A DNA stretch of 64,000 nt from Bactericera cockerelli (lineage: Eukaryota; Arthropoda; Insecta; Hemiptera; Triozidae): contig CM044961.1 of assembly GCA_024516035.1 (NCBI GenBank), positions 37,227,112-37,291,111 of the forward strand. The letters run 5' to 3'. Each line of letters begins with the position of its first letter. The stretch's first letter is position 1. The notes under the pieces were generated by a model that did no database searches, had not been told where the DNA came from, and worked only from the letters and a program-made list of their open reading frames with translations. The position numbers and the translations under genes are program-made. Below are positions 1 to 64,000 of the stretch, piece by piece.

Positions 1-1302
1 ATCGAAAGTAAACTTAACGGAGAAGCGATTAAGATCATAAAAAAAGCCATTTAACCTGCTAGTTTTTTCACGACAGTGTCCGGTAAAGTGGGTGAATTTC
101 GAATTGGATTTTTTTTGTTGAGGAAACACAATTGGCATAGAAAATAAATAATACCTAATAAGGGAATAATACTTCAATAAACATAACTAAATGCGAACAT
201 AAATGAAGATTATTTCTTCTAAATCAGTGCCGGATATATTTTTTTTTTCTCTCTCTCTCTCTTCTCCTCTTTATAATAATTGAATTGGTTTAATTTTCAC
301 CCTCAAGAGTTTGGTACTTGACCTGGTATTTTTTTCTCTTAAATTTCGAGATAGTTAAATTTTTATTTAGAGACCTGGTATTCATTACTAGCAACACCAG
401 TATGATTTTTTTTTTTTAATTTGGGTTTAATATAGCGTTTTAACTGCATGGTCATATCATAACGGGAGTGTTACCCTCCATTCGCAAGAAACTCATCAAC
501 CTGCTAAACACATTTATCTCACCCAGCCTGGGTTAGGCCGGAATGCCAGCATCACGAAGTCTTCTCCTCGCTGGTCGTTGCTTAACTTCGGGGATCCTAC
601 AAGAATCGTGGCATTCAAAGCGCCATCGCACTGACTCCAGAATGATTAACAATGTGTTTTCTACGGATTTTACCAACTTACCAACTAAAATTGTCTCAAT
701 AAGGGACCGCTAGGCCGACTTTAGAAGCAGCATTATCCGATAATTATTTTTGATTCGAAAAGTGAAAAAAAGAGAGAGAAAAAAAAAAAAAAAATATCCG
801 GCACTGATTTAGAAGAAATAATTTTCATTTAATTTCGCATTTAGTTATGTTTATTTATTGAAGTATTATTCCCTTATTAGATATTATTTATTCTCTATGC
901 CAATAGAACAGCAATCCACCTACTGAGCTGCCCGATGACGTAAATCCGTTGCCAAATGTACACAAAAACGCGGATGGGCAGTTTCAGAAAAGCTAATACG
1001 AGAACGGGCTAACGTGTACATAACGGCAGATAAGAAGTGGCTACCATGATGATGCAGTTATTACCGCTTTAAGGGGCAACCCAGGTGCGGGGCGTCGCTT
1101 GCGACGAACATATTTTGCTGCCCATATTAATTTATGGCTCTGAACCGTTCTTATCTCTATGCCAATTGTGTTTCCTCAACAAAAAAAAATCCAATACGAA
1201 ATTCACCCATTTTACCGGACACTGTCGTGAAAAAACTAGCAGGTTAAATGGCTTTTTTTATGATCTTAATCGCTTCTCCGTTAAGTTTACTTTCGATTTC
1301 AA
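1..1302. repeat. Large interrupted inverted repeat
   Basis: Bases 1-236 recur in reverse complement at ~797-905 and ~1154-1302. The right arm is interrupted by ~250 bp of unrelated sequence and the ~550-bp spacer holds a 5S-derived SINE. May be a foldback element or two inverted copies of an unknown repeat. No coding gene is seen in 1-5656. Confidence 0.85.
422..641 (-). mobile_element. 5S-rRNA-headed SINE copy
   Basis: Reverse complement carries a divergent 5S-like head (TTAAGCAACG) and the core CCGGCCTAACCCAGGCTGGG ending in GAATGGAGGGTAACACTCCC. Family judged by comparison with copies at 34629, 36849 and 54817. Confidence 0.8.
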
Positions 1303-2330
1303 GCATAAAAAACATATGTCACTGCAGACTTTCACCTCTAAAAATGCCAATTTCGAGAACACCAATAATTTACGGAAAAATTGACGTGAGAAAAAAAGTA
1401 CTTTTACAAAAACCTTACTATGACCCTGATTAGAAGTAAACAAGAATTTTTTTTTGATTTCATATGGTGTAAAACAATATTTTGAACCTATGAAAATAGA
1501 AAAAGTACTAAAAAATCTAACTAACGCTGAAATACAGCGTGTAACAGTTTTGAAACTTGCACCCTACTAGTTCCGCCCCTGATAAGGTTTTTGAAAATTT
1601 TAAAAGCTCATTATACTCTACCTAACGTAGGCTTTAATTAACAGGAATAAAAAATATAGCATTCCATTTAAAATTCGCGAGAAAACTGAAAAAATATGGC
1701 CTAAAAGCCGGAAGGGCCGACCGGGGCCAAAAATAAATATGACCACAGGATGGGCCATAGGGCACTTCCTATACTTAGAACTTTACAGAATTGAAAAATT
1801 CCGTCGCGATCAAAAGTTACGAGGGGGTGGCCACCTTTTCTGAAACATACTGTATATTTTATAGCTACTTGGTTTCCATGACAACCTCCACTCCTAACCT
1901 AAACAACACTAGCATAGCATAGAGGATCTTACAAGTGATTTTAATCGCAGACCTTAAATATTTTGGATTCTGGAGTTAAATAAAACCTTATTTTTTTATT
2001 ACAATTAAAAATAACCAATAAGATTTAAATACTTCAATGATATTTCTTTTGTTTAATTGTTACTCCAGTATATTTGAACTTTTATAGCAATTAGCTTTAA
2101 TTTCTCATCGTGTTTAAGAAAACTCTGTATATTTGTTTTTCTAATATGAGAGGAAGAAATACTACGGGATGTTCCAAGCACAACACAGATTAAAGTTGCC
2201 GTAGTTTCATATTGTTCTTGCAACACCCATTCCTAAAAGGAAAAGAAAGCTCATCTTTTTAAATTAAAAGCTCTTCCAATCTTTCACGACCTAGTCGCCT
2301 CAAGGTATTGCCCTTGGCTATTAATTAGCA
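1303..2330. other. AT-rich spacer, nothing recognised
   Basis: No conserved ORF, tRNA-like or repeat match seen apart from short open frames without homology. Confidence 0.5.
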
Positions 2331-2336
2331 GTTTAC

Positions 2337-3046
2337 ATATGGTAGGCATTCGTTGTTACTCCTCATATCATGGTAGGCATTCATTGTGTCTCCTCATATC
2401 ATGGTAGGTATTCTTTGTTACTCCTCATATCATGGTATGCATTCATTGTGTCTCCTCATATCATGATAGGCATTCATTGTTACTCCTCATATCATGGTAG
2501 GTATTCATTGTGTCTCCTCATATCATGATAGGCATTCATTGTTACTCCTCATATCATGGTATGCATTCATTGTGTCTCCTCATATCATGATAGGCATTCA
2601 TTGTTACTCCTCATATCATGGTAGGCATTCATTGTTACTCCTCATATCATGGTAGGCATTCATTGTTACTCCTCATATCATGGTAGGCATTCATTGTTAC
2701 TCCTCATATCATGATAGGCATTCATTGTTACTCCTCATATCATGGTAGGTATTCATTGTGTCTCCTCATATCATGATAGGCATTCATTGTTACTCCTCAT
2801 ATCATGGTATGCATTCATTGTGTCTCCTCATATCATGATAGGCATTCATTGTTACTCCTCATATCATGGTAGGCATTCATTGTTACTCCTCATATCATGG
2901 TAGGCATTCATTGTTACTCCTCATATCATGGTAGGCATTCATTGTTACTCCTCATATCATGGTAGGCATTCATTGTTACTCCTCATATCATGGTAGGCAT
3001 TCATTGTGTCTCCTCATATCATGGTAGGTATTCTTTGTTCTAGTTC
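2337..3046. repeat. 31-bp tandem array, ~23 copies
   Basis: Unit CTCATATCATGGTAGGCATT followed by CATTGTTACTC. Variants alternate (TGTGTCTCC or TGTTACTCC; GATAGG, GGTAGG or GGTATG), showing block-wise amplification. No exon recognised next to it. Confidence 0.93.
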
Positions 3047-4114
3047 CAATAGATTAAGAGCAATGTACGCTATGCATGTACAATGAGCTTGGTCACCTAA
3101 ATTAGCAGAGGATGTATAGTATAGTAGTTGCTATAGACGTAGTGAAAAGCATTAGCAGTTGGATTGTGCGTTTTAATTAGAACCAGAGCGGGATAAGAAG
3201 GGAGGCATAGAATGGTTTAGAAGACGTGGACCAAGTACTGAACCTTGCACGCCACCAACTTTGCTTCAATGTTATCACAGTAGAATCGCTGTTTAGTTGT
3301 CTACAACATAGACCATAAGCGTCTACAGTAGCTCTTGTTTTATGGCTACGAAATAAAAAGATTGTAAAACACTCATATTTAATATATAAAAAACGGTATG
3401 GGATATCTAGGTATCAGATTGTAATACACCCTCAAAGTAATACTCTGTAGTTCCAAGGGGGATACATTGCTTGATGAAAAAAAAATATGAGCAAAATGTA
3501 TTTTTGCTTTTACAAAAAACGAACACAATACTTCCGATTTCTAATATTAGAAATTTATTTAAAGTAAAAGGTATCATCGGATTGTCTGGTTGAATCAATG
3601 GCGTGCAATAAAGTAAAACACATGAGTAGTATGGCTGCACCCCAGTTCCCGCCCGAGCCATGGCTTTATTTATTTTTATAACCCTAAAACCCTTCCTTTA
3701 CACCTCGTATTTATACAATACAATACTCTGTTTATCCTGCGAGAATGAGACTAAAGAGTCCATTTACTCTCTCAGTCTAAACAAAGTCTCATTGGTGACA
3801 GGTACAGGTTAAATATTTACGAACAACTTTCTTTAGGACCCCGGAACCGTATGACATTACTTCGGGGTAACAAGGATAATTTGGACCTTTGAGTAAGAAA
3901 TAAAAAGTTGCCTAAGTCCGCCACTGCTATAGTATTAATACACTACTGCACAGTATCGGTCACGGCTGAGAGACGTCACTAATCCGTGACTGGAGCCAGG
4001 AGTATCCTATCCAATATCCTTAACCGGAACCATATCCTCTGATCCGGTCACTCTACAGTGTGGCCCACAAGTTCCGTCTACCTATCTTCTCGTCAGATTC
4101 ACTTTGTAGACTAT

Positions 4115-4242
4115 GGGCAAAATTAATAGACAAAATCGATAACTTAAGCCATTGCTTAGCGTCGGTTCTCCCTATCTTAGACAGTACGCAATCCGAGACT
4201 TAGCGCCACAGAGGTATTACAAAAACGTATATTAATTTCGCC
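4115..4242. mobile_element. ~130-bp TIR MITE (GGGCGAAATTAATAGAC)
   Basis: Ends GGGCAAAATTAATAGAC and TATTAATTTCGCC. Interior CTTAGCGCCACAGAGGTATT shared with the copies at 55861, 61597 and 62370; a half copy is at 5375-5436. Confidence 0.75.
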
Positions 4243-5656
4243 ATAAATTTAGCGCATTATACGTACAATAGCATCTATTAATAACTATAACAATAACAGA
4301 CGCCATTTTGTTTTAGTAGGTACATGTCATTGTAATAAATCCAACTTAGAAAAACAAAATTCAAATTCTCTAGATAAATCTTTTAAAAAATCCAAGATTT
4401 TCAAATTTTCATCATGTTAAGAGTTACTTCCGGGGCAGACTGTAGTGCCCTGAATCTTAATGAATCTCCAATGGCTATGTCCGATCCAGGCTGATTTAAT
4501 GAATCACTCCCGCTAATCAGTGAGCCGATTCAGTAGCTAGTTCACAGCTCAAGGATTTAAACAGATAATAAATTCAATAATAAAAATGAAAGACGTGAAA
4601 GTGTCTCGTAAAGAAAAAGGAAGAATAAGCTTTGGGGAAGAATACAAGAATTTAATAATTAACTTTAAAGTTGTCTGTCTTGTGTACGATTAATTGAATA
4701 ATTTCATAAGAAAATTTAACTTTTATAAAAAATATTCCTAAAATTGTATAAATTAAATTTTGAGTTTTTAGTCTTTTCTCCATTTTTTCTCAATCCCTTT
4801 CTTTCTTTTTTTCGTTGTTCATCCTATTAATGTGTTTCAAACCATCCCTAAGATAAAGTAAATTTTCATTGTTTATAATCTTCCTGAAACCATTTAGAAT
4901 TTTAATCCTATTACTGCCCAGATATCAGTCATGGTGAGTTTTTTTTTTATTATCTTCTCAATCTACATTTCATTGGACTGCAACGTTTGGTTTGACGGCA
5001 AAAAAATAATCTAACATCTATTCTGAAGGTACAAAAATAAATATTATTTAATTTCCACGCAGAAAAACTCGGATATTTTTTCTCGCTAAATTTCAAAAAA
5101 AATCACGCTTCTATGAATGCATAAATCAACATTATCCGAGACAGTCATGCATATTTCAGCGGACGTGAAGCTAGCTTGTGACAATATTCACGCTGAAAAA
5201 TGTCACGTCTAGTATAAAACGGAAGGAACAGAAATCATATTCTCTTATCTAGATATTTTTATGTGGCGCGGCGGCGTGTGTAGACAACTGATTCTACTGT
5301 GACAACATTCAAGCAAAGCAGGTGGCGTGCAAGGTTCCGTACTTGGTCCACGTCTCCTGAACCATACTACAAAAGGGCGAAATTAATAGACAAAATCGAG
5401 AACTTAAGTTATGACTTAGGTTTTCCCCATTATTATTAAACAGATTTAATCAAGTTTTATTTACAAAATATAGTACATACAATTTACAAGAAACAAAGTT
5501 GAAATTATTAAACAAAACTTGATCAAGGGCGGTGCTAATGCCTACGGCATTCTCTTCCAATATTCAAACCCCATCTAAGACAATATCCATTTCTTCAATA
5601 TCCGATTACTTTAAACAAATTTATAATAAAAACCGATGTGAACATTTCTATTCCAG

Positions 5657-5791
5657 ATCGCTGGAGGTCGGGGCAGCTCGTCCCTCTCCGGGCAGTGTCG
5701 GCAAGCTTCGGATCTCGAGCGAAATGAAGCACAAGCTAGAGATGGTCACCGCCAACCATAGCTTGCGCTCCACCGACGGCAAGAACCAGAG
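5657..5791 (+). CDS. MYO15A: Myosin XV exon: linker with KLRISSEM motif
   Basis: Acceptor TTCTATTCCAG, donor CAGAG/GTGAGT. Enters at codon position 3, leaves in phase 2, and joins cleanly to the exon at 6311. It encodes a charged linker (LRISSEMKHKLEMVTANHS). This is the first exon I can recognise in the window; assignment rests on phase continuity with downstream exons more than on a named domain. Confidence 0.75.
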
Positions 5792-8700
5792 GTGAGTTCA
5801 GCCAACATGTAGAGATCCTTCAATATTCTATTAGTTGTTGTTGTAACCCAGCTATAGGCAAGCTGGTTACAACAACAACAAGATTCTTTTATCGTCTGAC
5901 TGGGGGACGTCAACCAAGGAAAAGACCATTGTTTCGATAGAGGACTAGAAAACAGACTAGCCTACCCTAACAAGCCAGACTAGCTTGAAGTTTTCCAAGG
6001 GTTTAATGGCTTATAAAGAAAAAACCAAGAATTGATCGCACATAGAAATACGTGGTTCGGAACGAGCCAACTTAGAGTTGGCTGGAGACCATCACTCTCC
6101 CCTCCGAGCTGTAGCCAAGCTGGTTACAACAACAACAAAAGCTGAAGAAGTTCAGCTTCAGCACGGTGGTTGAGCACATAGAAATACGTGGTTCAGGACG
6201 AGCCAACTTTTCATCTAGAGTTGGGTGGAGACCATCATTCCCCCCAGCTGTAGGCAAGCTGGATTTATTAATTTATTAACATCAACTAATTCATTTATCT
6301 CCGTTTCCAGGTCGGCTCTACCTCCTGCTAACAAGCTGGACTCTGACCGGAGACTCCTGCTGCAGCAGCAATTAGCCGGACGCTGGGGGAGTATGGACAG
6401 TGTGGATGCTAGGGCTGTTGTGAAGGAGGACAGATCAGACGTACAGGCCACTAACATTGTGAGGAGTCAGGTATGTGGCTCTACTAGTAGTAATAGATGC
6501 TAGAGCTGTTGTGAAGGAAGACAGATCAGACGTACAGGCCACTAACTTTGTGAGGAGTCAGGTATGTGGCTCTACTAGTAGTAATAGATGATAGAGCTGT
6601 TGTGAAGGAAGACAGATCAGACGTACAGGCCACTAACATTGTGAGGAGTCAGGTATGTGGCTCTACTAGTAGTAATAGATGCTAGAGCTGTTGTGAAGGA
6701 AGACAGATCAGACGTACAGGCCACTAACATTGTGAGGAGTCAGGTATGTGGCTCTACTAGTAGTAATAGATGCTAGAGCTGTTGTGAAGGAAGACAGATC
6801 AGACGTGCAGGCCACTAACATTGTGAGGAGTCAGGTATGTGGCTCTACTAGTAGTAATAGATGCTAGAGCTGTTGTGAAGGAAGACAGATCAGACGTGCA
6901 GGCCACTAATATTGTGAGGAGTCAGGAATGTGGCTCTACTAGTAGTAATAGATGCTAGAGCTGTTGTGAAGGAAGACAGATCAGACGTACAGGCCACTAA
7001 CATTGTGAGGAGTCAGGTATGCGGCTCTACTAGTAGTAATATCTCAATTTGTGCTTGTCACTAATAAATGATACTTTGTTTAGACTGTGAGAGTAAAAGG
7101 ACTCCTTTAGTCTCATTCTAGCAGGATAAACAGAGTTGTGTATTGTATTCTAGAGGGCGTGTTAAGGGATAGTGTTTTGTTAGATTAATCTAATCCTGTT
7201 TCATAATGTGGCCCTCTCTTAATCTAATCCTGTTTCATAATGTGGCGTCTCCCAGGTGGACAAGGTGTGGCGCGGTGCCCCCCCTCCCCCCGTGGTGCCA
7301 GGGGGCGGGCTGAGCCCCAGCAGTGGCGGCGCGGGCGGCCAGCACAACCCCCCCTCCCGCTCCAGTAGCTTCTACGACTCGCACACCACGCCCCCGGCGC
7401 CCATCGCCCCCCGCCACCCCCCCTACCAGAGCCCCGAGCACCACCATCACAACCACAGCAACCACCACCACAACCATCACGGTGAGTATATCTTTCTTTA
7501 ATATTATTTTTTAACCACATAATTATACGTCTTAAGGCCGTATCATGAAACAGGATTAAGTAAATCTAAGCTGACCCTTAGATTTTATCAGCTGATCGAT
7601 AGGTATTTTAAAATAGGTTTCCGTCACGAAGGATGGCGACATATCCGTTACGCCACAGAAGTAATATACAGCTACAAAGTCCGGCTTAGATATGACCTCT
7701 ACAGTTGTTGTCAAGGGGTTAAGGGATAGTGTCAACTAAGATTATCAAATCCTTTTTCATAATTTGGGGCATTAGTAGTCACCGTGGCCTAGCGCACTAG
7801 GCTTGCACGCAGGGTAACCTGGATTCGATCTCCAGCAAGGCAGGATTTTTATTACTCTGTACTTGCATGCCCGGGTTACACTCATACCTCGTGAGGAAAA
7901 ATGAATAGCTACTTTAATGTGAGCAGCGACCAGTGGCAAAATCAAGTTATCATATTAGTGTTAATTACAATCGTGCTATCACAACTACGCAAACTCATTC
8001 ATCTAAATATTTTCTCAACCTGCACCGACCTCTAGATTTCAAGTCATCTTATCGATCAAGCTACTGATTGGCGGAATTATAGGCAACAATAAAATATTAG
8101 GACATTAAAGGTACGGAAAAGTCCTGTAATTCTGCGCAACCCTGTAATATTAGAATTGGGATATAATAACACAAAGAAACACATTTATCTACGGTTTACT
8201 CTTGAACTATTGGGACTTATTAATCTTAATTGGACAGTATAAATAAGGCGATATTATGACAAAACACTCTGCCTCGTCTTTTCTTCTCAGTGGAGGACCA
8301 GGCGGAATTCTCGCCCGTCCCCCAGGAGTCGACCCCCCACCCCTCCCCTCCAGCAACACCGCCCCCTCCGTGCCTGCCCCCACCTCCCCCAGCCTGGCTC
8401 GGGCGCGGATGTGTCCAAGACCACCCTGTATCCGCCCCTGACCTCGGCTTACTTCGCCTACAATCGGGTCACCTGGAAACTGAACGTCAGGAAAGAGGTA
8501 ATTGATATGCATATATTTTTAAATTTTAGTTTGAGAAAAATACAATCGAACTTGGATATGAGAGAAAAACTTCCAGGTCAATTTTTTTATTATTACATAA
8601 TATATAAAAAAAAAAAACAAACTGAATAAAGTTCTTTTTTGGGGGGTACTTGCTACCCACATTAACCTCACTCAGTCTGAGTTGGGCCGGAATATCAGCA

Positions 8701-11700
8701 TCACGAAATCGTTGCTTAAGTTCGGTGATCTTACGAGAACCGGTGCATTCAACCTGGTGTTCTGTCAGATAGTAGCCGACACTCAATCTAATATCTAATT
8801 TATTGTATTCTATACCCAGGTATTCTCGCCTAAGGAGACAGTTTCCAGTCCTCTAGTGCTGCACCTGGTGTTCTGTCAGATAGTAGCCGACACTCAATCT
8901 AATATCTAATTTATTGTATTCTATACCCAGGTATTCTCGCCTAAGGAGACAGTTTCCAGTCCTCTAGTGCTGCACCTGGTGTTCTGTCAGATAGTAGCCG
9001 ACACTCAATCTAATATCTAATTTATTGTATTCTATACCCAGGTATTCTCGCCTAAGGAGACAGTTTCCAGTCCTCTAGTGCTGCACCTGGTGTTCTGTCA
9101 GATAGTAGCCGACACTCAATCTAATATCTAATTTATTGTATTCTATACCCAGGTATTCTCGCCTAAGGAGACAGTTTCCAGTCCTCTAGTGCTACACCTG
9201 GTGTTCTGTCAGATAGTAGCCGACACTCAATCTAATATCTAATTTATTGTATTCTATACCCAGGTATTCTCGCCTAAGGAGACAGTTTCCAGTCCTCTAG
9301 TGCTACACCTGGTATTCTGTCAGATAGTAGCCGACACTTTGACACAACCCTCGCCACGAATCTCTCCTGAGGAGCGCTCGGAAATGATGCAGGTAAAGTC
9401 TTCTTGAAGTCTGTGCTTAGTTTAGGCTCGGAAATGATGCAGGTAAAGTCTTCTTGAAATCTGTGCTTAGTTTAGGCTCGGAAATGATGCAGGTAAAGTC
9501 TTCTTGAGATCTGTGCTTAGTTTAGGCTCGGAAATGATGCAGGTAGAGTCTTCTTGAGATCTGTGCTTAGTATTTAGTAGAAAATATTTGAAATACTAAA
9601 CGAAGCACAGAGGCAGGCACGCGCCTGAATGTCTGCAGAGCAAGTTCAGCAAGTTGTGCTAGAAATTAAAAAAATTAAACATCAAAATTCCAAGTTTTCT
9701 GGACGTTTCAGAACCTCCTGAGCAACTTTGGTTTTGTTTCTGTCTCTCGGTCTGTCTGTGTGGCGGTCTGTTAAATACATTCCTTGTAACGCGCAAATCT
9801 CAAAAACTACTTAACGGATTTCGACGAAATTTTGTACAACTATAGAAGACATTGTAGATGGTCCCATTTTTCTCAATTCATCATCTTCGCACTAGTACTT
9901 CTTGGTGATAGAGACCATGCGCCTGACCACTAACTTTTTACTTATACGCTTATATCTCGTGAACGGTAAACCCTATTTTTGATGAAATGTTTGTATAAGC
10001 TTTTTAATGTTTTAAAAGGCCATTTGTAATTATATTTTAATTAATTATGAATTAGCTCTGATATGAAAATCCGAAATTTTCGAGAAAAAGTACAGAAATA
10101 ATGTCTTCGACTTGCAGATACAGAATGTTGGATGTAGGAAAAACGGTATTTTACCATATGATTTGACAAATTTGAAGAGTTTTGAAGATACAAGTGATTT
10201 AGTATAAAATCTCAAAATTACCACGTGTATACAATGTGAACCAATCACGAGGAAGTACTGTGTCCATAATAGGCAGTGTATTTGCATTCTTGTGCTTGTT
10301 GGTTTGCAGCTTCTGGAGCAGTACGGGGTCACGATGAGCAACATGCACACGGGTCAACACAAAGCCAGCATCAAGGGGCTGTACTAGACATGACCCAGCA
10401 CTGGCTTATGTACTTTGCTACTATATTCAGCATCTCTGTAAGTATATACCTATGTAGTCCATATACTATACATACAAGTGGGCTGTACTAGACATGGCAA
10501 GACACTGGCTTATGTACTTTGCTACTATATTCAGCATCTCCGTAAGTATATACCTATGTAGTCCATATACTATACATACAAGTGGGCTGTGCTAGACATG
10601 GCCCGGCACTGGCTTATGTACTTTGCTACTATATTCAGCATCTCTGTAAGTATATATGTCGTCCATATACAATACATACAAGTGGGCTGCACTAGACATG
10701 GCCCGGCACTGGCTTATGTACTTTGCTACTATATTCAGCATCTCTGTAAGTATATATGTCGTCCATATACAATACATACAAGTGGGCTGTACTAGACATG
10801 GCAAGACACTGGCTTATGTACTTTGCTACTATATTCAGCATCTCTGTAAGTATATACCTAAGTAGTCCATATACTATACATACAAGCGGGCTGTACTAGA
10901 CATGACCCAGCACTGGCTTATGTACTTTGCTACTATATTCAGCATCTCTGTAAGTATATACCTATGTAGTCCATATACTATACATACAAGTGGGCTGTAC
11001 TAGACATGGCAAGACACTGGCTTATGTACTTTGCTACTATATTCAGCACCTCTGTAAGTATATACCTATGTAGTCCATATACTATACATACAAGTGGGCT
11101 GTACTAGACATGGCAAGACACTGGCTTATGTACTTTGCTACTATATTCAGCATCTCTGTAAGTATATACCTATGTCGTCCATATACTATACATACAAGTG
11201 GGCTGTACTAGACATGGCAAGACACTGGCTTATGTACTTTGCTACTATATTCAGCATCTCTGTAAGTATATACCTATGTAGTCCATATACTATACATACA
11301 AGCGGGCTGTACTAGACATTGCAAGACACTGGCTTATGTACTTTGCTACTTTATTCAGCATCTCTGTAAGTATATACCTATGTAGTCCATATACTATACA
11401 TACAAGCGGGCTGTACTAGACATTGCAAGACACTGGCTTATGTACTTTGCTACTTTATTCAGCATCTCTGTAAGTATATACCTATGTATTTTGGCACTTT
11501 TCCTAGCATAATCTCTTGCACATTTGGGCGATATTGGACAAATTACCATCCGAGGTCTAATCATTACATTTGTTTACTCTTGCAGGGAGGACACCAGTAC
11601 CCTGACGTACAGCTGGTAGCCATAGGGCACTCCGGTATCCGCCTGGGCAGACTGGACCTGAACCACCTCAGAGTGCTGCACAATATCAGGTGAGAATATG

Positions 11701-14700
11701 AAGATAGCGTGATTAATAATATAGATTTTTTTTTTTTAAGAATAGAATAGAATAAAAATATAATTGTATTTCTCAATAAGAGTTTACAATAGAGGTTGAT
11801 GCAAGTTTTAAACAATAATTCTAAAATCACATAGTAAATTTTAAAAAAAACCATTACTACATGCTATTATTTTGTAGTGCCACATAATTTTTCCCCCCAT
11901 TTTTCTTCTTCTTTTTCCTTTCTGTGATTAATAATATAGTAATAACACTCTTTAGTGAAAGGTAACCACCAGGCGAGGTTAATGTTCAAAACATTTTCTG
12001 TACCACCTAACCCTTAGAGTCTTATTATCATGTGGTCACAAACTCAAATTAATGAGAAAAAAAATCGTGATTCGAAACAACGGATCCCTACGCTAGTTGG
12101 ATTACCAGACTAGCGCGCCACGGTTACAGACTAAAATTGTGATAATAACACAGAGAACACAAATTTATTATTTTTATTTACTTAAGATCTATTTATTCTT
12201 TTTATTTATTTTACATTTAATTATTATTTTTCTTTACTTTGCATTTATTTATTATTTTTCTGTATTTTACATTAATTTATTATCTACTTTTATTTACTTC
12301 ACATCTATTTATTCTTTTTATTTATTTTACATTTAATTATTATTTTTCTTTATTTTGCATTTATTTATTACTTTTCTTAATTTAAATTTATTTATTATTT
12401 ATTTTACGTATTGTTTCAGCCTGGAAGACATCTCAGAGTCCGTGATGTCCAAGACAGGGTCCTCTCTGCAGGTGGTTCTACAGTCAGGCGAGAAGTTCCC
12501 TATTCATTCTCCCCGGGCGAGACAGATTCACACCCTGCTGCACGCCTTCATTGTGGAGGTGAGACAGATACACACCCAGCTATAATAGTTCCGTAAGATA
12601 GGCATAGTGTTGTACTCTTGTACAAAGCTCTCTTTATTTTGAAGAACCGCCAAGAGTTAATAAATTAATTAATTCCCACTGGTGGCAGCACCATACAGTG
12701 TTAAATCCCTCTTTTTTCTATTATTTCAACTAAAAGTGGTTATAACGTACTGCAAAAAAATATTAATTTTCTCCTTGTTCCATTCTAGGGTGGGGCCGTT
12801 GTACAAATGCAGTCATGTACTTAATATAAACTTCTACTAAATTTCCTCCTTGTTCATTCTAGGGTGGGGCCGTTGTACAAATGCAGTCATGTACTTAATA
12901 TAAACTTATACTAAATTTTCTCCTTGTTCATTCTAGGGTGGGGCCGTTGTACAAATGCAGCAAGAATCCCGCCTCACCAAGCAGTGGCTCAGTGAGAACC
13001 ATCACGCTCATGACAACAGACCCTCTCAACACTCTCCCCTCCATCTCTCTCACCCCCAGCAGCACAGGAAGCTCTCTCTCACCCATAGCCCCACACCCAC
13101 ACCCATGGTAAGTACAATTCCTTTAATAACACTCTTTAGTGGAAAGTAACCACCAGGTGAGGTTGATGCTGAAAGCATTTTCAACCACCTAACCCTCCGA
13201 GTCTTATGTGGTCACAAACTCAAATTATTGAGGAAAAATTCATGCACTGGGTGGGATTCAAACCAACGCATCCTTACACTACCTGGCTTACCAGACTAGC
13301 GCGTTAACCAGTTGACTACCCTTGCACGGAGAACTCTAGGGACGGGAATCTTTTTCTCATCTTAATATATAAATGTCAAAGTCACTGACTGACTGACCAC
13401 TCACTGACTGATCATCGCTCTACAGCCCAAACCGTAAGTCCTAGGAAGCTGAAATTTGGTAGGTAGCTTTGTCTTATAGTCTAGATGTGCAAAAAGACGG
13501 GATTTTTCGAAACTCCCACTACAACACCTGCAATTGGCGAAAAAGGATTTTTTGCTTTCACGGCCATGCCTCGGCCCGCAAAGGGGGCGACAGCCCGCTA
13601 GTACTCATATATATCCAGGTTTCTCTTTTAAAGAGTTTATTTTCACTGAGAGAGAAGTACATTGGACCTGAAAATTATTCTCTTTTTCACTTATCGATCA
13701 AGCTACTGAGGTCGGTAAGTTTTATTACTCATTTATAAGTCTTATTAAATTTTTATTCTAATTGGGTCAAATTCTCCCCTCAGATCGAGGATGACGGCAA
13801 GCACTCGCTGCTCCAGTTCGCAATGCATCACTTCCGACAGTTTGAGAACATGAAGAGTGCTAATGGAGAGTTGACGGTGGGCGGGTCAGGACGCAAGAAG
13901 TCTTCCAATGATTGGACCTGGCGGGAACAGGTGAGAATAGAATAGATAGTCTGGATTGGGAACATTAAAAAGGCAAGTGTCTCACTAGAGGACTATAAAG
14001 AGAGCATGGACTGGCCAATCCTATCAAACCAGACTAGCTTAAAGAATAACCAAAGTGCTCACGATGGTTGATCGCACATAGAAATATGTGGTTCAAGTTT
14101 TTTTATAAAGTAAATAAAGAAATATTTATTTATTTATTTACTTCTAATAAAGGGGCGGACCCGTTTATTATAAGTAAATAAACTTGAACTTAAAAAAAAG
14201 ACTAGCCGACTTTCAACTTATGTTGGCTGGAGACTATCACTATGTTACGGAGGTCATTTTTGAACAAACATCAAAAAAGCCTGCTCTCTGGTGTAGGGAA
14301 TTGATTTTCTGCCCGAAAAACTCTATAGGCACAAAGAAACCTTTATTTTGGGTTAAGGGCTCTGAGTGTTACAGACCTCTCTTTATATAGATGTTCATTA
14401 AAAAAAAAAAAAAATTCTTAAATTTTGTACAGTGAACGGGCGGACCATTTGCTACTAATCCTAACTAGGCTAATTACATGACAAGTTACCAAAAGTTATC
14501 ATATTTGTGTTAATCACTTTCTTGATATCACAACTACTCAAACTCGCTTTACTAAATCTACGCTGAAACCGGGACTTGAACCACCGACCTCCAGGTTACA
14601 TGTCCGCCGCCTTATCGATCAAGCTACTGAGGTCGGTTACCATTTGACAATTTACCATTTGAGATTTTGACCACCTAATAATACGTCTCGGACTTACTGC

Positions 14701-17700
14701 TGGAATAATTGGACTCAATAGACCAAATCGGGCAGTATAAATAAGGCGATATTATTATTATTAATTTAAATCTATGTTGTATTTTTTCTCTTCTCTTCCC
14801 CAGTTGGACCTGGTCAAGTTCACTTGCGTCCCCATCTCGGAGCCCCTACTCAGGCTAGAGCCGCCCCTGGGGGAGATAGCTGTGGAGTGCTTCGAGTGTA
14901 TCATGAGGTTCATGGGCGACCTGCCCACCACCCCTGACCTCACAGAGGTCAAGTGTGTCTACACCATCCTCATGGTAAGTCTACACCATCCTCATAGTAA
15001 GCTACCATAATAATAATAATGAATTTATTTGTTTCTGAAATGTGCATTTAAATTTCTAAATTTCCCTCTAAGTGCTAAGGGTACTTTTAGGAAATTTATT
15101 TATTTATTTACACAATATTTTTTTTATTCAAAACAATCAACAATAAATTAATAACAAGGAAAAAAAAACTTAAAATTTATAGAAAAAAATTAATATAGAA
15201 CAATATTATTTATATTTACAATTGTCTTGTTATCCTGGGCTAAGTTAATGCATTAGGCATTCTCTGCCACTGAACCCCGAATGTATTGTATCTTGATTCT
15301 ATATCTATTGTATCTGTCCCGGTAGCTCAGTGGTAATGGCGGCACTCTGTGAATCCAGAGAATCCAGATGTCGTGGGTTCAAAACCCTGCCGGGACATGA
15401 CAAGTTATCCTCCCATTTGGGATTTTTACCACATAATAATATGTCTTGGGGTTACTGCTGGAATAATCTGACTTAATAGTTTAATCGAACAGTATAAATA
15501 AGGCGATATTATTATTATTGTAAACAATGTAAACGATAAAAAGTAAAAGTTCAGCATACTCTTACTTTTTTTCATTTAATTACCTCTTTTCTTGTTGTGT
15601 TTTTTTTTTTCCTTATTTTAAAATGATTTCACTCTTGAGATGACCATTTGTTTGTGTTGGTCCAATCTTGCGACTCTATGATTCCACGCTACCTACTCAA
15701 ATTGTGACATATAATAATAATAATAATAATAATAGTACACACCAGAACCCGTGCTAGAATCAAAAAGCCATTTACTCTACTGGGACCAAACCATCCTAAC
15801 AGATAGAACTGTAGCCCACAACAGACCTGATTTGATCTACATCAATAAACAAGAAAAAACAGCTTTAATGATAGATATAGCTGTTCCTTTGACTCACAAC
15901 ATCACAAAAACAGAAATAGAAAAAATCAGCAAATACGAAGACCTTAAAGAGGATATGAAGAAGACGTGGAAACTGAAGTCAATCAGAATAATACCAATTG
16001 TAATGTCAAGTGAAGGTGTGACTTCGTATAATTTCTCGAAGAACATTGAAATGGTTGGCATCCGGAAATCAGTGAAATGGAAGATCCAGAAAAGTGTCAT
16101 CTTACAATCCTGCTATCTAGTCCGAAAGTTTTTGAGTTCCTAATTTTTTTTAATTCTAATTTTAATACTGATCGTCAAAGTTTATGTGAGAAAGTATGAA
16201 TTTACTCCTCACATAAACTAAGAAAAACTGTTAATAAAAGTACATGTTCATGGTTCATAATAATAAAACACCCTAGGTGCACGGTGTGCACTCGGTGTTA
16301 TGAAGCAATGCATCATCCTTGGCACAAGCCGCCAAGTGGTACCCAGAAATAATAATAATAATAATAATATATAATAAATCATTTGTTTTATTTTCATATT
16401 ATAATTATTATTATTGGACCCATCCTAAGCTATTTTTATTTGCCTTCTAAGATGAGATAAAGAAACACATTTCTGTATTCCCCCCAGCACTGCCACACAC
16501 ACGAGCCGCTGCGGGACGAGGTGTACTCGCAGCTCATGAAGCAGACCACCTCCAACAAGACAGAGAGCTGTCAGCGGGGCTGGCGGCTCTTGAGCATCGT
16601 GGCCGCCTACTTCACCTGCTCGGACACACTGCGGCCCTTCCTGCTCAAGTACCTGGAGACCGCGGCCTATGACAAGCGCCGGGCCTTCCATGGTGAGTTT
16701 CCTATGATAAGCGACGGGCCTTCCATGGTGAGTTTCCTATGACAAGCGGCGGGCCTTCCATGGTGAGTTTCCTATGATAAGCGGCGGGCCTTCCATGGTG
16801 AGTTGGTCGGGTTTTTTGGGGAGTTTGATATTAATAATAATCATATCAGTAGCTTGATCGATAAGGCGACGGATTTGTAACCTGGAGGTCGGTGGTTCAA
16901 GTCCCGGTTTCAGCGTAAATTTAGTAATGCGAGTTTGAGTAGTTGTGATATCACGAAGGTGATTAACACAAATATGATAACTTTTAAACTTTAACTTAAT
17001 AATCATATCGCCTTATTTATATTATTATTATTATTATATAATTCTTTATTAGATACAAAAGGACATAATGTACATATAAATAATAATTTTAACAGTGAAA
17101 AATCAAAAAAACAATATATACAATAAAAATGAAAAAGAATAGAAAATATTTGAAAACATAAATGTCCTAACTAAAGGGCGGGGTTATTGCCTATGGCAAT
17201 AACCCGATTAGTGACTATTAAAGTCCCATTATTCCAGCAGTAAGCCCAAGACATATTATTATGTGGTTAAAATCCCGAAAGGGAGGATAACCCAGCCGGG
17301 CGGATTGTCCCGGCTGGGTTTCGAACCCGCGACCTCTGGAATCTCTGGATTCACACAGTGCCGCCTTTACTACTGAGCTACGTCTTTCAACTGCATGGTC
17401 ATATCACGACGGGGGTGTTACGCTTCATTCGCAGGAAACTCACAAAACAGCTATCCACATTACCCTACCCCAGCCTGGGTTGGGCCGGAATGCCAGCATC
17501 ACAAAGTCTTCACCTCGCTGGACTCAGTTTAACTTCGGTGATTTTACGAGAACCGGTGCATTGAACGCGCCATCGACGCTGGCAGTTGTTCGTTTAGTTT
17601 GGTTTTTTTGTGTGTGCTTTTTTGCATTACGACGCCGCGAGGAGGTGATAGCTGTATCTGTTATTATTATTATTATCCCCCAGGCACGGCTAGCGTGTGT

Positions 17701-20700
17701 CTTCAGAACCTGCGCAAGACGCTGCGCTATGGAGGCAGGAAGAATGTCCCCTCTGTGGAGGTGACAGCTGTATCTGTTATTATTATTATTACTATCCCCC
17801 AGGCACGGCTAGCGTGTGTCTCCAGAACCTGCGCAAGACGCTGCGCTATGGAGGCAGGAAGAATGTCCCCTCTGTGGAGGTGACAGCTGTATCTGTTATT
17901 ATTATTATCATCCCCCAGGCACGGCTAGCGTGTGTCTTCAGAACCTGCGCAAGACGCTGCGCTATGGAGGCAGGAAGAATGTCCCCTCTGTGGAGGTGAC
18001 AGCTGTATCTGTTATTATTATTATCATCCCCCAGGCACGGCTAGCGTGTGTCTTCAGAACCTGCGCAAGACGCTGCGCTATGGAGGCAGGAAGAATGTCC
18101 CCTCTGTGGAGGAGGTGACAGCAGTGTCTGCCGGGCGGAACTCCAAGCGACAGCTGTACCGGCTACCAGGCGGCAGCGAGACGGTCATCAACACCAAGAG
18201 TACAACGGTGAGTCGCGTCGATTAGCTAGGGGCCCGTAAAAGAGGTTTGACTGATGTTAAATTTCTAAAAATTGGGTATATTGTTTTTTTTTTTTTTTTT
18301 TTTTTTTCTTCTAATAATTAACTCATAATTTGAATCCTAGTCATAAACAAGTGTTTCTACATAAATGGGTATTTAGTATTGTGCATGAAAAGTAAGCCAA
18401 TGCGCGATGGTAAATGATATTAATTTATCATTTGATTGAGAATTGGTTGGGAAATTATTGGGAATTCCTAATTTATTTATGACATTTCACCATCAGGTAG
18501 TGCTGCATAGAGATGTGCCAGCTTGAGATGGAGGAGTGTATAGCCTCTTACTAGACCTAACCCCTGTGTTTCTCCCCTCAGGTAGTGGAGGACATCTGCA
18601 TAGAGATGTGCCAGCTTGAGATGGAGGAGTGTATAGCCTCCACTAGAACTAACCCCTGTGTTTCTCCCCCCAGGTAGTGGAGGACATCTGCATAGAGATG
18701 TGCCAGCTTGAGATGGAGGAGTGTATAGCCTCTACTAGACCTAACCCCTGTGTTTCTCCCCTCAGGTAGTGGAGGATATCTGCATAGAGATGTGCCAGCT
18801 TGAGATGGAGGAGTGTATAGCCTCTACTAGAACTAACCCCTGTGTTTCTCCCCTCAGGTAGTGGAGGACATCTGCATAGAGATGTGCCAGCTTGAGATGG
18901 AGGAGTGTATAGCCTCTACTAGACCTAACCCCTGTGTTTCTCCCCTCAGGTAGTGGAGGACATCTGCATAGAGATGTGCCAGCTTGAGATGGAGGAGTGT
19001 ATAGCCTCCACTAGAACTAACCCCTGTGTTTCTCCCCTCAGGTAGTGGAGGACATCTGCATAGAGATGTGCCAGCTTGAGATGGAGGAGTGTATAGCCTC
19101 CACTAGAACTAACCCCTGTGTTTCTCCCCTCAGGTAGTGGAGGACATCTGCATAGAGATGTGCCAGCTTGAGATGGAGGAGTGTATAGCCTCTACTAGAC
19201 CTAACCCCTGTGTTTCTCCCCTCAGGTAGTGGAGGATATCTGCATAGAGATGTGCCAGCTTGAGATGGAGGAGTGTATAGCCTCTACTAGAACTAACCCC
19301 TGTGTTTCTCCCCTCAGGTAGTGGAGGACATCTGCATAGAGATGTGCCAGCTTGAGATGGAGGAGTGTATAGCCTCTACTAGACCTAACCCCTGTGTTTC
19401 TCCCCTCAGGTAGTGGAGGACATCTGCATAGAGATGTGCCAGCTTGAGATGGAGGAGTGTATAGCCTCCACTAGAACTAACCCCTGTGTTTCTCCCCTCA
19501 GGTAGTGGAGGACATCTGCATAGAGATGTGCCAGCTTGAGATGGAGGAGTGTATAGCCTCCACTAGAACTAACCCCTGTGTTTCTCCCCTCAGGTAGTGG
19601 AGGACATCTGCATAGAGATGTGCCAGCTTGAGATGGAGGAGTGTATAGCCTCTACTAGACCTAACCCCTGTGTTTCTCCCCTCAGGTAGTGGAGGATATC
19701 TGCATAGAGATGTGCCAGCTTGAGATGGAGGAGTGTATAGCCTCTACTAGACCTAACCCCTGTGTTTCTCCCCTCAGGTAGTGGAGGACATCTGCATAGA
19801 GATGTGCCAGCTTGAGATGGAGGAGTGTATAGCCTCTACTAGACCTAACCCCTGTGTTTCTCCCCTCAGGTAGTGGAAGACATCTGCATAGAGATGTGCC
19901 AGCTTGAGATGGAGGAGTGTATAGCCTCCACTAGAACTAACCCCTGTGTTTCTCCCCTCAGGTAGTGGAGGATATCTGCATAGAGATGTGCCAGCTGATC
20001 AACGTGAGCAATGACCTTGAGATGGAGGAGTTCAGCCTGTATTGTATTGTGGAGGGAGATGCCTTCACCATGCCTCTGGCTAAGGAGGAGTATATTCTTG
20101 ACGTTACCACGGAGCTACACAAGAACCAACAGGTATGTTTTTTTGGGGAGTTTATTATTATTATTATTTCTGGGTACCACTGGACGGCTTGTGCCAAGGA
20201 TGCATTGCTTCATAACACCGAGTGCACACCGTGTGCACCTAGGGTGTTATGTTTCATGGATGACAGGATAAAATTATTATTATTATTTAATTATTTATTA
20301 ATAGTACATTATGTACAATTGTACAAACAAGTAATGATAAAAATTAAAATACAAAATTTAGAAAAATATAAACAAGAAAAAAAGATAAACAACATAGATA
20401 AAACATAAACAGATGGCAATATAGAAAAAGAGCATCCTAAAACTAATCTCTGAGTGAATTCAACTGGTTTAACGTCCAATATGTAAACTCTGAGTGCATA
20501 AATAAATATGTGAGATACTTGTACTGATAAGATTCTGCATGAATAAAAAAGAAAATTTGTAGCCCCGACCTCCTCGTTTCAACTAATCACCACGCTCCCC
20601 GTTGCTTCCCCCAGGTGTTCTACCTCATCTTCTGCCGGTCCGTCTGGTATTTCCCCCTGCGGCTAGACTGCCAGCTCTACGTGCAAGTTCTGTTCAACCA

Positions 20701-23700
20701 GATAGCACCAGATTATCTGGAGGGTCTTCTACTGGTGCTGCCCAATGAACAGATACCCCATGATACAGTGGTGAGTATAGTGCTTAAGTAACACTCAAGA
20801 CTCACTTGACTTTTTCTCAATTTTTTCTGTTTTTTTTTCTTATATTGTTTCCAAATGTGTATATTACTTTTTAATTATCTGTTCGTTAATATGTCTTTCA
20901 TAAAATAATAATACTCCGCCCCCAGTACGACGTGGCTAAACTAGCGGCTCTGCTGCACCGCGCTGCGGACATGTCCCATCCCCCCGCCATGAAGGAGACC
21001 AAGTTTCTGCTGCCCAAACCCGCCCTCACCCAGCGGGACATCAAGCCCGCCACCTGGGTGCAGATGGTAAGAAGTACTCTCCACGTATACTTGTATTTAT
21101 ATTTATTTATTTACACTTTATTTTTTTTTACAAAACAATCATCAACAACAAAAAAAATAACAATAAAATTTTAAAAAAAAACTTAGAAGTATGTACAAAA
21201 AGAAATAGGTAAATGTGAATATTAATTTTTAATTACAATTGTTTTGTGATGCGGGGCGAAGTTAATGCCTTAGGCATTCTCTGCCACTTAACCCCGGATT
21301 CTCTGCCATTTAATTTGTACAAAGAATAAGACCCGAATTATAATAAAATCGTTTCTCTCTCAGTCTGGCTGGGGGACGTTAAACAGGGAGAAGACCAGTG
21401 TCTCGCTAGAGGACAATAAACAGAGAACTGACTAGCCAACCCTTACAAGCCAAGCTAGCTTGTAGTGTCCTAAGGGTTTAATGGCTTATAAAGAAAAAGC
21501 CCAAGTCCTCACGATGCGATGGTTGAACGCACATAGAAATATGTGGTTCAAGACGAGCTAACTTAGAAAAAAAGTTGGCTGAAGACCATCATTGCCCCCT
21601 CCTTATCGATCAAGCGACTGAGGTCAGTATATAATATTTTATTGAGACCATGGGGACATGTGGAGAAAAAACAACTAAATTTATTCAAGAATTAGGAAAT
21701 AAATTAGTTGAAGAGACTGGAGATAAGAGAGCAGCATCATACCTCATCCAACGTTCAAGCCTAGCCATTCACAGGGGGAATGCAGCCAGCATTGCGGGCT
21801 CATTCAACTTCACAAATTCACCGAATGAAGTGTTTGTGTTAGAGTTCAATAAAAATTTATCATGAGGAAGTACTTTAACACATTGACTGCCTTGTCACAC
21901 TATATGTGTGACACAATGTTAAACCTATACGCCACGTCACACATATTGTGTGACAGTCGATGCTACTTTGAATGAGTGTCACACTAGGATAAGGAAAGTA
22001 AAAATAGAAAGAAAAGAAGTGTCACACTTTTTTGGTGTGACGTGGCATACAGCGTTAAAAAACCACCTCTGAATGCCACGTCACACAGTATGTGTGACTA
22101 TGTATAGTAACGTGGCGTACGGGTAAAGTGTCCAAAAATGACCTTGGCAGTCAACGTGTTAATATTTTACATATGAATCGTATATTTAAATTATTCACTA
22201 TGTGACCCCCAGGTGCAGGGCCACTGGTCCCAGGTGGCTACTTATACTTATACTTGAACTGTTCACTATGTTCCCCCAGGTGGCTACTTATACTTATACT
22301 TGAACTGTTCACTATGTGACCCCCAGGTGGCTACTTATACTTATACTTGAATTGTTCACTATGTTCCCCCAGGTGGCTACTTATACTTATACTTGAATTG
22401 TTCACTATGTTCCCCCAGGTGGCTACTTATACTTATACTTGAATTGTTCACTATGTTCCCCCAGGTGGCTACTTATACTTATACTTGAATTGTTCACTAT
22501 GTTCCCCCAGGTGGCTACTTATACTTATACTTGAATTGTTCACTATGTTCCCCCAGGTGGCTACTTATACTTATACTTGAACTGTTCACTATGTTCCCCC
22601 AGGTGGCTACTTATACTTATACTTGAATTGTTCACTATGTTCCCCCAGGTGGCTACTTATACTTATACTTGAATTGTTCACTATGTTCCCCCAGGTGGCT
22701 ACTTATACTTATACTTGAATTGTTCACTATGTTCCCCCAGGTGGCTACTTATACTTATACTTGAATTGTTCACTATGTTCCCCCAGGTGGCTACTTATAC
22801 TTATACTTGAATTGTTCACTATGTTCCCCCAGGTGGCTACTTATACTTATACTTGAACTGTTCACTATGTTCCCCCAGGTGGCTACTTATACTTATACTT
22901 GAATTGTTCACTATGTTCCCCCAGGTGGCTACTTATACTTATACTTGAATTGTTCACTATGTTCCCCCAGGTGGCTACTTATACTTATACTTGAATTGTT
23001 CACTATGTTCCCCCAGGTGGCTACTTATACTTATACTTGAATTGTTCACTATGTTCCCCCAGGTGGCTACTTATACTTATACTTGAATTAGTGTATTATA
23101 CTTTACTTTCCTATTGACCCAGGTGCTATTATATTCTTGATGTCTAGTTCCCGGTGGCTACATACTTAACTTATGTTCACTATGTCCCAGGTAATACTTA
23201 TACTTGAATTGTTCACTAGTCCCCCAGGTGGCTACTTTACTTTACTTGAATTGTTCACTATGTTCCCCAGGTGGCTACTTATACTTATACTTGAATTGTC
23301 ACTTGTCCCAGGTGGCTACTTATACTTATACTTGAATTGTTCACTAGTTCCCCAGGTGGCTACTTATACTTATACTTGAATTGTTCACTTGTCCCAGGTG
23401 GCTACTTAACTTATACTTGAATTGTTCACTATGTTCCCCCAGGGGCTACTTATACTTATACTTGAATTGTTCACTATTCCCCAGGTGGCTACTTATACTT
23501 ATACTTGAATTGTTCACTATGTCCCCAGTGGCTACTTATACTTAACTTGAATTGTTCACTATGTCCCCAGTGGCTACTTATACTTATACTTGAATTGTTC
23601 ACTATGTCCCCAGTGGCTACTTAACTTATACTTGAATTGTTCACTATGTTCCCCCAGGTGTACTTATACTTATACTTGAATTGTTCACTATTCCCCAGTG

Positions 23701-26700
23701 GCTACTTATACTTATACTTGAATTGTTCACTATGTCCCCCAGGTGGCTACTTATACTTATACTTGAATGTTCACTAGTCCCCAGTGGCTATTATACTTAT
23801 ACTTGAATTGTTCCTATGTCCCAGGTGGCTACTTATACTTATACTTGAATTGTTCACTATGTCCCCCAGGTGGCTACTTTACTTGAATTGTTCACTAGTC
23901 CCCCAGGTGGCACCACTTGGTCCAGTGGTGCTACTTATACTTATACTTGAATTGTTCACTATGTCCCCCAGGTGGCTACTTATACTTATACTTGAATTGT
24001 TCACTATGTCCCCAGGTGGCTACTTATACTTATACTTGAATTGTTCACTACGTGACCCCGGCCATGGTACTGGCTATTATACTTATACTTATACTGAATG
24101 TTCACTATGTGACCCCCAGGTGGCTACTTATACTTATACTTGAATTGTTCACTATGTGACCCCCAGGTGGCTACTTATACTTATACTTGAATTGTTCACT
24201 ATGTTCCCCCAGGTGGCTACTTATACTTATACTTGAATGTTCACTATGTGACCCCCAGGTGGCTACTTATACTTATACTTGAATTGTTCACTATGTGACC
24301 CCCAGGTGGCTACTTATACTTATACTTGAATTGTTCACTATGTGACCCCCAGGTGGCTACTTATACTTATACTTGAATTGTTCACTATGTGCCCCCAGGT
24401 GGCTACTTATACTTATACTTGAATTGTTCACTATGTTCCCCCAGGTGGCTACTTATACTTATACTTGAATTGTTCACTATGTGACCCCCAGGTGGCTACT
24501 TATACTTATACTTGAATTGTTCACTATGTGCCCCCAGGTGGCTACTTATACTTATACTTGAATTGTTCACTACGTGACCCCCAGGTGGCTACTTATACTT
24601 ATACTTGAATTGTTCACTATGTGACCCCCAGGTGGCTACTTATACTTGAATTGTTCACTACGTGACCCCCAGGTGCAGGGCCACTGGTCCCAGGTGGCTA
24701 CTTATACTTATACTTGAATTGTTCACTATGTGCCCCCAGGTGGCTACTTATACTTATACTTGAATTGTTCACTATGTGACCCAGGTGGCTACTTATACTT
24801 ATACTTGAATTGTTCACTACGTGACCCCAGGGCCACTGGTCCCACGTGGCTATTTATACTTATACTTGAACTGTTCACTATGTGACCCCCAGGTGGCTAC
24901 TTATACTTATACTTGAATTGTTCACTATGTGACCCCCAGGTGGCTACTTATACTTATACTTGAATTGTTCACTATGTTCCCCCAGGTGGCTACTTATACT
25001 TATACTTGAATTGTTCACTATGTGACCCCCAGGTGGCTACTTATACTTATACTTGAATTGTTCACTATGTGACCCCAGGTGGCTACTTATACTTATACTT
25101 GAATTGTTCACTATGTGACCCCCAGGTGGCTACTTATACTTATACTTGAATTGTTCACTATGTGACCCCCAGGTGGCTACTTATACTTATACTTGAATTG
25201 TTCACTATGTGACCCCCAGGTGGCTACTTATACTTATACTTGAATTGTTCACTATGTGACCCCCAGGTGGCTACTTATACTTATACTTGAATTGTTCACT
25301 ATGTGACCCCCAGGTGGCTACTTTTACTTATACTTGAATTGTTCACTACGTGACCCCCAGGTGGCTACTTATACTTATACTTGAATTGTTCACTATGTGA
25401 CCCCCAGGTGGCTACTTATACTTATACTTGAATTGTTCACTACGTGACCCCCAGGTGGCTACTTATACTTATACTTGAATTGTTCACTATGTGACCCCAG
25501 GTGGCTACTTATACTTATACTTGAATTGTTCACTATGTGACCCCAGGTGGCTACTTATACTTGAATTGTTCACCATGTGACCCCCAGGTGCAGGGCCACT
25601 GGTCCCAGGTGGCTACTTATACTTATACTTGAATTGTTCACTATGTGACCCCCAGGTGGCTACTTATACTTATACTTGAATTGTTCACTATGTTCCCCCA
25701 GGTGCAGGGCCACTGGTCCCAGGTGGCTACTTATACTTATACTTGAATTGTTCACTATGTGACCCCCAGGTGGCTACTTATACTTATACTTGAATTGTTC
25801 ACTATGTGACCCCCAGGTGGCTACTTATACTTATACTTGAATTGTTCACTATGTTCCCCCAGGTGGCTACTTATACTTATACTTGAATTGTTCACTACGT
25901 GACCCCCAGGTGGCTACTTATACTTATACTTGAATTGTTCACTACGTGACCCCCAGGTGGCTACTTATACTTATACTTGAATTGTTCACTATGTGACCCC
26001 AGGTGGCTACTTATACTTATACTTGAATTGTTCACTACGTGACCCCCAGGTGGCTACTTATACTTATACTTGAATTGTTCACTACGTGACCCCCAGGTGG
26101 CTACTTATACTTATACTTGAATTGTTCACTATGTTCCCCCAGGTGCAGGGCCACTGGTCCCAGGTGTCCTCCCTCCACAGCATACAGGCCAAGGCTCAGC
26201 TCCTAGAGCTCCTCTCCCAGTGGCCGCTCTTCGGCTCCAGCTTCTTCGCCGTCAAGAGGAGCCAGGATCAGCAGATCCTCGCCCTCAACAAGCAGGGCGT
26301 GCACTTCCTGCATCTGCTGACTCACGAGACCATCAGCACCATGCCGTACGGGGACGTGATCAGCACGAGGAAGGTAAGTTCTAATAGCAGCTGCTGACTC
26401 ACGAGACCATCAGCACCTTGTCCTACGGGGACGTGATCAGCACGAGGAAGGTAAGTTCTAATAGCATCTGCTGACTCACGAGATCATCAGCACCATGCTC
26501 TACGGGGACGTGATCAGCACGAGGAAGGTAAGTTCTAATAGCATCTGCTGACTCACGAGACCATCAGCACCATGCCGTACGGGGACGTGATCAGCACGAG
26601 GAAGGTAAGTTCTAATAGCATCTGCTGACTCACGAGACCATCAGCACCATGGGACGTGATCAGCACGAGGAAGGTAAGTTCTAATAGCATCTGCTGACTC

Positions 26701-27565
26701 ACGAGACCATCAGCACCATGCCGTACGGGGACGTGATCAGCACGAGGAAGGTAAGTTCTAATAGCATCTGCTGACTCACGTACGTGATCAGCACGAGGAA
26801 GGTAAGTTCTAATAGCATCTGCTGACTCACGTACGTGATCAGCACGAGGAAGGTAAGTTCTAATAGCATCTGCTGACTCACGTACGTGATCAGCACGAGG
26901 AAGGTAAGTTCTAATAGCATCTGCTGACTCACGTACGTGATCAGCACGAGGAAGGTAAGTTCTAATAGCATCTGCTGACTCACGTACGTGATCAGCACGA
27001 GGAAGGTAAGTTTCAATAATAATAATAATATCGCCTTATTTATACTGCCCGATTAAGACTATCAAAGTCCCATTATTCCAGCGGTAAGCCCAAGACATGA
27101 GGGTATGGATTGCTGAATCTACGCTGAAACCGGGACTTGAACCACCGACCTCCAGGTTACAAGTCCACCACCTTATCGATCAAGCTACTAAGGTCGGTGT
27201 AATTTGCAGGATAAACAGATTATTCTATTGTTTATCAGTTTTTTTTTTATTTAAGATGAGTGTTTCAGAGCCTTTTTTATTTCGTAGCCATGAAACAGGA
27301 TCTACTGTAGTAGACGCTTGTGGTCTGTGTTGTAGCCTGCCCATCCCGTAGTGTGCCTCCCTTCTGATGGGCGAGATTTTTAGTACAAAATTCGTATTGT
27401 TATCCACAGGTGCGCGCGGAGAGTGGCACGCTCTACCTGGAGATGAAGTGCGGGAATCTGTTCCAGCAGCGCGTGGCGCGCATCCAGACAGACCAAGCGC
27501 ACGAGATAGCGCGCCTCATACGCCAGTACATGAGTCTGGACAGACAGAAGAGCGCTATCCAGTAG
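5657..27565 (+). CDS. MYO15A: Myosin XV, C-terminal tail (18 exons; 5' part outside window)
   Basis: Unconventional myosin XV, an actin-based motor whose tail carries cargo to the tips of actin protrusions. Only the tail is here. I joined exons 5657-5791, 6311-6470, 7256-7481, 8291-8497, 9264-9392, 10310-10437, 11586-11689, 12420-12558, 12937-13107, 13784-13930, 14804-14974, 16488-16692, 18035-18207, 19962-20132, 20615-20770, 20926-21066, 26143-26373 and 27410-27565, all with AG/GT borders and mostly matching phases. Diagnostic strings resembling vertebrate MYO15A are FAYNRVTWKL, RFMGD, CQRGWRLL, KRQLYRLPGG, PDYLEGLL and FGSSFF. Order: Pro/His-rich linker, pre-SH3 conserved region, His-rich linker, MyTH4, FERM, stop. 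Two phase problems (exons 8291-8497 and 10310-10437) suggest small indels or a missed exon. Motor, IQ and first MyTH4 lie upstream. Identity is strong; exact use of duplicated splice sites is inference. Confidence 0.93.
5870..6260. repeat. Interspersed repeat with CACATAGAAATACGTGGTTC
   Basis: Blocks CTGGGGGACGTCAACCA, GGACTAGAAAACAGACTAGC and CACATAGAAATACGTGGTTC recur at 13945-14240 and 21360-21600. Within this copy the last ~130 bp are duplicated (6035-6260). Confidence 0.7.
6311..6470 (+). CDS. MYO15A: Myosin XV exon: linker ending VRSQ
   Basis: Acceptor CCGTTTCCAG, donor GTCAG/GTATGTG. 160 nt, phase 2 to phase 0. Encodes a glutamine- and charge-rich linker (RRLLLQQQLAGRWGSMDSVD). Its 3' half and donor are tandemly copied downstream to about 7040. 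Confidence 0.75.
6400..7040 (+). repeat. Donor-junction array, 91 bp x 7
   Basis: The 3' part of exon 6311-6470 plus its donor and ~20 nt of intron is repeated. GT donors sit at 6471, 6562, 6653, 6744, 6835, 6926 (mutated to GA) and 7017, a constant 91-bp step. Copies differ by occasional substitutions. Confidence 0.93.
7256..7481 (+). CDS. MYO15A: Myosin XV exon: Pro/Ser/His-rich linker
   Basis: Acceptor TCTCCCAG, donor CACG/GTGAGT. 226 nt, enters in phase 0 and leaves in phase 1. Far more GC-rich than its surroundings. Encodes a polyproline, glycine and serine stretch ending in a His/Asn run, consistent with the disordered linkers of class XV myosins. The outgoing phase does not match the frame needed at the end of the next exon. 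Confidence 0.65.
7771..7975 (+). mobile_element. tRNA-derived SINE, family E
   Basis: CACCGTGGCCTAGCGCACTA head, GGATTCGATCTCCAGCAAGG B-box region, tail with CAGCGACCAGTGGCAAAATC. Related pieces at 29266-29470, 32052-32150, 34520-34600 and 46600-46740. Confidence 0.7.
8291..8497 (+). CDS. MYO15A: Myosin XV exon: Pro-rich then start of conserved pre-SH3 region
   Basis: Acceptor TTCTTCTCAG, donor AAAGAG/GTAATTG. The 3' half clearly reads YPPLTSAYFAYNRVTWKL, a conserved MYO15 block. That frame is open from 8291 in phase 0, but the preceding exon leaves in phase 1, and the phase-1 reading (VEDQAEFSPVPQES) looks more protein-like at the 5' end. Either an indel lies near 8390-8410 or an exon is missed between 7481 and 8291. 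Confidence 0.75.
8651..8753 (-). mobile_element. 5S-headed SINE, truncated
   Basis: Reverse complement: GTTGAATGCACCGGTTCTCG, ATCACCGAACTTAAGCAACG, then the SINE core. It breaks off into the 111-bp acceptor array of myosin XV. Confidence 0.8.
8752..9340 (+). repeat. Acceptor-junction array, 111 bp x 5
   Basis: Intron end plus the 5' part of exon 9264-9392 is repeated. Acceptor positions 8820, 8931, 9042, 9153 and 9264 are exactly 111 bp apart. Each non-terminal copy runs into TAA after about 29 codons. The array directly abuts a truncated 5S-derived SINE at 8753. Confidence 0.95.
9264..9392 (+). CDS. MYO15A: Myosin XV exon: VFSPKETV block
   Basis: 129 nt, phase 0 to 0. Acceptor CTATACCCAG, donor ATGCAG/GTAAAG. 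Encodes VFSPKETVSSPLVLHLVFCQ and continues through RISPEERSEMMQ, matching the vertebrate VFYPKD...RISEDER segment. Both ends are tandemly duplicated: five acceptor copies upstream and four donor copies downstream. Confidence 0.88.
9376..9575 (+). repeat. Donor-junction array, 50 bp x 4
   Basis: The last ~15 nt of exon 9264-9392 plus donor and intron start is repeated with donors at 9393, 9443, 9493 and 9543. Period 50 bp. Confidence 0.93.
9640..10290 (+). repeat. ~600-bp interspersed repeat, copy 1
   Basis: Contains GACCATGCGCCTGACCACTA, CTTATATCTCGTGAACGGTA and ends near CACGAGGAAGTACTGTGTCC. Also at 44560-45280 and 55265-55715. No ORF. This copy runs to within ~25 bp of a myosin XV acceptor. 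Confidence 0.8.
10310..10437 (+). CDS. MYO15A: Myosin XV exon with 1-nt frame problem
   Basis: Acceptor GGTTTGCAG, donor CATCTCT/GTAAGT. The 5' part reads LLEQYGVTMSNMHTGQHKAS and the 3' part reads VLDMTQHWLMYFATIFSIS in the next frame. Length 128 where neighbouring phases need a multiple of 3, so one base is missing around 10366-10378. The 3' end and donor are repeated ten more times to 11475. The break could be an assembly error or an array-contraction scar. Confidence 0.8.
10375..11490 (+). repeat. Donor-junction array, ~104 bp x 11
   Basis: The last ~60 nt of exon 10310-10437 with its donor and ~40 nt of intron is repeated. Donors at 10438, 10542, 10646, 10746, 10846, 10950, 11054, 11158, 11262, 11366 and 11470; two steps are 100 bp, the rest 104. 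Confidence 0.95.
11586..11689 (+). CDS. MYO15A: Myosin XV exon: PDVQLVAIGHSG
   Basis: Acceptor CTCTTGCAG, donor ATCAG/GTGAGA. 104 nt, phase 0 to 2. Encodes GGHQYPDVQLVAIGHSGIRL, matching the GVQLLAVSHVGIKL type segment of MYO15. Confidence 0.9.
11943..12128 (-). mobile_element. tRNA-derived SINE, family B
   Basis: Plus strand begins AACACTCTTTAGTGAAAGGT, CAGGCGAGGTTAATG, and ends in the reversed tRNA-like head. Truncated before the B box, inside a myosin XV intron. Confidence 0.75.
12420..12558 (+). CDS. MYO15A: Myosin XV exon: LEDISESVM to AFIVE
   Basis: Acceptor TTGTTTCAG, donor GTGGAG/GTGAGA. 139 nt, phase 2 to 0; with the previous exon it sums to 81 codons. A PH-like/F3-like strand pattern (FPIHSPRARQIHTLLHAFIV) corresponds to vertebrate VILFSARAHQVKTLVDDFIL. 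Confidence 0.9.
12750..12962 (+). repeat. Acceptor-junction array, 74 bp x 3
   Basis: Acceptors followed by GGTGGGGCCGTTGTACAAAT at 12789, 12863 and 12937; period 74 bp. Only the last continues into the full exon. Confidence 0.92.
12937..13107 (+). CDS. MYO15A: Myosin XV exon: His/Pro-rich linker in the SH3 position
   Basis: Acceptor CATTCTAG, donor CCCATG/GTAAGT. 171 nt, phase 0 to 0. After GGAVVQMQQESRL it becomes a low-complexity His/Ser/Pro linker. In vertebrate MYO15A an SH3 domain follows this point; none is visible here. Two extra acceptor copies lie upstream at a 74-bp period. Confidence 0.8.
13126..13326 (-). mobile_element. tRNA-derived SINE, family B
   Basis: Tail AACACTCTTTAGTGGAAAGT, then head with GGGATTCAAACCAACGCATC and CCAGACTAGCGCGTTAACCA on the plus strand. 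A Helitron-like copy follows at 13358. Confidence 0.8.
13358..13606 (+). mobile_element. Helitron-like non-autonomous element
   Basis: Starts TCTTAATATATAAATGTCAA and ends with GCGACAGCCCGCTAGTA, a GC hairpin followed by CTAGT as in rolling-circle Helitrons. No terminal inverted repeats or obvious target duplication. A second copy lies at 59692-59932. Confidence 0.72.
13784..13930 (+). CDS. MYO15A: Myosin XV exon: lead into second MyTH4
   Basis: Acceptor TCCCCTCAG, donor GAACAG/GTGAGA. 147 nt, phase 0 to 0. Encodes HSLLQFAMHHFRQFE, equivalent to the MLEFAQKYFRD helix that opens the C-terminal MyTH4, then a basic linker and WTWREQ. Confidence 0.9.
14497..14638 (-). mobile_element. tRNA-derived SINE, family A
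   Basis: Reverse complement: CCTCAGTAGCTTGATCGATA (A-box region) and GGTTCAAGTCCCGGTTTCAG (B box), then a tail with GTTTGAGTAGTTGTGATATC and GATTAACACAAATATGAT. Many copies in the window define the family. Confidence 0.85.
14643..14765 (+). mobile_element. Family C SINE tail only
   Basis: CCATTTGAGATTTTGACCAC to GCAGTATAAATAAGGCGATA with (ATT)n; lacks the tRNA-like head. Adjacent to family A at 14497. Confidence 0.7.
14804..14974 (+). CDS. MYO15A: Myosin XV exon: MyTH4 (RFMGD)
   Basis: Acceptor TTCCCCAG, donor CTCATG/GTAAGT. 171 nt, phase 0 to 0. Encodes the first half of MyTH4 including FECIMRFMGDLP. The last ~19 nt plus the donor are repeated once immediately downstream (second copy CTCATAGTAAG). 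Confidence 0.93.
15313..15520 (+). mobile_element. tRNA-derived SINE, family C
   Basis: TCCCGGTAGCTCAGTGGTAA (A box), GTGGGTTCAAAACCCTGCCG (B box), tail AACAGTATAAATAAGGCGAT then (ATT)n. Confidence 0.85.
15720..16145 (+). mobile_element. Non-LTR retrotransposon fragment (C-terminal ORF end)
   Basis: A 130-aa open frame reads RPDLIYINKQEKTALMIDIA, then EKISKYEDLKEDMKKTWKLK and IIPIVMSSEGVTS. This is the C-terminal segment seen in insect LINE polyproteins. Upstream RT is missing. A short AT-rich tail with CCCTAGGTGCACGGTGTGCA follows to ~16350. Confidence 0.75.
16488..16692 (+). CDS. MYO15A: Myosin XV exon: MyTH4 (RDEVY, CQRGWRLL)
   Basis: Acceptor TCCCCCCAG, donor TTCCATG/GTGAGT. 205 nt, phase 0 to 1. 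Encodes LRDEVYSQLMKQTT and SCQRGWRLLSIVAAYF, the MyTH4 signature that binds microtubules or partners in MyTH4-FERM myosins. Three extra 35-bp donor copies follow. Confidence 0.95.
16660..16806 (+). repeat. Donor-junction array, 35 bp x 4
   Basis: The last ~25 nt of exon 16488-16692 (GGGCCTTCCATG) with GTGAGTTTC is repeated. Donors at 16693, 16728, 16763 and 16798. Confidence 0.92.
16843..16986 (+). mobile_element. tRNA-derived SINE, family A
   Basis: AGTAGCTTGATCGATAAGGC ... GGTTCAAGTCCCGGTTTCAG ... GATTAACACAAATATGATAA. Full length, plus strand. Confidence 0.85.
17028..17206. repeat. AT-rich interspersed repeat ending GGGCGGGGTTATTGCC
   Basis: CTTTATTAGATACAAAAGGA ... ATGTCCTAACTAAAGGGCGG ... 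ATTGCCTATGGCAAT. Copies at 30925-31080 and 35845-36040, with partial ones near 33405-33475 and 46240. Confidence 0.7.
17208..17383 (-). mobile_element. tRNA-derived SINE, family C
   Basis: GGGTTTCGAACCCGCGACCT and ACTGAGCTAC on the plus strand; directly followed by a 5S-headed SINE at 17384, so one inserted at the end of the other. Confidence 0.82.
17384..17586 (-). mobile_element. 5S-headed SINE, full
   Basis: Reverse complement starts CTGCCAGCGTCGATGGCGCG and continues TGCACCGGTTCTCGTAAAAT, TTAAACTGAG and the shared core. The head resembles the 5' half of 5S rRNA (GATCACCGAAGTTAAGCA type internal promoter). Confidence 0.85.
17640..18120 (+). repeat. Acceptor-junction array, 116-119 bp x 4
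   Basis: TTATT tract, acceptor and the first ~75 nt of exon 18035-18207 are repeated; acceptors at 17684, 17803, 17919 and 18035. Non-terminal copies end at GTGGAGGTGACAG, also a potential donor, so each copy could behave as a cassette micro-exon. Confidence 0.93.
18035..18207 (+). CDS. MYO15A: Myosin XV exon: MyTH4-FERM junction
   Basis: Acceptor TCCCCCAG, donor ACAACG/GTGAGT. 173 nt, phase 1 to 0. Encodes LQNLRKTLRYGGRK and GRNSKRQLYRLPGG, matching the MYO15 LQKTLRFGGR...KRQLFLLPGG block. Three partial copies of the 5' part precede it, at acceptors 17684, 17803 and 17919. Confidence 0.95.
18490..19990 (+). repeat. Acceptor-junction array, exactly 92 bp x 16
   Basis: Acceptor plus the 5' part of exon 19962-20132 is repeated; exon-start positions run from 18582 to 19962 in constant 92-bp steps, with a truncated 17th copy near 18496. 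The repeated exon piece lacks 21 nt found in the real exon (between CCAG and CTTGAGATGG). Reading from any earlier acceptor meets TAG at the start of the next unit. Confidence 0.95.
19962..20132 (+). CDS. MYO15A: Myosin XV exon: FERM F1 lobe
   Basis: Acceptor CTCCCCTCAG, donor CAACAG/GTATGT. 171 nt, phase 0 to 0. Encodes VVEDICIEMCQ and EFSLYCIVEGD, the ubiquitin-like F1 lobe. Fifteen further full acceptor copies precede it at a constant 92 bp. Confidence 0.95.
20150..20270 (-). mobile_element. LINE 3' tail fragment
   Basis: Reverse complement of the 16255-16350 tail (GGCTTGTGCCAAGGATGCAT, CACACCGTGTGCACCTAGGG). Inserted just after the donor of exon 19962-20132. Confidence 0.65.
20615..20770 (+). 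CDS. MYO15A: Myosin XV exon: FERM F2 start
   Basis: Acceptor TTCCCCCAG, donor ACAGTG/GTGAGT. 156 nt, phase 0 to 0. Encodes FYLIFCRSVWYFPLRLDCQL then QVLFNQIAPDYLEGLL, the conserved N-Q-x-x-PDYL motif of MYO15 FERM. Confidence 0.95.
20926..21066 (+). CDS. MYO15A: Myosin XV exon: FERM F2
   Basis: Acceptor GCCCCCAG, donor CAGATG/GTAAGA. 141 nt, phase 0 to 0. Encodes VAKLAALLHRAADMS, equivalent to VSKLASLQHRAKD of vertebrate MYO15A. It is followed by a 5-kb intron that holds the largest tandem array. Confidence 0.94.
21640..21865 (+). mobile_element. Probable LINE polyprotein fragment
   Basis: Open frame with ELGNKLVEETGDKRAASYLI and IQRSSLAIHRGNAASIAGSF, a pattern I associate with LINE polyprotein C-termini. 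Diverged and short. Directly precedes the TTAA MITE. Confidence 0.55.
21875..22162. mobile_element. piggyBac-type MITE (TTAA)
   Basis: TTAACACATTGACTGCC at the left and GGCAGTCAACGTGTTAA at the right, an inverted pair flanked by TTAA as in piggyBac. The interior carries several GTCACAC/GTGTGAC inverted motifs. No transposase ORF. Confidence 0.85.
22180..26142 (+). repeat. Acceptor-junction mega-array, ~46 bp x ~80
   Basis: Unit of ~46 bp: GTTCACTATGT, a C-run, CAGGTGGCTACTTATAC and a TTATACTTGAATT tail. The C-run plus CAG is the acceptor of exon 26143-26373. A few long units (at 22213, 24673, 25588, 25702) retain 21 nt more of that exon (CAGGGCCACTGGTCCCAGGT). It ends exactly at the real acceptor. 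The part 23085-24110 is irregular, with many indels. Confidence 0.95.
26143..26373 (+). CDS. MYO15A: Myosin XV exon: FERM F2-F3
   Basis: Acceptor TTCCCCCAG, donor AGGAAG/GTAAGT. 231 nt, phase 0 to 0. Encodes QAKAQLLELLSQWPLFGSSF, matching QARAQFLGLLSALPMFGSSF. The acceptor closes a ~4-kb array upstream, and the donor begins another array downstream. Confidence 0.95.
26300..27015 (+). repeat. Donor-junction array, 77 bp then 51 bp, 11 donors
   Basis: The end of exon 26143-26373 with its donor is repeated; donors at 26374, 26451, 26528, 26605, 26674, 26751, 26802, 26853, 26904, 26955 and 27006. The unit is 77 bp at first (one of 69), then a shortened 51-bp version (CTCACGTACGTGATCAGC) is amplified five times. 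Confidence 0.95.
27104..27198 (-). mobile_element. tRNA-derived SINE, family A, truncated
   Basis: Carries the tRNA-like part (ACTTGAACCACCGACCTCCA on the plus strand) next to a family-C tail at 27019-27103, forming a composite just beyond the donor array ending at 27015. Confidence 0.75.
27410..27565 (+). CDS. MYO15A: Myosin XV last exon with stop
   Basis: Acceptor TATCCACAG. 156 nt ending in a TAG stop at 27563-27565. Encodes the F3 lobe end (GTLYLEMKCGNLFQQRVARI) and a C-terminus ...DRQKSAIQ. The end of this exon, stop included, is repeated about ten times in the 3' UTR. Confidence 0.93.
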   Translation: MRAESGTLYLEMKCGNLFQQRVARIQTDQAHEIARLIRQYMSLDRQKSAIQ

Positions 27566-28068
27566 ATAGTTCCAGCTCACCTTACAGTACATGAGTCTGG
27601 ACAGACAGAAGAGCGCTATCCAGTAGACACTTCCAGCTCACCTTACAGTACATGAGTCTGGACAGACAGAAGAGCGCTATCCAGTAGATACTTACAGTAC
27701 ATGAGTCTGGACAGACAGAAGAGCGCTATCCAGTAGATACTTCCAGTACATGAGTCTGGACAGACAGAAGAGCGCTATCCAGTAGATACTTACAGTACAT
27801 GAGTCTGGACAGACAGAAGAGCGCTATCCAGTAGATACTTACAGTACATGAGTCTGGACAGACAGAAGAGCGCTATCCAGTAGACACTTCCAGCTCACCT
27901 TACAGTACATGAGTCTGGACAGACAGAAGAGCGCTATCCAGTAGATACTTCCAGCTCACCTTACAGTACATGAGTCTGGACAGACAGAAGAGCGCTATCC
28001 AGTAGATACTTACAGTACATGAGTCTGGACAGACAGAAGAGCGCTATCCAGTAGACACTTCCAGCGCA
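27525..28068 (+). repeat. Coding-end/stop array in myosin XV 3' UTR
   Basis: About ten copies of TACATGAGTCTGGACAGACA followed by GAAGAGCGCTATCCAGTAGA, in units of 50 or ~60 bp. The first is the true C-terminus with stop. Copies differ in whether AGCTCACC is present. Confidence 0.93.
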
Positions 28069-28985
28069 CGAGATAGCACATCCAGCGCACGAGAACACTA
28101 ACCACTTGGTTTTAGTATTCCATTTTGTCGGAAATGCCATTTTTTAGTACTACATGTAAATATTTTTCCAAGGCTCCATATACATGAGACGCAATCTCTA
28201 ACCTCTAACCCATCAATCTGAGTCTCCAATGCTAAATTCAACACTTGAAAACCTGATTGATTGTCCAAATATTCACGAGTTTGTAAATTGAGTATTGTAT
28301 TTTATGGGAAAAATTATGACTCCTGACAAACTTAAGTTTCTGATTTAGTGAATTAATATTGTCTACATAGATTATTAGTTAGCTAATGCTGCTGAAGATG
28401 TATTTCTTTGCTATTTTATAGTTTGTTCTATAGATATACCTTATTCTATAGATACATAACCCGCGTAAGATTCATGTAATGTTTTTTTTTCGATTTCCGA
28501 ATCACCGCAATGATTTTATATTCTAGAAGCCATATTTTAGGTAAGCTCAACTTTTGTTGTATTTGTACATATTTAATTTTAGTTGATTTTTTTCTTTTTT
28601 CTAATCTAAATTCTGACAAAACTTTGTGTCTAGAATAGATAGATATATCGTGTTTATGCGGTCAAATCCTAGATGTAATTTTAGAATACTTACCTTTATC
28701 TTCAGATAGTTTGAATTGCTCTGTTTACTCTGTTATGTATATCCCGCAAACTCCCTTGTAACAGTTGCATTTATTTACTCTGTAGTATTGCTTAAATATA
28801 CACAGTTCAGAATGAGCATTGTCAATGCGATCTTATTTGCTCACATTTTAACATACCTAATTTTAAATTAAAATGTTAAATGAATTTATTGTTTTTGCTT
28901 TAATGAAGGTTCAAAAAAAATAACAAGATATCTATTTTTTGTCAATGAAAAAAATAAAATATTATTTTATTATGTATTAGTTTTA
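27566..28985 (+). other. Myosin XV 3' UTR
   Basis: The stop is followed by a coding-end array to about 28065, then unique AT-rich sequence. A candidate AATAAA poly(A) signal lies at 28953-28958. The exact end was not determinable. Confidence 0.45.
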
Positions 28986-29591
28986 TTTAGATATTTTTAT
29001 ATGAATATATTTTTTATACCAAGTTATATCATTTATATTTCCTGAGTTGTTTTGTTTCTCTATCTCTCTCATACTTTACAATGGCAGTGTGATGATGACA
29101 TCAAGTCTTGGTAGAAATGAATAGATTTTTCTTTGAATCCTGTGTCCTTTGCCAAACATATTGACAGTCACATAGGGTTGACATAACAAAATTAACCATT
29201 GCTATTTGTATCTGACGGTCTCTCTTTTGGTTGAAAGCGAAATAAGAGGGTTAAATTATTGTCAAGACCCTGCAATTGTGGCTGGGTGGTTTCAATACTT
29301 GATTAGTACGTACGCGTGGGTTCGAAACCAGGCTGGGTAAGAATAAATAAATGATGTAGAACTTTATGTACATACTGTTGTTATCTTGGACAGTTATACG
29401 TCGCGTCGCGTCGTGAGGAATAATGAGGTATTACTTGTGTATGAGTAACAACCAGTGGCGGCATCACCACAAATATATTGGAAAGCGCTAAATAATACTG
29501 AAAATAAATAGAAGGTACATCGTAGCATTTTGAAATTATTACATCAAATGCGAAACAAGTAATTCACATGAAATTTGAAACTTCCTGAAAC

Positions 29592-29808
29592 CGTGCACTG
29601 GTAGTCAAGTGGTTAACGGGCTAGTCTGGTAATACAGGTAGTGTAGGGATCCGTGGGTTCGAATCCCACCCAGTGCATGAATTTTTTCTCAATAATTTGA
29701 GTTTTTGACCACATATTAATAAGACTCTGGGATTAGGTGGTTGAAAATTCTTTCAGCATTAACCTCACCTGGTGGTTACCTTCCACTAAAAGAGTTGGTG
29801 TTATTATT
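29592..29808 (+). mobile_element. tRNA-derived SINE, family B, full
   Basis: CACTGGTAGTCAAGTGGTTA (A-box region), GGGTTCGAATCCCACCCAGT (B box), tail with ACCTCACCTGGTGGTTACCT. Confidence 0.85.
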
Positions 29809-29974
29809 ATATTTTTCAAATTGTTTGTCCTGATCGAAACACCTTAGACAATAGTATTTATTAAAAAAGAAAATTACATTTTTTTAATGAATATTTATTT
29901 AAAGAGGTCTGTAACATTCAGAGTCCTTGCCCCTTGTAATGTGAATACATTCATGTCTTACTATCTAAAAATCA

Positions 29975-30241
29975 TTAAACCTGAGTTTGTCGCAAAGATT
30001 TGATCGGAGGGACAGACGAATCTTTCGGCTCTTCTTCAAACAGCTTTCGTTTCTTGTCGGCCACATCCTTTGGGGGTGGAGCCTGGTCTGATCCTGTGTT
30101 CTGATTGGTGGAGAGAGATTTGAAGGGGGACGGATCGGTGTTGGTGAGAGATTTGAAGGGGGAGCGCCTCACGGGAGCCTCGAGCTTGTGGCACTCGCGA
30201 CACACCGCCATGTACTTCTCCTGGCCTCCTATCAGCTCCAC
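29975..30241 (-). CDS. TK1: TK1 last exon: second zinc pair and tail
   Basis: Acceptor CACTTCAAG. Begins [20 protein letters not shown], supplying the second zinc pair, then a ~65-residue basic/serine-rich tail with SPFKSL twice and KKRKL, ending RQTQV. The tail sits where vertebrate TK1 carries cell-cycle degradation signals; no KEN box is seen here. Confidence 0.95.
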   Translation of the reverse strand: MELIGGQEKYMAVCRECHKLEAPVRRSPFKSLTNTDPSPFKSLSTNQNTGSDQAPPPKDVADKKRKLFEEEPKDSSVPPIKSLRQTQV

Positions 30242-33200
30242 CTTGAAGTGAACAGAGAATCATGGGCGGGGTTAGTAAGGGACTTTTCTGTATTGTTTTT
30301 CCTAAGCTGGTTTTATGTCGTTTTTTTCCCCAAGTCTCTTTTGTATCATTTTCCCTTTTGTATTGAGGTAATTTGAGTAGCTGAGTGGTTTCTACCTCCG
30401 TTTCGTCGTGATATCACAGTAAAACTAAACTATAAAACTTATTATTTTTTATGCCATAGTTTTAAAAAAAGGTATCATATTTGTGTTAATCATTTCCATG
30501 GTATCACAACTACTCAAACTCGCTTTACTACATCTACGCTGAAACCGGGACGTGGACCACCGACCTCCAGGTTAAAAGTCCGCTGCCTTATCGATCAAGC
30601 TACTGAGGTCGGTGATTTTATGTTGTTTTTTCCCCAAGTCTCTTTTGTATTGAGGTTAACTTGAGTAGCTGAGTGGTTTCTACCCCCCCTCCATCGTGAT
30701 ATGACAGTAAAACTAAACTATAAAACTCATTATTTTTTATGCCATAGTAATTCTGCGATTTCTTTTAAGTAAAACAAAAAAGACAAGTTTTTTTTATCAT
30801 CAAATTATTTCGATGTTTATTTGTTTTACCAAGAGTTGTGCATAGTTATATGTTCTTACACATTTCTTTTCTATGTCCCTTAAAACCTCACATCTCACAT
30901 ACAGACCAAGAAACACGCAATATTCTATTATTATTATTAAACACTTTATTAGATATAAATAGACAAATGTACAGTACAAATAATAATTATTTTAACAATG
31001 AAAAAAATGAAAACACTATATAAAATAAAAATGAAAAAGAATAGAAAAATATATAGAAACATTGCCTATGGCAATCTCTTCCACCCAACCCAACCCTTAT
31101 TCTACATCGCACATTTCAATTACCCCCCCCCCCTCCGCCCCAACCCAACTAATTTCAAAAACCACGGGAAAGCCACTAAAGTTCGAACTTTGCTAAACTA
31201 TTTCTATTATGTTCTTTCATTGAGATAAAAACTCGGAAAAAACAAGGAATGTTATAAAGTTGCAAAGTTTGGTCAATAGAGGCTGGGAGAGGAATAAGGG
31301 TTTAATGACATTAGGAACCACACACTAGAGTTCACACTTCACACCCCTTCCTGTATCTATTCTTTTCTTTTTCTTCTTCTTTTTTTTGTGCTGATATTAA
31401 GTCCCCTTTCTTTTCTAAATTTTTGCCTATCCCTTATCTTATCCCTTTACCTTCCTTTTTTTACTTCAGAGACTTTTCTCTCTCTCTCTCTCTCATTATT
31501 TTCCTTCTTCAATTATCTCTTACGAGTACAAGTTAGTTTTCCACATACACTTTCTTTTTTCGCTCTTTCTTTCATCTCCCTCGCTCTAAATTCTGTCCCT
31601 CTAAATTGACTACCAATACCTAATGTATTCCTCCCTTTCCTCTCTTGATATCTGTCTCTCTCATCTCTGCTACTCTTTGCATATATCAGCCTCTCTCTTT
31701 CCTTTAACTCTGGAAACAAGAGGTCTCTTTTTGACATCACCTCTATGAATTCCACAAGCAATGGACAGCGGCTTACCTGCCTAGTTATGAGGTCACTTCA
31801 AATATCAAAGGTCACAATTTAATGCCATTAGATGGTTCTTCGAAAGAGCTTTCCTGGGTTAAAATTTGAGAAGGGTCAGAGACACTCGCTGTCTCATGGG
31901 CTCAAAAGTTAATCTAGAAATGGACTCCACACGTTTTGAAGGTACCTATCAAATAAATTGTAGTTGGGTGGAAGAGCTTGAGAATCCTGGCCACATTAAA
32001 AAAGCCTTGAAAAAAAAAATTGAAATGAAATTAACGTCAATAATATTTAAGTATCTATAGTCGAGTGGTGTTGCGCGTCAGGCTTGCACGCAGGGTGACC
32101 TGGGTTCGAATCCCAGCGGAGATGGAATTATTCGACACTGTACTTTGGACAGTCTGGCTTATCTTAACTTTAATCCTGTTTTATAATTCGATCCTAAGTA
32201 AGGTAGTCTGGTGCACTGGTAAGTCAAGTGGTTAACGGGCTAGTCTGGTAATCCAGGTAGCGTAGGGATCCGTTGGTTCGAATCCCACCCAGTGAACGAT
32301 TTTTTTCCTCAATAATTTCCGTTTGTGAAAACATAATAATAAGACTCTGAGCGTTAGGTGTTAGAAAATGCTTTGAGAATTAACCTCGCCTGGTGGTTAC
32401 CTTCCACTTAAGAGTGTTATTATATGTTTTTATTTATTATAAGGTAAAATGAAAACTATTCTAAAAGCTTGAAAGAATAGTACAAGAAAATAATAATCCA
32501 CATAAGTCCAGTGATGTTAAGCAACGTCTAGGGAGGTGAGAACTTAGTGAGTGAGCAACCAACTGATTTGTGAAATTCCAGCGAATGTAAACTTTACAAA
32601 ACCCCTTGAATGACTTCCTATGTTGAAAAACAGGGTTAATTACACAACTTACAACAACAAAAAGGGTATTTTTCACTTATTTTTATGTAGGAAATAGATT
32701 AGCCGCAATATTTATGTCCCGTACGTGTCTTAGAATTAGAGCAGAGCAGAAATAAATTGGTTTCCTAGGATCCTACATTAGTCAATGTCGCCCAAGTGGG
32801 GCACACTAGATTTATACAAGTGGGAACTGCGGGAAAAAAGAACAAATGGCGAAATATAATATATCTTCTTTTTTTATCAAGGGTGGTTGGTGCGGAAGAG
32901 AATGTCGTTGGCTTTAGCACTATACCCTTGATCAAGTTTTGTTTCTGTAATAGTAAATATTCCTTGGAGCAAGGACTCTGATTGTTAGGTCTCCTCTGTA
33001 AATAAATATCATTAAAAAATAATAAAAATACTCCTTGTATGTAGAAAGTATTGATTTAAATAAAACTTGATCAAATTTGTACAATAATTTATACAACTTA
33101 AAGGAGGATAAATAAATATACAAATATGCACTAATAATTAAGATTATATAAATCTTTATTAGGAGGACAAAAGAAAGAACAATATATACAGTATAAAATT

Positions 33201-33343
33201 CAGAAAACATCGTGATGCTGGCATTCCAGCCCAACCCAGGCTGGTTGAGGTTAATGTGGGTAGCAGGTTTGAGAGTTTCCTGTGAATGGAGGGTAACACC
33301 CTCATCTCGAGATGATCATGCAATTGAAAGCGACGTTTAAACC

Positions 33344-33380
<37 letters not shown>

Positions 33381-34035
33381 CTACTAAAATAAATTGAAGA
33401 ATAAATAACAAATAATAAAATAATACCAATGTCCTAACTAAAGGGTGGGGTTCTTGCCTGCGGAAATCTCTTCCACCCAACCCTTATTCTGTAGTGATAT
33501 AAATATTTAAAGAGGTCAATAACAGAATTTTATTTGGACCCCCTGATGTTATTGAAGTAATTAGTCGCAATATTGTAATGATAATAGTTGTTTCCATCCA
33601 TATACCTAATTAGCACAAATTATACTGCACAAAAACAACAAGATCGCAATTTATTAAAGTAACCATTAGATTTATACTGAAGGGGAGAGAGGGAGGGAGA
33701 GAGAGAGAAAGATGAAGAGAGAAATAGAGAGAGAGGGAGGGAGAGAAGGAGGGAGAGAGAGAGAGGGAAGAGAGAGAGGGAGAGAGAGAGAGAGAGGGAG
33801 GGAGGGAGGGAGGAAGAGAAAGATAGTAAAAGAGAGGAAGAGAAAGAGAGAGGAAGAGAAAGATAGAGAAAGAGAGAGGAAGAGAAAGAGAAAGAGAGAG
33901 GGAGAGAAAGATAGAGGAAAAGAAAGAGAGAGGAAGAGGAAGAGAAAGAGAAAGATAGAGGAAGAGAAAGAGAGAGGAAGAGAAAGATAGAGAAAGAGAG
34001 AGGAAGAGGAAGAGAAAGATAGAGTAAGAGAGAGG

Positions 34036-34066
<31 letters not shown>

Positions 34067-37000
34067 GAAGAGAAAGAGAGAGGGAGAGAAAGATAGAGAA
34101 AGAGAAAGATAGAGAAAGAGAGAGGAAGAGAAAGATAGAGAAAGAGAGAGGAAGAGAAAGAGAGAGGGAGAGTAAGATAGAGAAAGAGAGAGGAAGAGAA
34201 AGATAGAGAAAGAGAGAGGAAGAGAAAGATAGAGAAAGAGAGAGGAAGAGAAAGATAGAGAAAGAGAAATTCGTAGATAATGAGGATCAAGTGGATTGAA
34301 AATTTATTTCCAGCTTTTGTGTTTGATGCCTCTCTTATGTGGTCAGTAATGTTAGTATAGAAGTCTCAAATAAATGAGGACATCATGCATTGAGCGGGAT
34401 TAGAATTATACGTATGTTTGATTTTATGTGTGGTGAAGCACAAGGCCTCTTCACAATTTTTGTGGGTACAGCAGCATTATTAAGAGCCTCGTTCATTTTT
34501 CGAATTCTATTACATTAATTTCTTTCTATTCTTGTATTGCCGCCACTGGTCGTTAATACAAGTAACTACTCATTTTTCCTCATATGCTAGAAATTTACAC
34601 AAGTATCATACATAAATGTATCCTCAAGGCGGGCCAGCGTCGACGGCGCGTTGAATGCACCGGTTTTCGTAGGATCACCGAAGTTAAGCAATGTCCAGCG
34701 GGCTGATGCTGACATTCCGGCCAAACACAGGCTGGGTGCGGTTAATGTGGGTAGCAGGATTGTGAGTTTCCTACGAATGGAGGGTAACACCCCCGTCGTG
34801 ATGTGCCCAATGGCCATGCATTTAAAAGCGACGTTAAACCCAAATTGAAAAAAAAAATCCCCAAGGCGGAAATATGTAGCAATCAATCAATACGCTTGAT
34901 TTTTTATTTTTTAGCAACAAGCTATATTCCACTCAGCAAAACACCCCAGATAAAATTAATAATTGCTAGAACCCTCTCCTCGCTGAAGTCTCATATATTC
35001 AGAGTCACGGGATTCAGGCCAAGCCGCAAATCATTTGCTAGACACGAGTATGGTGGCAATTTCTTTCTCCTCGCAAGTTTTTTTTAATAAAAAATTCACT
35101 TTAACACAATCGTGGTCCCTGGAAGAGTTCAAATGTCTGCCACCTTAATAATAATTATAATAATAACACTTTTTAGTGAAAGGTTACCACCAGGCGAGGT
35201 TTATGCTCAAACCATTTTCTACCACCTAACCCTTAGAATCTTATTATTATGTCACAAACTCAAATTAATTAGGAAAATTCATGCACTGGGTGAGATTCGA
35301 ACCAACGGATCCCTACGCTATCTGGGTTACCAGCCTAGCGCGTTAACCACTTGACTACCATGCACCTTGAGTATCGAGCTAGCAAGGTCGCTTGATTTCG
35401 ATACCATTTTATGATTCTTAACCGGGCTACCGGTCTCGTTCTGTCACTGAAGTGAAGCAACTCAACATGGATGCAGACTCAAAGGGCTGTATTTTTCTTT
35501 CTAACCAAAGTGGATTCAACTGGAATAAAATGGACGAAGTGGAAGAAAGTCATTTTTCTTTTGGAAGAGGAAAAATCTTCTTGCAGTTTGGTTAACCAAA
35601 ATGTATTCATAAAATTCTTGCTTCCATTTCTTTTACAGGTCATTGATTATCTTTAATAGAAGTTAAACTGGAAATATTTGGAATAAAATGGAAACATCGA
35701 ACCTGGATTTTTTTTTATCCAAAAGAAAAACATGGCTTTAGTAAAGCAACGTCCCCTGGAGGCAGACTCAAGGTGTGAAAGTGTTAATGGTGAATTAGAA
35801 ATATGTGACGTCATTAATATTGATGAGCAGGGAGGGTGTATGTGTATATTTATTTATTTATTTATTTAGAAACACTTTATTAGTAGAACATACAGACAAA
35901 TTCAGACAAATAATGGGAAAAAGTAAATATAAAAATGACAATAATAATAATATAACACAGAAAAAAATAAATAAAATATATACATATGTCCTAACTAAAG
36001 GGCGGGGTTATTGCCTATGGCAATAACCCCGCCATAGGCAATTATACATATTCGACATATACACCAGTTCTCGTGTATATGTCGAATATGAGACATGTTG
36101 GGGGGGGGGGAGAGAGATTTCATATTGAGGAAGAGGGAGGAGGAATAGGAGGCTGAGGGGAGAGAGGGAGGGGAGCAAGAGAGAGAAAAAGAGAGAGAGA
36201 GAGAGAGAAAGAAAAGAGAGGGAGAGAGAAAAGAGAGGGAGAGAGAAAAGAGAGGGAGAGGGGGGGGGAGAGAGGAGGGGGAGGGGGAGAGGGAGGAAGC
36301 TGAGAGGGGGAAGGGAGGGAAAGAGGTAGGGAGGAAGCTGAGAGGGGAGAGAGAGAGATAGAAAAAATAACAAGAGAGAAAGAGATACTGATAGCAGATA
36401 AGTCAACAGGAATGATTTGTTTATACTGAAACTGAATAATTGAATTTTGATTTATATGTTATTTTTTAACATTAAAACCATCATGTTATAGCGACCTTGT
36501 GATCTGATTTAATAGAAATATAGAGGACAGAAAGTTAGAGATTTATTGAGGTTGTGAAAAAGGTACATACGGGTGCTCAACAAATCTACATCAATAGTTT
36601 GACATCAGAGCTCAACAGTTTGACGAATCACCGTATTCAAAAAGTTTATTGCCAACGTCGATGGCACATTGAATGCACCAGTTCTCGTAGGATCACCGAA
36701 GTTAAGCAACGTCCATCAAGGTGAAGTCTTCGTGATTCTGGCATTCCGGCCCAATCCAGGCTGGGTGAGGTTAATATGTTTGTGAGTTTCCTGCGAATGG
36801 AGGTTAACACCCTTCATTATAAAATTATACTTAGTAACTAAACGAGTTACCGCCAGCGTCGATGGCGCGTTGAATGCACCGGTTCTCGTAGGATCATCGA
36901 AGTTAAGCAACGTCCATCAAGGTGAAGTCTTCGTGATTCTGGCATTCCGGCCCAATCCAGGCTGGGTGAGGTTAATATGTTTGTGAGTTTCCTGCGAATG

Positions 37001-40000
37001 GAGGTTAACACCCTTCATTATGGCCATGGTTGTAAGCGACGTTAAACCAAAAAAAAAAGTTTGCTCCGAGCGAGATTCGACTGGTCCGAACATCAGAGAA
37101 AATCCTAACTCTACAAATCGGTCAATAATAATAATAATAATAATATAATTAAGTTTGGAGAGTGCAGACAGTGGGATGGCTGCCAACACATATAGAAACT
37201 CCTCGTTGTATAGACATACAAGACATATATGTAGAAACTCCTCGCTGTATAGACATACAAGACATATAGAAACTCCTCGCTGTATACATACACATACAGG
37301 TACATAGATATACTGAGACTAAAATAAGTACAAAGTTTTAGGTATTTGGAATTTTTACTGAATAATCATAATACACAAAGACATGAGAACCATTTTCACT
37401 TCTTTGCAAGTTTCAAGTTCATTTTTCCGGTGAAAACTTTTTTTCGTTTTTTAAAAAAAATACGTTTTTTAAAAGTGCCCCTAGAATTGATTCTGAAGTT
37501 TTCTATAGATAATACTTTTTATACCTCATAGGTAATAGAAAGTAAAAAACTTGGACACCTTATAGGTTATTCTGTGTTTGTTACATGGACCGTGAAGAAA
37601 CTGGAAATATCACACTGGCCCTCAGCTGTTTTCAACATTTTACTTTCTTACCTAACTTTGGTAAATATTGACAATCAATCCAAAAAAAATTTAAATTTAA
37701 ATAATAGTGGTTCTGTGAACTGTAAACCTCACACAGATGCAACAATCGCATTATAAATATTCAAACAAGCATGAGGACATCGAGACCTTTCTCATTCAAT
37801 ACCCGACTCGGGCGCATCACGATTCGTCTCAAAAAGGGTTTTTTAAAAAGGTTGGAATTTCAGGTATAAAAATGACCACACGATTCGTCTCAATACATTT
37901 TTTTTGGCGAAAAAGTAAACAACACGATTCGTCTCAGTACGAAAATAAAATACGGTACATATTGAGGGATATTTTATTACATCTTATTTAAAACATCTTA
38001 GAGGGAATTTTTTCTTATATTCTTGAGGCATGGCCTTCTATGCATTTTACCTAACCCTACTTTAAACCTAAGGCATTGCCTTCTATGTATTATCCCTAAC
38101 CCTACTATATTCTTGAGGCATGGCCTTCCATGTACTTTACCTAACCCTACTATATTCTTGAGGCATGGCCTTCTATGCATTTTACCTAACCCTACTATAT
38201 TCTTGAGGCATGGCCTTCTATGCATTTTACCTAACCCTACTTTAAACTTAAGGCATTGCCTTCTATGTATTATCCCTAACCGTAATACTATATTCTTGAG
38301 GCATGACCTTCTATGTATTTTACCTAACCCTACTATATTCTTGAGGCATGGCCTTCTATGTATTTTACCTAACCCTACTGTCAAACACTCAAAATAAACA
38401 CTGATAACATAGATGACTGTTACTGGTTCAAAACAATAACATCGTGAACATCGCCATTTTATAGGGATTTTTTTTTTGGTGCGAGAGGGAATTTTTTCTT
38501 ATGGGGATAGTTTGAAAGGGATATTATATATTTTCGATTTTTGAGCATTTGAGACGAATCGTGTTATGAGACGAATCGTGTTTTGTTTTTCTTGAGACGA
38601 ATCGTGTTGTGAAAAAGGCCACCTCAGGTAGTTTGAGACGAATCGTGAAATCCCCCTCGACTCGATAGGTTTTAATTGAAAAATATCAACCGGCCTTTCT
38701 TTTGGCCCTTTTTCGATTTTTTTCAACAGTGCGGCCCCCTTAGCTTTCACGATCACAAAATTTCACTACTGAACTCAAATATATTTACGACTTTCATTTT
38801 GTAGAGTCGTTAAGAGTCGTTTTTGTAGAGACCCTTGCTTTATTCAATAAAAAGATTGAAAAATCTTTTTCAATGTTCACCAACACGACCCCCATTTGGC
38901 CCCGAGTGGCCTAATGCGGCCCAATAGGTAAAATTCTAGGACCCCAATGAACATGTATACAAAATTTCATGAATTTTGAAGAATCGGGTCGGGAGTTATC
39001 GCGGAACAGACAGACAGACAAACGAAAGCCAAATCGTCTAGTATGCAAGTTAAAGCAGAACCTCACTCTGTTCGGTTAATTAACTGTCGGGATTCGAACC
39101 CGCAACCTCCGGGTCAGTAAACAATGCTCATAACCACTGAGCCACGGAAGCCTCAGTGATTAACACTAGTATTAGAACAATATTTCATACACCAAAGGAA
39201 AATTAATAAAAAAAACCATTTTGGGAAGCGCTGAGTTGGACGTCGCGAAAAACGGCATTTGCACTCATTACTAGATAGATAGTTTATATACATTCTGCAG
39301 CTTTCTGATAGACCGGGGTGAGTTGGGACACACGTGAGAAATTCGCAAAAAGATAAAAGAGTAAAATTATTGCGAATATAATCACAAAAACTTAGAATAC
39401 AATCAAAACAAAACGCTTGTTTTGCAACGCCAATAAAAACAAAACGAGCGTGTATTGTATACTTACGCTAATAAATAAATAAAAATCCTCGCGCCCCGCA
39501 CTGACCCAACTACCCCCTCTCTAACTTACTAACTGTCCACCTACTCGAAAAGAGAAATGACCGTCAGCACCTCCACACCTCGGCTGAAAGTTTTGGACAC
39601 GAAACTTGCCTCGTCAGCCAGTCAGCAGGTTAGAGGCACCCCGCCACCGGGCGAGAAAGCGAGACGATATTGATGCGCTGGAGATCCCAACTTTGGAACG
39701 GGTTTTTTTTCTCACACATTTTTCTTGCTTGCCAAGAACTTTTAGTTTCTTGGAAGACTGTCGAGTTGTCAGATGGAAAAAAAATTCCAAGACATCTTTT
39801 TAAAATTGTCAGTTTTAAGTACATTATTTGAACACACTATACAACTATACATACACCACACACTGAACACGGAAGGAGCCCAGAACAATGGTTCTGGGCG
39901 TCCAAAGAGTTCACCCATATCATCCTTCCAATTTATTGTCTATGGCAATCTCCTCCACCCAACCCTTAGAAATAATAATCACTTCTGTCTCGGCAGCGGA

Positions 40001-43000
40001 AGACAAGACACAGGAAGTCGAAACAAGGACACATGCACCTCCCACTTATGATAGAGAGGAGAAAAAGTTTAGCAACTTTTGCGTCGAGACAACTGGCAGA
40101 TAAAGCTTTATGTATCTTGTTATTTCGAAATTATACTCACAGGCAGAATTAACGGAACACTTGTTGTTTTTCCATTTGACTTTAGAACTTGACTGTATTT
40201 CTATAACTTGACTTGACTTTTTTTAGTTAATTTTTTTAAGTTATAATTGTTTTTTATAGAAAAACCAACAGTATGGAGATTAGTACTGAACAGAAGACAC
40301 ATGTTTATCTTTTCCAGTAGGTAAATTTTATTATTATTGAATTTGAAATTTTAACAAAAATGTTTTCTCTGTTCAGTATTAATCTGCATACTGTTACTTT
40401 TCTGTCAAAACAAAAGTATCTTGAAAATTTTAACTACGAATGTAACTTTTAAAAATGTTATCATATCTGTATTAATCACTTTCGTGATATCACAACTACT
40501 CAAACTCGCTTTACTAAATCTTCGCTGAAATCGGGACTTGAACCACCGACCTCCAGGTTTCAAGTCCGCCGCCTTATCGATCATGCTACTGAGATCGGTA
40601 GTAAAAGAAAATTTTAACTACAAAAAAAGATACGTTAAATTTAGTACATAAGGAAATTCATGGAGTCAGACGGAGAAACAGCAAGTGACCGGTTATTTCT
40701 ACCGGTGAGTGTAGAATCGCGTCTTGTGTACGGTATAAAGAAACCATATTGGAATGAGGCAATAACAGTAAAAGTGAATAGTTTGGTACATAAGGTTAAG
40801 AGTTTAAGTAATATTAGCAGAATAATCTGTGTAGCTTGGAACATAAAATGGAAAGCACTTTGTAAACTTTCGAAAACTTTATGTAGGTGCTTGAACGAAG
40901 GAAGTGTGAAATGACTTTAAACGTTGTTGTTTTATATTCACATGTGAGAAGAGCACAGGAAATCTGTTGACAGTTGGAAACATTTTGAGCGATGACAAGA
41001 GAATTTTTTTGGACAGTCATAAAACTGGAAAGTGTCTCTGTACGGGGAGTTGGGATGATAATAATAATAATAAGAATAACACTCTTTAGTGGTAGGTAAC
41101 CACCAGGCGAGGTTAATGCTCAAAGTCTTAGTATAATGTGGTCACAAACTCAAATGAATGAGGAAAAAATCATGCACTGGGTGAGATTCGAACCAACGGA
41201 TCCCTACGCTACCTGGATTACCAGACTAGCGCGATAACCACTTCACAGCAGTGATAATGTTAAATTCGTGGAGGGAACTCGAGACATGTATTAAATAAAT
41301 AATAATAATGATGATATTCATATTATTTGTGTTAATCACGATGTGATATCACAGTTACTTTTTTTAAAAAAGATCAGTGTTTCACACCTTTTCTTTTATT
41401 CCGTAGCCATGAAACAGGAGCTACTGTAGACGCTTGTGGTCTGTGTTGTAGCCTGCCCATCCCGTAGTATGGCTCCCCGCTGATGGGCGAGAAGTGACAC
41501 AATACTTCCCATTTAGGTGCTGGGTCAACACGAGCGCACCGGAAGGTATCCCGTACTCAAACTCGCTTTACTAAATATATTTGCTTAACATGGGAACATG
41601 GTCAAGTAGCTGACCAAAGACCAAAGAGTTCAGCTACTTGACCTCAAAGATGCAATTCCGTTCTTCAAGAGAGGATGTGGCTAGGACAGATTAGTGTTTA
41701 TGAGTTCAGTCCGCCCAGGACAGGATGAGAGAAAAAAGAGAGGGTATGTATTGAAGGTGGAAAAAGGCGTGTACTGAGTAAATATTGTCAATATTTTAAC
41801 CGTTGCAAATTGGCGACACTAAAATTGACATTAACGACAAGAAAATGCGTTTTTTTCAAGTTGAGTCTAAGTTGGGAGAGATTAGAGAGGGAGGGTATGT
41901 ATTTGAAGGTGGAAAAAGGCGTTTGTCAATATTTCAACCGTTGCAAATTGGCGACACTAAAAGTGACATTAACGACAAGAAAATGCATTTTTTTACAAGT
42001 AGAGTCTGTAAGTAGGTCAACTTTAAAGGTTAAGGAGGTGATGAAATTCTCGGATAGGATAGATGAGTGCCCCAGTGCCCCAGGATTGCAAAGGACATCT
42101 AGTAGATGATAATGGAAGGTAAATATGAGCAATGTGTCTTGCAATAAGTATCGAGTGTGAGAAGAACATCACAAATAAACAATAAGGAAAGTAAAAAGCA
42201 CTTGGTGATTTATTTTAACTGTCAGAGCAATACGTTAGGTTCCAGTCAGATGTTGTGTTAAGAACAACGATAGTAATGCCAAAGAAATGTTGAAGAGTAC
42301 CTCAAATCTTTCAGATCTCACACACCCTCGTGAGAGAGAGAGTGGGTGAAAGAGAGAAAAAGAGTGAAAGTGGAGGTAGACAAAGAAATATGATAAAAAA
42401 AAAACATAGATTTGGGATGAAATTATTTAAAATCGAACTTGATCTTGATTTTTGTTTTAAATGTATTTTTTTTTAACAACCCAAACGTATCGATGATAAA
42501 TAAAGAAAAATGTCAGAGAAAGAAAGAGAAAAATAACACGAGGAGAAAGAGAGATATAAGTTATGAAGGAAGGAGAGAGAAAGAGAAATAGAAGTTATGA
42601 AGGAGGGAGAGAGAAAGAGAAATAGAAGTTATGAAGGAAGGAGAGAGAAAGAGAAATAGAAGTTATGAAGGAGGGAGAGAGAAAGAGAAATAGAAGTTAT
42701 GAAGGAGGGAGAGAGAAAAAGAAATAGAAGTTATGAAGGAGGGAGAGAGAAGAGAGATAAAAAGAAGGAGAGGAGGAGTTTACACGAGCCTTTAATTTTC
42801 TTTTCTTCGGTTGAGTTGAGGCAGAGTGGAGTTCAAAGGCAGAGAGAAAGAAGAAGAACAGTGGCCTTTGTTGTTGGGTTTGAAAAGATGTCATTGAAAG
42901 GTTTTCCTTTTTCAGACAAAAATAATTATTGAAGGGGGGGGTGGGGGGAAAGGGGGGGGGGAGTCTCATAAACCGAGAGAGAAAGATGGAGGAGAAAGTT

Positions 43001-45623
43001 GAAAAGAGAGAGAGAGAGAGAGAGGCTGAGAGAGAGAGAGAAAGGAAGCTCAATGAGAGAGAAAGAAAGAGGAAGAATGGAAGAGAGAGAGACTGAGAGA
43101 AAGAGGCAGAAAGGAAGAAAAAGAGAGAGAGAGAAAGAGAAAGAGAGAGAGAGAGGGAAAGACAGAAAGAGGGAGTAAGGAAGAGAAAGAGAGAGAGAGA
43201 AAGGGAGGGAGAAAGGAAGAGAAAGAGAGAAAGGGAGAGAGAGAGGGGGGGGAAAGGGATTATTATTCAAGGTAGTTCAAAGGAAAATGTGGCAGAATTT
43301 TGGACCCTAACAACGAGGAGCTGTAAAGGTTCTGCTATGTTTCATTCAAGATTGGGAAAACACGTGTCTCGTGCTGTTCAAAACAAATTCTCGTAAACAT
43401 TCTCTAATTATTGAAAGAAAACTGTGGCTTTCAGATCTTTTGTATGAAAACACAGTTGAAAAGCATATTTAATGTTTAGTGTTTTATGTTTGAAAAGCAT
43501 ACGCAAGGTTTAATATTTCTTTTTTGTCAAAAGATCAATTGCGATGCAGCAAATTGGCCGGAAGAAAAACCCCCGAAAAACGAGGAAATATCGCAATTGG
43601 GAAAGTGAAGGTCACACGAAGGTCACCCTTGAAAACGTTGGACTATTCTCAGAAAAAGAAGGAATTAGATGAGAGGAAAAATAATTGTTGACAATGTTTT
43701 CTACCCATGCAAAAAAAAAAAAAACAAACAAAAGAGCTTGAAGAAAAAAAGTTTTAAAAGTTATCAAATTTGTGTTAATCACTTTCGTGATATCACAACA
43801 AATTAAACTTGCTTTACTAAATCTACGCTGAAACCGGGACTTGAACCACCGACCGCCAGGTTACAAGTCCGCCGCCTTATCGATCAAGAGGTCGGTAAGC
43901 GCTTAACACTTAGACGACCGGCATGGTTTTTAGTGAATTCTCCCGTGGGACCGGCGATGTTTAGACGTAGTGCATTTGTGTACCACCGGTGGTACACGCG
44001 GTCGTCTAAGTGTTAAAGAATTAATCAGGTTAGGTTTTGCTAGTTCAGATCAAGTTATTTCGAATCATCAGGTCAGGTCAAGGTCAGTTCAGGTCAAGTC
44101 AAGGTCAGAACTCACCTCAGTTTCCTGTCCCAGCCGCTTGGTGAAGGCGGCGTCACGGAAGCAGGACATGCACACCGCCGTGAGCTTCTCCACACTCTCC
44201 ACTAGAGTCAGGTCAAGGTCAGGTCAGGTCAGGTCAGGTCAAGGTCAGAACTCACCTCAGTTTCCTGTCCCAGCCGCTTGGTGAAGGCGGCATCACGGAA
44301 GCAGGACATGCACACCGCCGTGAGCTTCTCCACACTCTCCGCCAGGGGGATGAGGCTGAGGATGTCGCAGAAGCCTGTCCTCTGGAAGGTGCCGTCCAGA
44401 GCCGCCACCAGGACGATCTTGCGGGCGTTCGCCATGCTCTCGGCGAACGAGACGATGTCGGGGAACTACGGAAAGAGAGAATAATAATAATAATATCGCC
44501 TTATTTATACTTTCTGCATAGCGTGTAGAAATAAAAAGTGTGGAAATTTATTTATTTTTTTTTTTTTCGCTCCGATTTCAATTTTTTCTGGACGTTTCAT
44601 AACCTCCTGAGCAACTTTGGTTTTGTGTCCGTCTGTCGATCCGTCGGTCTGTTAAAACGATTCCTTGTAACGCGCAAATCTCGGAAACTAATCAACGGAT
44701 TTTGATGAAATCTTGCACACATATAGGAGACGTTCTGTAGATGGTCCCATTTTAAATTCATCGAATTCGTACTAGCGGTTCTGGGTGAAAGAGACCATGC
44801 GCCTGACCACTAACTTTTTACTTAAACGCTTATATCTCGTGAATGGTACACCCGATTTTGATGAAATTTTGTATGTATAATTGTATACGCATATTACTGT
44901 TTTAAGTAGGCTATTTATATTTTTTTTAATTAATTATAATTTAACTCTCATATTTAAGAAAATCCGAAATTTTGGACAAAAAAGTCAAAAAATAAGGTCC
45001 ACGACTTGCCGGTACAGATTTTTTCGTAGAATGTAGGAAAAATAGTATTCTACCATATAAAACAAATTTGAAGAAAATCGGTTAAGCTGTTTTGGAGATA
45101 CAAGTGATTTTGTATAAAATCTCAAAATTAGCACGTGTATACAATGTGAACATTGTATACAATTTTTGTTAATATTGTTCAGTTTAAAAAAAAAAAAGAT
45201 ATCTACCATAATGTAGATTTTACTGCTAAATGTGAAACAATTACGAGGAAGTATTGTGTCCATAATTGGCAGTTTTTTTTTAATACACACAAATTTGTTT
45301 CAGTCATCAAGCAAGGCCGAACATTCTTATTGGTAAGTAGGTATATGTCATGCCTTATCTACAATCATGTAAAAATAACTTACGAACTGTCCCTCATCAA
45401 CAGCGATCACGTCCACCTCCTTCGCCAGGGGCGCCAGCCTGGTCAGCTCCACCGCCGACACCGCCCTCAGCTTCTGCTGGTCGTGGGTGGAGACCCTCTC
45501 AGAGTCGTACCTGTCGTCCTTGGCGTACCGCACGATCAGGCAGCGGTAGTTGGCGTACTGGTAGCGCTTGATGCGGCGGATCAGCTCCGTGGTCTTGCCC
45601 GAGAACATGGGCCCGAGGATCAC
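29975..45623 (-). CDS. TK1: Thymidine kinase, cytosolic (TK1), 5' exon not located
   Basis: ATP-dependent phosphorylation of thymidine to dTMP in the cytosolic salvage pathway. Exons read on the minus strand: 45623-45384 (80 codons), 44465-44256 (70 codons), 30241-29975 (88 codons plus stop), all phase 0 with AG/GT borders. Visible motifs: P-loop [16 protein letters not shown] across the first junction, [26 protein letters not shown], and the zinc-binding pairs CMSC and CREC. The 238 codons here lack only the short N-terminus before VILGP. A 14-kb intron separates the last two exons. The C-terminal tail is Ser/Pro/Lys-rich and contains the repeat SPFKSL twice. Candidate AATAAA at 29899-29894 on the minus strand. 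Confidence 0.95.
30471..30614 (-). mobile_element. tRNA-derived SINE, family A
   Basis: Same A/B-box and tail organisation. It lies between two direct copies of ~110 bp (30334-30470 and 30622-30760, CCCCAAGTCTCTTTTGTAT), so the flank is duplicated around the insertion. Confidence 0.8.
32052..32150 (+). mobile_element. tRNA-derived SINE, family E, partial
   Basis: GCTTGCACGCAGGGTGACCT then GGGTTCGAATCCCAGCGGAG. Confidence 0.65.
32214..32416 (+). mobile_element. tRNA-derived SINE, family B
   Basis: GTCAAGTGGTTAACGGGCTA ... TTGGTTCGAATCCCACCCAG ... CGCCTGGTGGTTACCTTCCA. Confidence 0.85.
33208..33376 (+). mobile_element. 5S-headed SINE tail, 5'-truncated, with poly(A)
   Basis: GTGATGCTGGCATTCCAGCC core, GAATGGAGGGTAACACCC, GCGACGTTTAAACCC, then ~33 A. 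5' truncation is typical of retroposition. Confidence 0.8.
33682..34267. repeat. Polypurine (GA)-rich tract, ~590 bp
   Basis: The plus strand is almost all A/G, built from GAGAGGAAGAGAAAGATAGA units (~33-60 bp). The apparent Ser/Leu ORF on the other strand is a by-product. In the TK1 intron. Confidence 0.95.
34629..34855 (+). mobile_element. 5S-headed SINE, full
   Basis: GCCAGCGTCGACGGCGCGTT, GATCACCGAAGTTAAGCAAT, core with ACATTCCGGCC, tail AAGCGACGTTAAACCC. Confidence 0.88.
35157..35366 (-). mobile_element. tRNA-derived SINE, family B
   Basis: Full-length reverse copy; GAGATTCGAACCAACGGATC in the B-box region. Confidence 0.82.
36001..36090. repeat. Two adjacent perfect hairpins
   Basis: GGCGGGGTTATTGCC-TAT-GGCAATAACCCCGCC (15-bp arms), then CATATTCGACATATACAC, an 8-base loop and GTGTATATGTCGAATATG (18-bp arms). 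Confidence 0.95.
36098..36392. repeat. Polypurine G/A tract
   Basis: G-rich and GAGA runs, including a G9 block, directly beside the paired hairpins at 36001-36090. Confidence 0.93.
36649..37058 (+). mobile_element. Two direct copies of 5S-headed SINE
   Basis: Copies start at 36649 and 36842 and are nearly identical for ~165 bp, including the unusual CATCAAGGTGAAGTCTTCGT and ATTCTGGCATTCC. This suggests a ~193-bp segmental tandem duplication rather than two insertions. Only the second has the tail GCGACGTTAAACC. Confidence 0.85.
37170..37300. repeat. ~40-bp tandem repeat x 3
   Basis: AGAAACTCCTCGCTGTATAG with ACATACAAGACATAT. Confidence 0.85.
37817..38650. repeat. Inverted clusters of ACGATTCGTCTCA around the 48-bp array
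   Basis: Three forward copies of ACGATTCGTCTCA (near 37819, 37880, 37924) lie left and four reverse-complement copies TGAGACGAATCGT (near 38550, 38567, 38591, 38634) lie right of the array. GAGGGAATTTTTTCTTAT flanks the array on both sides (37991, 38485). Confidence 0.85.
38020..38385. repeat. ~48-bp tandem array
   Basis: About eight units of TATATTCTTGAGGCATGGCC, TTCTATGCATTTTACC, TAACCCTAC, with a variant AAACCTAAGGCATTGCC every few units. Overlapping ORFs here are artefacts. Confidence 0.92.
39086..39152 (-). mobile_element. tRNA-like sequence, probably a SINE head
   Basis: Reverse complement GGCTTCCGTGGCTCAGTGGT ... GCGGGTTCGAATCCCGACAG. Internal promoter boxes are good, but the acceptor stem does not pair, so it is not a working tRNA gene. 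Confidence 0.55.
40457..40599 (-). mobile_element. tRNA-derived SINE, family A
   Basis: GGGACTTGAACCACCGACCT and CTTATCGATCATGCTACTGA on the plus strand; full length. Confidence 0.8.
41073..41248 (-). mobile_element. tRNA-derived SINE, family B
   Basis: AACACTCTTTAGTGGTAGGT to CAGACTAGCGCGATAACCAC; small deletion in the middle. Confidence 0.8.
41360..41545 (+). repeat. Interspersed repeat with GCTTGTGGTCTGTGTTGTAG
   Basis: Also at 27240-27375 (+) and 63490-63625 (+), and partly inverted at 3300-3385. Contains GCCTGCCCATCCCGTAGT and TGATGGGCGA. Nature unknown. Confidence 0.65.
42323..43258. repeat. Polypurine region with ~38-bp unit
   Basis: GAGAGAAAGAGAAATAGAAG-TTATGAAGGA units at 42540-42750, then a mixed stretch, then a dense GAGA tract 42985-43255 with G-runs. 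Confidence 0.9.
43756..43897 (-). mobile_element. tRNA-derived SINE, family A
   Basis: Full-length copy, with a small deletion near the A box (CGATCAAGAGGTCGG). A TTAA MITE starts directly after it. Confidence 0.8.
43903..44016. mobile_element. Small piggyBac-type MITE (TTAA) with central palindrome
   Basis: TTAACACTTAGACGACCG and its exact reverse complement at the ends; interior perfect palindrome GTGTACCACCGGTGGTACAC. 114 bp, inserted at the end of a family A SINE. Confidence 0.82.
44100..44255 (-). pseudogene. Partial tandem copy of TK1 exon with donor
   Basis: The last ~95 nt of exon 44465-44256 and its donor are repeated ~142 bp further into the intron ([20 protein letters not shown] recognisable), without an acceptor. 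Flanked by AGGTC-rich simple repeat at 44070-44250. Same junction-duplication pattern as in the myosin gene. Confidence 0.85.
44256..44465 (-). CDS. TK1: TK1 exon: FPDIV to first zinc pair
   Basis: Acceptor CTTTCCGTAG, donor ACTGAG/GTGAGT. Encodes [20 protein letters not shown], then [11 protein letters not shown] and the cysteine pair in [18 protein letters not shown] second copy of its 3' half lies at 44107-44205. Confidence 0.96.
44560..45280 (+). repeat. ~600-bp interspersed repeat, copy 2
   Basis: Same order of blocks as 9640-10290 (ACGATTCCTTGTAACGCGCA, GACCATGCGCCTGACCACTA, ACGAGGAAGTATTGTGTCCA). Fills the TK1 intron between 44465 and 45384. Confidence 0.8.
45384..45623 (-). CDS. TK1: TK1 exon: P-loop and lasso start
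   Basis: Acceptor CCACTCCACAG, donor CAGTTC/GTAAGT. Encodes [20 protein letters not shown] to [11 protein letters not shown], containing the ATP-binding P-loop and the acidic DEGQ motif. Partial copies of the acceptor side lie upstream in transcription (to 46245). Confidence 0.96.
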
Positions 45624-46245
45624 CTGTGGAGTGGAGTTGGATGATGCTGACTGGCTCGACGTTGCTTAACATATATGGTGTGATACAAAAATTATACAGC
45701 GAATTCCAAGTACATATTATGTGAGATAAGATTAACTGTCTACACATACCTGCATTATCACCTGGAATGGAGTTGGATGATGATAACGGGCTCGACGTTG
45801 CTTAACACATGGTGTGATACAAAAATTATACAGCGAATTCCAAGTGAATATTGTGTAAGATAAGATTAACTGTCTACACGTACCAAATGAACTGCATTAT
45901 CACCTGGAATGGAGTTTGATGATGATAACTGGCTCGACGTTGCTTAACACATGGTGTGATGCAAAAATTATACAGCGAATTCCAAGAGCATATTATGTGA
46001 GATAAGATAAGATAAGATTAATTGTCTAGACATACCAAATGAACTTCATTATCACCTGGAATGCATGATAATAACTGGCTCGACGTTGCTTAACATATGG
46101 TGTGATACAAAAATTATACAGCGAATTCCAAGTACATATTATGTAAGATAAGATTAACTGTCTACACATACTAAACGAACTGCATTATCACCTGGAATGG
46201 AGTTGGATGATGATAACTGGCTCGACGTTGCTTAACATGGCGGGG
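45615..46245 (-). repeat. TK1 acceptor-junction array, ~140 bp x 5
   Basis: The TK1 acceptor with the first few exon bases and ~130 nt of upstream intron is repeated; CAG/GTGATAATG junctions on the minus strand near 45762, 45904, 46055 and 46192, plus the real one at 45623. The step is 137-151 bp. Confidence 0.88.
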
Positions 46246-46317
46246 TAATTGCCATAGGCAATAACTTGTCTACATTACAAGCCTGGCACCGTAATCATAT
46301 TGACTACCAATTTATAC

Positions 46318-46493
46318 TAATATCGCCTTATTTATACTGTCTTATTAATGAGTCCCATTATTCCAACAGTAACCGCGAGACATATTATTATGTGGTCAAA
46401 ATCCCAATGGGACCTTGTCATGTCCCGGCTGGGTTTCGAACCCACGACCTCTAGATTACCAGACCGACGCCTTGACCACTGAGCTACCGGAAT
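46318..46493 (-). mobile_element. tRNA-derived SINE, family C
   Basis: ATATCGCCTTATTTATACTG tail, then GGGTTTCGAACCCACGACCT head. Confidence 0.82.
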
Positions 46494-47084
46494 GATCAGA
46501 CTTAATTACGGACGAAGGATTTACTCGCTGGGTATAATAATAATATGTTTGTGTTATTAAATCAAAAATTTAGTGGGTAGGGTAGAATTATACGACTTTT
46601 TTGTATCTTTTCATATCTTATTGGCCCATAATTCCGCCACTGGTCGCTGCCCACATGAAAGCAGCTACTCATTTTTAAACATTCAAAAAACAGAGAAGAA
46701 AAAATTTTTAGGTCACCGTGCGTGCAAGCTTTGGGGTTGGGTGGAAGAGATTGCCACAGACAATAACCCCCTTTAGGTAGTACATTAGCTTCATCATCTT
46801 TTTTGTTCTTCTTTCTTTGTTCAATCCATCTATTTTTTCTTTATAATTTCATTGTATTTTACTGAATATATTTTTATCTTACCTGATAAAGCATACTATA
46901 ATAATAATAAGCTTGGCGCGCTACACCACTCGGCTAATAATAATTATTTGTTAGTCTTTATTAGAAGCCGAGGCTGCTAATAATTATTATTTATACCCAT
47001 TTATGCTACCCGATCAGGACTAAAGAGTCTCCTTATTCTAGTACTTGTAATAGTGCCATTATTGTGTGGTCAAAGTTCCAAATA

Positions 47085-47165
47085 TAATTATGAAGAAAAA
47101 AATATGCATTGGGTGGAATTCGAACCAACGGATCCCTAAGCTACCTGGATCACCAGACTAGCGCT
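47085..47165 (-). mobile_element. tRNA-derived SINE, family B, partial
   Basis: Only the head side is recognisable (GAATTCGAACCAACGGATCC, ACCAGACTAGCGC); the body is diverged. Confidence 0.6.
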
Positions 47166-47307
47166 GTTTTTCGAATGAGTTTGATAAAAGTAATGAGTAA
47201 AGTAATAATAATAATAATGGGTTTTTGATCATGTAACAATTAAAATTTATTTGAACTCCTCTCAATAACTCTTCTAAGTGCAATACTTAATTGTAAAATA
47301 ACGTCAT

Positions 47308-47447
47308 CATATTATTTTGTGTTAATCACTTTCGTGATATCACAACTACTCAAACTAGCTTTACTAAATCTACGCTGAAACCAGGACTTGAAGCACCGAC
47401 CTCCAGGTTACAAGTGTCCGCCTTATCAATCAAGCTACTGAGGTCGG
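47308..47447 (-). mobile_element. tRNA-derived SINE, family A
   Basis: Diverged copy (ACTTGAAGCACCGACC). Confidence 0.75.
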
Positions 47448-47849
47448 TCTATACTTTTCACAATAGAAGAGGTCAAGCTTGACCAGAAGCTATGATAAGC
47501 CTCGCATACCTCCAGAGATTAGGTCAAGAAATGGGGCAGGGAGGAGCGTTACTGAGAATTTATCACGTGAGATTAGATTACCTAGAAACACATTTGCCAA
47601 TCACTTAATGGAAGCATTGACCTTTGCGAAAAAAAAAAACGAATCTCAGTAGTATTAGCACCAGGCGCGGCCGGTGCTAATACTACTTTTTTAGAATAAT
47701 TAATGCATAATTACATATTATGATTGACATGGTTAACAAACTCAAAATCTTTAGATACTGAAAGAACGACTCTATAAATCTCATTTTAGTCTGGTTTATG
47801 TGGCAGCACCTCCAAAACATTTTCTCACCAGCCGTGCCTGATTAGCACC

Positions 47850-47955
47850 TCAACCAAGGTAGTGATAGAGTACACTCAACCAAGGTAGTGATAGTGTACA
47901 CTCAACCAAGGTAGTGATAGTGTTCACTCAACCAAGGTAGTGATAGTGTACACTT
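47850..47955. repeat. ~28-bp tandem repeat x 4
   Basis: CTCAACCAAGGTAGTGATAG followed by TGTACA; four copies. Confidence 0.9.
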
Positions 47956-48240
47956 TGATAACCTGGGAAACAAAAGAGATTTTATCTAACCAAGTGACTA
48001 CCTTATCGTTCTCCCTATCGCAAAAGGTCAAAAGCTCACGTTTGACCTACTCTTGTTTAGCTGGGAGACAGTAAGGCTGGAATTGATAGTACTTAATAGT
48101 AATTAATTTTGATATACCGCTGTGGAGCAAAGTCTAGATTTTGGGTACTGTTTTAAATGGGAAAATGCTTGAGTCATGACTTGAGATCTCGATTTCTGTC
48201 GAATAATTTCGCCCTCAGAGTCTGTTCTGAGAATTGTGAG

Positions 48241-48330
48241 CCAGCCTCCGTGATGTAACGGTTGTGACTACTGCTCGTCGTACAGGGGACGTGAGTTCGA
48301 TCCCCCGGTTGGTCATAATTTTCTAACAAA
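48241..48330 (+). mobile_element. tRNA-like SINE head
   Basis: CCTCCGTGATGTAACGGTTG ... GTGAGTTCGATCCCCCGGTT: same tRNA-like head as at 56223, without the core. Confidence 0.65.
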
Positions 48331-48585
48331 ACATAAATGATTTTCTAAAAATAATAAAACTAAAGAAGGTGACACAATTTTTGGTATTGAAAATATCACT
48401 CTAGAAAATATATTGTTGGATTTACAGAGCGGAAATAGAAGTACAACCTAAAGTATTATGTAAAAAAAAAAATATTGATTGACATGGCTAGATTATTCAC
48501 AGTACAAAAATAAACACCAAATAACAAAGTCTACAAGTATGGGGAAATATTTTAAAAGTAAAGTTTTTTTTATTTAAATTTCTTA

Positions 48586-48722
48586 TATCTGTGTTGATCA
48601 TTATCGTGATGTCACAACTACTCAAACTTGTTTTACCAAATCTTTGCTGAACTTGGGACTTGAACCATCGACCTCCAGGTTACAAGTCCGCCCCCTTATC
48701 AATGAAGCTATTGAGATTGGTT
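48586..48722 (-). mobile_element. tRNA-derived SINE, family A
   Basis: Diverged copy (ACTTGAACCATCGACCTCCA). Confidence 0.75.
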
Positions 48723-48767
48723 CAATATTTTAAAAGTACATAATTCTTAGACCATAAGGAATGTTTT

Positions 48768-48900
48768 TTAAATTAATGCTCAAAGCATTTTCCACCACCT
48801 CACCCAAAAATACATGCATTGGGTGGGATTCGAACCAACGAATCCCTACGCTACCTGGATTTCCAGACTAGCGCGTTAACCACTTGACTACCAATGCACG
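48768..48900 (-). mobile_element. tRNA-derived SINE, family B, truncated
   Basis: Head and part of the tail: GGGATTCGAACCAACGAATC, GCGCGTTAACCACTTGACTA. Confidence 0.78.
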
Positions 48901-49248
48901 GTTTTTCTTGTTTTGAGTTGCTTTTGGAACGTTATAGATTGCCCAGCAAGCAGGAATATTCAATTTCTGTTGATCCAAGGATTATTCTTGAGTGAAGAAT
49001 TAACATCACTCGAGAATAACAATGAGTTGATTGATTTTACATAAAGAAATACAGCCTTCTGTAAATAAAATAATCAGGCAAATTACACTCCAGTGATAAA
49101 ATTGCCTTGTAAATAGCCTCACACACACAAACTATTATAAAAATCAAGTCATGTGGATTGTGGAATGATCTCATCATATAGTATCAGATTATACTCGTAC
49201 AAAACTCATCATAATTATTCTTACAGTTTCATTTATATTTCTATGAAG

Positions 49249-49391
49249 TAACCATATTTGTGTTAATCACTTTCGTGATATCACAACTACTCAAACTCGC
49301 TTTACTCAATCTACGCTGAAACCGGGACTTGAACCACCGACCTCCAGGTTACAAGTCCGCCGCCTTATCGATCAAGCTACTGAGGTCGGTT
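49249..49391 (-). mobile_element. tRNA-derived SINE, family A
   Basis: Near-consensus copy, full length. Confidence 0.85.
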
Positions 49392-50353
49392 ATATTTCTA
49401 CACATACTGATGTAAAATTTTCTCAAATAAAACACTGGATCAAAAAATGATAATAATAATAAACTTCAAACATCATTTGATAGTAGTTAATAAATAAAGA
49501 TGGAATGATTATTTTTTTCATACAAAATAGCTAGACAACTTCTATTTTTCAAAAAATGTTAGAGAGGAAATTATCACAGGGTATAAACAGAAACAGAATC
49601 AGTCAGTTTCTGTAAACAGGTTACAAATAATTGTGTAAATAGGTACAAATAATTGCTATACATAACTATATCAACTGGTGTTCATCATTATTAATAGACT
49701 CAGACTTATCTCTATAAAATTAATAACTAAATAACAACTATAATAATTAAAATCTATGTTTGTCCAGGTGAGGACAAGCAAGGGTTTGGCTTTATTTTCA
49801 TAGAAAATAATTTTGCAAGACCCCAATGTAAGGCATATTTTCATGGAAAATTTAAAGAAAAAGAAGAATTGAATTTATTCTGATAAAAAACCTAATTTTA
49901 AAAGTCTAAATTACGAAATTCCCACATAATATATACCTACTTAAATAAGAAAAAGAATTGAAACATAGTGTTTCCTATGCTTCACTCTTGTGGCTTTACG
50001 GTATATTTTTTCCTTGATATAACTTGTTAATGATTACCTAATTTATCAAGGAATTTATCAGCAATAAAATGTAGTATTTTATATAGGAAAAATTTAACAG
50101 AGAACTCTCATAAGTTACATCAAGGAAAAAATACTAATATTTTCGACTCATTTGCTTTTCTTAAAGGTACTTAAGACTAAAGTATAATAATACAAAAATA
50201 GTTATTATTTTATATTATGGGGTTTCATAGGGAATGTTGTAATAATTTATAATAAGACTCTTAATGGAACTGCTTTTCTTGTGACACCTATGTATGCGTA
50301 GACAGAGATATCTATCTATCTATATTTCATTATATTAAAGTGGTGCTTTTATC

Positions 50354-51426
50354 CTATTGTAACATAAGTGGTGACTCGTGAGTTAGGAGTCTCACAAGGG
50401 ACAGAGATGTCATCTGCTGAGCAATGTGGAGGCAGGTTAGTCCGTGGTGGTTCTTGATATTTGTCCTGGCCCCTGCTTTCAGTAGTAGGGCTGCTAGGTT
50501 GGTGTGATTGTTGATAGCCGCATAGTGCAGTGCTGTGTTGCCTCGGTGATCCTGTGCATTCAAGTTGCAATGCTTAGCTGCTAGGAGGAGTCTTACAATA
50601 GAGAGGTTGCTATTCTCACACGCAATGTGGAGTGGTGTCAGCTGCTTCACCCTAGTCACAATGTTGATATCTGCACGGTAATTAATCAGGAGTAGTACCA
50701 GGTCATAGTGCCCTAATGAGGTAGCAATATGCAATGCGGTGTAGCCATCACTGTTGCAGATATTAATGTTGAGACAGTCATTCAACATGGCTTGACTAGA
50801 ACTATTGCTGTCCAGGACGTCGACCCCTTCCTCTGTCTCTTCTTTACATTTAGAACACTGACACAGCGGGTGACATGCATTGTCTGGTACTTGTTCTTCA
50901 TTACTTATCCCAAAGTATATTTTAATCCTCTTGATATCATTATTTTCAATTAGGGCAAATAATTGTTCAACTTTCTTGATTTCTGTGATATTCTTGGGTC
51001 GTACACCTTCACGTGTGTTCACATTGGATGCATGAGACTCATTCACATCAGTATAGTCAAGGTACTTGTTAGGTGGAGGTGACGGGGGACTGGATGATGA
51101 CTTCTCTTTGGGAATCAAATAGTTGAACAAGGGTTTTGTGGGTTTGTGTACATATGAGTTGAGTAGCTTGGCAACATGAAGGTTGTTAGCATTCTGTAGG
51201 GGGGTAACTTTGCGTTTGTTTTCCAGGAGTGGGTTTGCACCATGGTCCAGCAGCAGTTGCACGATGGAGATGTAGCCCCATCGTGCTGCTGAGTGAAGAG
51301 GGCTATCTCCCTGGTTGTTGACGGCATTTACATTGAGACTGAGGAGTTCTTGTTCATTGAAGTAAATGAGAGCTTTGACACAGGTCTCATGACCATTGTT
51401 TGTGGAGAGATGGAGTGCTGTATTGC
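50354..51426 (-). CDS. ANKRD27: ANKRD27 coding exon 2
   Basis: Acceptor CATTTTCTTTTCAG. Starts inside the third ankyrin repeat (GNTALHLSTNNGHETCVKAL) and continues through ARWGYISIVQLLLDHGAN, a Ser/Pro linker, the second CHPLC motif and the C-terminal ankyrin block to TAG. Confidence 0.95.
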
Positions 51427-53467
51427 CTGAAAAGAAAATGAACTCATGTGAGAAACAGTTTTAAAAAGATGAAGGTCAAAGTGTTGAAAATTATGTAATT
51501 CAGTAGGTAGGTAGGTACCTACTTACTTTCCAAAAGGATTATTTAAACCAAATGTCTTGATTACAAAAGCAAATAATAATTAAAATTACCAGTAATAATT
51601 TACTCATTTAATTTTCTTTAGTCTTAGGTATTCAACTACTCAAGCATGAGATCAAATGATTTTATCAACAAAAACCATTCATTCTTCTATGAAACTCAAG
51701 AAAATGTTGTGTACATGAATCTCAAAAATAAATTTATTAGTTAGCTTTAGGATGACATAAATATATAAAAAAAAATAAAATGTAATTACCTTCATTATCG
51801 GGCAGATTGATAGAAGATCCTGAGTGAAGTAGAAGCAGCAGAACATTCTGGTGACCTCTTGTGGCTGCATAATGCAACGGAGAACAACCACACAAGTCTT
51901 GAGCATTTGTATCAGCACCCAGCTCCAGCACAAGATCCACTACCTTGATTCGGCCATAGAGTGCAGCCACATGCAACACAGTGAAGCCTCGGTCATCAGT
52001 GCTCTGAGTGGTGGGCTTGGTTTGAAGCTTCAAGTTTATTGTTTCCTCACAATCATCACAGGAACAGAGAGGGTGACACAGAGGCAAACATTCCAACTCT
52101 TCCTTGCTAGTTTCCTCTTGTAAAATAGATCTCACCTTATCCACATCTCCTAGCCGAGTATTCTCAAACAGTTTTGTGAGAGATGAAATCTTCTTGTAAT
52201 TATTGTACTTGTTATAAACTTTAAGCTGATTGGTCAAGTCTGACATTTCAACAGTGGGTTTAAACTTAGCACTAGCAGCTTCTTGATCATCATAGCTCAT
52301 GAGAGCTTCAGGTTCTGAAGGTCCAATCAGAAGTCCTGACTTGATATGTTCAATAGAAGCTTCCAGGGATGTGATAAGGAAGCTGTCTTGGTCCATGTAC
52401 ACATCTGATGATTGAGAGAAGTGAAACTGTTTCATAAATGTTAGATGAGCTATCCAGTTTGGTAATGCACATTTCACAACAAGAAACACAATCATGGGTA
52501 GAAGATCATCCACTGTAATTATATTTCCTTGTAATTTTTCCCTACAGTCTTCCTTGCTGATTGCTGAAATACATCTCCGTACACACCCAATTTTGCCTAG
52601 GATTGTGCTGTAGCAGTCTATGTGAGACATCTCACTTCTAGCACGAGGAACAGTATCATACAGGTCTTCCCGGATATCTAAATCTTTCAACTGAATATCA
52701 GACAAGTTCCTTATCATTTTATTAAACTGAGCATCTTCTACAGCTGTACAGGCTGTAATTCCTTTGATCAGAGTTTTGTAGATTCCATGATGCATGTAGG
52801 TTTCAACAGCAAGTTTGATACTATCAATCAGATATCTGTTGCAAGCAATGCTTTGTCTCAGCTGATTATCTTTCAAACAAATATTTAAACAATTCTGATA
52901 AAGTTTTTGAACTAGATATTTTTGTTTATCAAAAGAATTGTATTCAAATTGGCTATTGGTTAGAAGAAACATTTTGATTGATTCGTCCATTTTCTCAAAG
53001 ATTTCTTTGCCTTTACTCTCTGTCCACAAGAGATCTATGCAATCCCGCAGAGTTTGAACATTAGATATGGATGTATCATTAGTGTTCTCCAAGTTAATAT
53101 CTAAAGGACTATCAATACACAAGACTTTGTATTTGAGCATTTCATCTGTGTAGTAAGTTTCTTCAAATAATATTTGAGTACTGAATGTGGAGCCACCATC
53201 AGCCTCAATACTTATCACTCGGTTACAAATCCTGATCTCCTGATCATCCAGGGTCCTGAAATGTGTCTCCGGTAATTCCTCACTTGGGATTAATATGTGA
53301 TTGAAGAAATCTTCATATGTTAGTGCATACTTTGGTAGTGAGCAAACCCGGGGAATACATATGATCCATCCTTCTTGAGTAGCTTTCTCAAACAGTTCTC
53401 CATGTTCTACCTTCAGTGCTTTGAAAAAAATGTTTTCACTTAAATCTTCATCGTATGTAGATTCCAT
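50354..53467 (-). CDS. ANKRD27: ANKRD27/VARP: VPS9 and ankyrin-repeat protein
   Basis: Endosomal scaffold and Rab21-type exchange factor that binds VAMP7, Rab32/38 and retromer (family knowledge). Two coding exons: 53467-51790 and 51426-50354, a phase-1 intron with GT-AG, total 916 aa against ~1050 in vertebrates. N-terminus YDEDLSENIFFKAL aligns with the family start; PILFEET-like QILFEETYY at ~98; VPS9 region ~235-375 with DDLLPMIVFLVVKCALPNWI; cysteine motifs CHPLCSCDDC at ~464 and CHPLCQCSKC at ~744, which in VARP bind zinc and retromer; ankyrin blocks ~490-640 and ~780-910. It ends right after the last ankyrin repeat, so the vertebrate C-terminal tail is absent. No junction arrays here. 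Confidence 0.96.
51790..53467 (-). CDS. ANKRD27: ANKRD27 coding exon 1
   Basis: Carries the N-terminus, VPS9 domain, first CHPLC motif and first two ankyrin repeats. Donor GATAATGAAG/GTAATTAC; phase 1. The start ATG at 53467 is the one that aligns with the family N-terminus (MESTYDEDL). Confidence 0.95.
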
Positions 53468-54470
53468 TGTGACACTAAAATAGTGTTTTTAATAAAAAAT
53501 AGTAAAATACACTAAAAATAAGCTAATAATTGTCACATGAAGAAAGAGTTTATTCTTGAGTTGGAAACTTCCTAGACCAATCCAGTACACAGACTGGAGA
53601 AATCAATGAGCTTCAGTGTTTTCTATTGTATGAAAGCAGAACATAATACAGGAAGGACTGAATCACTTTAAACTACTCTATCAAATATCTATATTAGACT
53701 GATATCTGATATTTAAGATAATCAAGTTTAGAGCACTGATAAAAACAAGTTCAGAATTATTATAATGTTAGAACCAGATGAGAGATCTATCACAATGAAT
53801 TTCTTTCTAAAATCAAAAACACAATAAACTAGCAACTTTAATGTTAGAGAGCGTCTCTCCGTCTGATGATTAATGTCTCACAAAGGTTATAAATTGATCA
53901 TTTAAATAGGTAATTTAACTCTTTAAAAAATATTGATAAGATTGATTTTCCATTACATAATTAAAAAATTGCTAGAGAAATGTTTTTTTGTTTACATCTT
54001 TTTATCAAAAGGGTCAAGTTCTCCAAGACAGTTTTGCGATTTTTCCTGCAGCGGTTTCTCACCACTTGGATGGACGAGTTTCAATAACCGTCAATTATTC
54101 CAGCGGTCGAACTGATGGACCATACAAGAATACATTTTTAAAATCCAGCGATAAAAAAACTCAGCAAATTAACGATCGCTGTGTCCCCGGTGAAAGTGGT
54201 GTTTTGGAATTTTGGACGTGGAAATCTATACAAAAGATTGATTGGGTTTTAAGAACTCTTTGATCTATTTTTAGGTTATGGCTAATTCAACTACAAATTA
54301 TGTAAAATCAGTGACTGCCCTGGGCAAAGTGTAGGAATTTGGTGACAAATTATGTTAATGTTAGTAAGATCACAAGGACCTTGAAAAGACGACTTTTCAC
54401 AATAATGTATCTCTTACTAATGTCACTCTCAGAATGAAACACGTCAGACAAGATATTGGTGTACTCTTAC

Positions 54471-54570
54471 CTGAATCTTTCCATTTTTTCAGTATTCGGT
54501 TCGTAGAACATTTTGGACATATTAATTTTACACAAATGAACAAGGAAAGACACTGTCTTTTCTCACAAAT
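54471..54570 (-). other. Possible ANKRD27 first exon with in-frame ATGs
   Basis: A donor AGATTCAG/GTAAGAG at 54471 pairs with the acceptor ACACTATTTTAG ending at 53475. Joined, an upstream ATG at 54520 reads in frame into MESTYDEDL, giving a 16-19-residue extension (MSKMFYEPNTEKMERFSVT), with a TGA upstream. It may be 5' UTR or an N-terminal extension; the exon itself is inferred from splice signals only. Confidence 0.45.
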
Positions 54571-54574
54571 TAAA

Positions 54575-54816
54575 CAATAATAATAAACTTAAACCTGAGA
54601 ACAAATAAATAAAATATCACAGAAAAATAAGAGAGTTTCAACTCGGATTTTTGAGTTTTGTTTCGGTTGTTGACAAAAATATTTCGCGCTTAAATTTAAA
54701 AGTTCATTGACCTTCCCGCCTCCTGCTCAAGTCATGGTACAAAAAAATTATTCACGACAAGGCGAGGTGTGAAAAAAAAAAATCCCGTCGCTTATCACGT
54801 TCGCAAAATCCATTCT
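54575..54816. other. Spacer upstream of ANKRD27
   Basis: Likely promoter region of the minus-strand ANKRD27 gene by position; no specific element identified. Confidence 0.3.
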
Positions 54817-55032
54817 GCCAGCGTCGCCGTCGATGGTGCGTCAAATGCTCTGGTTCTCGTATAATCACCGAAGTTAAGCAACGCCCAGTGAGGTGAATAC
54901 TTCGTGATGCTGGCATTCCGGAACAACCCAGGCTGGGTGAGGTTAACGTGGGTAGCAGGTGTGTGAGTTTCCTTCGAATGGAGACACTCCCGTTGTGATA
55001 TGACCATGCAGTTGAAAGCGTCGTAAAAAAAG
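54817..55032 (+). mobile_element. 5S-headed SINE, full
   Basis: GCCAGCGTCGCCGTCGATGG head, ATCACCGAAGTTAAGCAACG, core AACAACCCAGGCTGGGTGAG, end GTTGAAAGCGTCGTAAA. Confidence 0.85.
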
Positions 55033-55264
55033 AACATTTTAAAATTTAACAAATTTATGCCTGTCAGCCTGTTGTAGGTTCGAGACCAGCTAGAAATACC
55101 TAAATAATTATATTTTCAACTATCTGGCCATAGAAACCCAACATTTATGCCGTTACAATTTTCTGGCCTTCACCCTCAGCCGTTTTGATGGTAATTTTAC
55201 TTCCGAGAAATTTCTAATATTAGAAATCGGAAGTATTGTGTTCGTCTTGGTAATAAAATTATTT

Positions 55265-55715
55265 AATTGCTCCGATTTCAATTTTTTTCATGTTTCTGGA
55301 TCAACTTGGTGATAGAGACCATGCGCCTGACCACTAACTTTTTACTCATACGCTTATATCTCGTGAATGGTACAACCGATTTTGATAAAATGTATGTACA
55401 TGCGTATTAGCGTTTTACATAGTACATTTACAATTATTTTTTAATAAATTATGATTGAACTCTGATATTTAAGAAAATCTGAAATTATGGACAAAAAATG
55501 AGGTCTACGACTTGTTGATACAGAATTTTTGTAGAAGCTAGAATGTAGGAAAAACTGTATTCTACTATATAAAACAAAATTGAAGAGAATCCGCTGAGAC
55601 TTTTGTAAATTTAAGTCATATATTCAGTAGAAAATCTCTGATTCTAGCCATAATAAAAGTTGAAATTTTTGAGTAACACGAGGAAGTATTGTGTCCATAA
55701 TTTGCAGTGTTTTTT
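55265..55715 (+). repeat. ~600-bp interspersed repeat, copy 3
   Basis: Internally shortened copy with GACCATGCGCCTGACCACTA and ACGAGGAAGTATTGTGTCCA. Confidence 0.78.
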
Positions 55716-55860
55716 TTTTTTGTTGAAATTTTAATGTAGGTGTACAAAATAAGAATATAAACAAAAGTAAGGGAAAGTTATATGGTACTTTCGGGCTAAT
55801 CATCAACTAACAGAACTACATAGTTAATTAGCAATAGGGTAAAGTATACCCCTTGATGTA

Positions 55861-55956
55861 GGGCGAAGATAGTAGACAAATTCTATAACCTATAACTCAA
55901 GTTATTGCTAAGCGTCGGTTTTCCCTATCTTACAAAAACGTCTATTAATTCGGCCC
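55861..55956. mobile_element. TIR MITE copy, internally shortened
   Basis: GGGCGAAGATAGTAGAC ... GTCTATTAATTCGGCCC. Confidence 0.7.
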
Positions 55957-56222
55957 TAATAGTAGTTTTTGTAATACCTCTGTAACGCCAAATCTAGGGG
56001 TATGTAGTTCTTCCTGATCAGATTACAGACATTGGCCGTTCCCTTTATTTTTGAGAGGAAAACGTTCTACAACTTCCTGATCGGATTACAGACATTTGCC
56101 GTTCCCTTCAAACGTTCTACAGCTATGCTATTGTTGCATATTTATCTCGAAAAAAGTTTTGCTGGGCTTGAATCGAACCCGCGACTAATAGGTTTAGAAA
56201 TAGGCGCACTATCCTCTGAATC

Positions 56223-56460
56223 ACCAGCCTCCGTGGCGTAATGGTTGTGACTACTGCCTTTAGTCCAGAGGTCTCGAGTTTGACTCCCGGTTGGGGCAAA
56301 CTTTTCAAAGAAAATTCTGTCCCTTCCAAACACGTGAGGCTGGCATTTCCGGCCCTACCCAGGCTGGGTGAGGTTACTTTGGGTAGCTGGTACGATTCTC
56401 AGCGAATGGAGGGTAAAACCGTCCTGACTATCTCAAATCAGGACGTTAAAACCGAATAGA
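56223..56460 (+). mobile_element. tRNA-headed SINE sharing the 5S-SINE core
   Basis: Head CCTCCGTGGCGTAATGGTTG with B-box-like GAGTTTGACTCCC, then core CCGGCCCTACCCAGGCTGGG, GAATGGAGGGTAAAACC and end CAGGACGTTAAAACC. Same central domain as the 5S-headed family. Confidence 0.8.
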
Positions 56461-57243
56461 ATCAACTGGTCACAATAGATCTAATTAGGTCGCAGTGTTA
56501 ATTGTAAGGGTTTCACTGAAAACCCTGCAACCAGATCAGATAATAATAATAAAAAATTCTCTGAATCAACTGGACTGGCAAAAATTTTTTTCATGTTTTA
56601 AACAAATCAACAGGGTTAACTCATGTTTATCTTGTTGTTTCCTCCTGAGAACACAAGAACCTAAGAGACTTAATTGAAAACACGTTTCTTGATATTATAT
56701 AAAATTAATCTTAATTCTTTATTTTTTGAACTAACTTGATGTTTGGATTATTTAAAACTTGAATAATATATTTACAATAAAAAAAGGAGAGAAAAAACAC
56801 GCTAACAAAATAAATACCTAATAAAAAATATCTTGGACCTGTAGGTAGAAAAGAAGAATTCAGGAAGTGTCCACAACAATATCTTAAAACTAAATGTACA
56901 TTTATCTCCCATCTCCAGTGTGACCGACTTTCAATTCTGTTCATCGTGCAATCTTACAAGGAAATTTCTCCGTGCTCAACACAAATATTCAAGGGTCCCA
57001 CTGGATACAAGCTTACAAAAATTCCAAAGGCTTCTCTTTTCCACCCTAGGGACTGATTTTATAATATAAGGCTAAAGGTGCTTAAAATTAGGTTCAAAAA
57101 TGAGAATGATAAAAACGTTTTATTTTAATTTGATAGAAAATATTGAGATAACAAAATAGTTCATCTACTTCTACGTGTTCGGGTGATTTTGTGTTAAAGC
57201 TGTAACAAAATGAATAAATGTTGTTCGAATAAAATTACGTTAG

Positions 57244-57247
<4 letters not shown>

Positions 57248-57286
<39 letters not shown>
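57248..57286. repeat. Long poly(A) tract
   Basis: About 39 consecutive A. The flanks 56700-58100 show nothing else I can name. Confidence 0.95.
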
Positions 57287-57287
<1 letters not shown>

Positions 57288-58119
57288 GCTACAAGATTTC
57301 TCAAACTAAACAGAGGTAGAGTGAATTCAAGGAAATGGATAAATAAGGTCGAAAGCAAGACATGTGGAAAACTTTAGATACCAGCGTAAAATTATTGTTT
57401 TGAATTGAAATATATGTATGATTGATTGATTTTTTTAATTATATTTTTTAGTACTAGATAATGGCAATAATATTAGTTTCTCAATATTGAAATACAATTT
57501 TTAGGACTTTTTTTATTGTAAGGTAATTATCGAAAAATAAATTATGGAATATAATTTTTCCTTTAGTTCTTTTAAATGATTGAATGAATTTCAGGCTAGG
57601 TATTATTTTTTTAGTCTTAATTATTAGAATTATTTTATTATTTTGCGTGTACTTGAATTACTCGAGAGCTTACTAGTAATAGTGCCTGAATAGGTCCTGA
57701 CAGTTTCCATAATTTCAGCAAACATTTTTGATATCATTAAACTTGCCATGTTCTTAATTTTCCTTTGATTAATAAGTTATTTTTTATACTTAAATTTATT
57801 TATGAAGATGAAAGTATTTGTTGAATAAAAAATCTTTTGAAAAGTACTAAAAAAATAAATCTTCAAGTATACTAGCCTCTGAACAAACAATCATCTCCAA
57901 TCGACCAACAAATTATGCAAGGTAGTAACTATTGCTAGAGTTAAGAATTAAACGGGAATTAAAAACACAGAAAATAACCTAAGAAAATAAAAAATATCAA
58001 GATGTGATGGTCAACAATCTATCATCATCATAACTTAGAAAACCCCTGTTTTATCTCTGCAACTGAATCAATCTTCCATCAATTTAAACTTCACTCAGAA
58101 TTTAAAATGTTCATCCAAA

Positions 58120-58280
58120 GATTCGCTTCGATTCCCGGTCGGAGCAGACTTTTCACACAGAAAATTCTATTCTGGCATTTACGGCCCTACCCAGGCTGGG
58201 TGAGGTTAATGTGGGTAGCTGGTACGATTCCCAGCGAATGGAGGGGAAAACACTCGTCCTCATCAGGACATTAAATCAAA
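58120..58280 (+). mobile_element. tRNA-headed SINE, head truncated, shared core
   Basis: Starts in the B-box region (CGATTCCCGGTCGGAGCA), then TACGGCCCTACCCAGGCTGG and GCGAATGGAGGGGAAAACAC, end CAGGACATTAAATC. Confidence 0.75.
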
Positions 58281-58528
58281 TGATTTTTTTGTGTCAACCA
58301 TCCATTTTTTATCCTTACCCCGTGTAGCTTAACCCTAGAGATATATTCCCTGATCCAAATGGACCTATTGGTAAAATTTCAGGTTTCTCGGACAACCTGT
58401 GAATATAATAGTTGGCTTTAGGAAGAGCATTCATCCTTAAAAAATGTGCCACAACTAACCAACCTCAACCATAAGGTTGACCAATGCCGACCCCACGTAG
58501 GTTTGGGAAAAGGCAAAGTGAAAGAAGA

Positions 58529-58740
58529 AGATTAGCTTCGACCCTCTCAGATAAATGGATTAAAAGCATGAGTCAAGTATTGGGTTGAATGAAGATAAAG
58601 ATTAGCTTCGACCCTCTCAGATAAATGGATTAAAAGCATGAGTCAAGTATTGGGTTGAATGAAGATAAAGATTAGCTTTGACCCTCTCAGATAAATGGAT
58701 TAAAAGCATAAGTCAAGTATTGGGTTGGATGAAGATAAAG
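58529..58740. repeat. 70-bp tandem repeat x 3
   Basis: AGATTAGCTTCGACCCTCTC units at 58529, 58599 and 58669. Preceded at 58420-58525 by sequence like an RTE-type LINE 3' end (TTAGGAAGAGCATTCATCCT). Confidence 0.88.
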
Positions 58741-58999
58741 ATTGAGTTGGCAATAGGCAGATCTGTTTCCCTCAGATTGAGAGGAAGCCGAAACAAACCA
58801 AGGAGTTTCAACATGGAGGATGGAGCCGGAATACCGTACCATGAATTTTGTTACAACTTATATTTTTAATGAAAAAAAAAGTTATAAATAAAGCGATACA
58901 TGAATACCACTCTATGGAATTTCTATAAAAAAATGTTCCATCAATTAAAGCCTATGTAAGCAAGAACTGCAAAGACGAGTATCATATTTTGATTTTCCC

Positions 59000-59690
59000 C
59001 AATCCATTTTTCAGTTCTTTCAGATAATAGATGTGAGAGGAGCATTACTAATCTGATTGTGCCAAAGATGACAAACCATTTTGACGAAAAAATGATTTCA
59101 TTTCAACCAAAAAGTCAAATTGTTTACAGCCCTGAAGGATAGAGCTGTTAAATGCAAGCACTCACTATAGTATTACTCAATGAAATATTTTTTTTAAAAA
59201 AAAACTAAGAAATACTTTCATGTTCTTTATTTCTAGTTACTAGAAAGTACATAGAAATACTCAATTATCTTCTGTTACTTCAAGTAATGCGGTTCTGAAG
59301 TGTTTATTTTTATTTTATTTTTGACAAATGGTCATGACATATAATTATGAATGAACTTACTCATCATGGGTCCAATAATAAAATATATTTACACAAAGAA
59401 AACGGTTCTATTGTCTACTCTTTCTATGCTGAGCTGAATGGAATAATTTTCTGATCGTGTAATTTAACTGACCGTTAATGAGAATTTTAAAAGCTCAAAA
59501 AGGGGTCATAATGAAATAAAGTATAAATCATAGACTAAAAAATCATAAACCTGTGAAATGGAGTGACGTGTATCAATTATTGTGTTAGAAAAAATTCTGA
59601 GCTGTCACACGGAAATTATTGTAAACAAACGTTCACCAAACGCCACTTTAAATTCAGCGTTAAGTTTAGGATATTTCACAAAGTGTTTTA
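59000..59690. other. AT-rich spacer, nothing recognised
   Basis: No ORF with recognisable homology and no repeat family match. It may include the distal 3' UTR of the ANP32 gene, which cannot be told from sequence. Confidence 0.4.
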
Positions 59691-59691
59691 T

Positions 59692-59932
59692 CTTAATATA
59701 TAAATGTCAAAGTCACTGACTGACTGACCACTGACTGATCATCGCTCTACAGCCCAAACCGTAAGTCCTAGGAAGCTGAAATTTGGTAGGTAGCTTTGTC
59801 TTATAGTCTAGATGTGCAATAAGACGGGGTTTTTCGAAATTCCCACTACAACACCTGCCATTGGCGAAAAAGGATTTTTTGCTTTCACGGCCATGCCTCG
59901 GCCCGCAAAGCGGGCGACAGCCCGCTAGTACA
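59692..59932 (+). mobile_element. Helitron-like non-autonomous element
   Basis: Closely matches 13358-13606 end to end, with the hairpin GCCCGCAAAGCGGGC better preserved before CTAGT. Confidence 0.75.
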
Positions 59933-61270
59933 ACTTAAATGCCAAAATATTGGCGTTCCCAGTCTGTTCTGAGAGTGAATGTTTTGTGTGACAGCACTTT
60001 GTTTCAACTTCAAGTTACTGAACGAAAATTACAAATGAATTTCATTTCAGACACCAGTCTTCGTCCTGACTTTATTGACTTGTAAAATACACATCTATTA
60101 AATTAAAAATAAAACTTCGCCCAGTCTTCCTCCAACAAACACGACCAGTTTGGTTTACAAATCAAAATATCCCTCCCTCTTGTTTCAGAGGAAGTTAAGT
60201 TTCATGAATAAAAAATAGAGATAACCTAAGAACAGGCAATTTGTACTAAAACTGGAGAACATATTGAAGCTAATATTTTGTAAACCAGACGGTGAGGTTC
60301 GAACCCGGGACCGACAATTACAAGTCGAGTACAGCACACCTAGGGAAGAATTACCAAGGTTCAAATGAATAAACACCGCTAAAGCAATGGTCATTATAGC
60401 AGTGTCAGATGAGTAGCCGTAGGAAAGTTCCTCACATCACCGGAGCGGGGTTCATTCATTTGCAACTTAGAGCACAAAACATTCAAAACAATAATCAACA
60501 TTGAAAATAAAAACCTAGAACATACTTTTCAAAATTGATACAAGTTACAGTTTCATAATTATGTATAAATATAGTTTATGTTGAATTTACAATTACATTA
60601 CAGGTGTGTGGATGTGAGTTCAAGAGATCTTTACGTAGTCAACACTGACAGTCGTACCTATGAACAGAATATTTTGTTGCTCGAGTTGTAAACAAGCTAC
60701 TTGATCACATGTGAAATTATGCCTGAGAAATCCTCAAATGCATATTCTATTTATAAACATTACTATGCTAAAAAAATAGCTAAGGATTTTTCATTTTTAT
60801 TAAGTGTTAAACAAGAAAACCTCACTTGATGAAAGATATACATTCTCATAAGATTTGAGGAAAAAATCCATTTAATTGTATAGACAGATTTAGAACTGAA
60901 TTTTTCACATTCATTTAAAAGAGGCTGCTTTTAGATGAATAATTTAGCAAAAACTACAGCACAACAAATTGCAAGTGCTAGGCAAAGAATTTATGTGAAC
61001 ACAAAACCTCTGAGAAAAGAGTCAACTCAAATTTTCTCCGAAAGAGGCATTATGGAGAGACAAGTCGTAAACTTTAACAATTCTTCAATAAGTTAATAAA
61101 ATAAAAACACTCGCAAATATGACATCTTTCGTTTCTGAATTTCCCAAAACAATTCTCAGCCGTGTCCAGAGCTCCTGATTCGGGTTCAATCTCCCAGGAA
61201 CCAAGGCCATGCCTCAACATCCACAACACAAGATAACGTTACACGGGAGGTTACGGGTTTGGGTTTCGGC
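59933..61270 (-). other. Probable ANP32 3' UTR and flank
   Basis: Follows the ANP32 stop on the minus strand with no other gene visible. A tRNA-like GGTTCGAACCCGGGACCG at 60297 is isolated. Confidence 0.4.
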
Positions 61271-61326
61271 TTACTCTCCCTCCTCCTCATCATGCTTCCG
61301 CTTCTTGCCCCGCACTTCCTTGCCTT
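61271..61326 (-). CDS. ANP32: ANP32 last exon with nuclear localisation signal
   Basis: Acceptor CTCATTCACAG. 56 nt ending in TAA. Encodes the KEVRGKKRKHDEEEGE terminus, a basic signal followed by acidic residues. Confidence 0.8.
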
Positions 61327-64000
61327 CTGTGAATGAGAGAAAAATTACATCAATAAATAAATGAACCTTTATTTGGAATAAGTTAAGTACAAAAGTATAA
61401 ATTAAATTATTACAACTTTTTCTTAAAAGAAGAAAATTCATCTTTCCTTACCTAACCTAACACTGAACTTGTTTTTCTTGGGTCAAGGTTTTAAATTTTG
61501 AACATTGTTTGTCTGACTGATGAATTTGAAAATAATGTCGGTGGTTTGAGATTCATATAATTCATATATTAATCATTATATGTAATAAAATACTAAGGGC
61601 GGAATTAATAGACGTTTTTGTAATACCTCTGTGGCGCTAAGTCACGGATTGCGTACTGTGTAAGATAGGGAAAACCAACACTTAGCAGTGACTTGTGCTA
61701 TAGAATTTGTCTATTAATTTCGCCCTAAGTGTGTGCTGCCAGACGTACCCGTGTCTTCCTCGTCCTCATCTCCTTCCTCCTCATCCAGCCCATCATCCTC
61801 CTCCTCCTCCACATCCTCCTCTCCCTCATAGTCGTCTCCCTCACTCTCCTCCTGCCAGCGGGAAATCAAACAGACATGAAATTAGAATGAAAAATAATAA
61901 TATCACCTTATTTGTACTGCCCGATTAGGACTATTAGGTCCCATTATTCCAGCAGTAAGCCTAAGATGTATTATTATGTGGTAGAATTCCCAAATGGGAG
62001 GATAAGTTGTCATGTCCCGGCTGGGTTTCGAACCCGCGACCTCTGGAACCTCTGGATTCACAGAGTGCCGCCTTTACCACTGAGCTACCTGGACAGACAA
62101 TAAGCAACACACAAATAATAATAACACTCTTTAGTGGAAGGTAACCACCAGACGAGGTTAATGCTCAAAGCATTTTCCACCACCTAACCTTCAGAGTCTT
62201 ATGATCATGTGGTCACGAACTCAAATTAATGAGGAAAAATTCATGCACTTTGTGGGATTCGAACCAACGTATCCCTCTGCTACCTGTATACGTGAGGTTT
62301 GATCCATTGCATTTTGCATCACATTTTCATAAGAATTGAAATTACATACGTTTTTGTAGATGATATTAAGGGCGAAATTAATAGATGTTTTTGTAATACC
62401 TTTGTGGAGATAACTCTTCATTTTCCGTTTTGCCTTAGATGGTGAAAACTAATGCTAAGTCTTGACTTAAATATCGATTTTGTCTATTAATTTTGCCGCT
62501 AATGTCGAAATAGTTCCCTGACCTCAGTAGCTTGATCAATATGGTGGTGGACTTGTAACCTGGAGTTTTGTGGTTCGAGTCCCAGGTTAGGTAAAAAAAA
62601 AATAGCAGTATGAGATAGAGTAATTGTCACGTCACAAATAGGATAACTTTTGTTGTAGTTGTTGTTGAAATATGTTGTATAAAAATGAGCGGGTCAAAAC
62701 CAAACAATCAAAATGAGGGCCTCAGATCAAAATGAGGAGCTTGTAGGTCTGGATATAGGTCTTTAGTCTGTATGCAGTGTCCCTCAAACCTGTTTACACA
62801 ATTGCAGCATTATTTGCTGCGTGTAAACAGGGATGAAAAAAAAATATCTGAAGTTACTTACATCAAACTTATCATTGTAGACAGCCGCTAGTCCTGGATC
62901 ATTCTCATCATCGTCTTCCTCATCTTCTGCGGAGTCATCATCATCTTCCTCATCATCATCTGGGAAAGCAAACACATAGACGAGTCAAAATAATAACTCA
63001 TTATTTTTAAATGAAAATAACAAAATAGGTACATTGTATATTTCTCAGGGTGGTATGCTGAGTCCTCACTGTAGGGATGCCTGGGTCATTTGTCACTTCA
63101 GCTGATTTTGTTATGCAGAGACGTTTGTGTGAAGCGCCTGTGCGCATGAGCATTCAAATGTCTCTTGAAAGAAGAGATTTTTGAACGCTTCAATTTGTAT
63201 TTGTTTTGTATTATCAATAAACCATGCAAGAAATGAGGAGGTAACAAATAATTGTCAAGGTCGAAGTTTTCCCTATAGCAAGCTCGGGACCACCTTTTCA
63301 GTGAACCTTATAGGGATAAAAACAAAAAAAAAAAGTCTCTGCATACCAGCCTAAGGAACTCACACACTAGACTAGCATAACTCTTAGATCCACTTGAAAA
63401 AACCACAATATGCAATATGTATAGATTGCTTGTCTTTGAGATCCCACACCAACAGCATAACTGTTGCTGTGGGATCTCAAGCTGCACCAAATAGCAGCTA
63501 CTACAGATGCTTGTGGTCTGTGTTGTAGCCTGCCCATCCTGTAGTATGCCTGATAGGCGACAAGTGAGACAATTTTTCCCATGTAGGTACTCTGTCATCA
63601 CGAGTGCACCAGAAGGTATTCCTTACAATCAACTATAACCAACCTTTGAATACATTTTTTTTGTTTGCTATGGGATCTGAATTGACCTTCTGCATGGCAA
63701 GCAGGTACCTATTTACCTAACACCTCCATAAAAGAAATTCTAATCATTATCTCTCATCCTTTCCACTACATCTCTCTCATTTCCATTCATCTCAATCTCT
63801 CACTCATCCTCCACATCCATCCTCACTCAACCTCTATATTATCTCACCTTCATCCTCACTATCATCCTCTCCTCATTTCCTCACATCATCCTCTAATCAT
63901 TATCTCACCTTCATCCTCACTATCATCCTCCTCCTCATTTCCGTTCACATCATCCTCTATCATATCTAATCTCATTCATCCTCACTATTCCTTCACATCA
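61271..64000 (-). CDS. ANP32: ANP32-family acidic nuclear phosphoprotein, C-terminal exons (5' part outside window)
   Basis: Exons on the minus strand: one ending at 63909 (start unclear), 62959-62862, 61851-61749 and 61326-61271. Phases 1, 0 and 1 agree. The product is almost wholly Asp/Glu: EDDVNGNEEEDDSEDE, then a run ending PGLAAVYNDKFD, an EGDDYEGEED stretch, and the end GKEVRGKKRKHDEEEGE before TAA. An acidic tail closed by a KKRK-type signal, with a GL-x-x-x-Y motif inside it, is the layout of ANP32/mapmodulin proteins, which act as histone chaperones and PP2A inhibitors. The leucine-rich repeats lie beyond the window. Another acidic nuclear protein cannot be fully excluded. Confidence 0.8.
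61597..61725. mobile_element. TIR MITE copy, best preserved
   Basis: GGGCGGAATTAATAGAC and GTCTATTAATTTCGCCC, flanked by TAA on both sides (possible target duplication). Lies in the ANP32 intron. Confidence 0.8.
61749..61851 (-). CDS. ANP32: ANP32 acidic exon
   Basis: Acceptor CCGCTGGCAG, donor ACACGG/GTACGT. 103 nt. EESEGDDYEGEEDVEEEEDD and more acidic residues. Confidence 0.8.
61896..62098 (-). mobile_element. tRNA-derived SINE, family C
   Basis: Full-length reverse copy inside the ANP32 intron; GGGTTTCGAACCCGCGACCT and CCACTGAGCTACC. Confidence 0.85.
62121..62285 (-). mobile_element. tRNA-derived SINE, family B, truncated
   Basis: AACACTCTTTAGTGGAAGGT to GGGATTCGAACCAACGTATC, broken before the A box. 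Confidence 0.78.
62370..62497. mobile_element. TIR MITE copy
   Basis: GGGCGAAATTAATAGATG ... TGTCTATTAATTTTGCC; flanks TAA/TAA-like. Confidence 0.75.
62519..62660 (+). mobile_element. tRNA-derived SINE, family A, diverged
   Basis: ACCTCAGTAGCTTGATCAAT ... GTGGTTCGAGTCCCAGGTTA; tail degraded. Confidence 0.65.
62862..62959 (-). CDS. ANP32: ANP32 acidic exon, PGLAAVYNDKFD
   Basis: Acceptor GCTTTCCCAG, donor TTTGAT/GTAAGT. 98 nt. Asp/Glu run, then NDPGLAAVYNDKFD. Confidence 0.8.
63840..64000 (-). repeat. ANP32 donor-junction duplication, 61 bp
   Basis: Two copies of the exon end GTGAGGATGAAG/GTGAGATAAT, with donors at 63908 and 63847, plus a decayed third copy toward 64000. The copy at 63909 keeps the longer exon (GTGAACGGAAATGAGG). 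The pattern matches the other genes in the window. Confidence 0.75.

What the first reader, a model, noticed from the sequence alone, without database searches (positions are those of the whole stretch)
5657..64000. Tandem arrays anchored on splice junctions across three unrelated genes
Seen: at least ten exon-intron borders of myosin XV, two of TK1 and one of ANP32 are tandemly copied. Each unit is a short exon end plus adjacent intron and contains the GT or AG site. Periods differ for each junction (35 to ~145 bp) but are locally constant, and copies carry point differences. Generic minisatellites would not be expected to centre on splice sites so consistently. Inference: a duplication process that starts at or is tolerated only at junctions, perhaps linked to splicing, R-loops or replication slippage; or a systematic assembly fault. 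ANKRD27, also in the window, has none.
Basis: partly seen in the sequence, partly recalled or inferred. Interest (0 to 1): 0.92.

Follow-up and report, generated by a model that had tools for sequence, protein, structure and literature searches.

The report
Repeated splice junctions in a psyllid
In a sap-sucking insect, many exon-intron borders are copied head to tail, some of them dozens of times; the same oddity was seen before in a few genes of the lancelet, and it poses a natural test of how cells pick one splice site among many near-identical ones.

Summary
13 of 20 non-low-complexity arrays in the window overlap a splice junction (random placement 4.4; 0 of 20,000 trials reach it): 11 on MYO15, 2 on TK1. 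An ANP32 array enters from outside the window. One MYO15 array sits on the stop codon, not on a splice site. The genome is a psyllid (ANKRD27 92% identical to Diaphorina citri). The pattern continues outside: MYO15 upstream (5 of 16 arrays, P 0.0005), CTR9 (5 of 12, P 0.007), ANP32, a TACC-like gene and, on another contig, TRPA1. Per position, arrays are about 8 to 25 times commoner at junctions than elsewhere in the same genes. Units are unrelated between arrays. None of 133 decoy sites in the MYO15 tail arrays gives a stop-free in-frame exon; MYO15 proteins of relatives show no border twice. This is the structure called "mirages" in amphioxus, here in an insect and denser. Shared variants and a five-unit pattern argue against an assembly fault, but no reads were available. 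A genome-wide count could not be run: the search service stayed unreachable. Whether duplication is drawn to splicing or merely survives at exon edges is undecided.

The parts
5657..27565 (+). MYO15 tail, 18 coding exons (MyTH4-FERM end of unconventional myosin XV); one-base frame breaks at C- and G-rich runs in exon 4 (about 8380) and exon 6 (about 10372)
6405..7041 (+). donor array, 91 bp x 7, real donor after 6470 (first copy)
8752..9338 (+). acceptor array, 111 bp x 5.3, real exon start 9264 (last copy)
9376..9571 (+). donor array of the same exon, 50 bp x 3.9, real donor after 9392
10372..11488 (+). donor array, 104 bp x 10.8, real donor after 10437
12765..12960 (+). acceptor array, 74 bp x 2.6, real exon start 12937
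14957..15005 (+). donor duplication, 22 bp x 2.3, real donor after 14974
16666..16804 (+). donor array, 35 bp x 4, real donor after 16692
17639..18130 (+). acceptor array, 116 bp x 4, real exon start 18035
18503..19996 (+). acceptor array, 92 bp x 16, with a five-unit variant pattern; real exon start 19962
22229..26145 (+). acceptor array, 46 bp x about 86, with 78 decoy acceptors within one mismatch; real exon start 26143; poor-consensus stretch about 23090-24080
26310..27012 (+). donor array, 77 and 51 bp units, real donor after 26373
27581..28069 (+). array of the coding end with stop codon plus 3' flank, TRF periods 49 and 110; exon edge but no splice site
44068..44340 (-). TK1 donor array, 140 bp x 2, real exon end 44256
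45627..46237 (-). TK1 acceptor array, 142 bp x 4.3, abutting exon start 45623
63820..64000 (-). distal end of the ANP32 acidic-tail donor array (about 61 bp units, followed by TRF to 3.28 kb past the window end)
50354..53488 (-). ANKRD27, coding part in two exons, no array; used to identify the organism

Best explanation
These are mirage-type minisatellites: real tandem duplications, each of private sequence, that overlap an exon-intron border. SHOWN from sequence: unit = exon end plus adjoining intron in most cases; copies keep their GT or AG; arrays are enriched at borders; in the MYO15 tail only the copy next to the exon body fits the reading frame, the rest lie in the intron. INFERRED: a short tandem duplication arises by slippage or unequal exchange, grows and is homogenised by further unequal exchange, and is harmless when it overlaps an exon edge because the splicing machinery takes the exon-proximal site and removes the other copies with the intron. 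Duplications wholly inside an exon are removed by selection unless their period is a multiple of three. The excess over intron interiors further needs duplication to start more often in or beside exons (exon sequence, transcription or the border itself); which of these is open.
For: Enrichment: window; MYO15 16 of 29 arrays, 17 of 76 junctions, null mean 1.94, maximum 10; MYO15 outside the window 5 of 16, P 0.00045; CTR9 5 of 12, P 0.007; rate per kb of start positions 3.79 v 0.153, 2.23 v 0.162, 2.75 v 0.350. Other genes: TACC-like (exact border copies 15, 8, 34, 18, 4), ANP32 (11, 3, 12), TK1 (2, 3); TRPA1 on contig C5, an 82 bp x 11 acceptor array and a 25 bp x 2.1 donor duplication. Splice dinucleotide intact in 169 of 201 copies, or 137 of 138 when two arrays with slipped register or no AG are left out. 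Splice-core columns vary no more and no less than flanks (P 0.70 and 0.71), as for neutral copies. Decoys within one mismatch: 133, of which 49 in frame, 0 in frame and stop-free. Periods of junction arrays are multiples of three in 9 of 34. Relatives: of 12 arrayed border peptides 11 are found in P0241 and 10 in Cacopsylla P0242 (60% ungapped), each at one place apart from a second 6-of-9 match of one in P0242; neither protein repeats a 10-mer with more than four kinds of residue. Exon edge rather than splice site only: stop-codon array 27581-28069; repeats of 39, 21 and 33 bp inside open frames. Units unrelated: 1 of 595 array pairs with a weak 21 bp match.
Against: Some junction arrays hold almost no exon (6 bp at ctg 24969, 3 bp at window 26143; one stops 4 bp short of the exon at ctg 250681), which an exon-sequence bias does not predict. 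None of the arrays lies wholly inside an internal MYO15 exon, although there is room for 4,261 starts of a 55 bp unit; selection would explain that. Splicing in this species was not observed; P0242 is another psyllid and P0241 is of unnamed source, at 88% identity presumably another psyllid too. Two of the 12 border peptides were not found in P0242 and one in P0241. Only about 90 kb of called bases outside the C7 region were seen; apart from TRPA1 they held few exons and no clear junction array. The tests rest on arrays merged by fixed rules; low-complexity arrays were dropped.
Confidence: 0.68

Rival explanations
1. A duplication process targeted to splice borders themselves, coupled to transcription and splicing (polymerase pausing, R-loops or fork stalling at borders), and not only to exon DNA.
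For: Enrichment at both donors (9 of 38) and acceptors (8 of 38) of MYO15; arrays with little or no exon sequence; both borders of one exon arrayed with unrelated units (8752-9338 and 9376-9571; an ANP32 exon).
Against: The stop-codon array and repeats inside open frames show duplication without a splice site; many arrays are off junctions. No data on R-loops, expression or replication.
Confidence: 0.2
2. Assembly fault: collapsed or looped long-read assembly multiplied single-copy borders.
For: Stretches rich in 1-3 bp deletions inside the 46 bp array (about 23090-24080) and in the ANP32 array; two frame breaks at C- and G-rich runs; variation in the 91 bp array is mostly singletons (7 of 8 sites); in D. 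citri 'false tandem duplications' and 'falsely duplicated exons' were reported (passages).
Against: Substitutions shared by several copies: 3 informative and 2 singleton sites in the 16-unit array, the 3 following nearly the same five-unit rhythm, and 8 informative and 7 singleton sites in the 10-unit array; an exon copy with two private bases; a 5 bp deletion shared by four neighbouring TRPA1 copies. Duplicated haplotypes would be expected to give long blocks, not 22-160 bp units repeated 2 to 86 times at borders (inference).
Confidence: 0.07
3. The extra splice sites are kept because they do something, for example feed some transcripts into decay or buffer the real site.
For: GT or AG intact in 137 of 138 copies after two arrays are left out.
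Against: Splice-core columns vary as often as flanks; no decoy examined yields an open in-frame exon; unit sequence and period differ from border to border.
Confidence: 0.05

Closest known systems
Mirage minisatellites of amphioxus (Adh3, globins BflGb6 and BflGb9, troponin C, PGBD5)
   Same: Tandem repeats spanning exon-intron borders, 5' and 3' borders alike, units of minisatellite size, many copies keep AG/GT, BflGb6 units 81-100% alike, regular splicing reported as undisturbed there (PMC3087553 section 16; PMC3902484 passage)
   Different: Insect instead of cephalochordate; up to about 86 copies against 6 and 3 units in the two BflGb6 haplotypes; 17 of 76 junctions of one gene; enrichment measured here; splicing and length instability not tested here
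Variable internal tandem repeats of human segmental-duplication genes
   Same: Minisatellites, some at exon-intron borders (PMC2812944 passages)
   Different: There they lengthen exons or introns or create introns in recent paralogues; here the copies lie in introns of conserved genes
Intron gain by tandem duplication of AGGT proto-splice sites (Rogers; Zhuo et al. 2007; citing passages seen, the papers themselves not read)
   Same: Tandem copies with splice signals
   Different: No new intron is seen here
Introner elements (recalled)
   Same: Multiply splice sites in a genome
   Different: Introners share sequence between sites; here only 1 of 595 array pairs has even a weak match

Membership tests
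mirage minisatellite | tandem repeat of minisatellite-size units | tested here: met
   34 junction arrays with TRF periods 22 to 249 bp, the longest being multiples of shorter units
mirage minisatellite | unit spans an exon-intron border with exon and intron parts | tested here: met
   18 of 19 arrays measured hold both parts; at ctg 248348 the script gives no intron part, although the TRF unit read by eye carries GTAAGT
mirage minisatellite | both 5' and 3' borders are affected | tested here: met
   MYO15 9 of 38 donors and 8 of 38 acceptors
mirage minisatellite | many copies keep AG or GT | tested here: met
   169 of 201 copies; 137 of 138 without the two misregistered arrays
mirage minisatellite | mRNA splicing is not disturbed | not testable with these tools
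   only indirect: no doubled border in MYO15 proteins of relatives and no open decoy frame
mirage minisatellite | length polymorphism or somatic instability | not testable with these tools
   one assembly, no reads
intron gain by tandem duplication | a duplicated segment has become a new intron | tested here: inconclusive
   arrays sit beside exons whose borders recur in relatives' proteins; intron positions were not compared with other species
introner elements | copies at different sites share sequence | tested here: not met
   1 of 595 pairs, 21 bp

The most novel reading that the evidence does not exclude
In psyllids a mutational process acts genome-wide at splice borders, coupled to transcription and splicing, so that a fifth or more of the junctions of affected genes carry growing arrays of decoy splice sites that the spliceosome passes over by position alone.
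Probability: 0.25. Interest if true: 0.8.

Novelty: new member of a known kind. Interest (0 to 1): 0.6.

Why it matters
Mirages were described in a handful of lancelet genes, and the 2010 globin paper calls their origin unclear. A psyllid genome with dozens of them would allow the cause to be tested by counts and population data, offers natural splice-site competition (78 near-identical acceptors before one true acceptor), gives a possible route to intron change, and warns that tandem copies of exon ends in psyllid assemblies may not all be assembly errors.

Tried and rejected
A cephalochordate origin was considered because mirages are known there; ANKRD27 and MYO15 matches to psyllids rejected it. 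A subtelomeric cause was considered because the window lies about 0.9 Mb from the end of C7; ten 3.5 kb pieces 1 Mb from contig ends had 0.5 of 21 kb (right ends) and 0.8 of 14 kb (left ends) in arrays, and TRPA1 in mid-C5 has junction arrays. Stronger conservation of the splice core, suggested by copy counts (donors 16 of 945 against 159 of 4043 elsewhere; acceptors went the other way, 86 of 480 in the core), vanished when columns were counted and is not claimed. An introner-like spread was rejected. TRPA1: the script scored 3 of 3 in-gene arrays as on an exon edge, null mean 0.26, P 0.0006, but exon ends there are rough and the third array (23 bp x 2) lies beside an open-frame end with no verified splice site, so only two are claimed. 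The first part of TRPA1 looked at showed no clear junction array. Random pieces were poor in exons; frames that I would label BTB-type (L031) and short mitochondrial-subunit-type (L029), labels recalled, had no array at their edges, but their splice sites were not mapped. The 33 bp array at the cut start of L026 contains a donor-like GTGAGTAT on the minus strand; its context is not held. CTR9: 14 of 15 exon pairs gave a junction. Dropped rows: arrays whose two commonest bases make up 75% or more (window test) or 78% or more (contig tests), periods under 20, and in the contig tests TRF scores under 80; one mis-set junction pair (91815/95037) was replaced by hand and two missing pairs were added. 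Array shares of the C7 region and of other pieces used slightly different composition filters. Species: size would suit Bactericera cockerelli (565 Mb here; PMC12203342 gives 266 to 567 Mbp for earlier psyllid genomes), not tested.

Papers: PMC3087553 abstract passages, section 16 and passages; PMC3902484, PMC2812944, PMC11659978, PMC12203342 passages only; PMC9631999 searched for four terms in the main text, none found; others search listing only. Canestro et al. 2002 was not held. That I know no report of mirages in insects rests on the ten searches in open-licence papers only, mostly by listing.

Full report
CHECK. Tandem Repeats Finder lists 71 rows in the window. I built the MYO15 tail by hand (18 exons, the 17 introns all with GT and AG). 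Pfam gives MyTH4, FERM_M and, below its cut-off, an RA-like domain; PDB gives myosin VII tails first. A protein search names the gene unconventional myosin XV, with P0241 (2,747 aa from an 8,901-base contig, no name, 88% identical) and Cacopsylla melanoneura P0242 (83%) best. ANKRD27 is 92% identical to Diaphorina citri and 88% to Cacopsylla. The genome is therefore a psyllid. TK1 matches human thymidine kinase.

Of 20 arrays that pass the composition filter, 13 overlap one of 45 junctions; arrays placed at random reach a mean of 4.39 and a maximum of 12 in 20,000 trials. Within MYO15, with arrays collapsed to one unit, 11 of 12 against a mean of 2.22 and a maximum of 8. The twelfth repeats the stop codon region. 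The window was, however, picked for this feature, so outside tests were needed.

OUTSIDE THE WINDOW. I fetched 100 kb on each side, six random 7 kb pieces (one holds 3,924 N), 9 kb and 8 kb next to one of these, and ten 3.5 kb pieces 1 Mb from contig ends. With P0241 and insect CTR9 proteins, tblastn and a small splice-site search gave 38 introns of MYO15 and 14 of CTR9 (the MYO15 tail). MYO15: 16 of 29 arrays touch 17 of 76 junctions (null mean 1.94, maximum 10, none of 20,000 reach 16). The part outside the window alone: 5 of 16 (null 0.74, P 0.00045). CTR9, about 100 kb away: 5 of 12, touching 5 of 28 junctions (null 1.37, P 0.007). Per kb of possible start positions the rate is 3.79 on junctions and 0.153 off them in MYO15, 2.23 and 0.162 outside the window, 2.75 and 0.350 in CTR9. 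These counts may be low: donor arrays read by eye at ctg 256459 and 257730, the low-complexity one near 252048, and the array 12 bp from the donor at 64317 were not scored.

More genes in the same 264 kb, read on the minus strand: a coiled-coil gene with a sub-threshold TACC_C match (20.8 bits, cut-off 29.9) has an acceptor border in 15 exact copies and donor borders in 8, 34, 18 and 4; ANP32 (leucine-rich repeats; the name is recalled) has an acceptor in 11 and donors in 3 and 12 exact copies; TK1 has a donor in 2 and an acceptor in 3. In all, 34 of 66 complex arrays, 26.2 of 36.1 kb, lie on junctions (assignment partly by eye); one of the remaining 32, at ctg 191105, I later read as another donor array. 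Elsewhere arrays are rarer: 2.5 kb in about 82 kb of called bases in L022-L038, against 32.6 of 264 kb, with slightly different filters. TRPA1 on C5 (fly TRPA1 chain 7ykr at 5e-170) showed no clear junction array in the part first fetched but further on has an 82 bp x 11 acceptor array, whose last copy continues as a frame that aligns to fly TRPA1 (81 bits), and a 25 bp x 2.1 donor duplication. The feature is thus on at least two large contigs and in six genes, unevenly.

ANATOMY. For donors the first copy, for acceptors the last copy, joins the exon body. In the 11 MYO15 tail arrays (one has no decoy) there are 133 further sites within one mismatch of the real one; 49 would keep the frame and none would do so without a stop. 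tblastn with P0241 hits the same residues repeatedly in this DNA, for example those ending at 1868-1869 seven times, while the relatives' proteins themselves show no doubling: 11 of 12 arrayed border peptides are found in P0241 and 10 of 12 in P0242, each at one full-strength place, and neither protein repeats a 10-mer of more than four residue kinds. The border at 26143 was the one found in neither by this test; it rests on the tblastn alignment that begins there. Splice dinucleotides are intact in 169 of 201 copies; two arrays account for nearly all the loss, the 46 bp array, whose ungapped register slips (32 of 56), and one that stops short of the AG (0 of 7); without them 137 of 138. Column counts show no special conservation at the splice core. 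Periods are multiples of three in 9 of 34. Units of different arrays are unrelated. The intronic part of the unit is 0 to 38 bp at 11 donors and 20 to 57 bp at 8 acceptors; its fraction averages 0.31 and 0.52, too few arrays for a claim.

REAL OR ARTEFACT. The 16-unit array has three informative sites that repeat with nearly the same five-unit rhythm; the 10-unit array has eight informative and seven singleton sites; the exon copy of the 91 bp array differs from all six others at two sites, though most of its variation is singletons; the 111 bp and 77/51 bp arrays have 1 and 2 informative sites. Four neighbouring TRPA1 copies share a 5 bp deletion. Independent consensus errors should not make such patterns. 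Some stretches are plainly poor (23090-24080), so copy numbers of the longest arrays are uncertain. Diaphorina annotators treated duplicated exons as assembly faults; that possibility stays open until reads are checked.

MECHANISM. Shown: the structure, the enrichment, the unusable decoys. Inferred: copies are spliced out by use of the exon-proximal site. Tolerance alone cannot explain the excess at borders, since intron interiors should tolerate copies at least as well; some bias towards exon edges in formation or upkeep is needed. The stop-codon array, and repeats of 39, 21 and 33 bp inside open frames whose coding status was not checked further, point to exon DNA in general; junction arrays with 0 to 6 exonic bases point to the border itself. 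I lean to the first and give the second 0.2.

KNOWN KIND. Amphioxus mirages match in the four features that could be tested; splicing and instability could not. The new points are the insect host, the number of copies and the measured enrichment.

Noticed in passing
window 23090-24080: Stretch inside the 46 bp array with many 1-3 bp deletions, as in unpolished long-read sequence; similar noise in the ANP32 array beyond the window end.
   Followed up: partly
window about 8380 and about 10372: One-base frame breaks at C- and G-rich runs in MYO15 exons 4 and 6, probably consensus errors.
   Followed up: partly
window 1-272 and 759-1297: Inverted repeats: 1-141 against 1156-1297 (97.9% identical) and 131-272 against 759-904 (89%); probably a foldback or transposable element.
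   Followed up: partly
window 8048, 13690, 14611, 16852, 21602, 27172, 30587, 49364: A 14-base motif CTTATCGATCAAGC (either strand) recurs eight times in tRNA-like stretches, probably a SINE family.
   Followed up: no
L013 6468-9449 (minus), contig 180468-183449: 994-codon open frame with 39 bp and 21 bp repeats inside the frame.
   Followed up: partly
L020 8002-9486 and L021 300-835: GA-rich arrays whose unit ends in a donor-like border (KQIEDE then GTAAGA), left out of the statistics as low complexity.
   Followed up: no
window 33685-34269, 36160-36357, 42543-43245: Long GA-rich tracts.
   Followed up: no
L026 1-355: 33 bp x 10.8 array on contig C6 with a donor-like GTGAGTAT on the minus strand; flanking sequence not held.
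   Followed up: no
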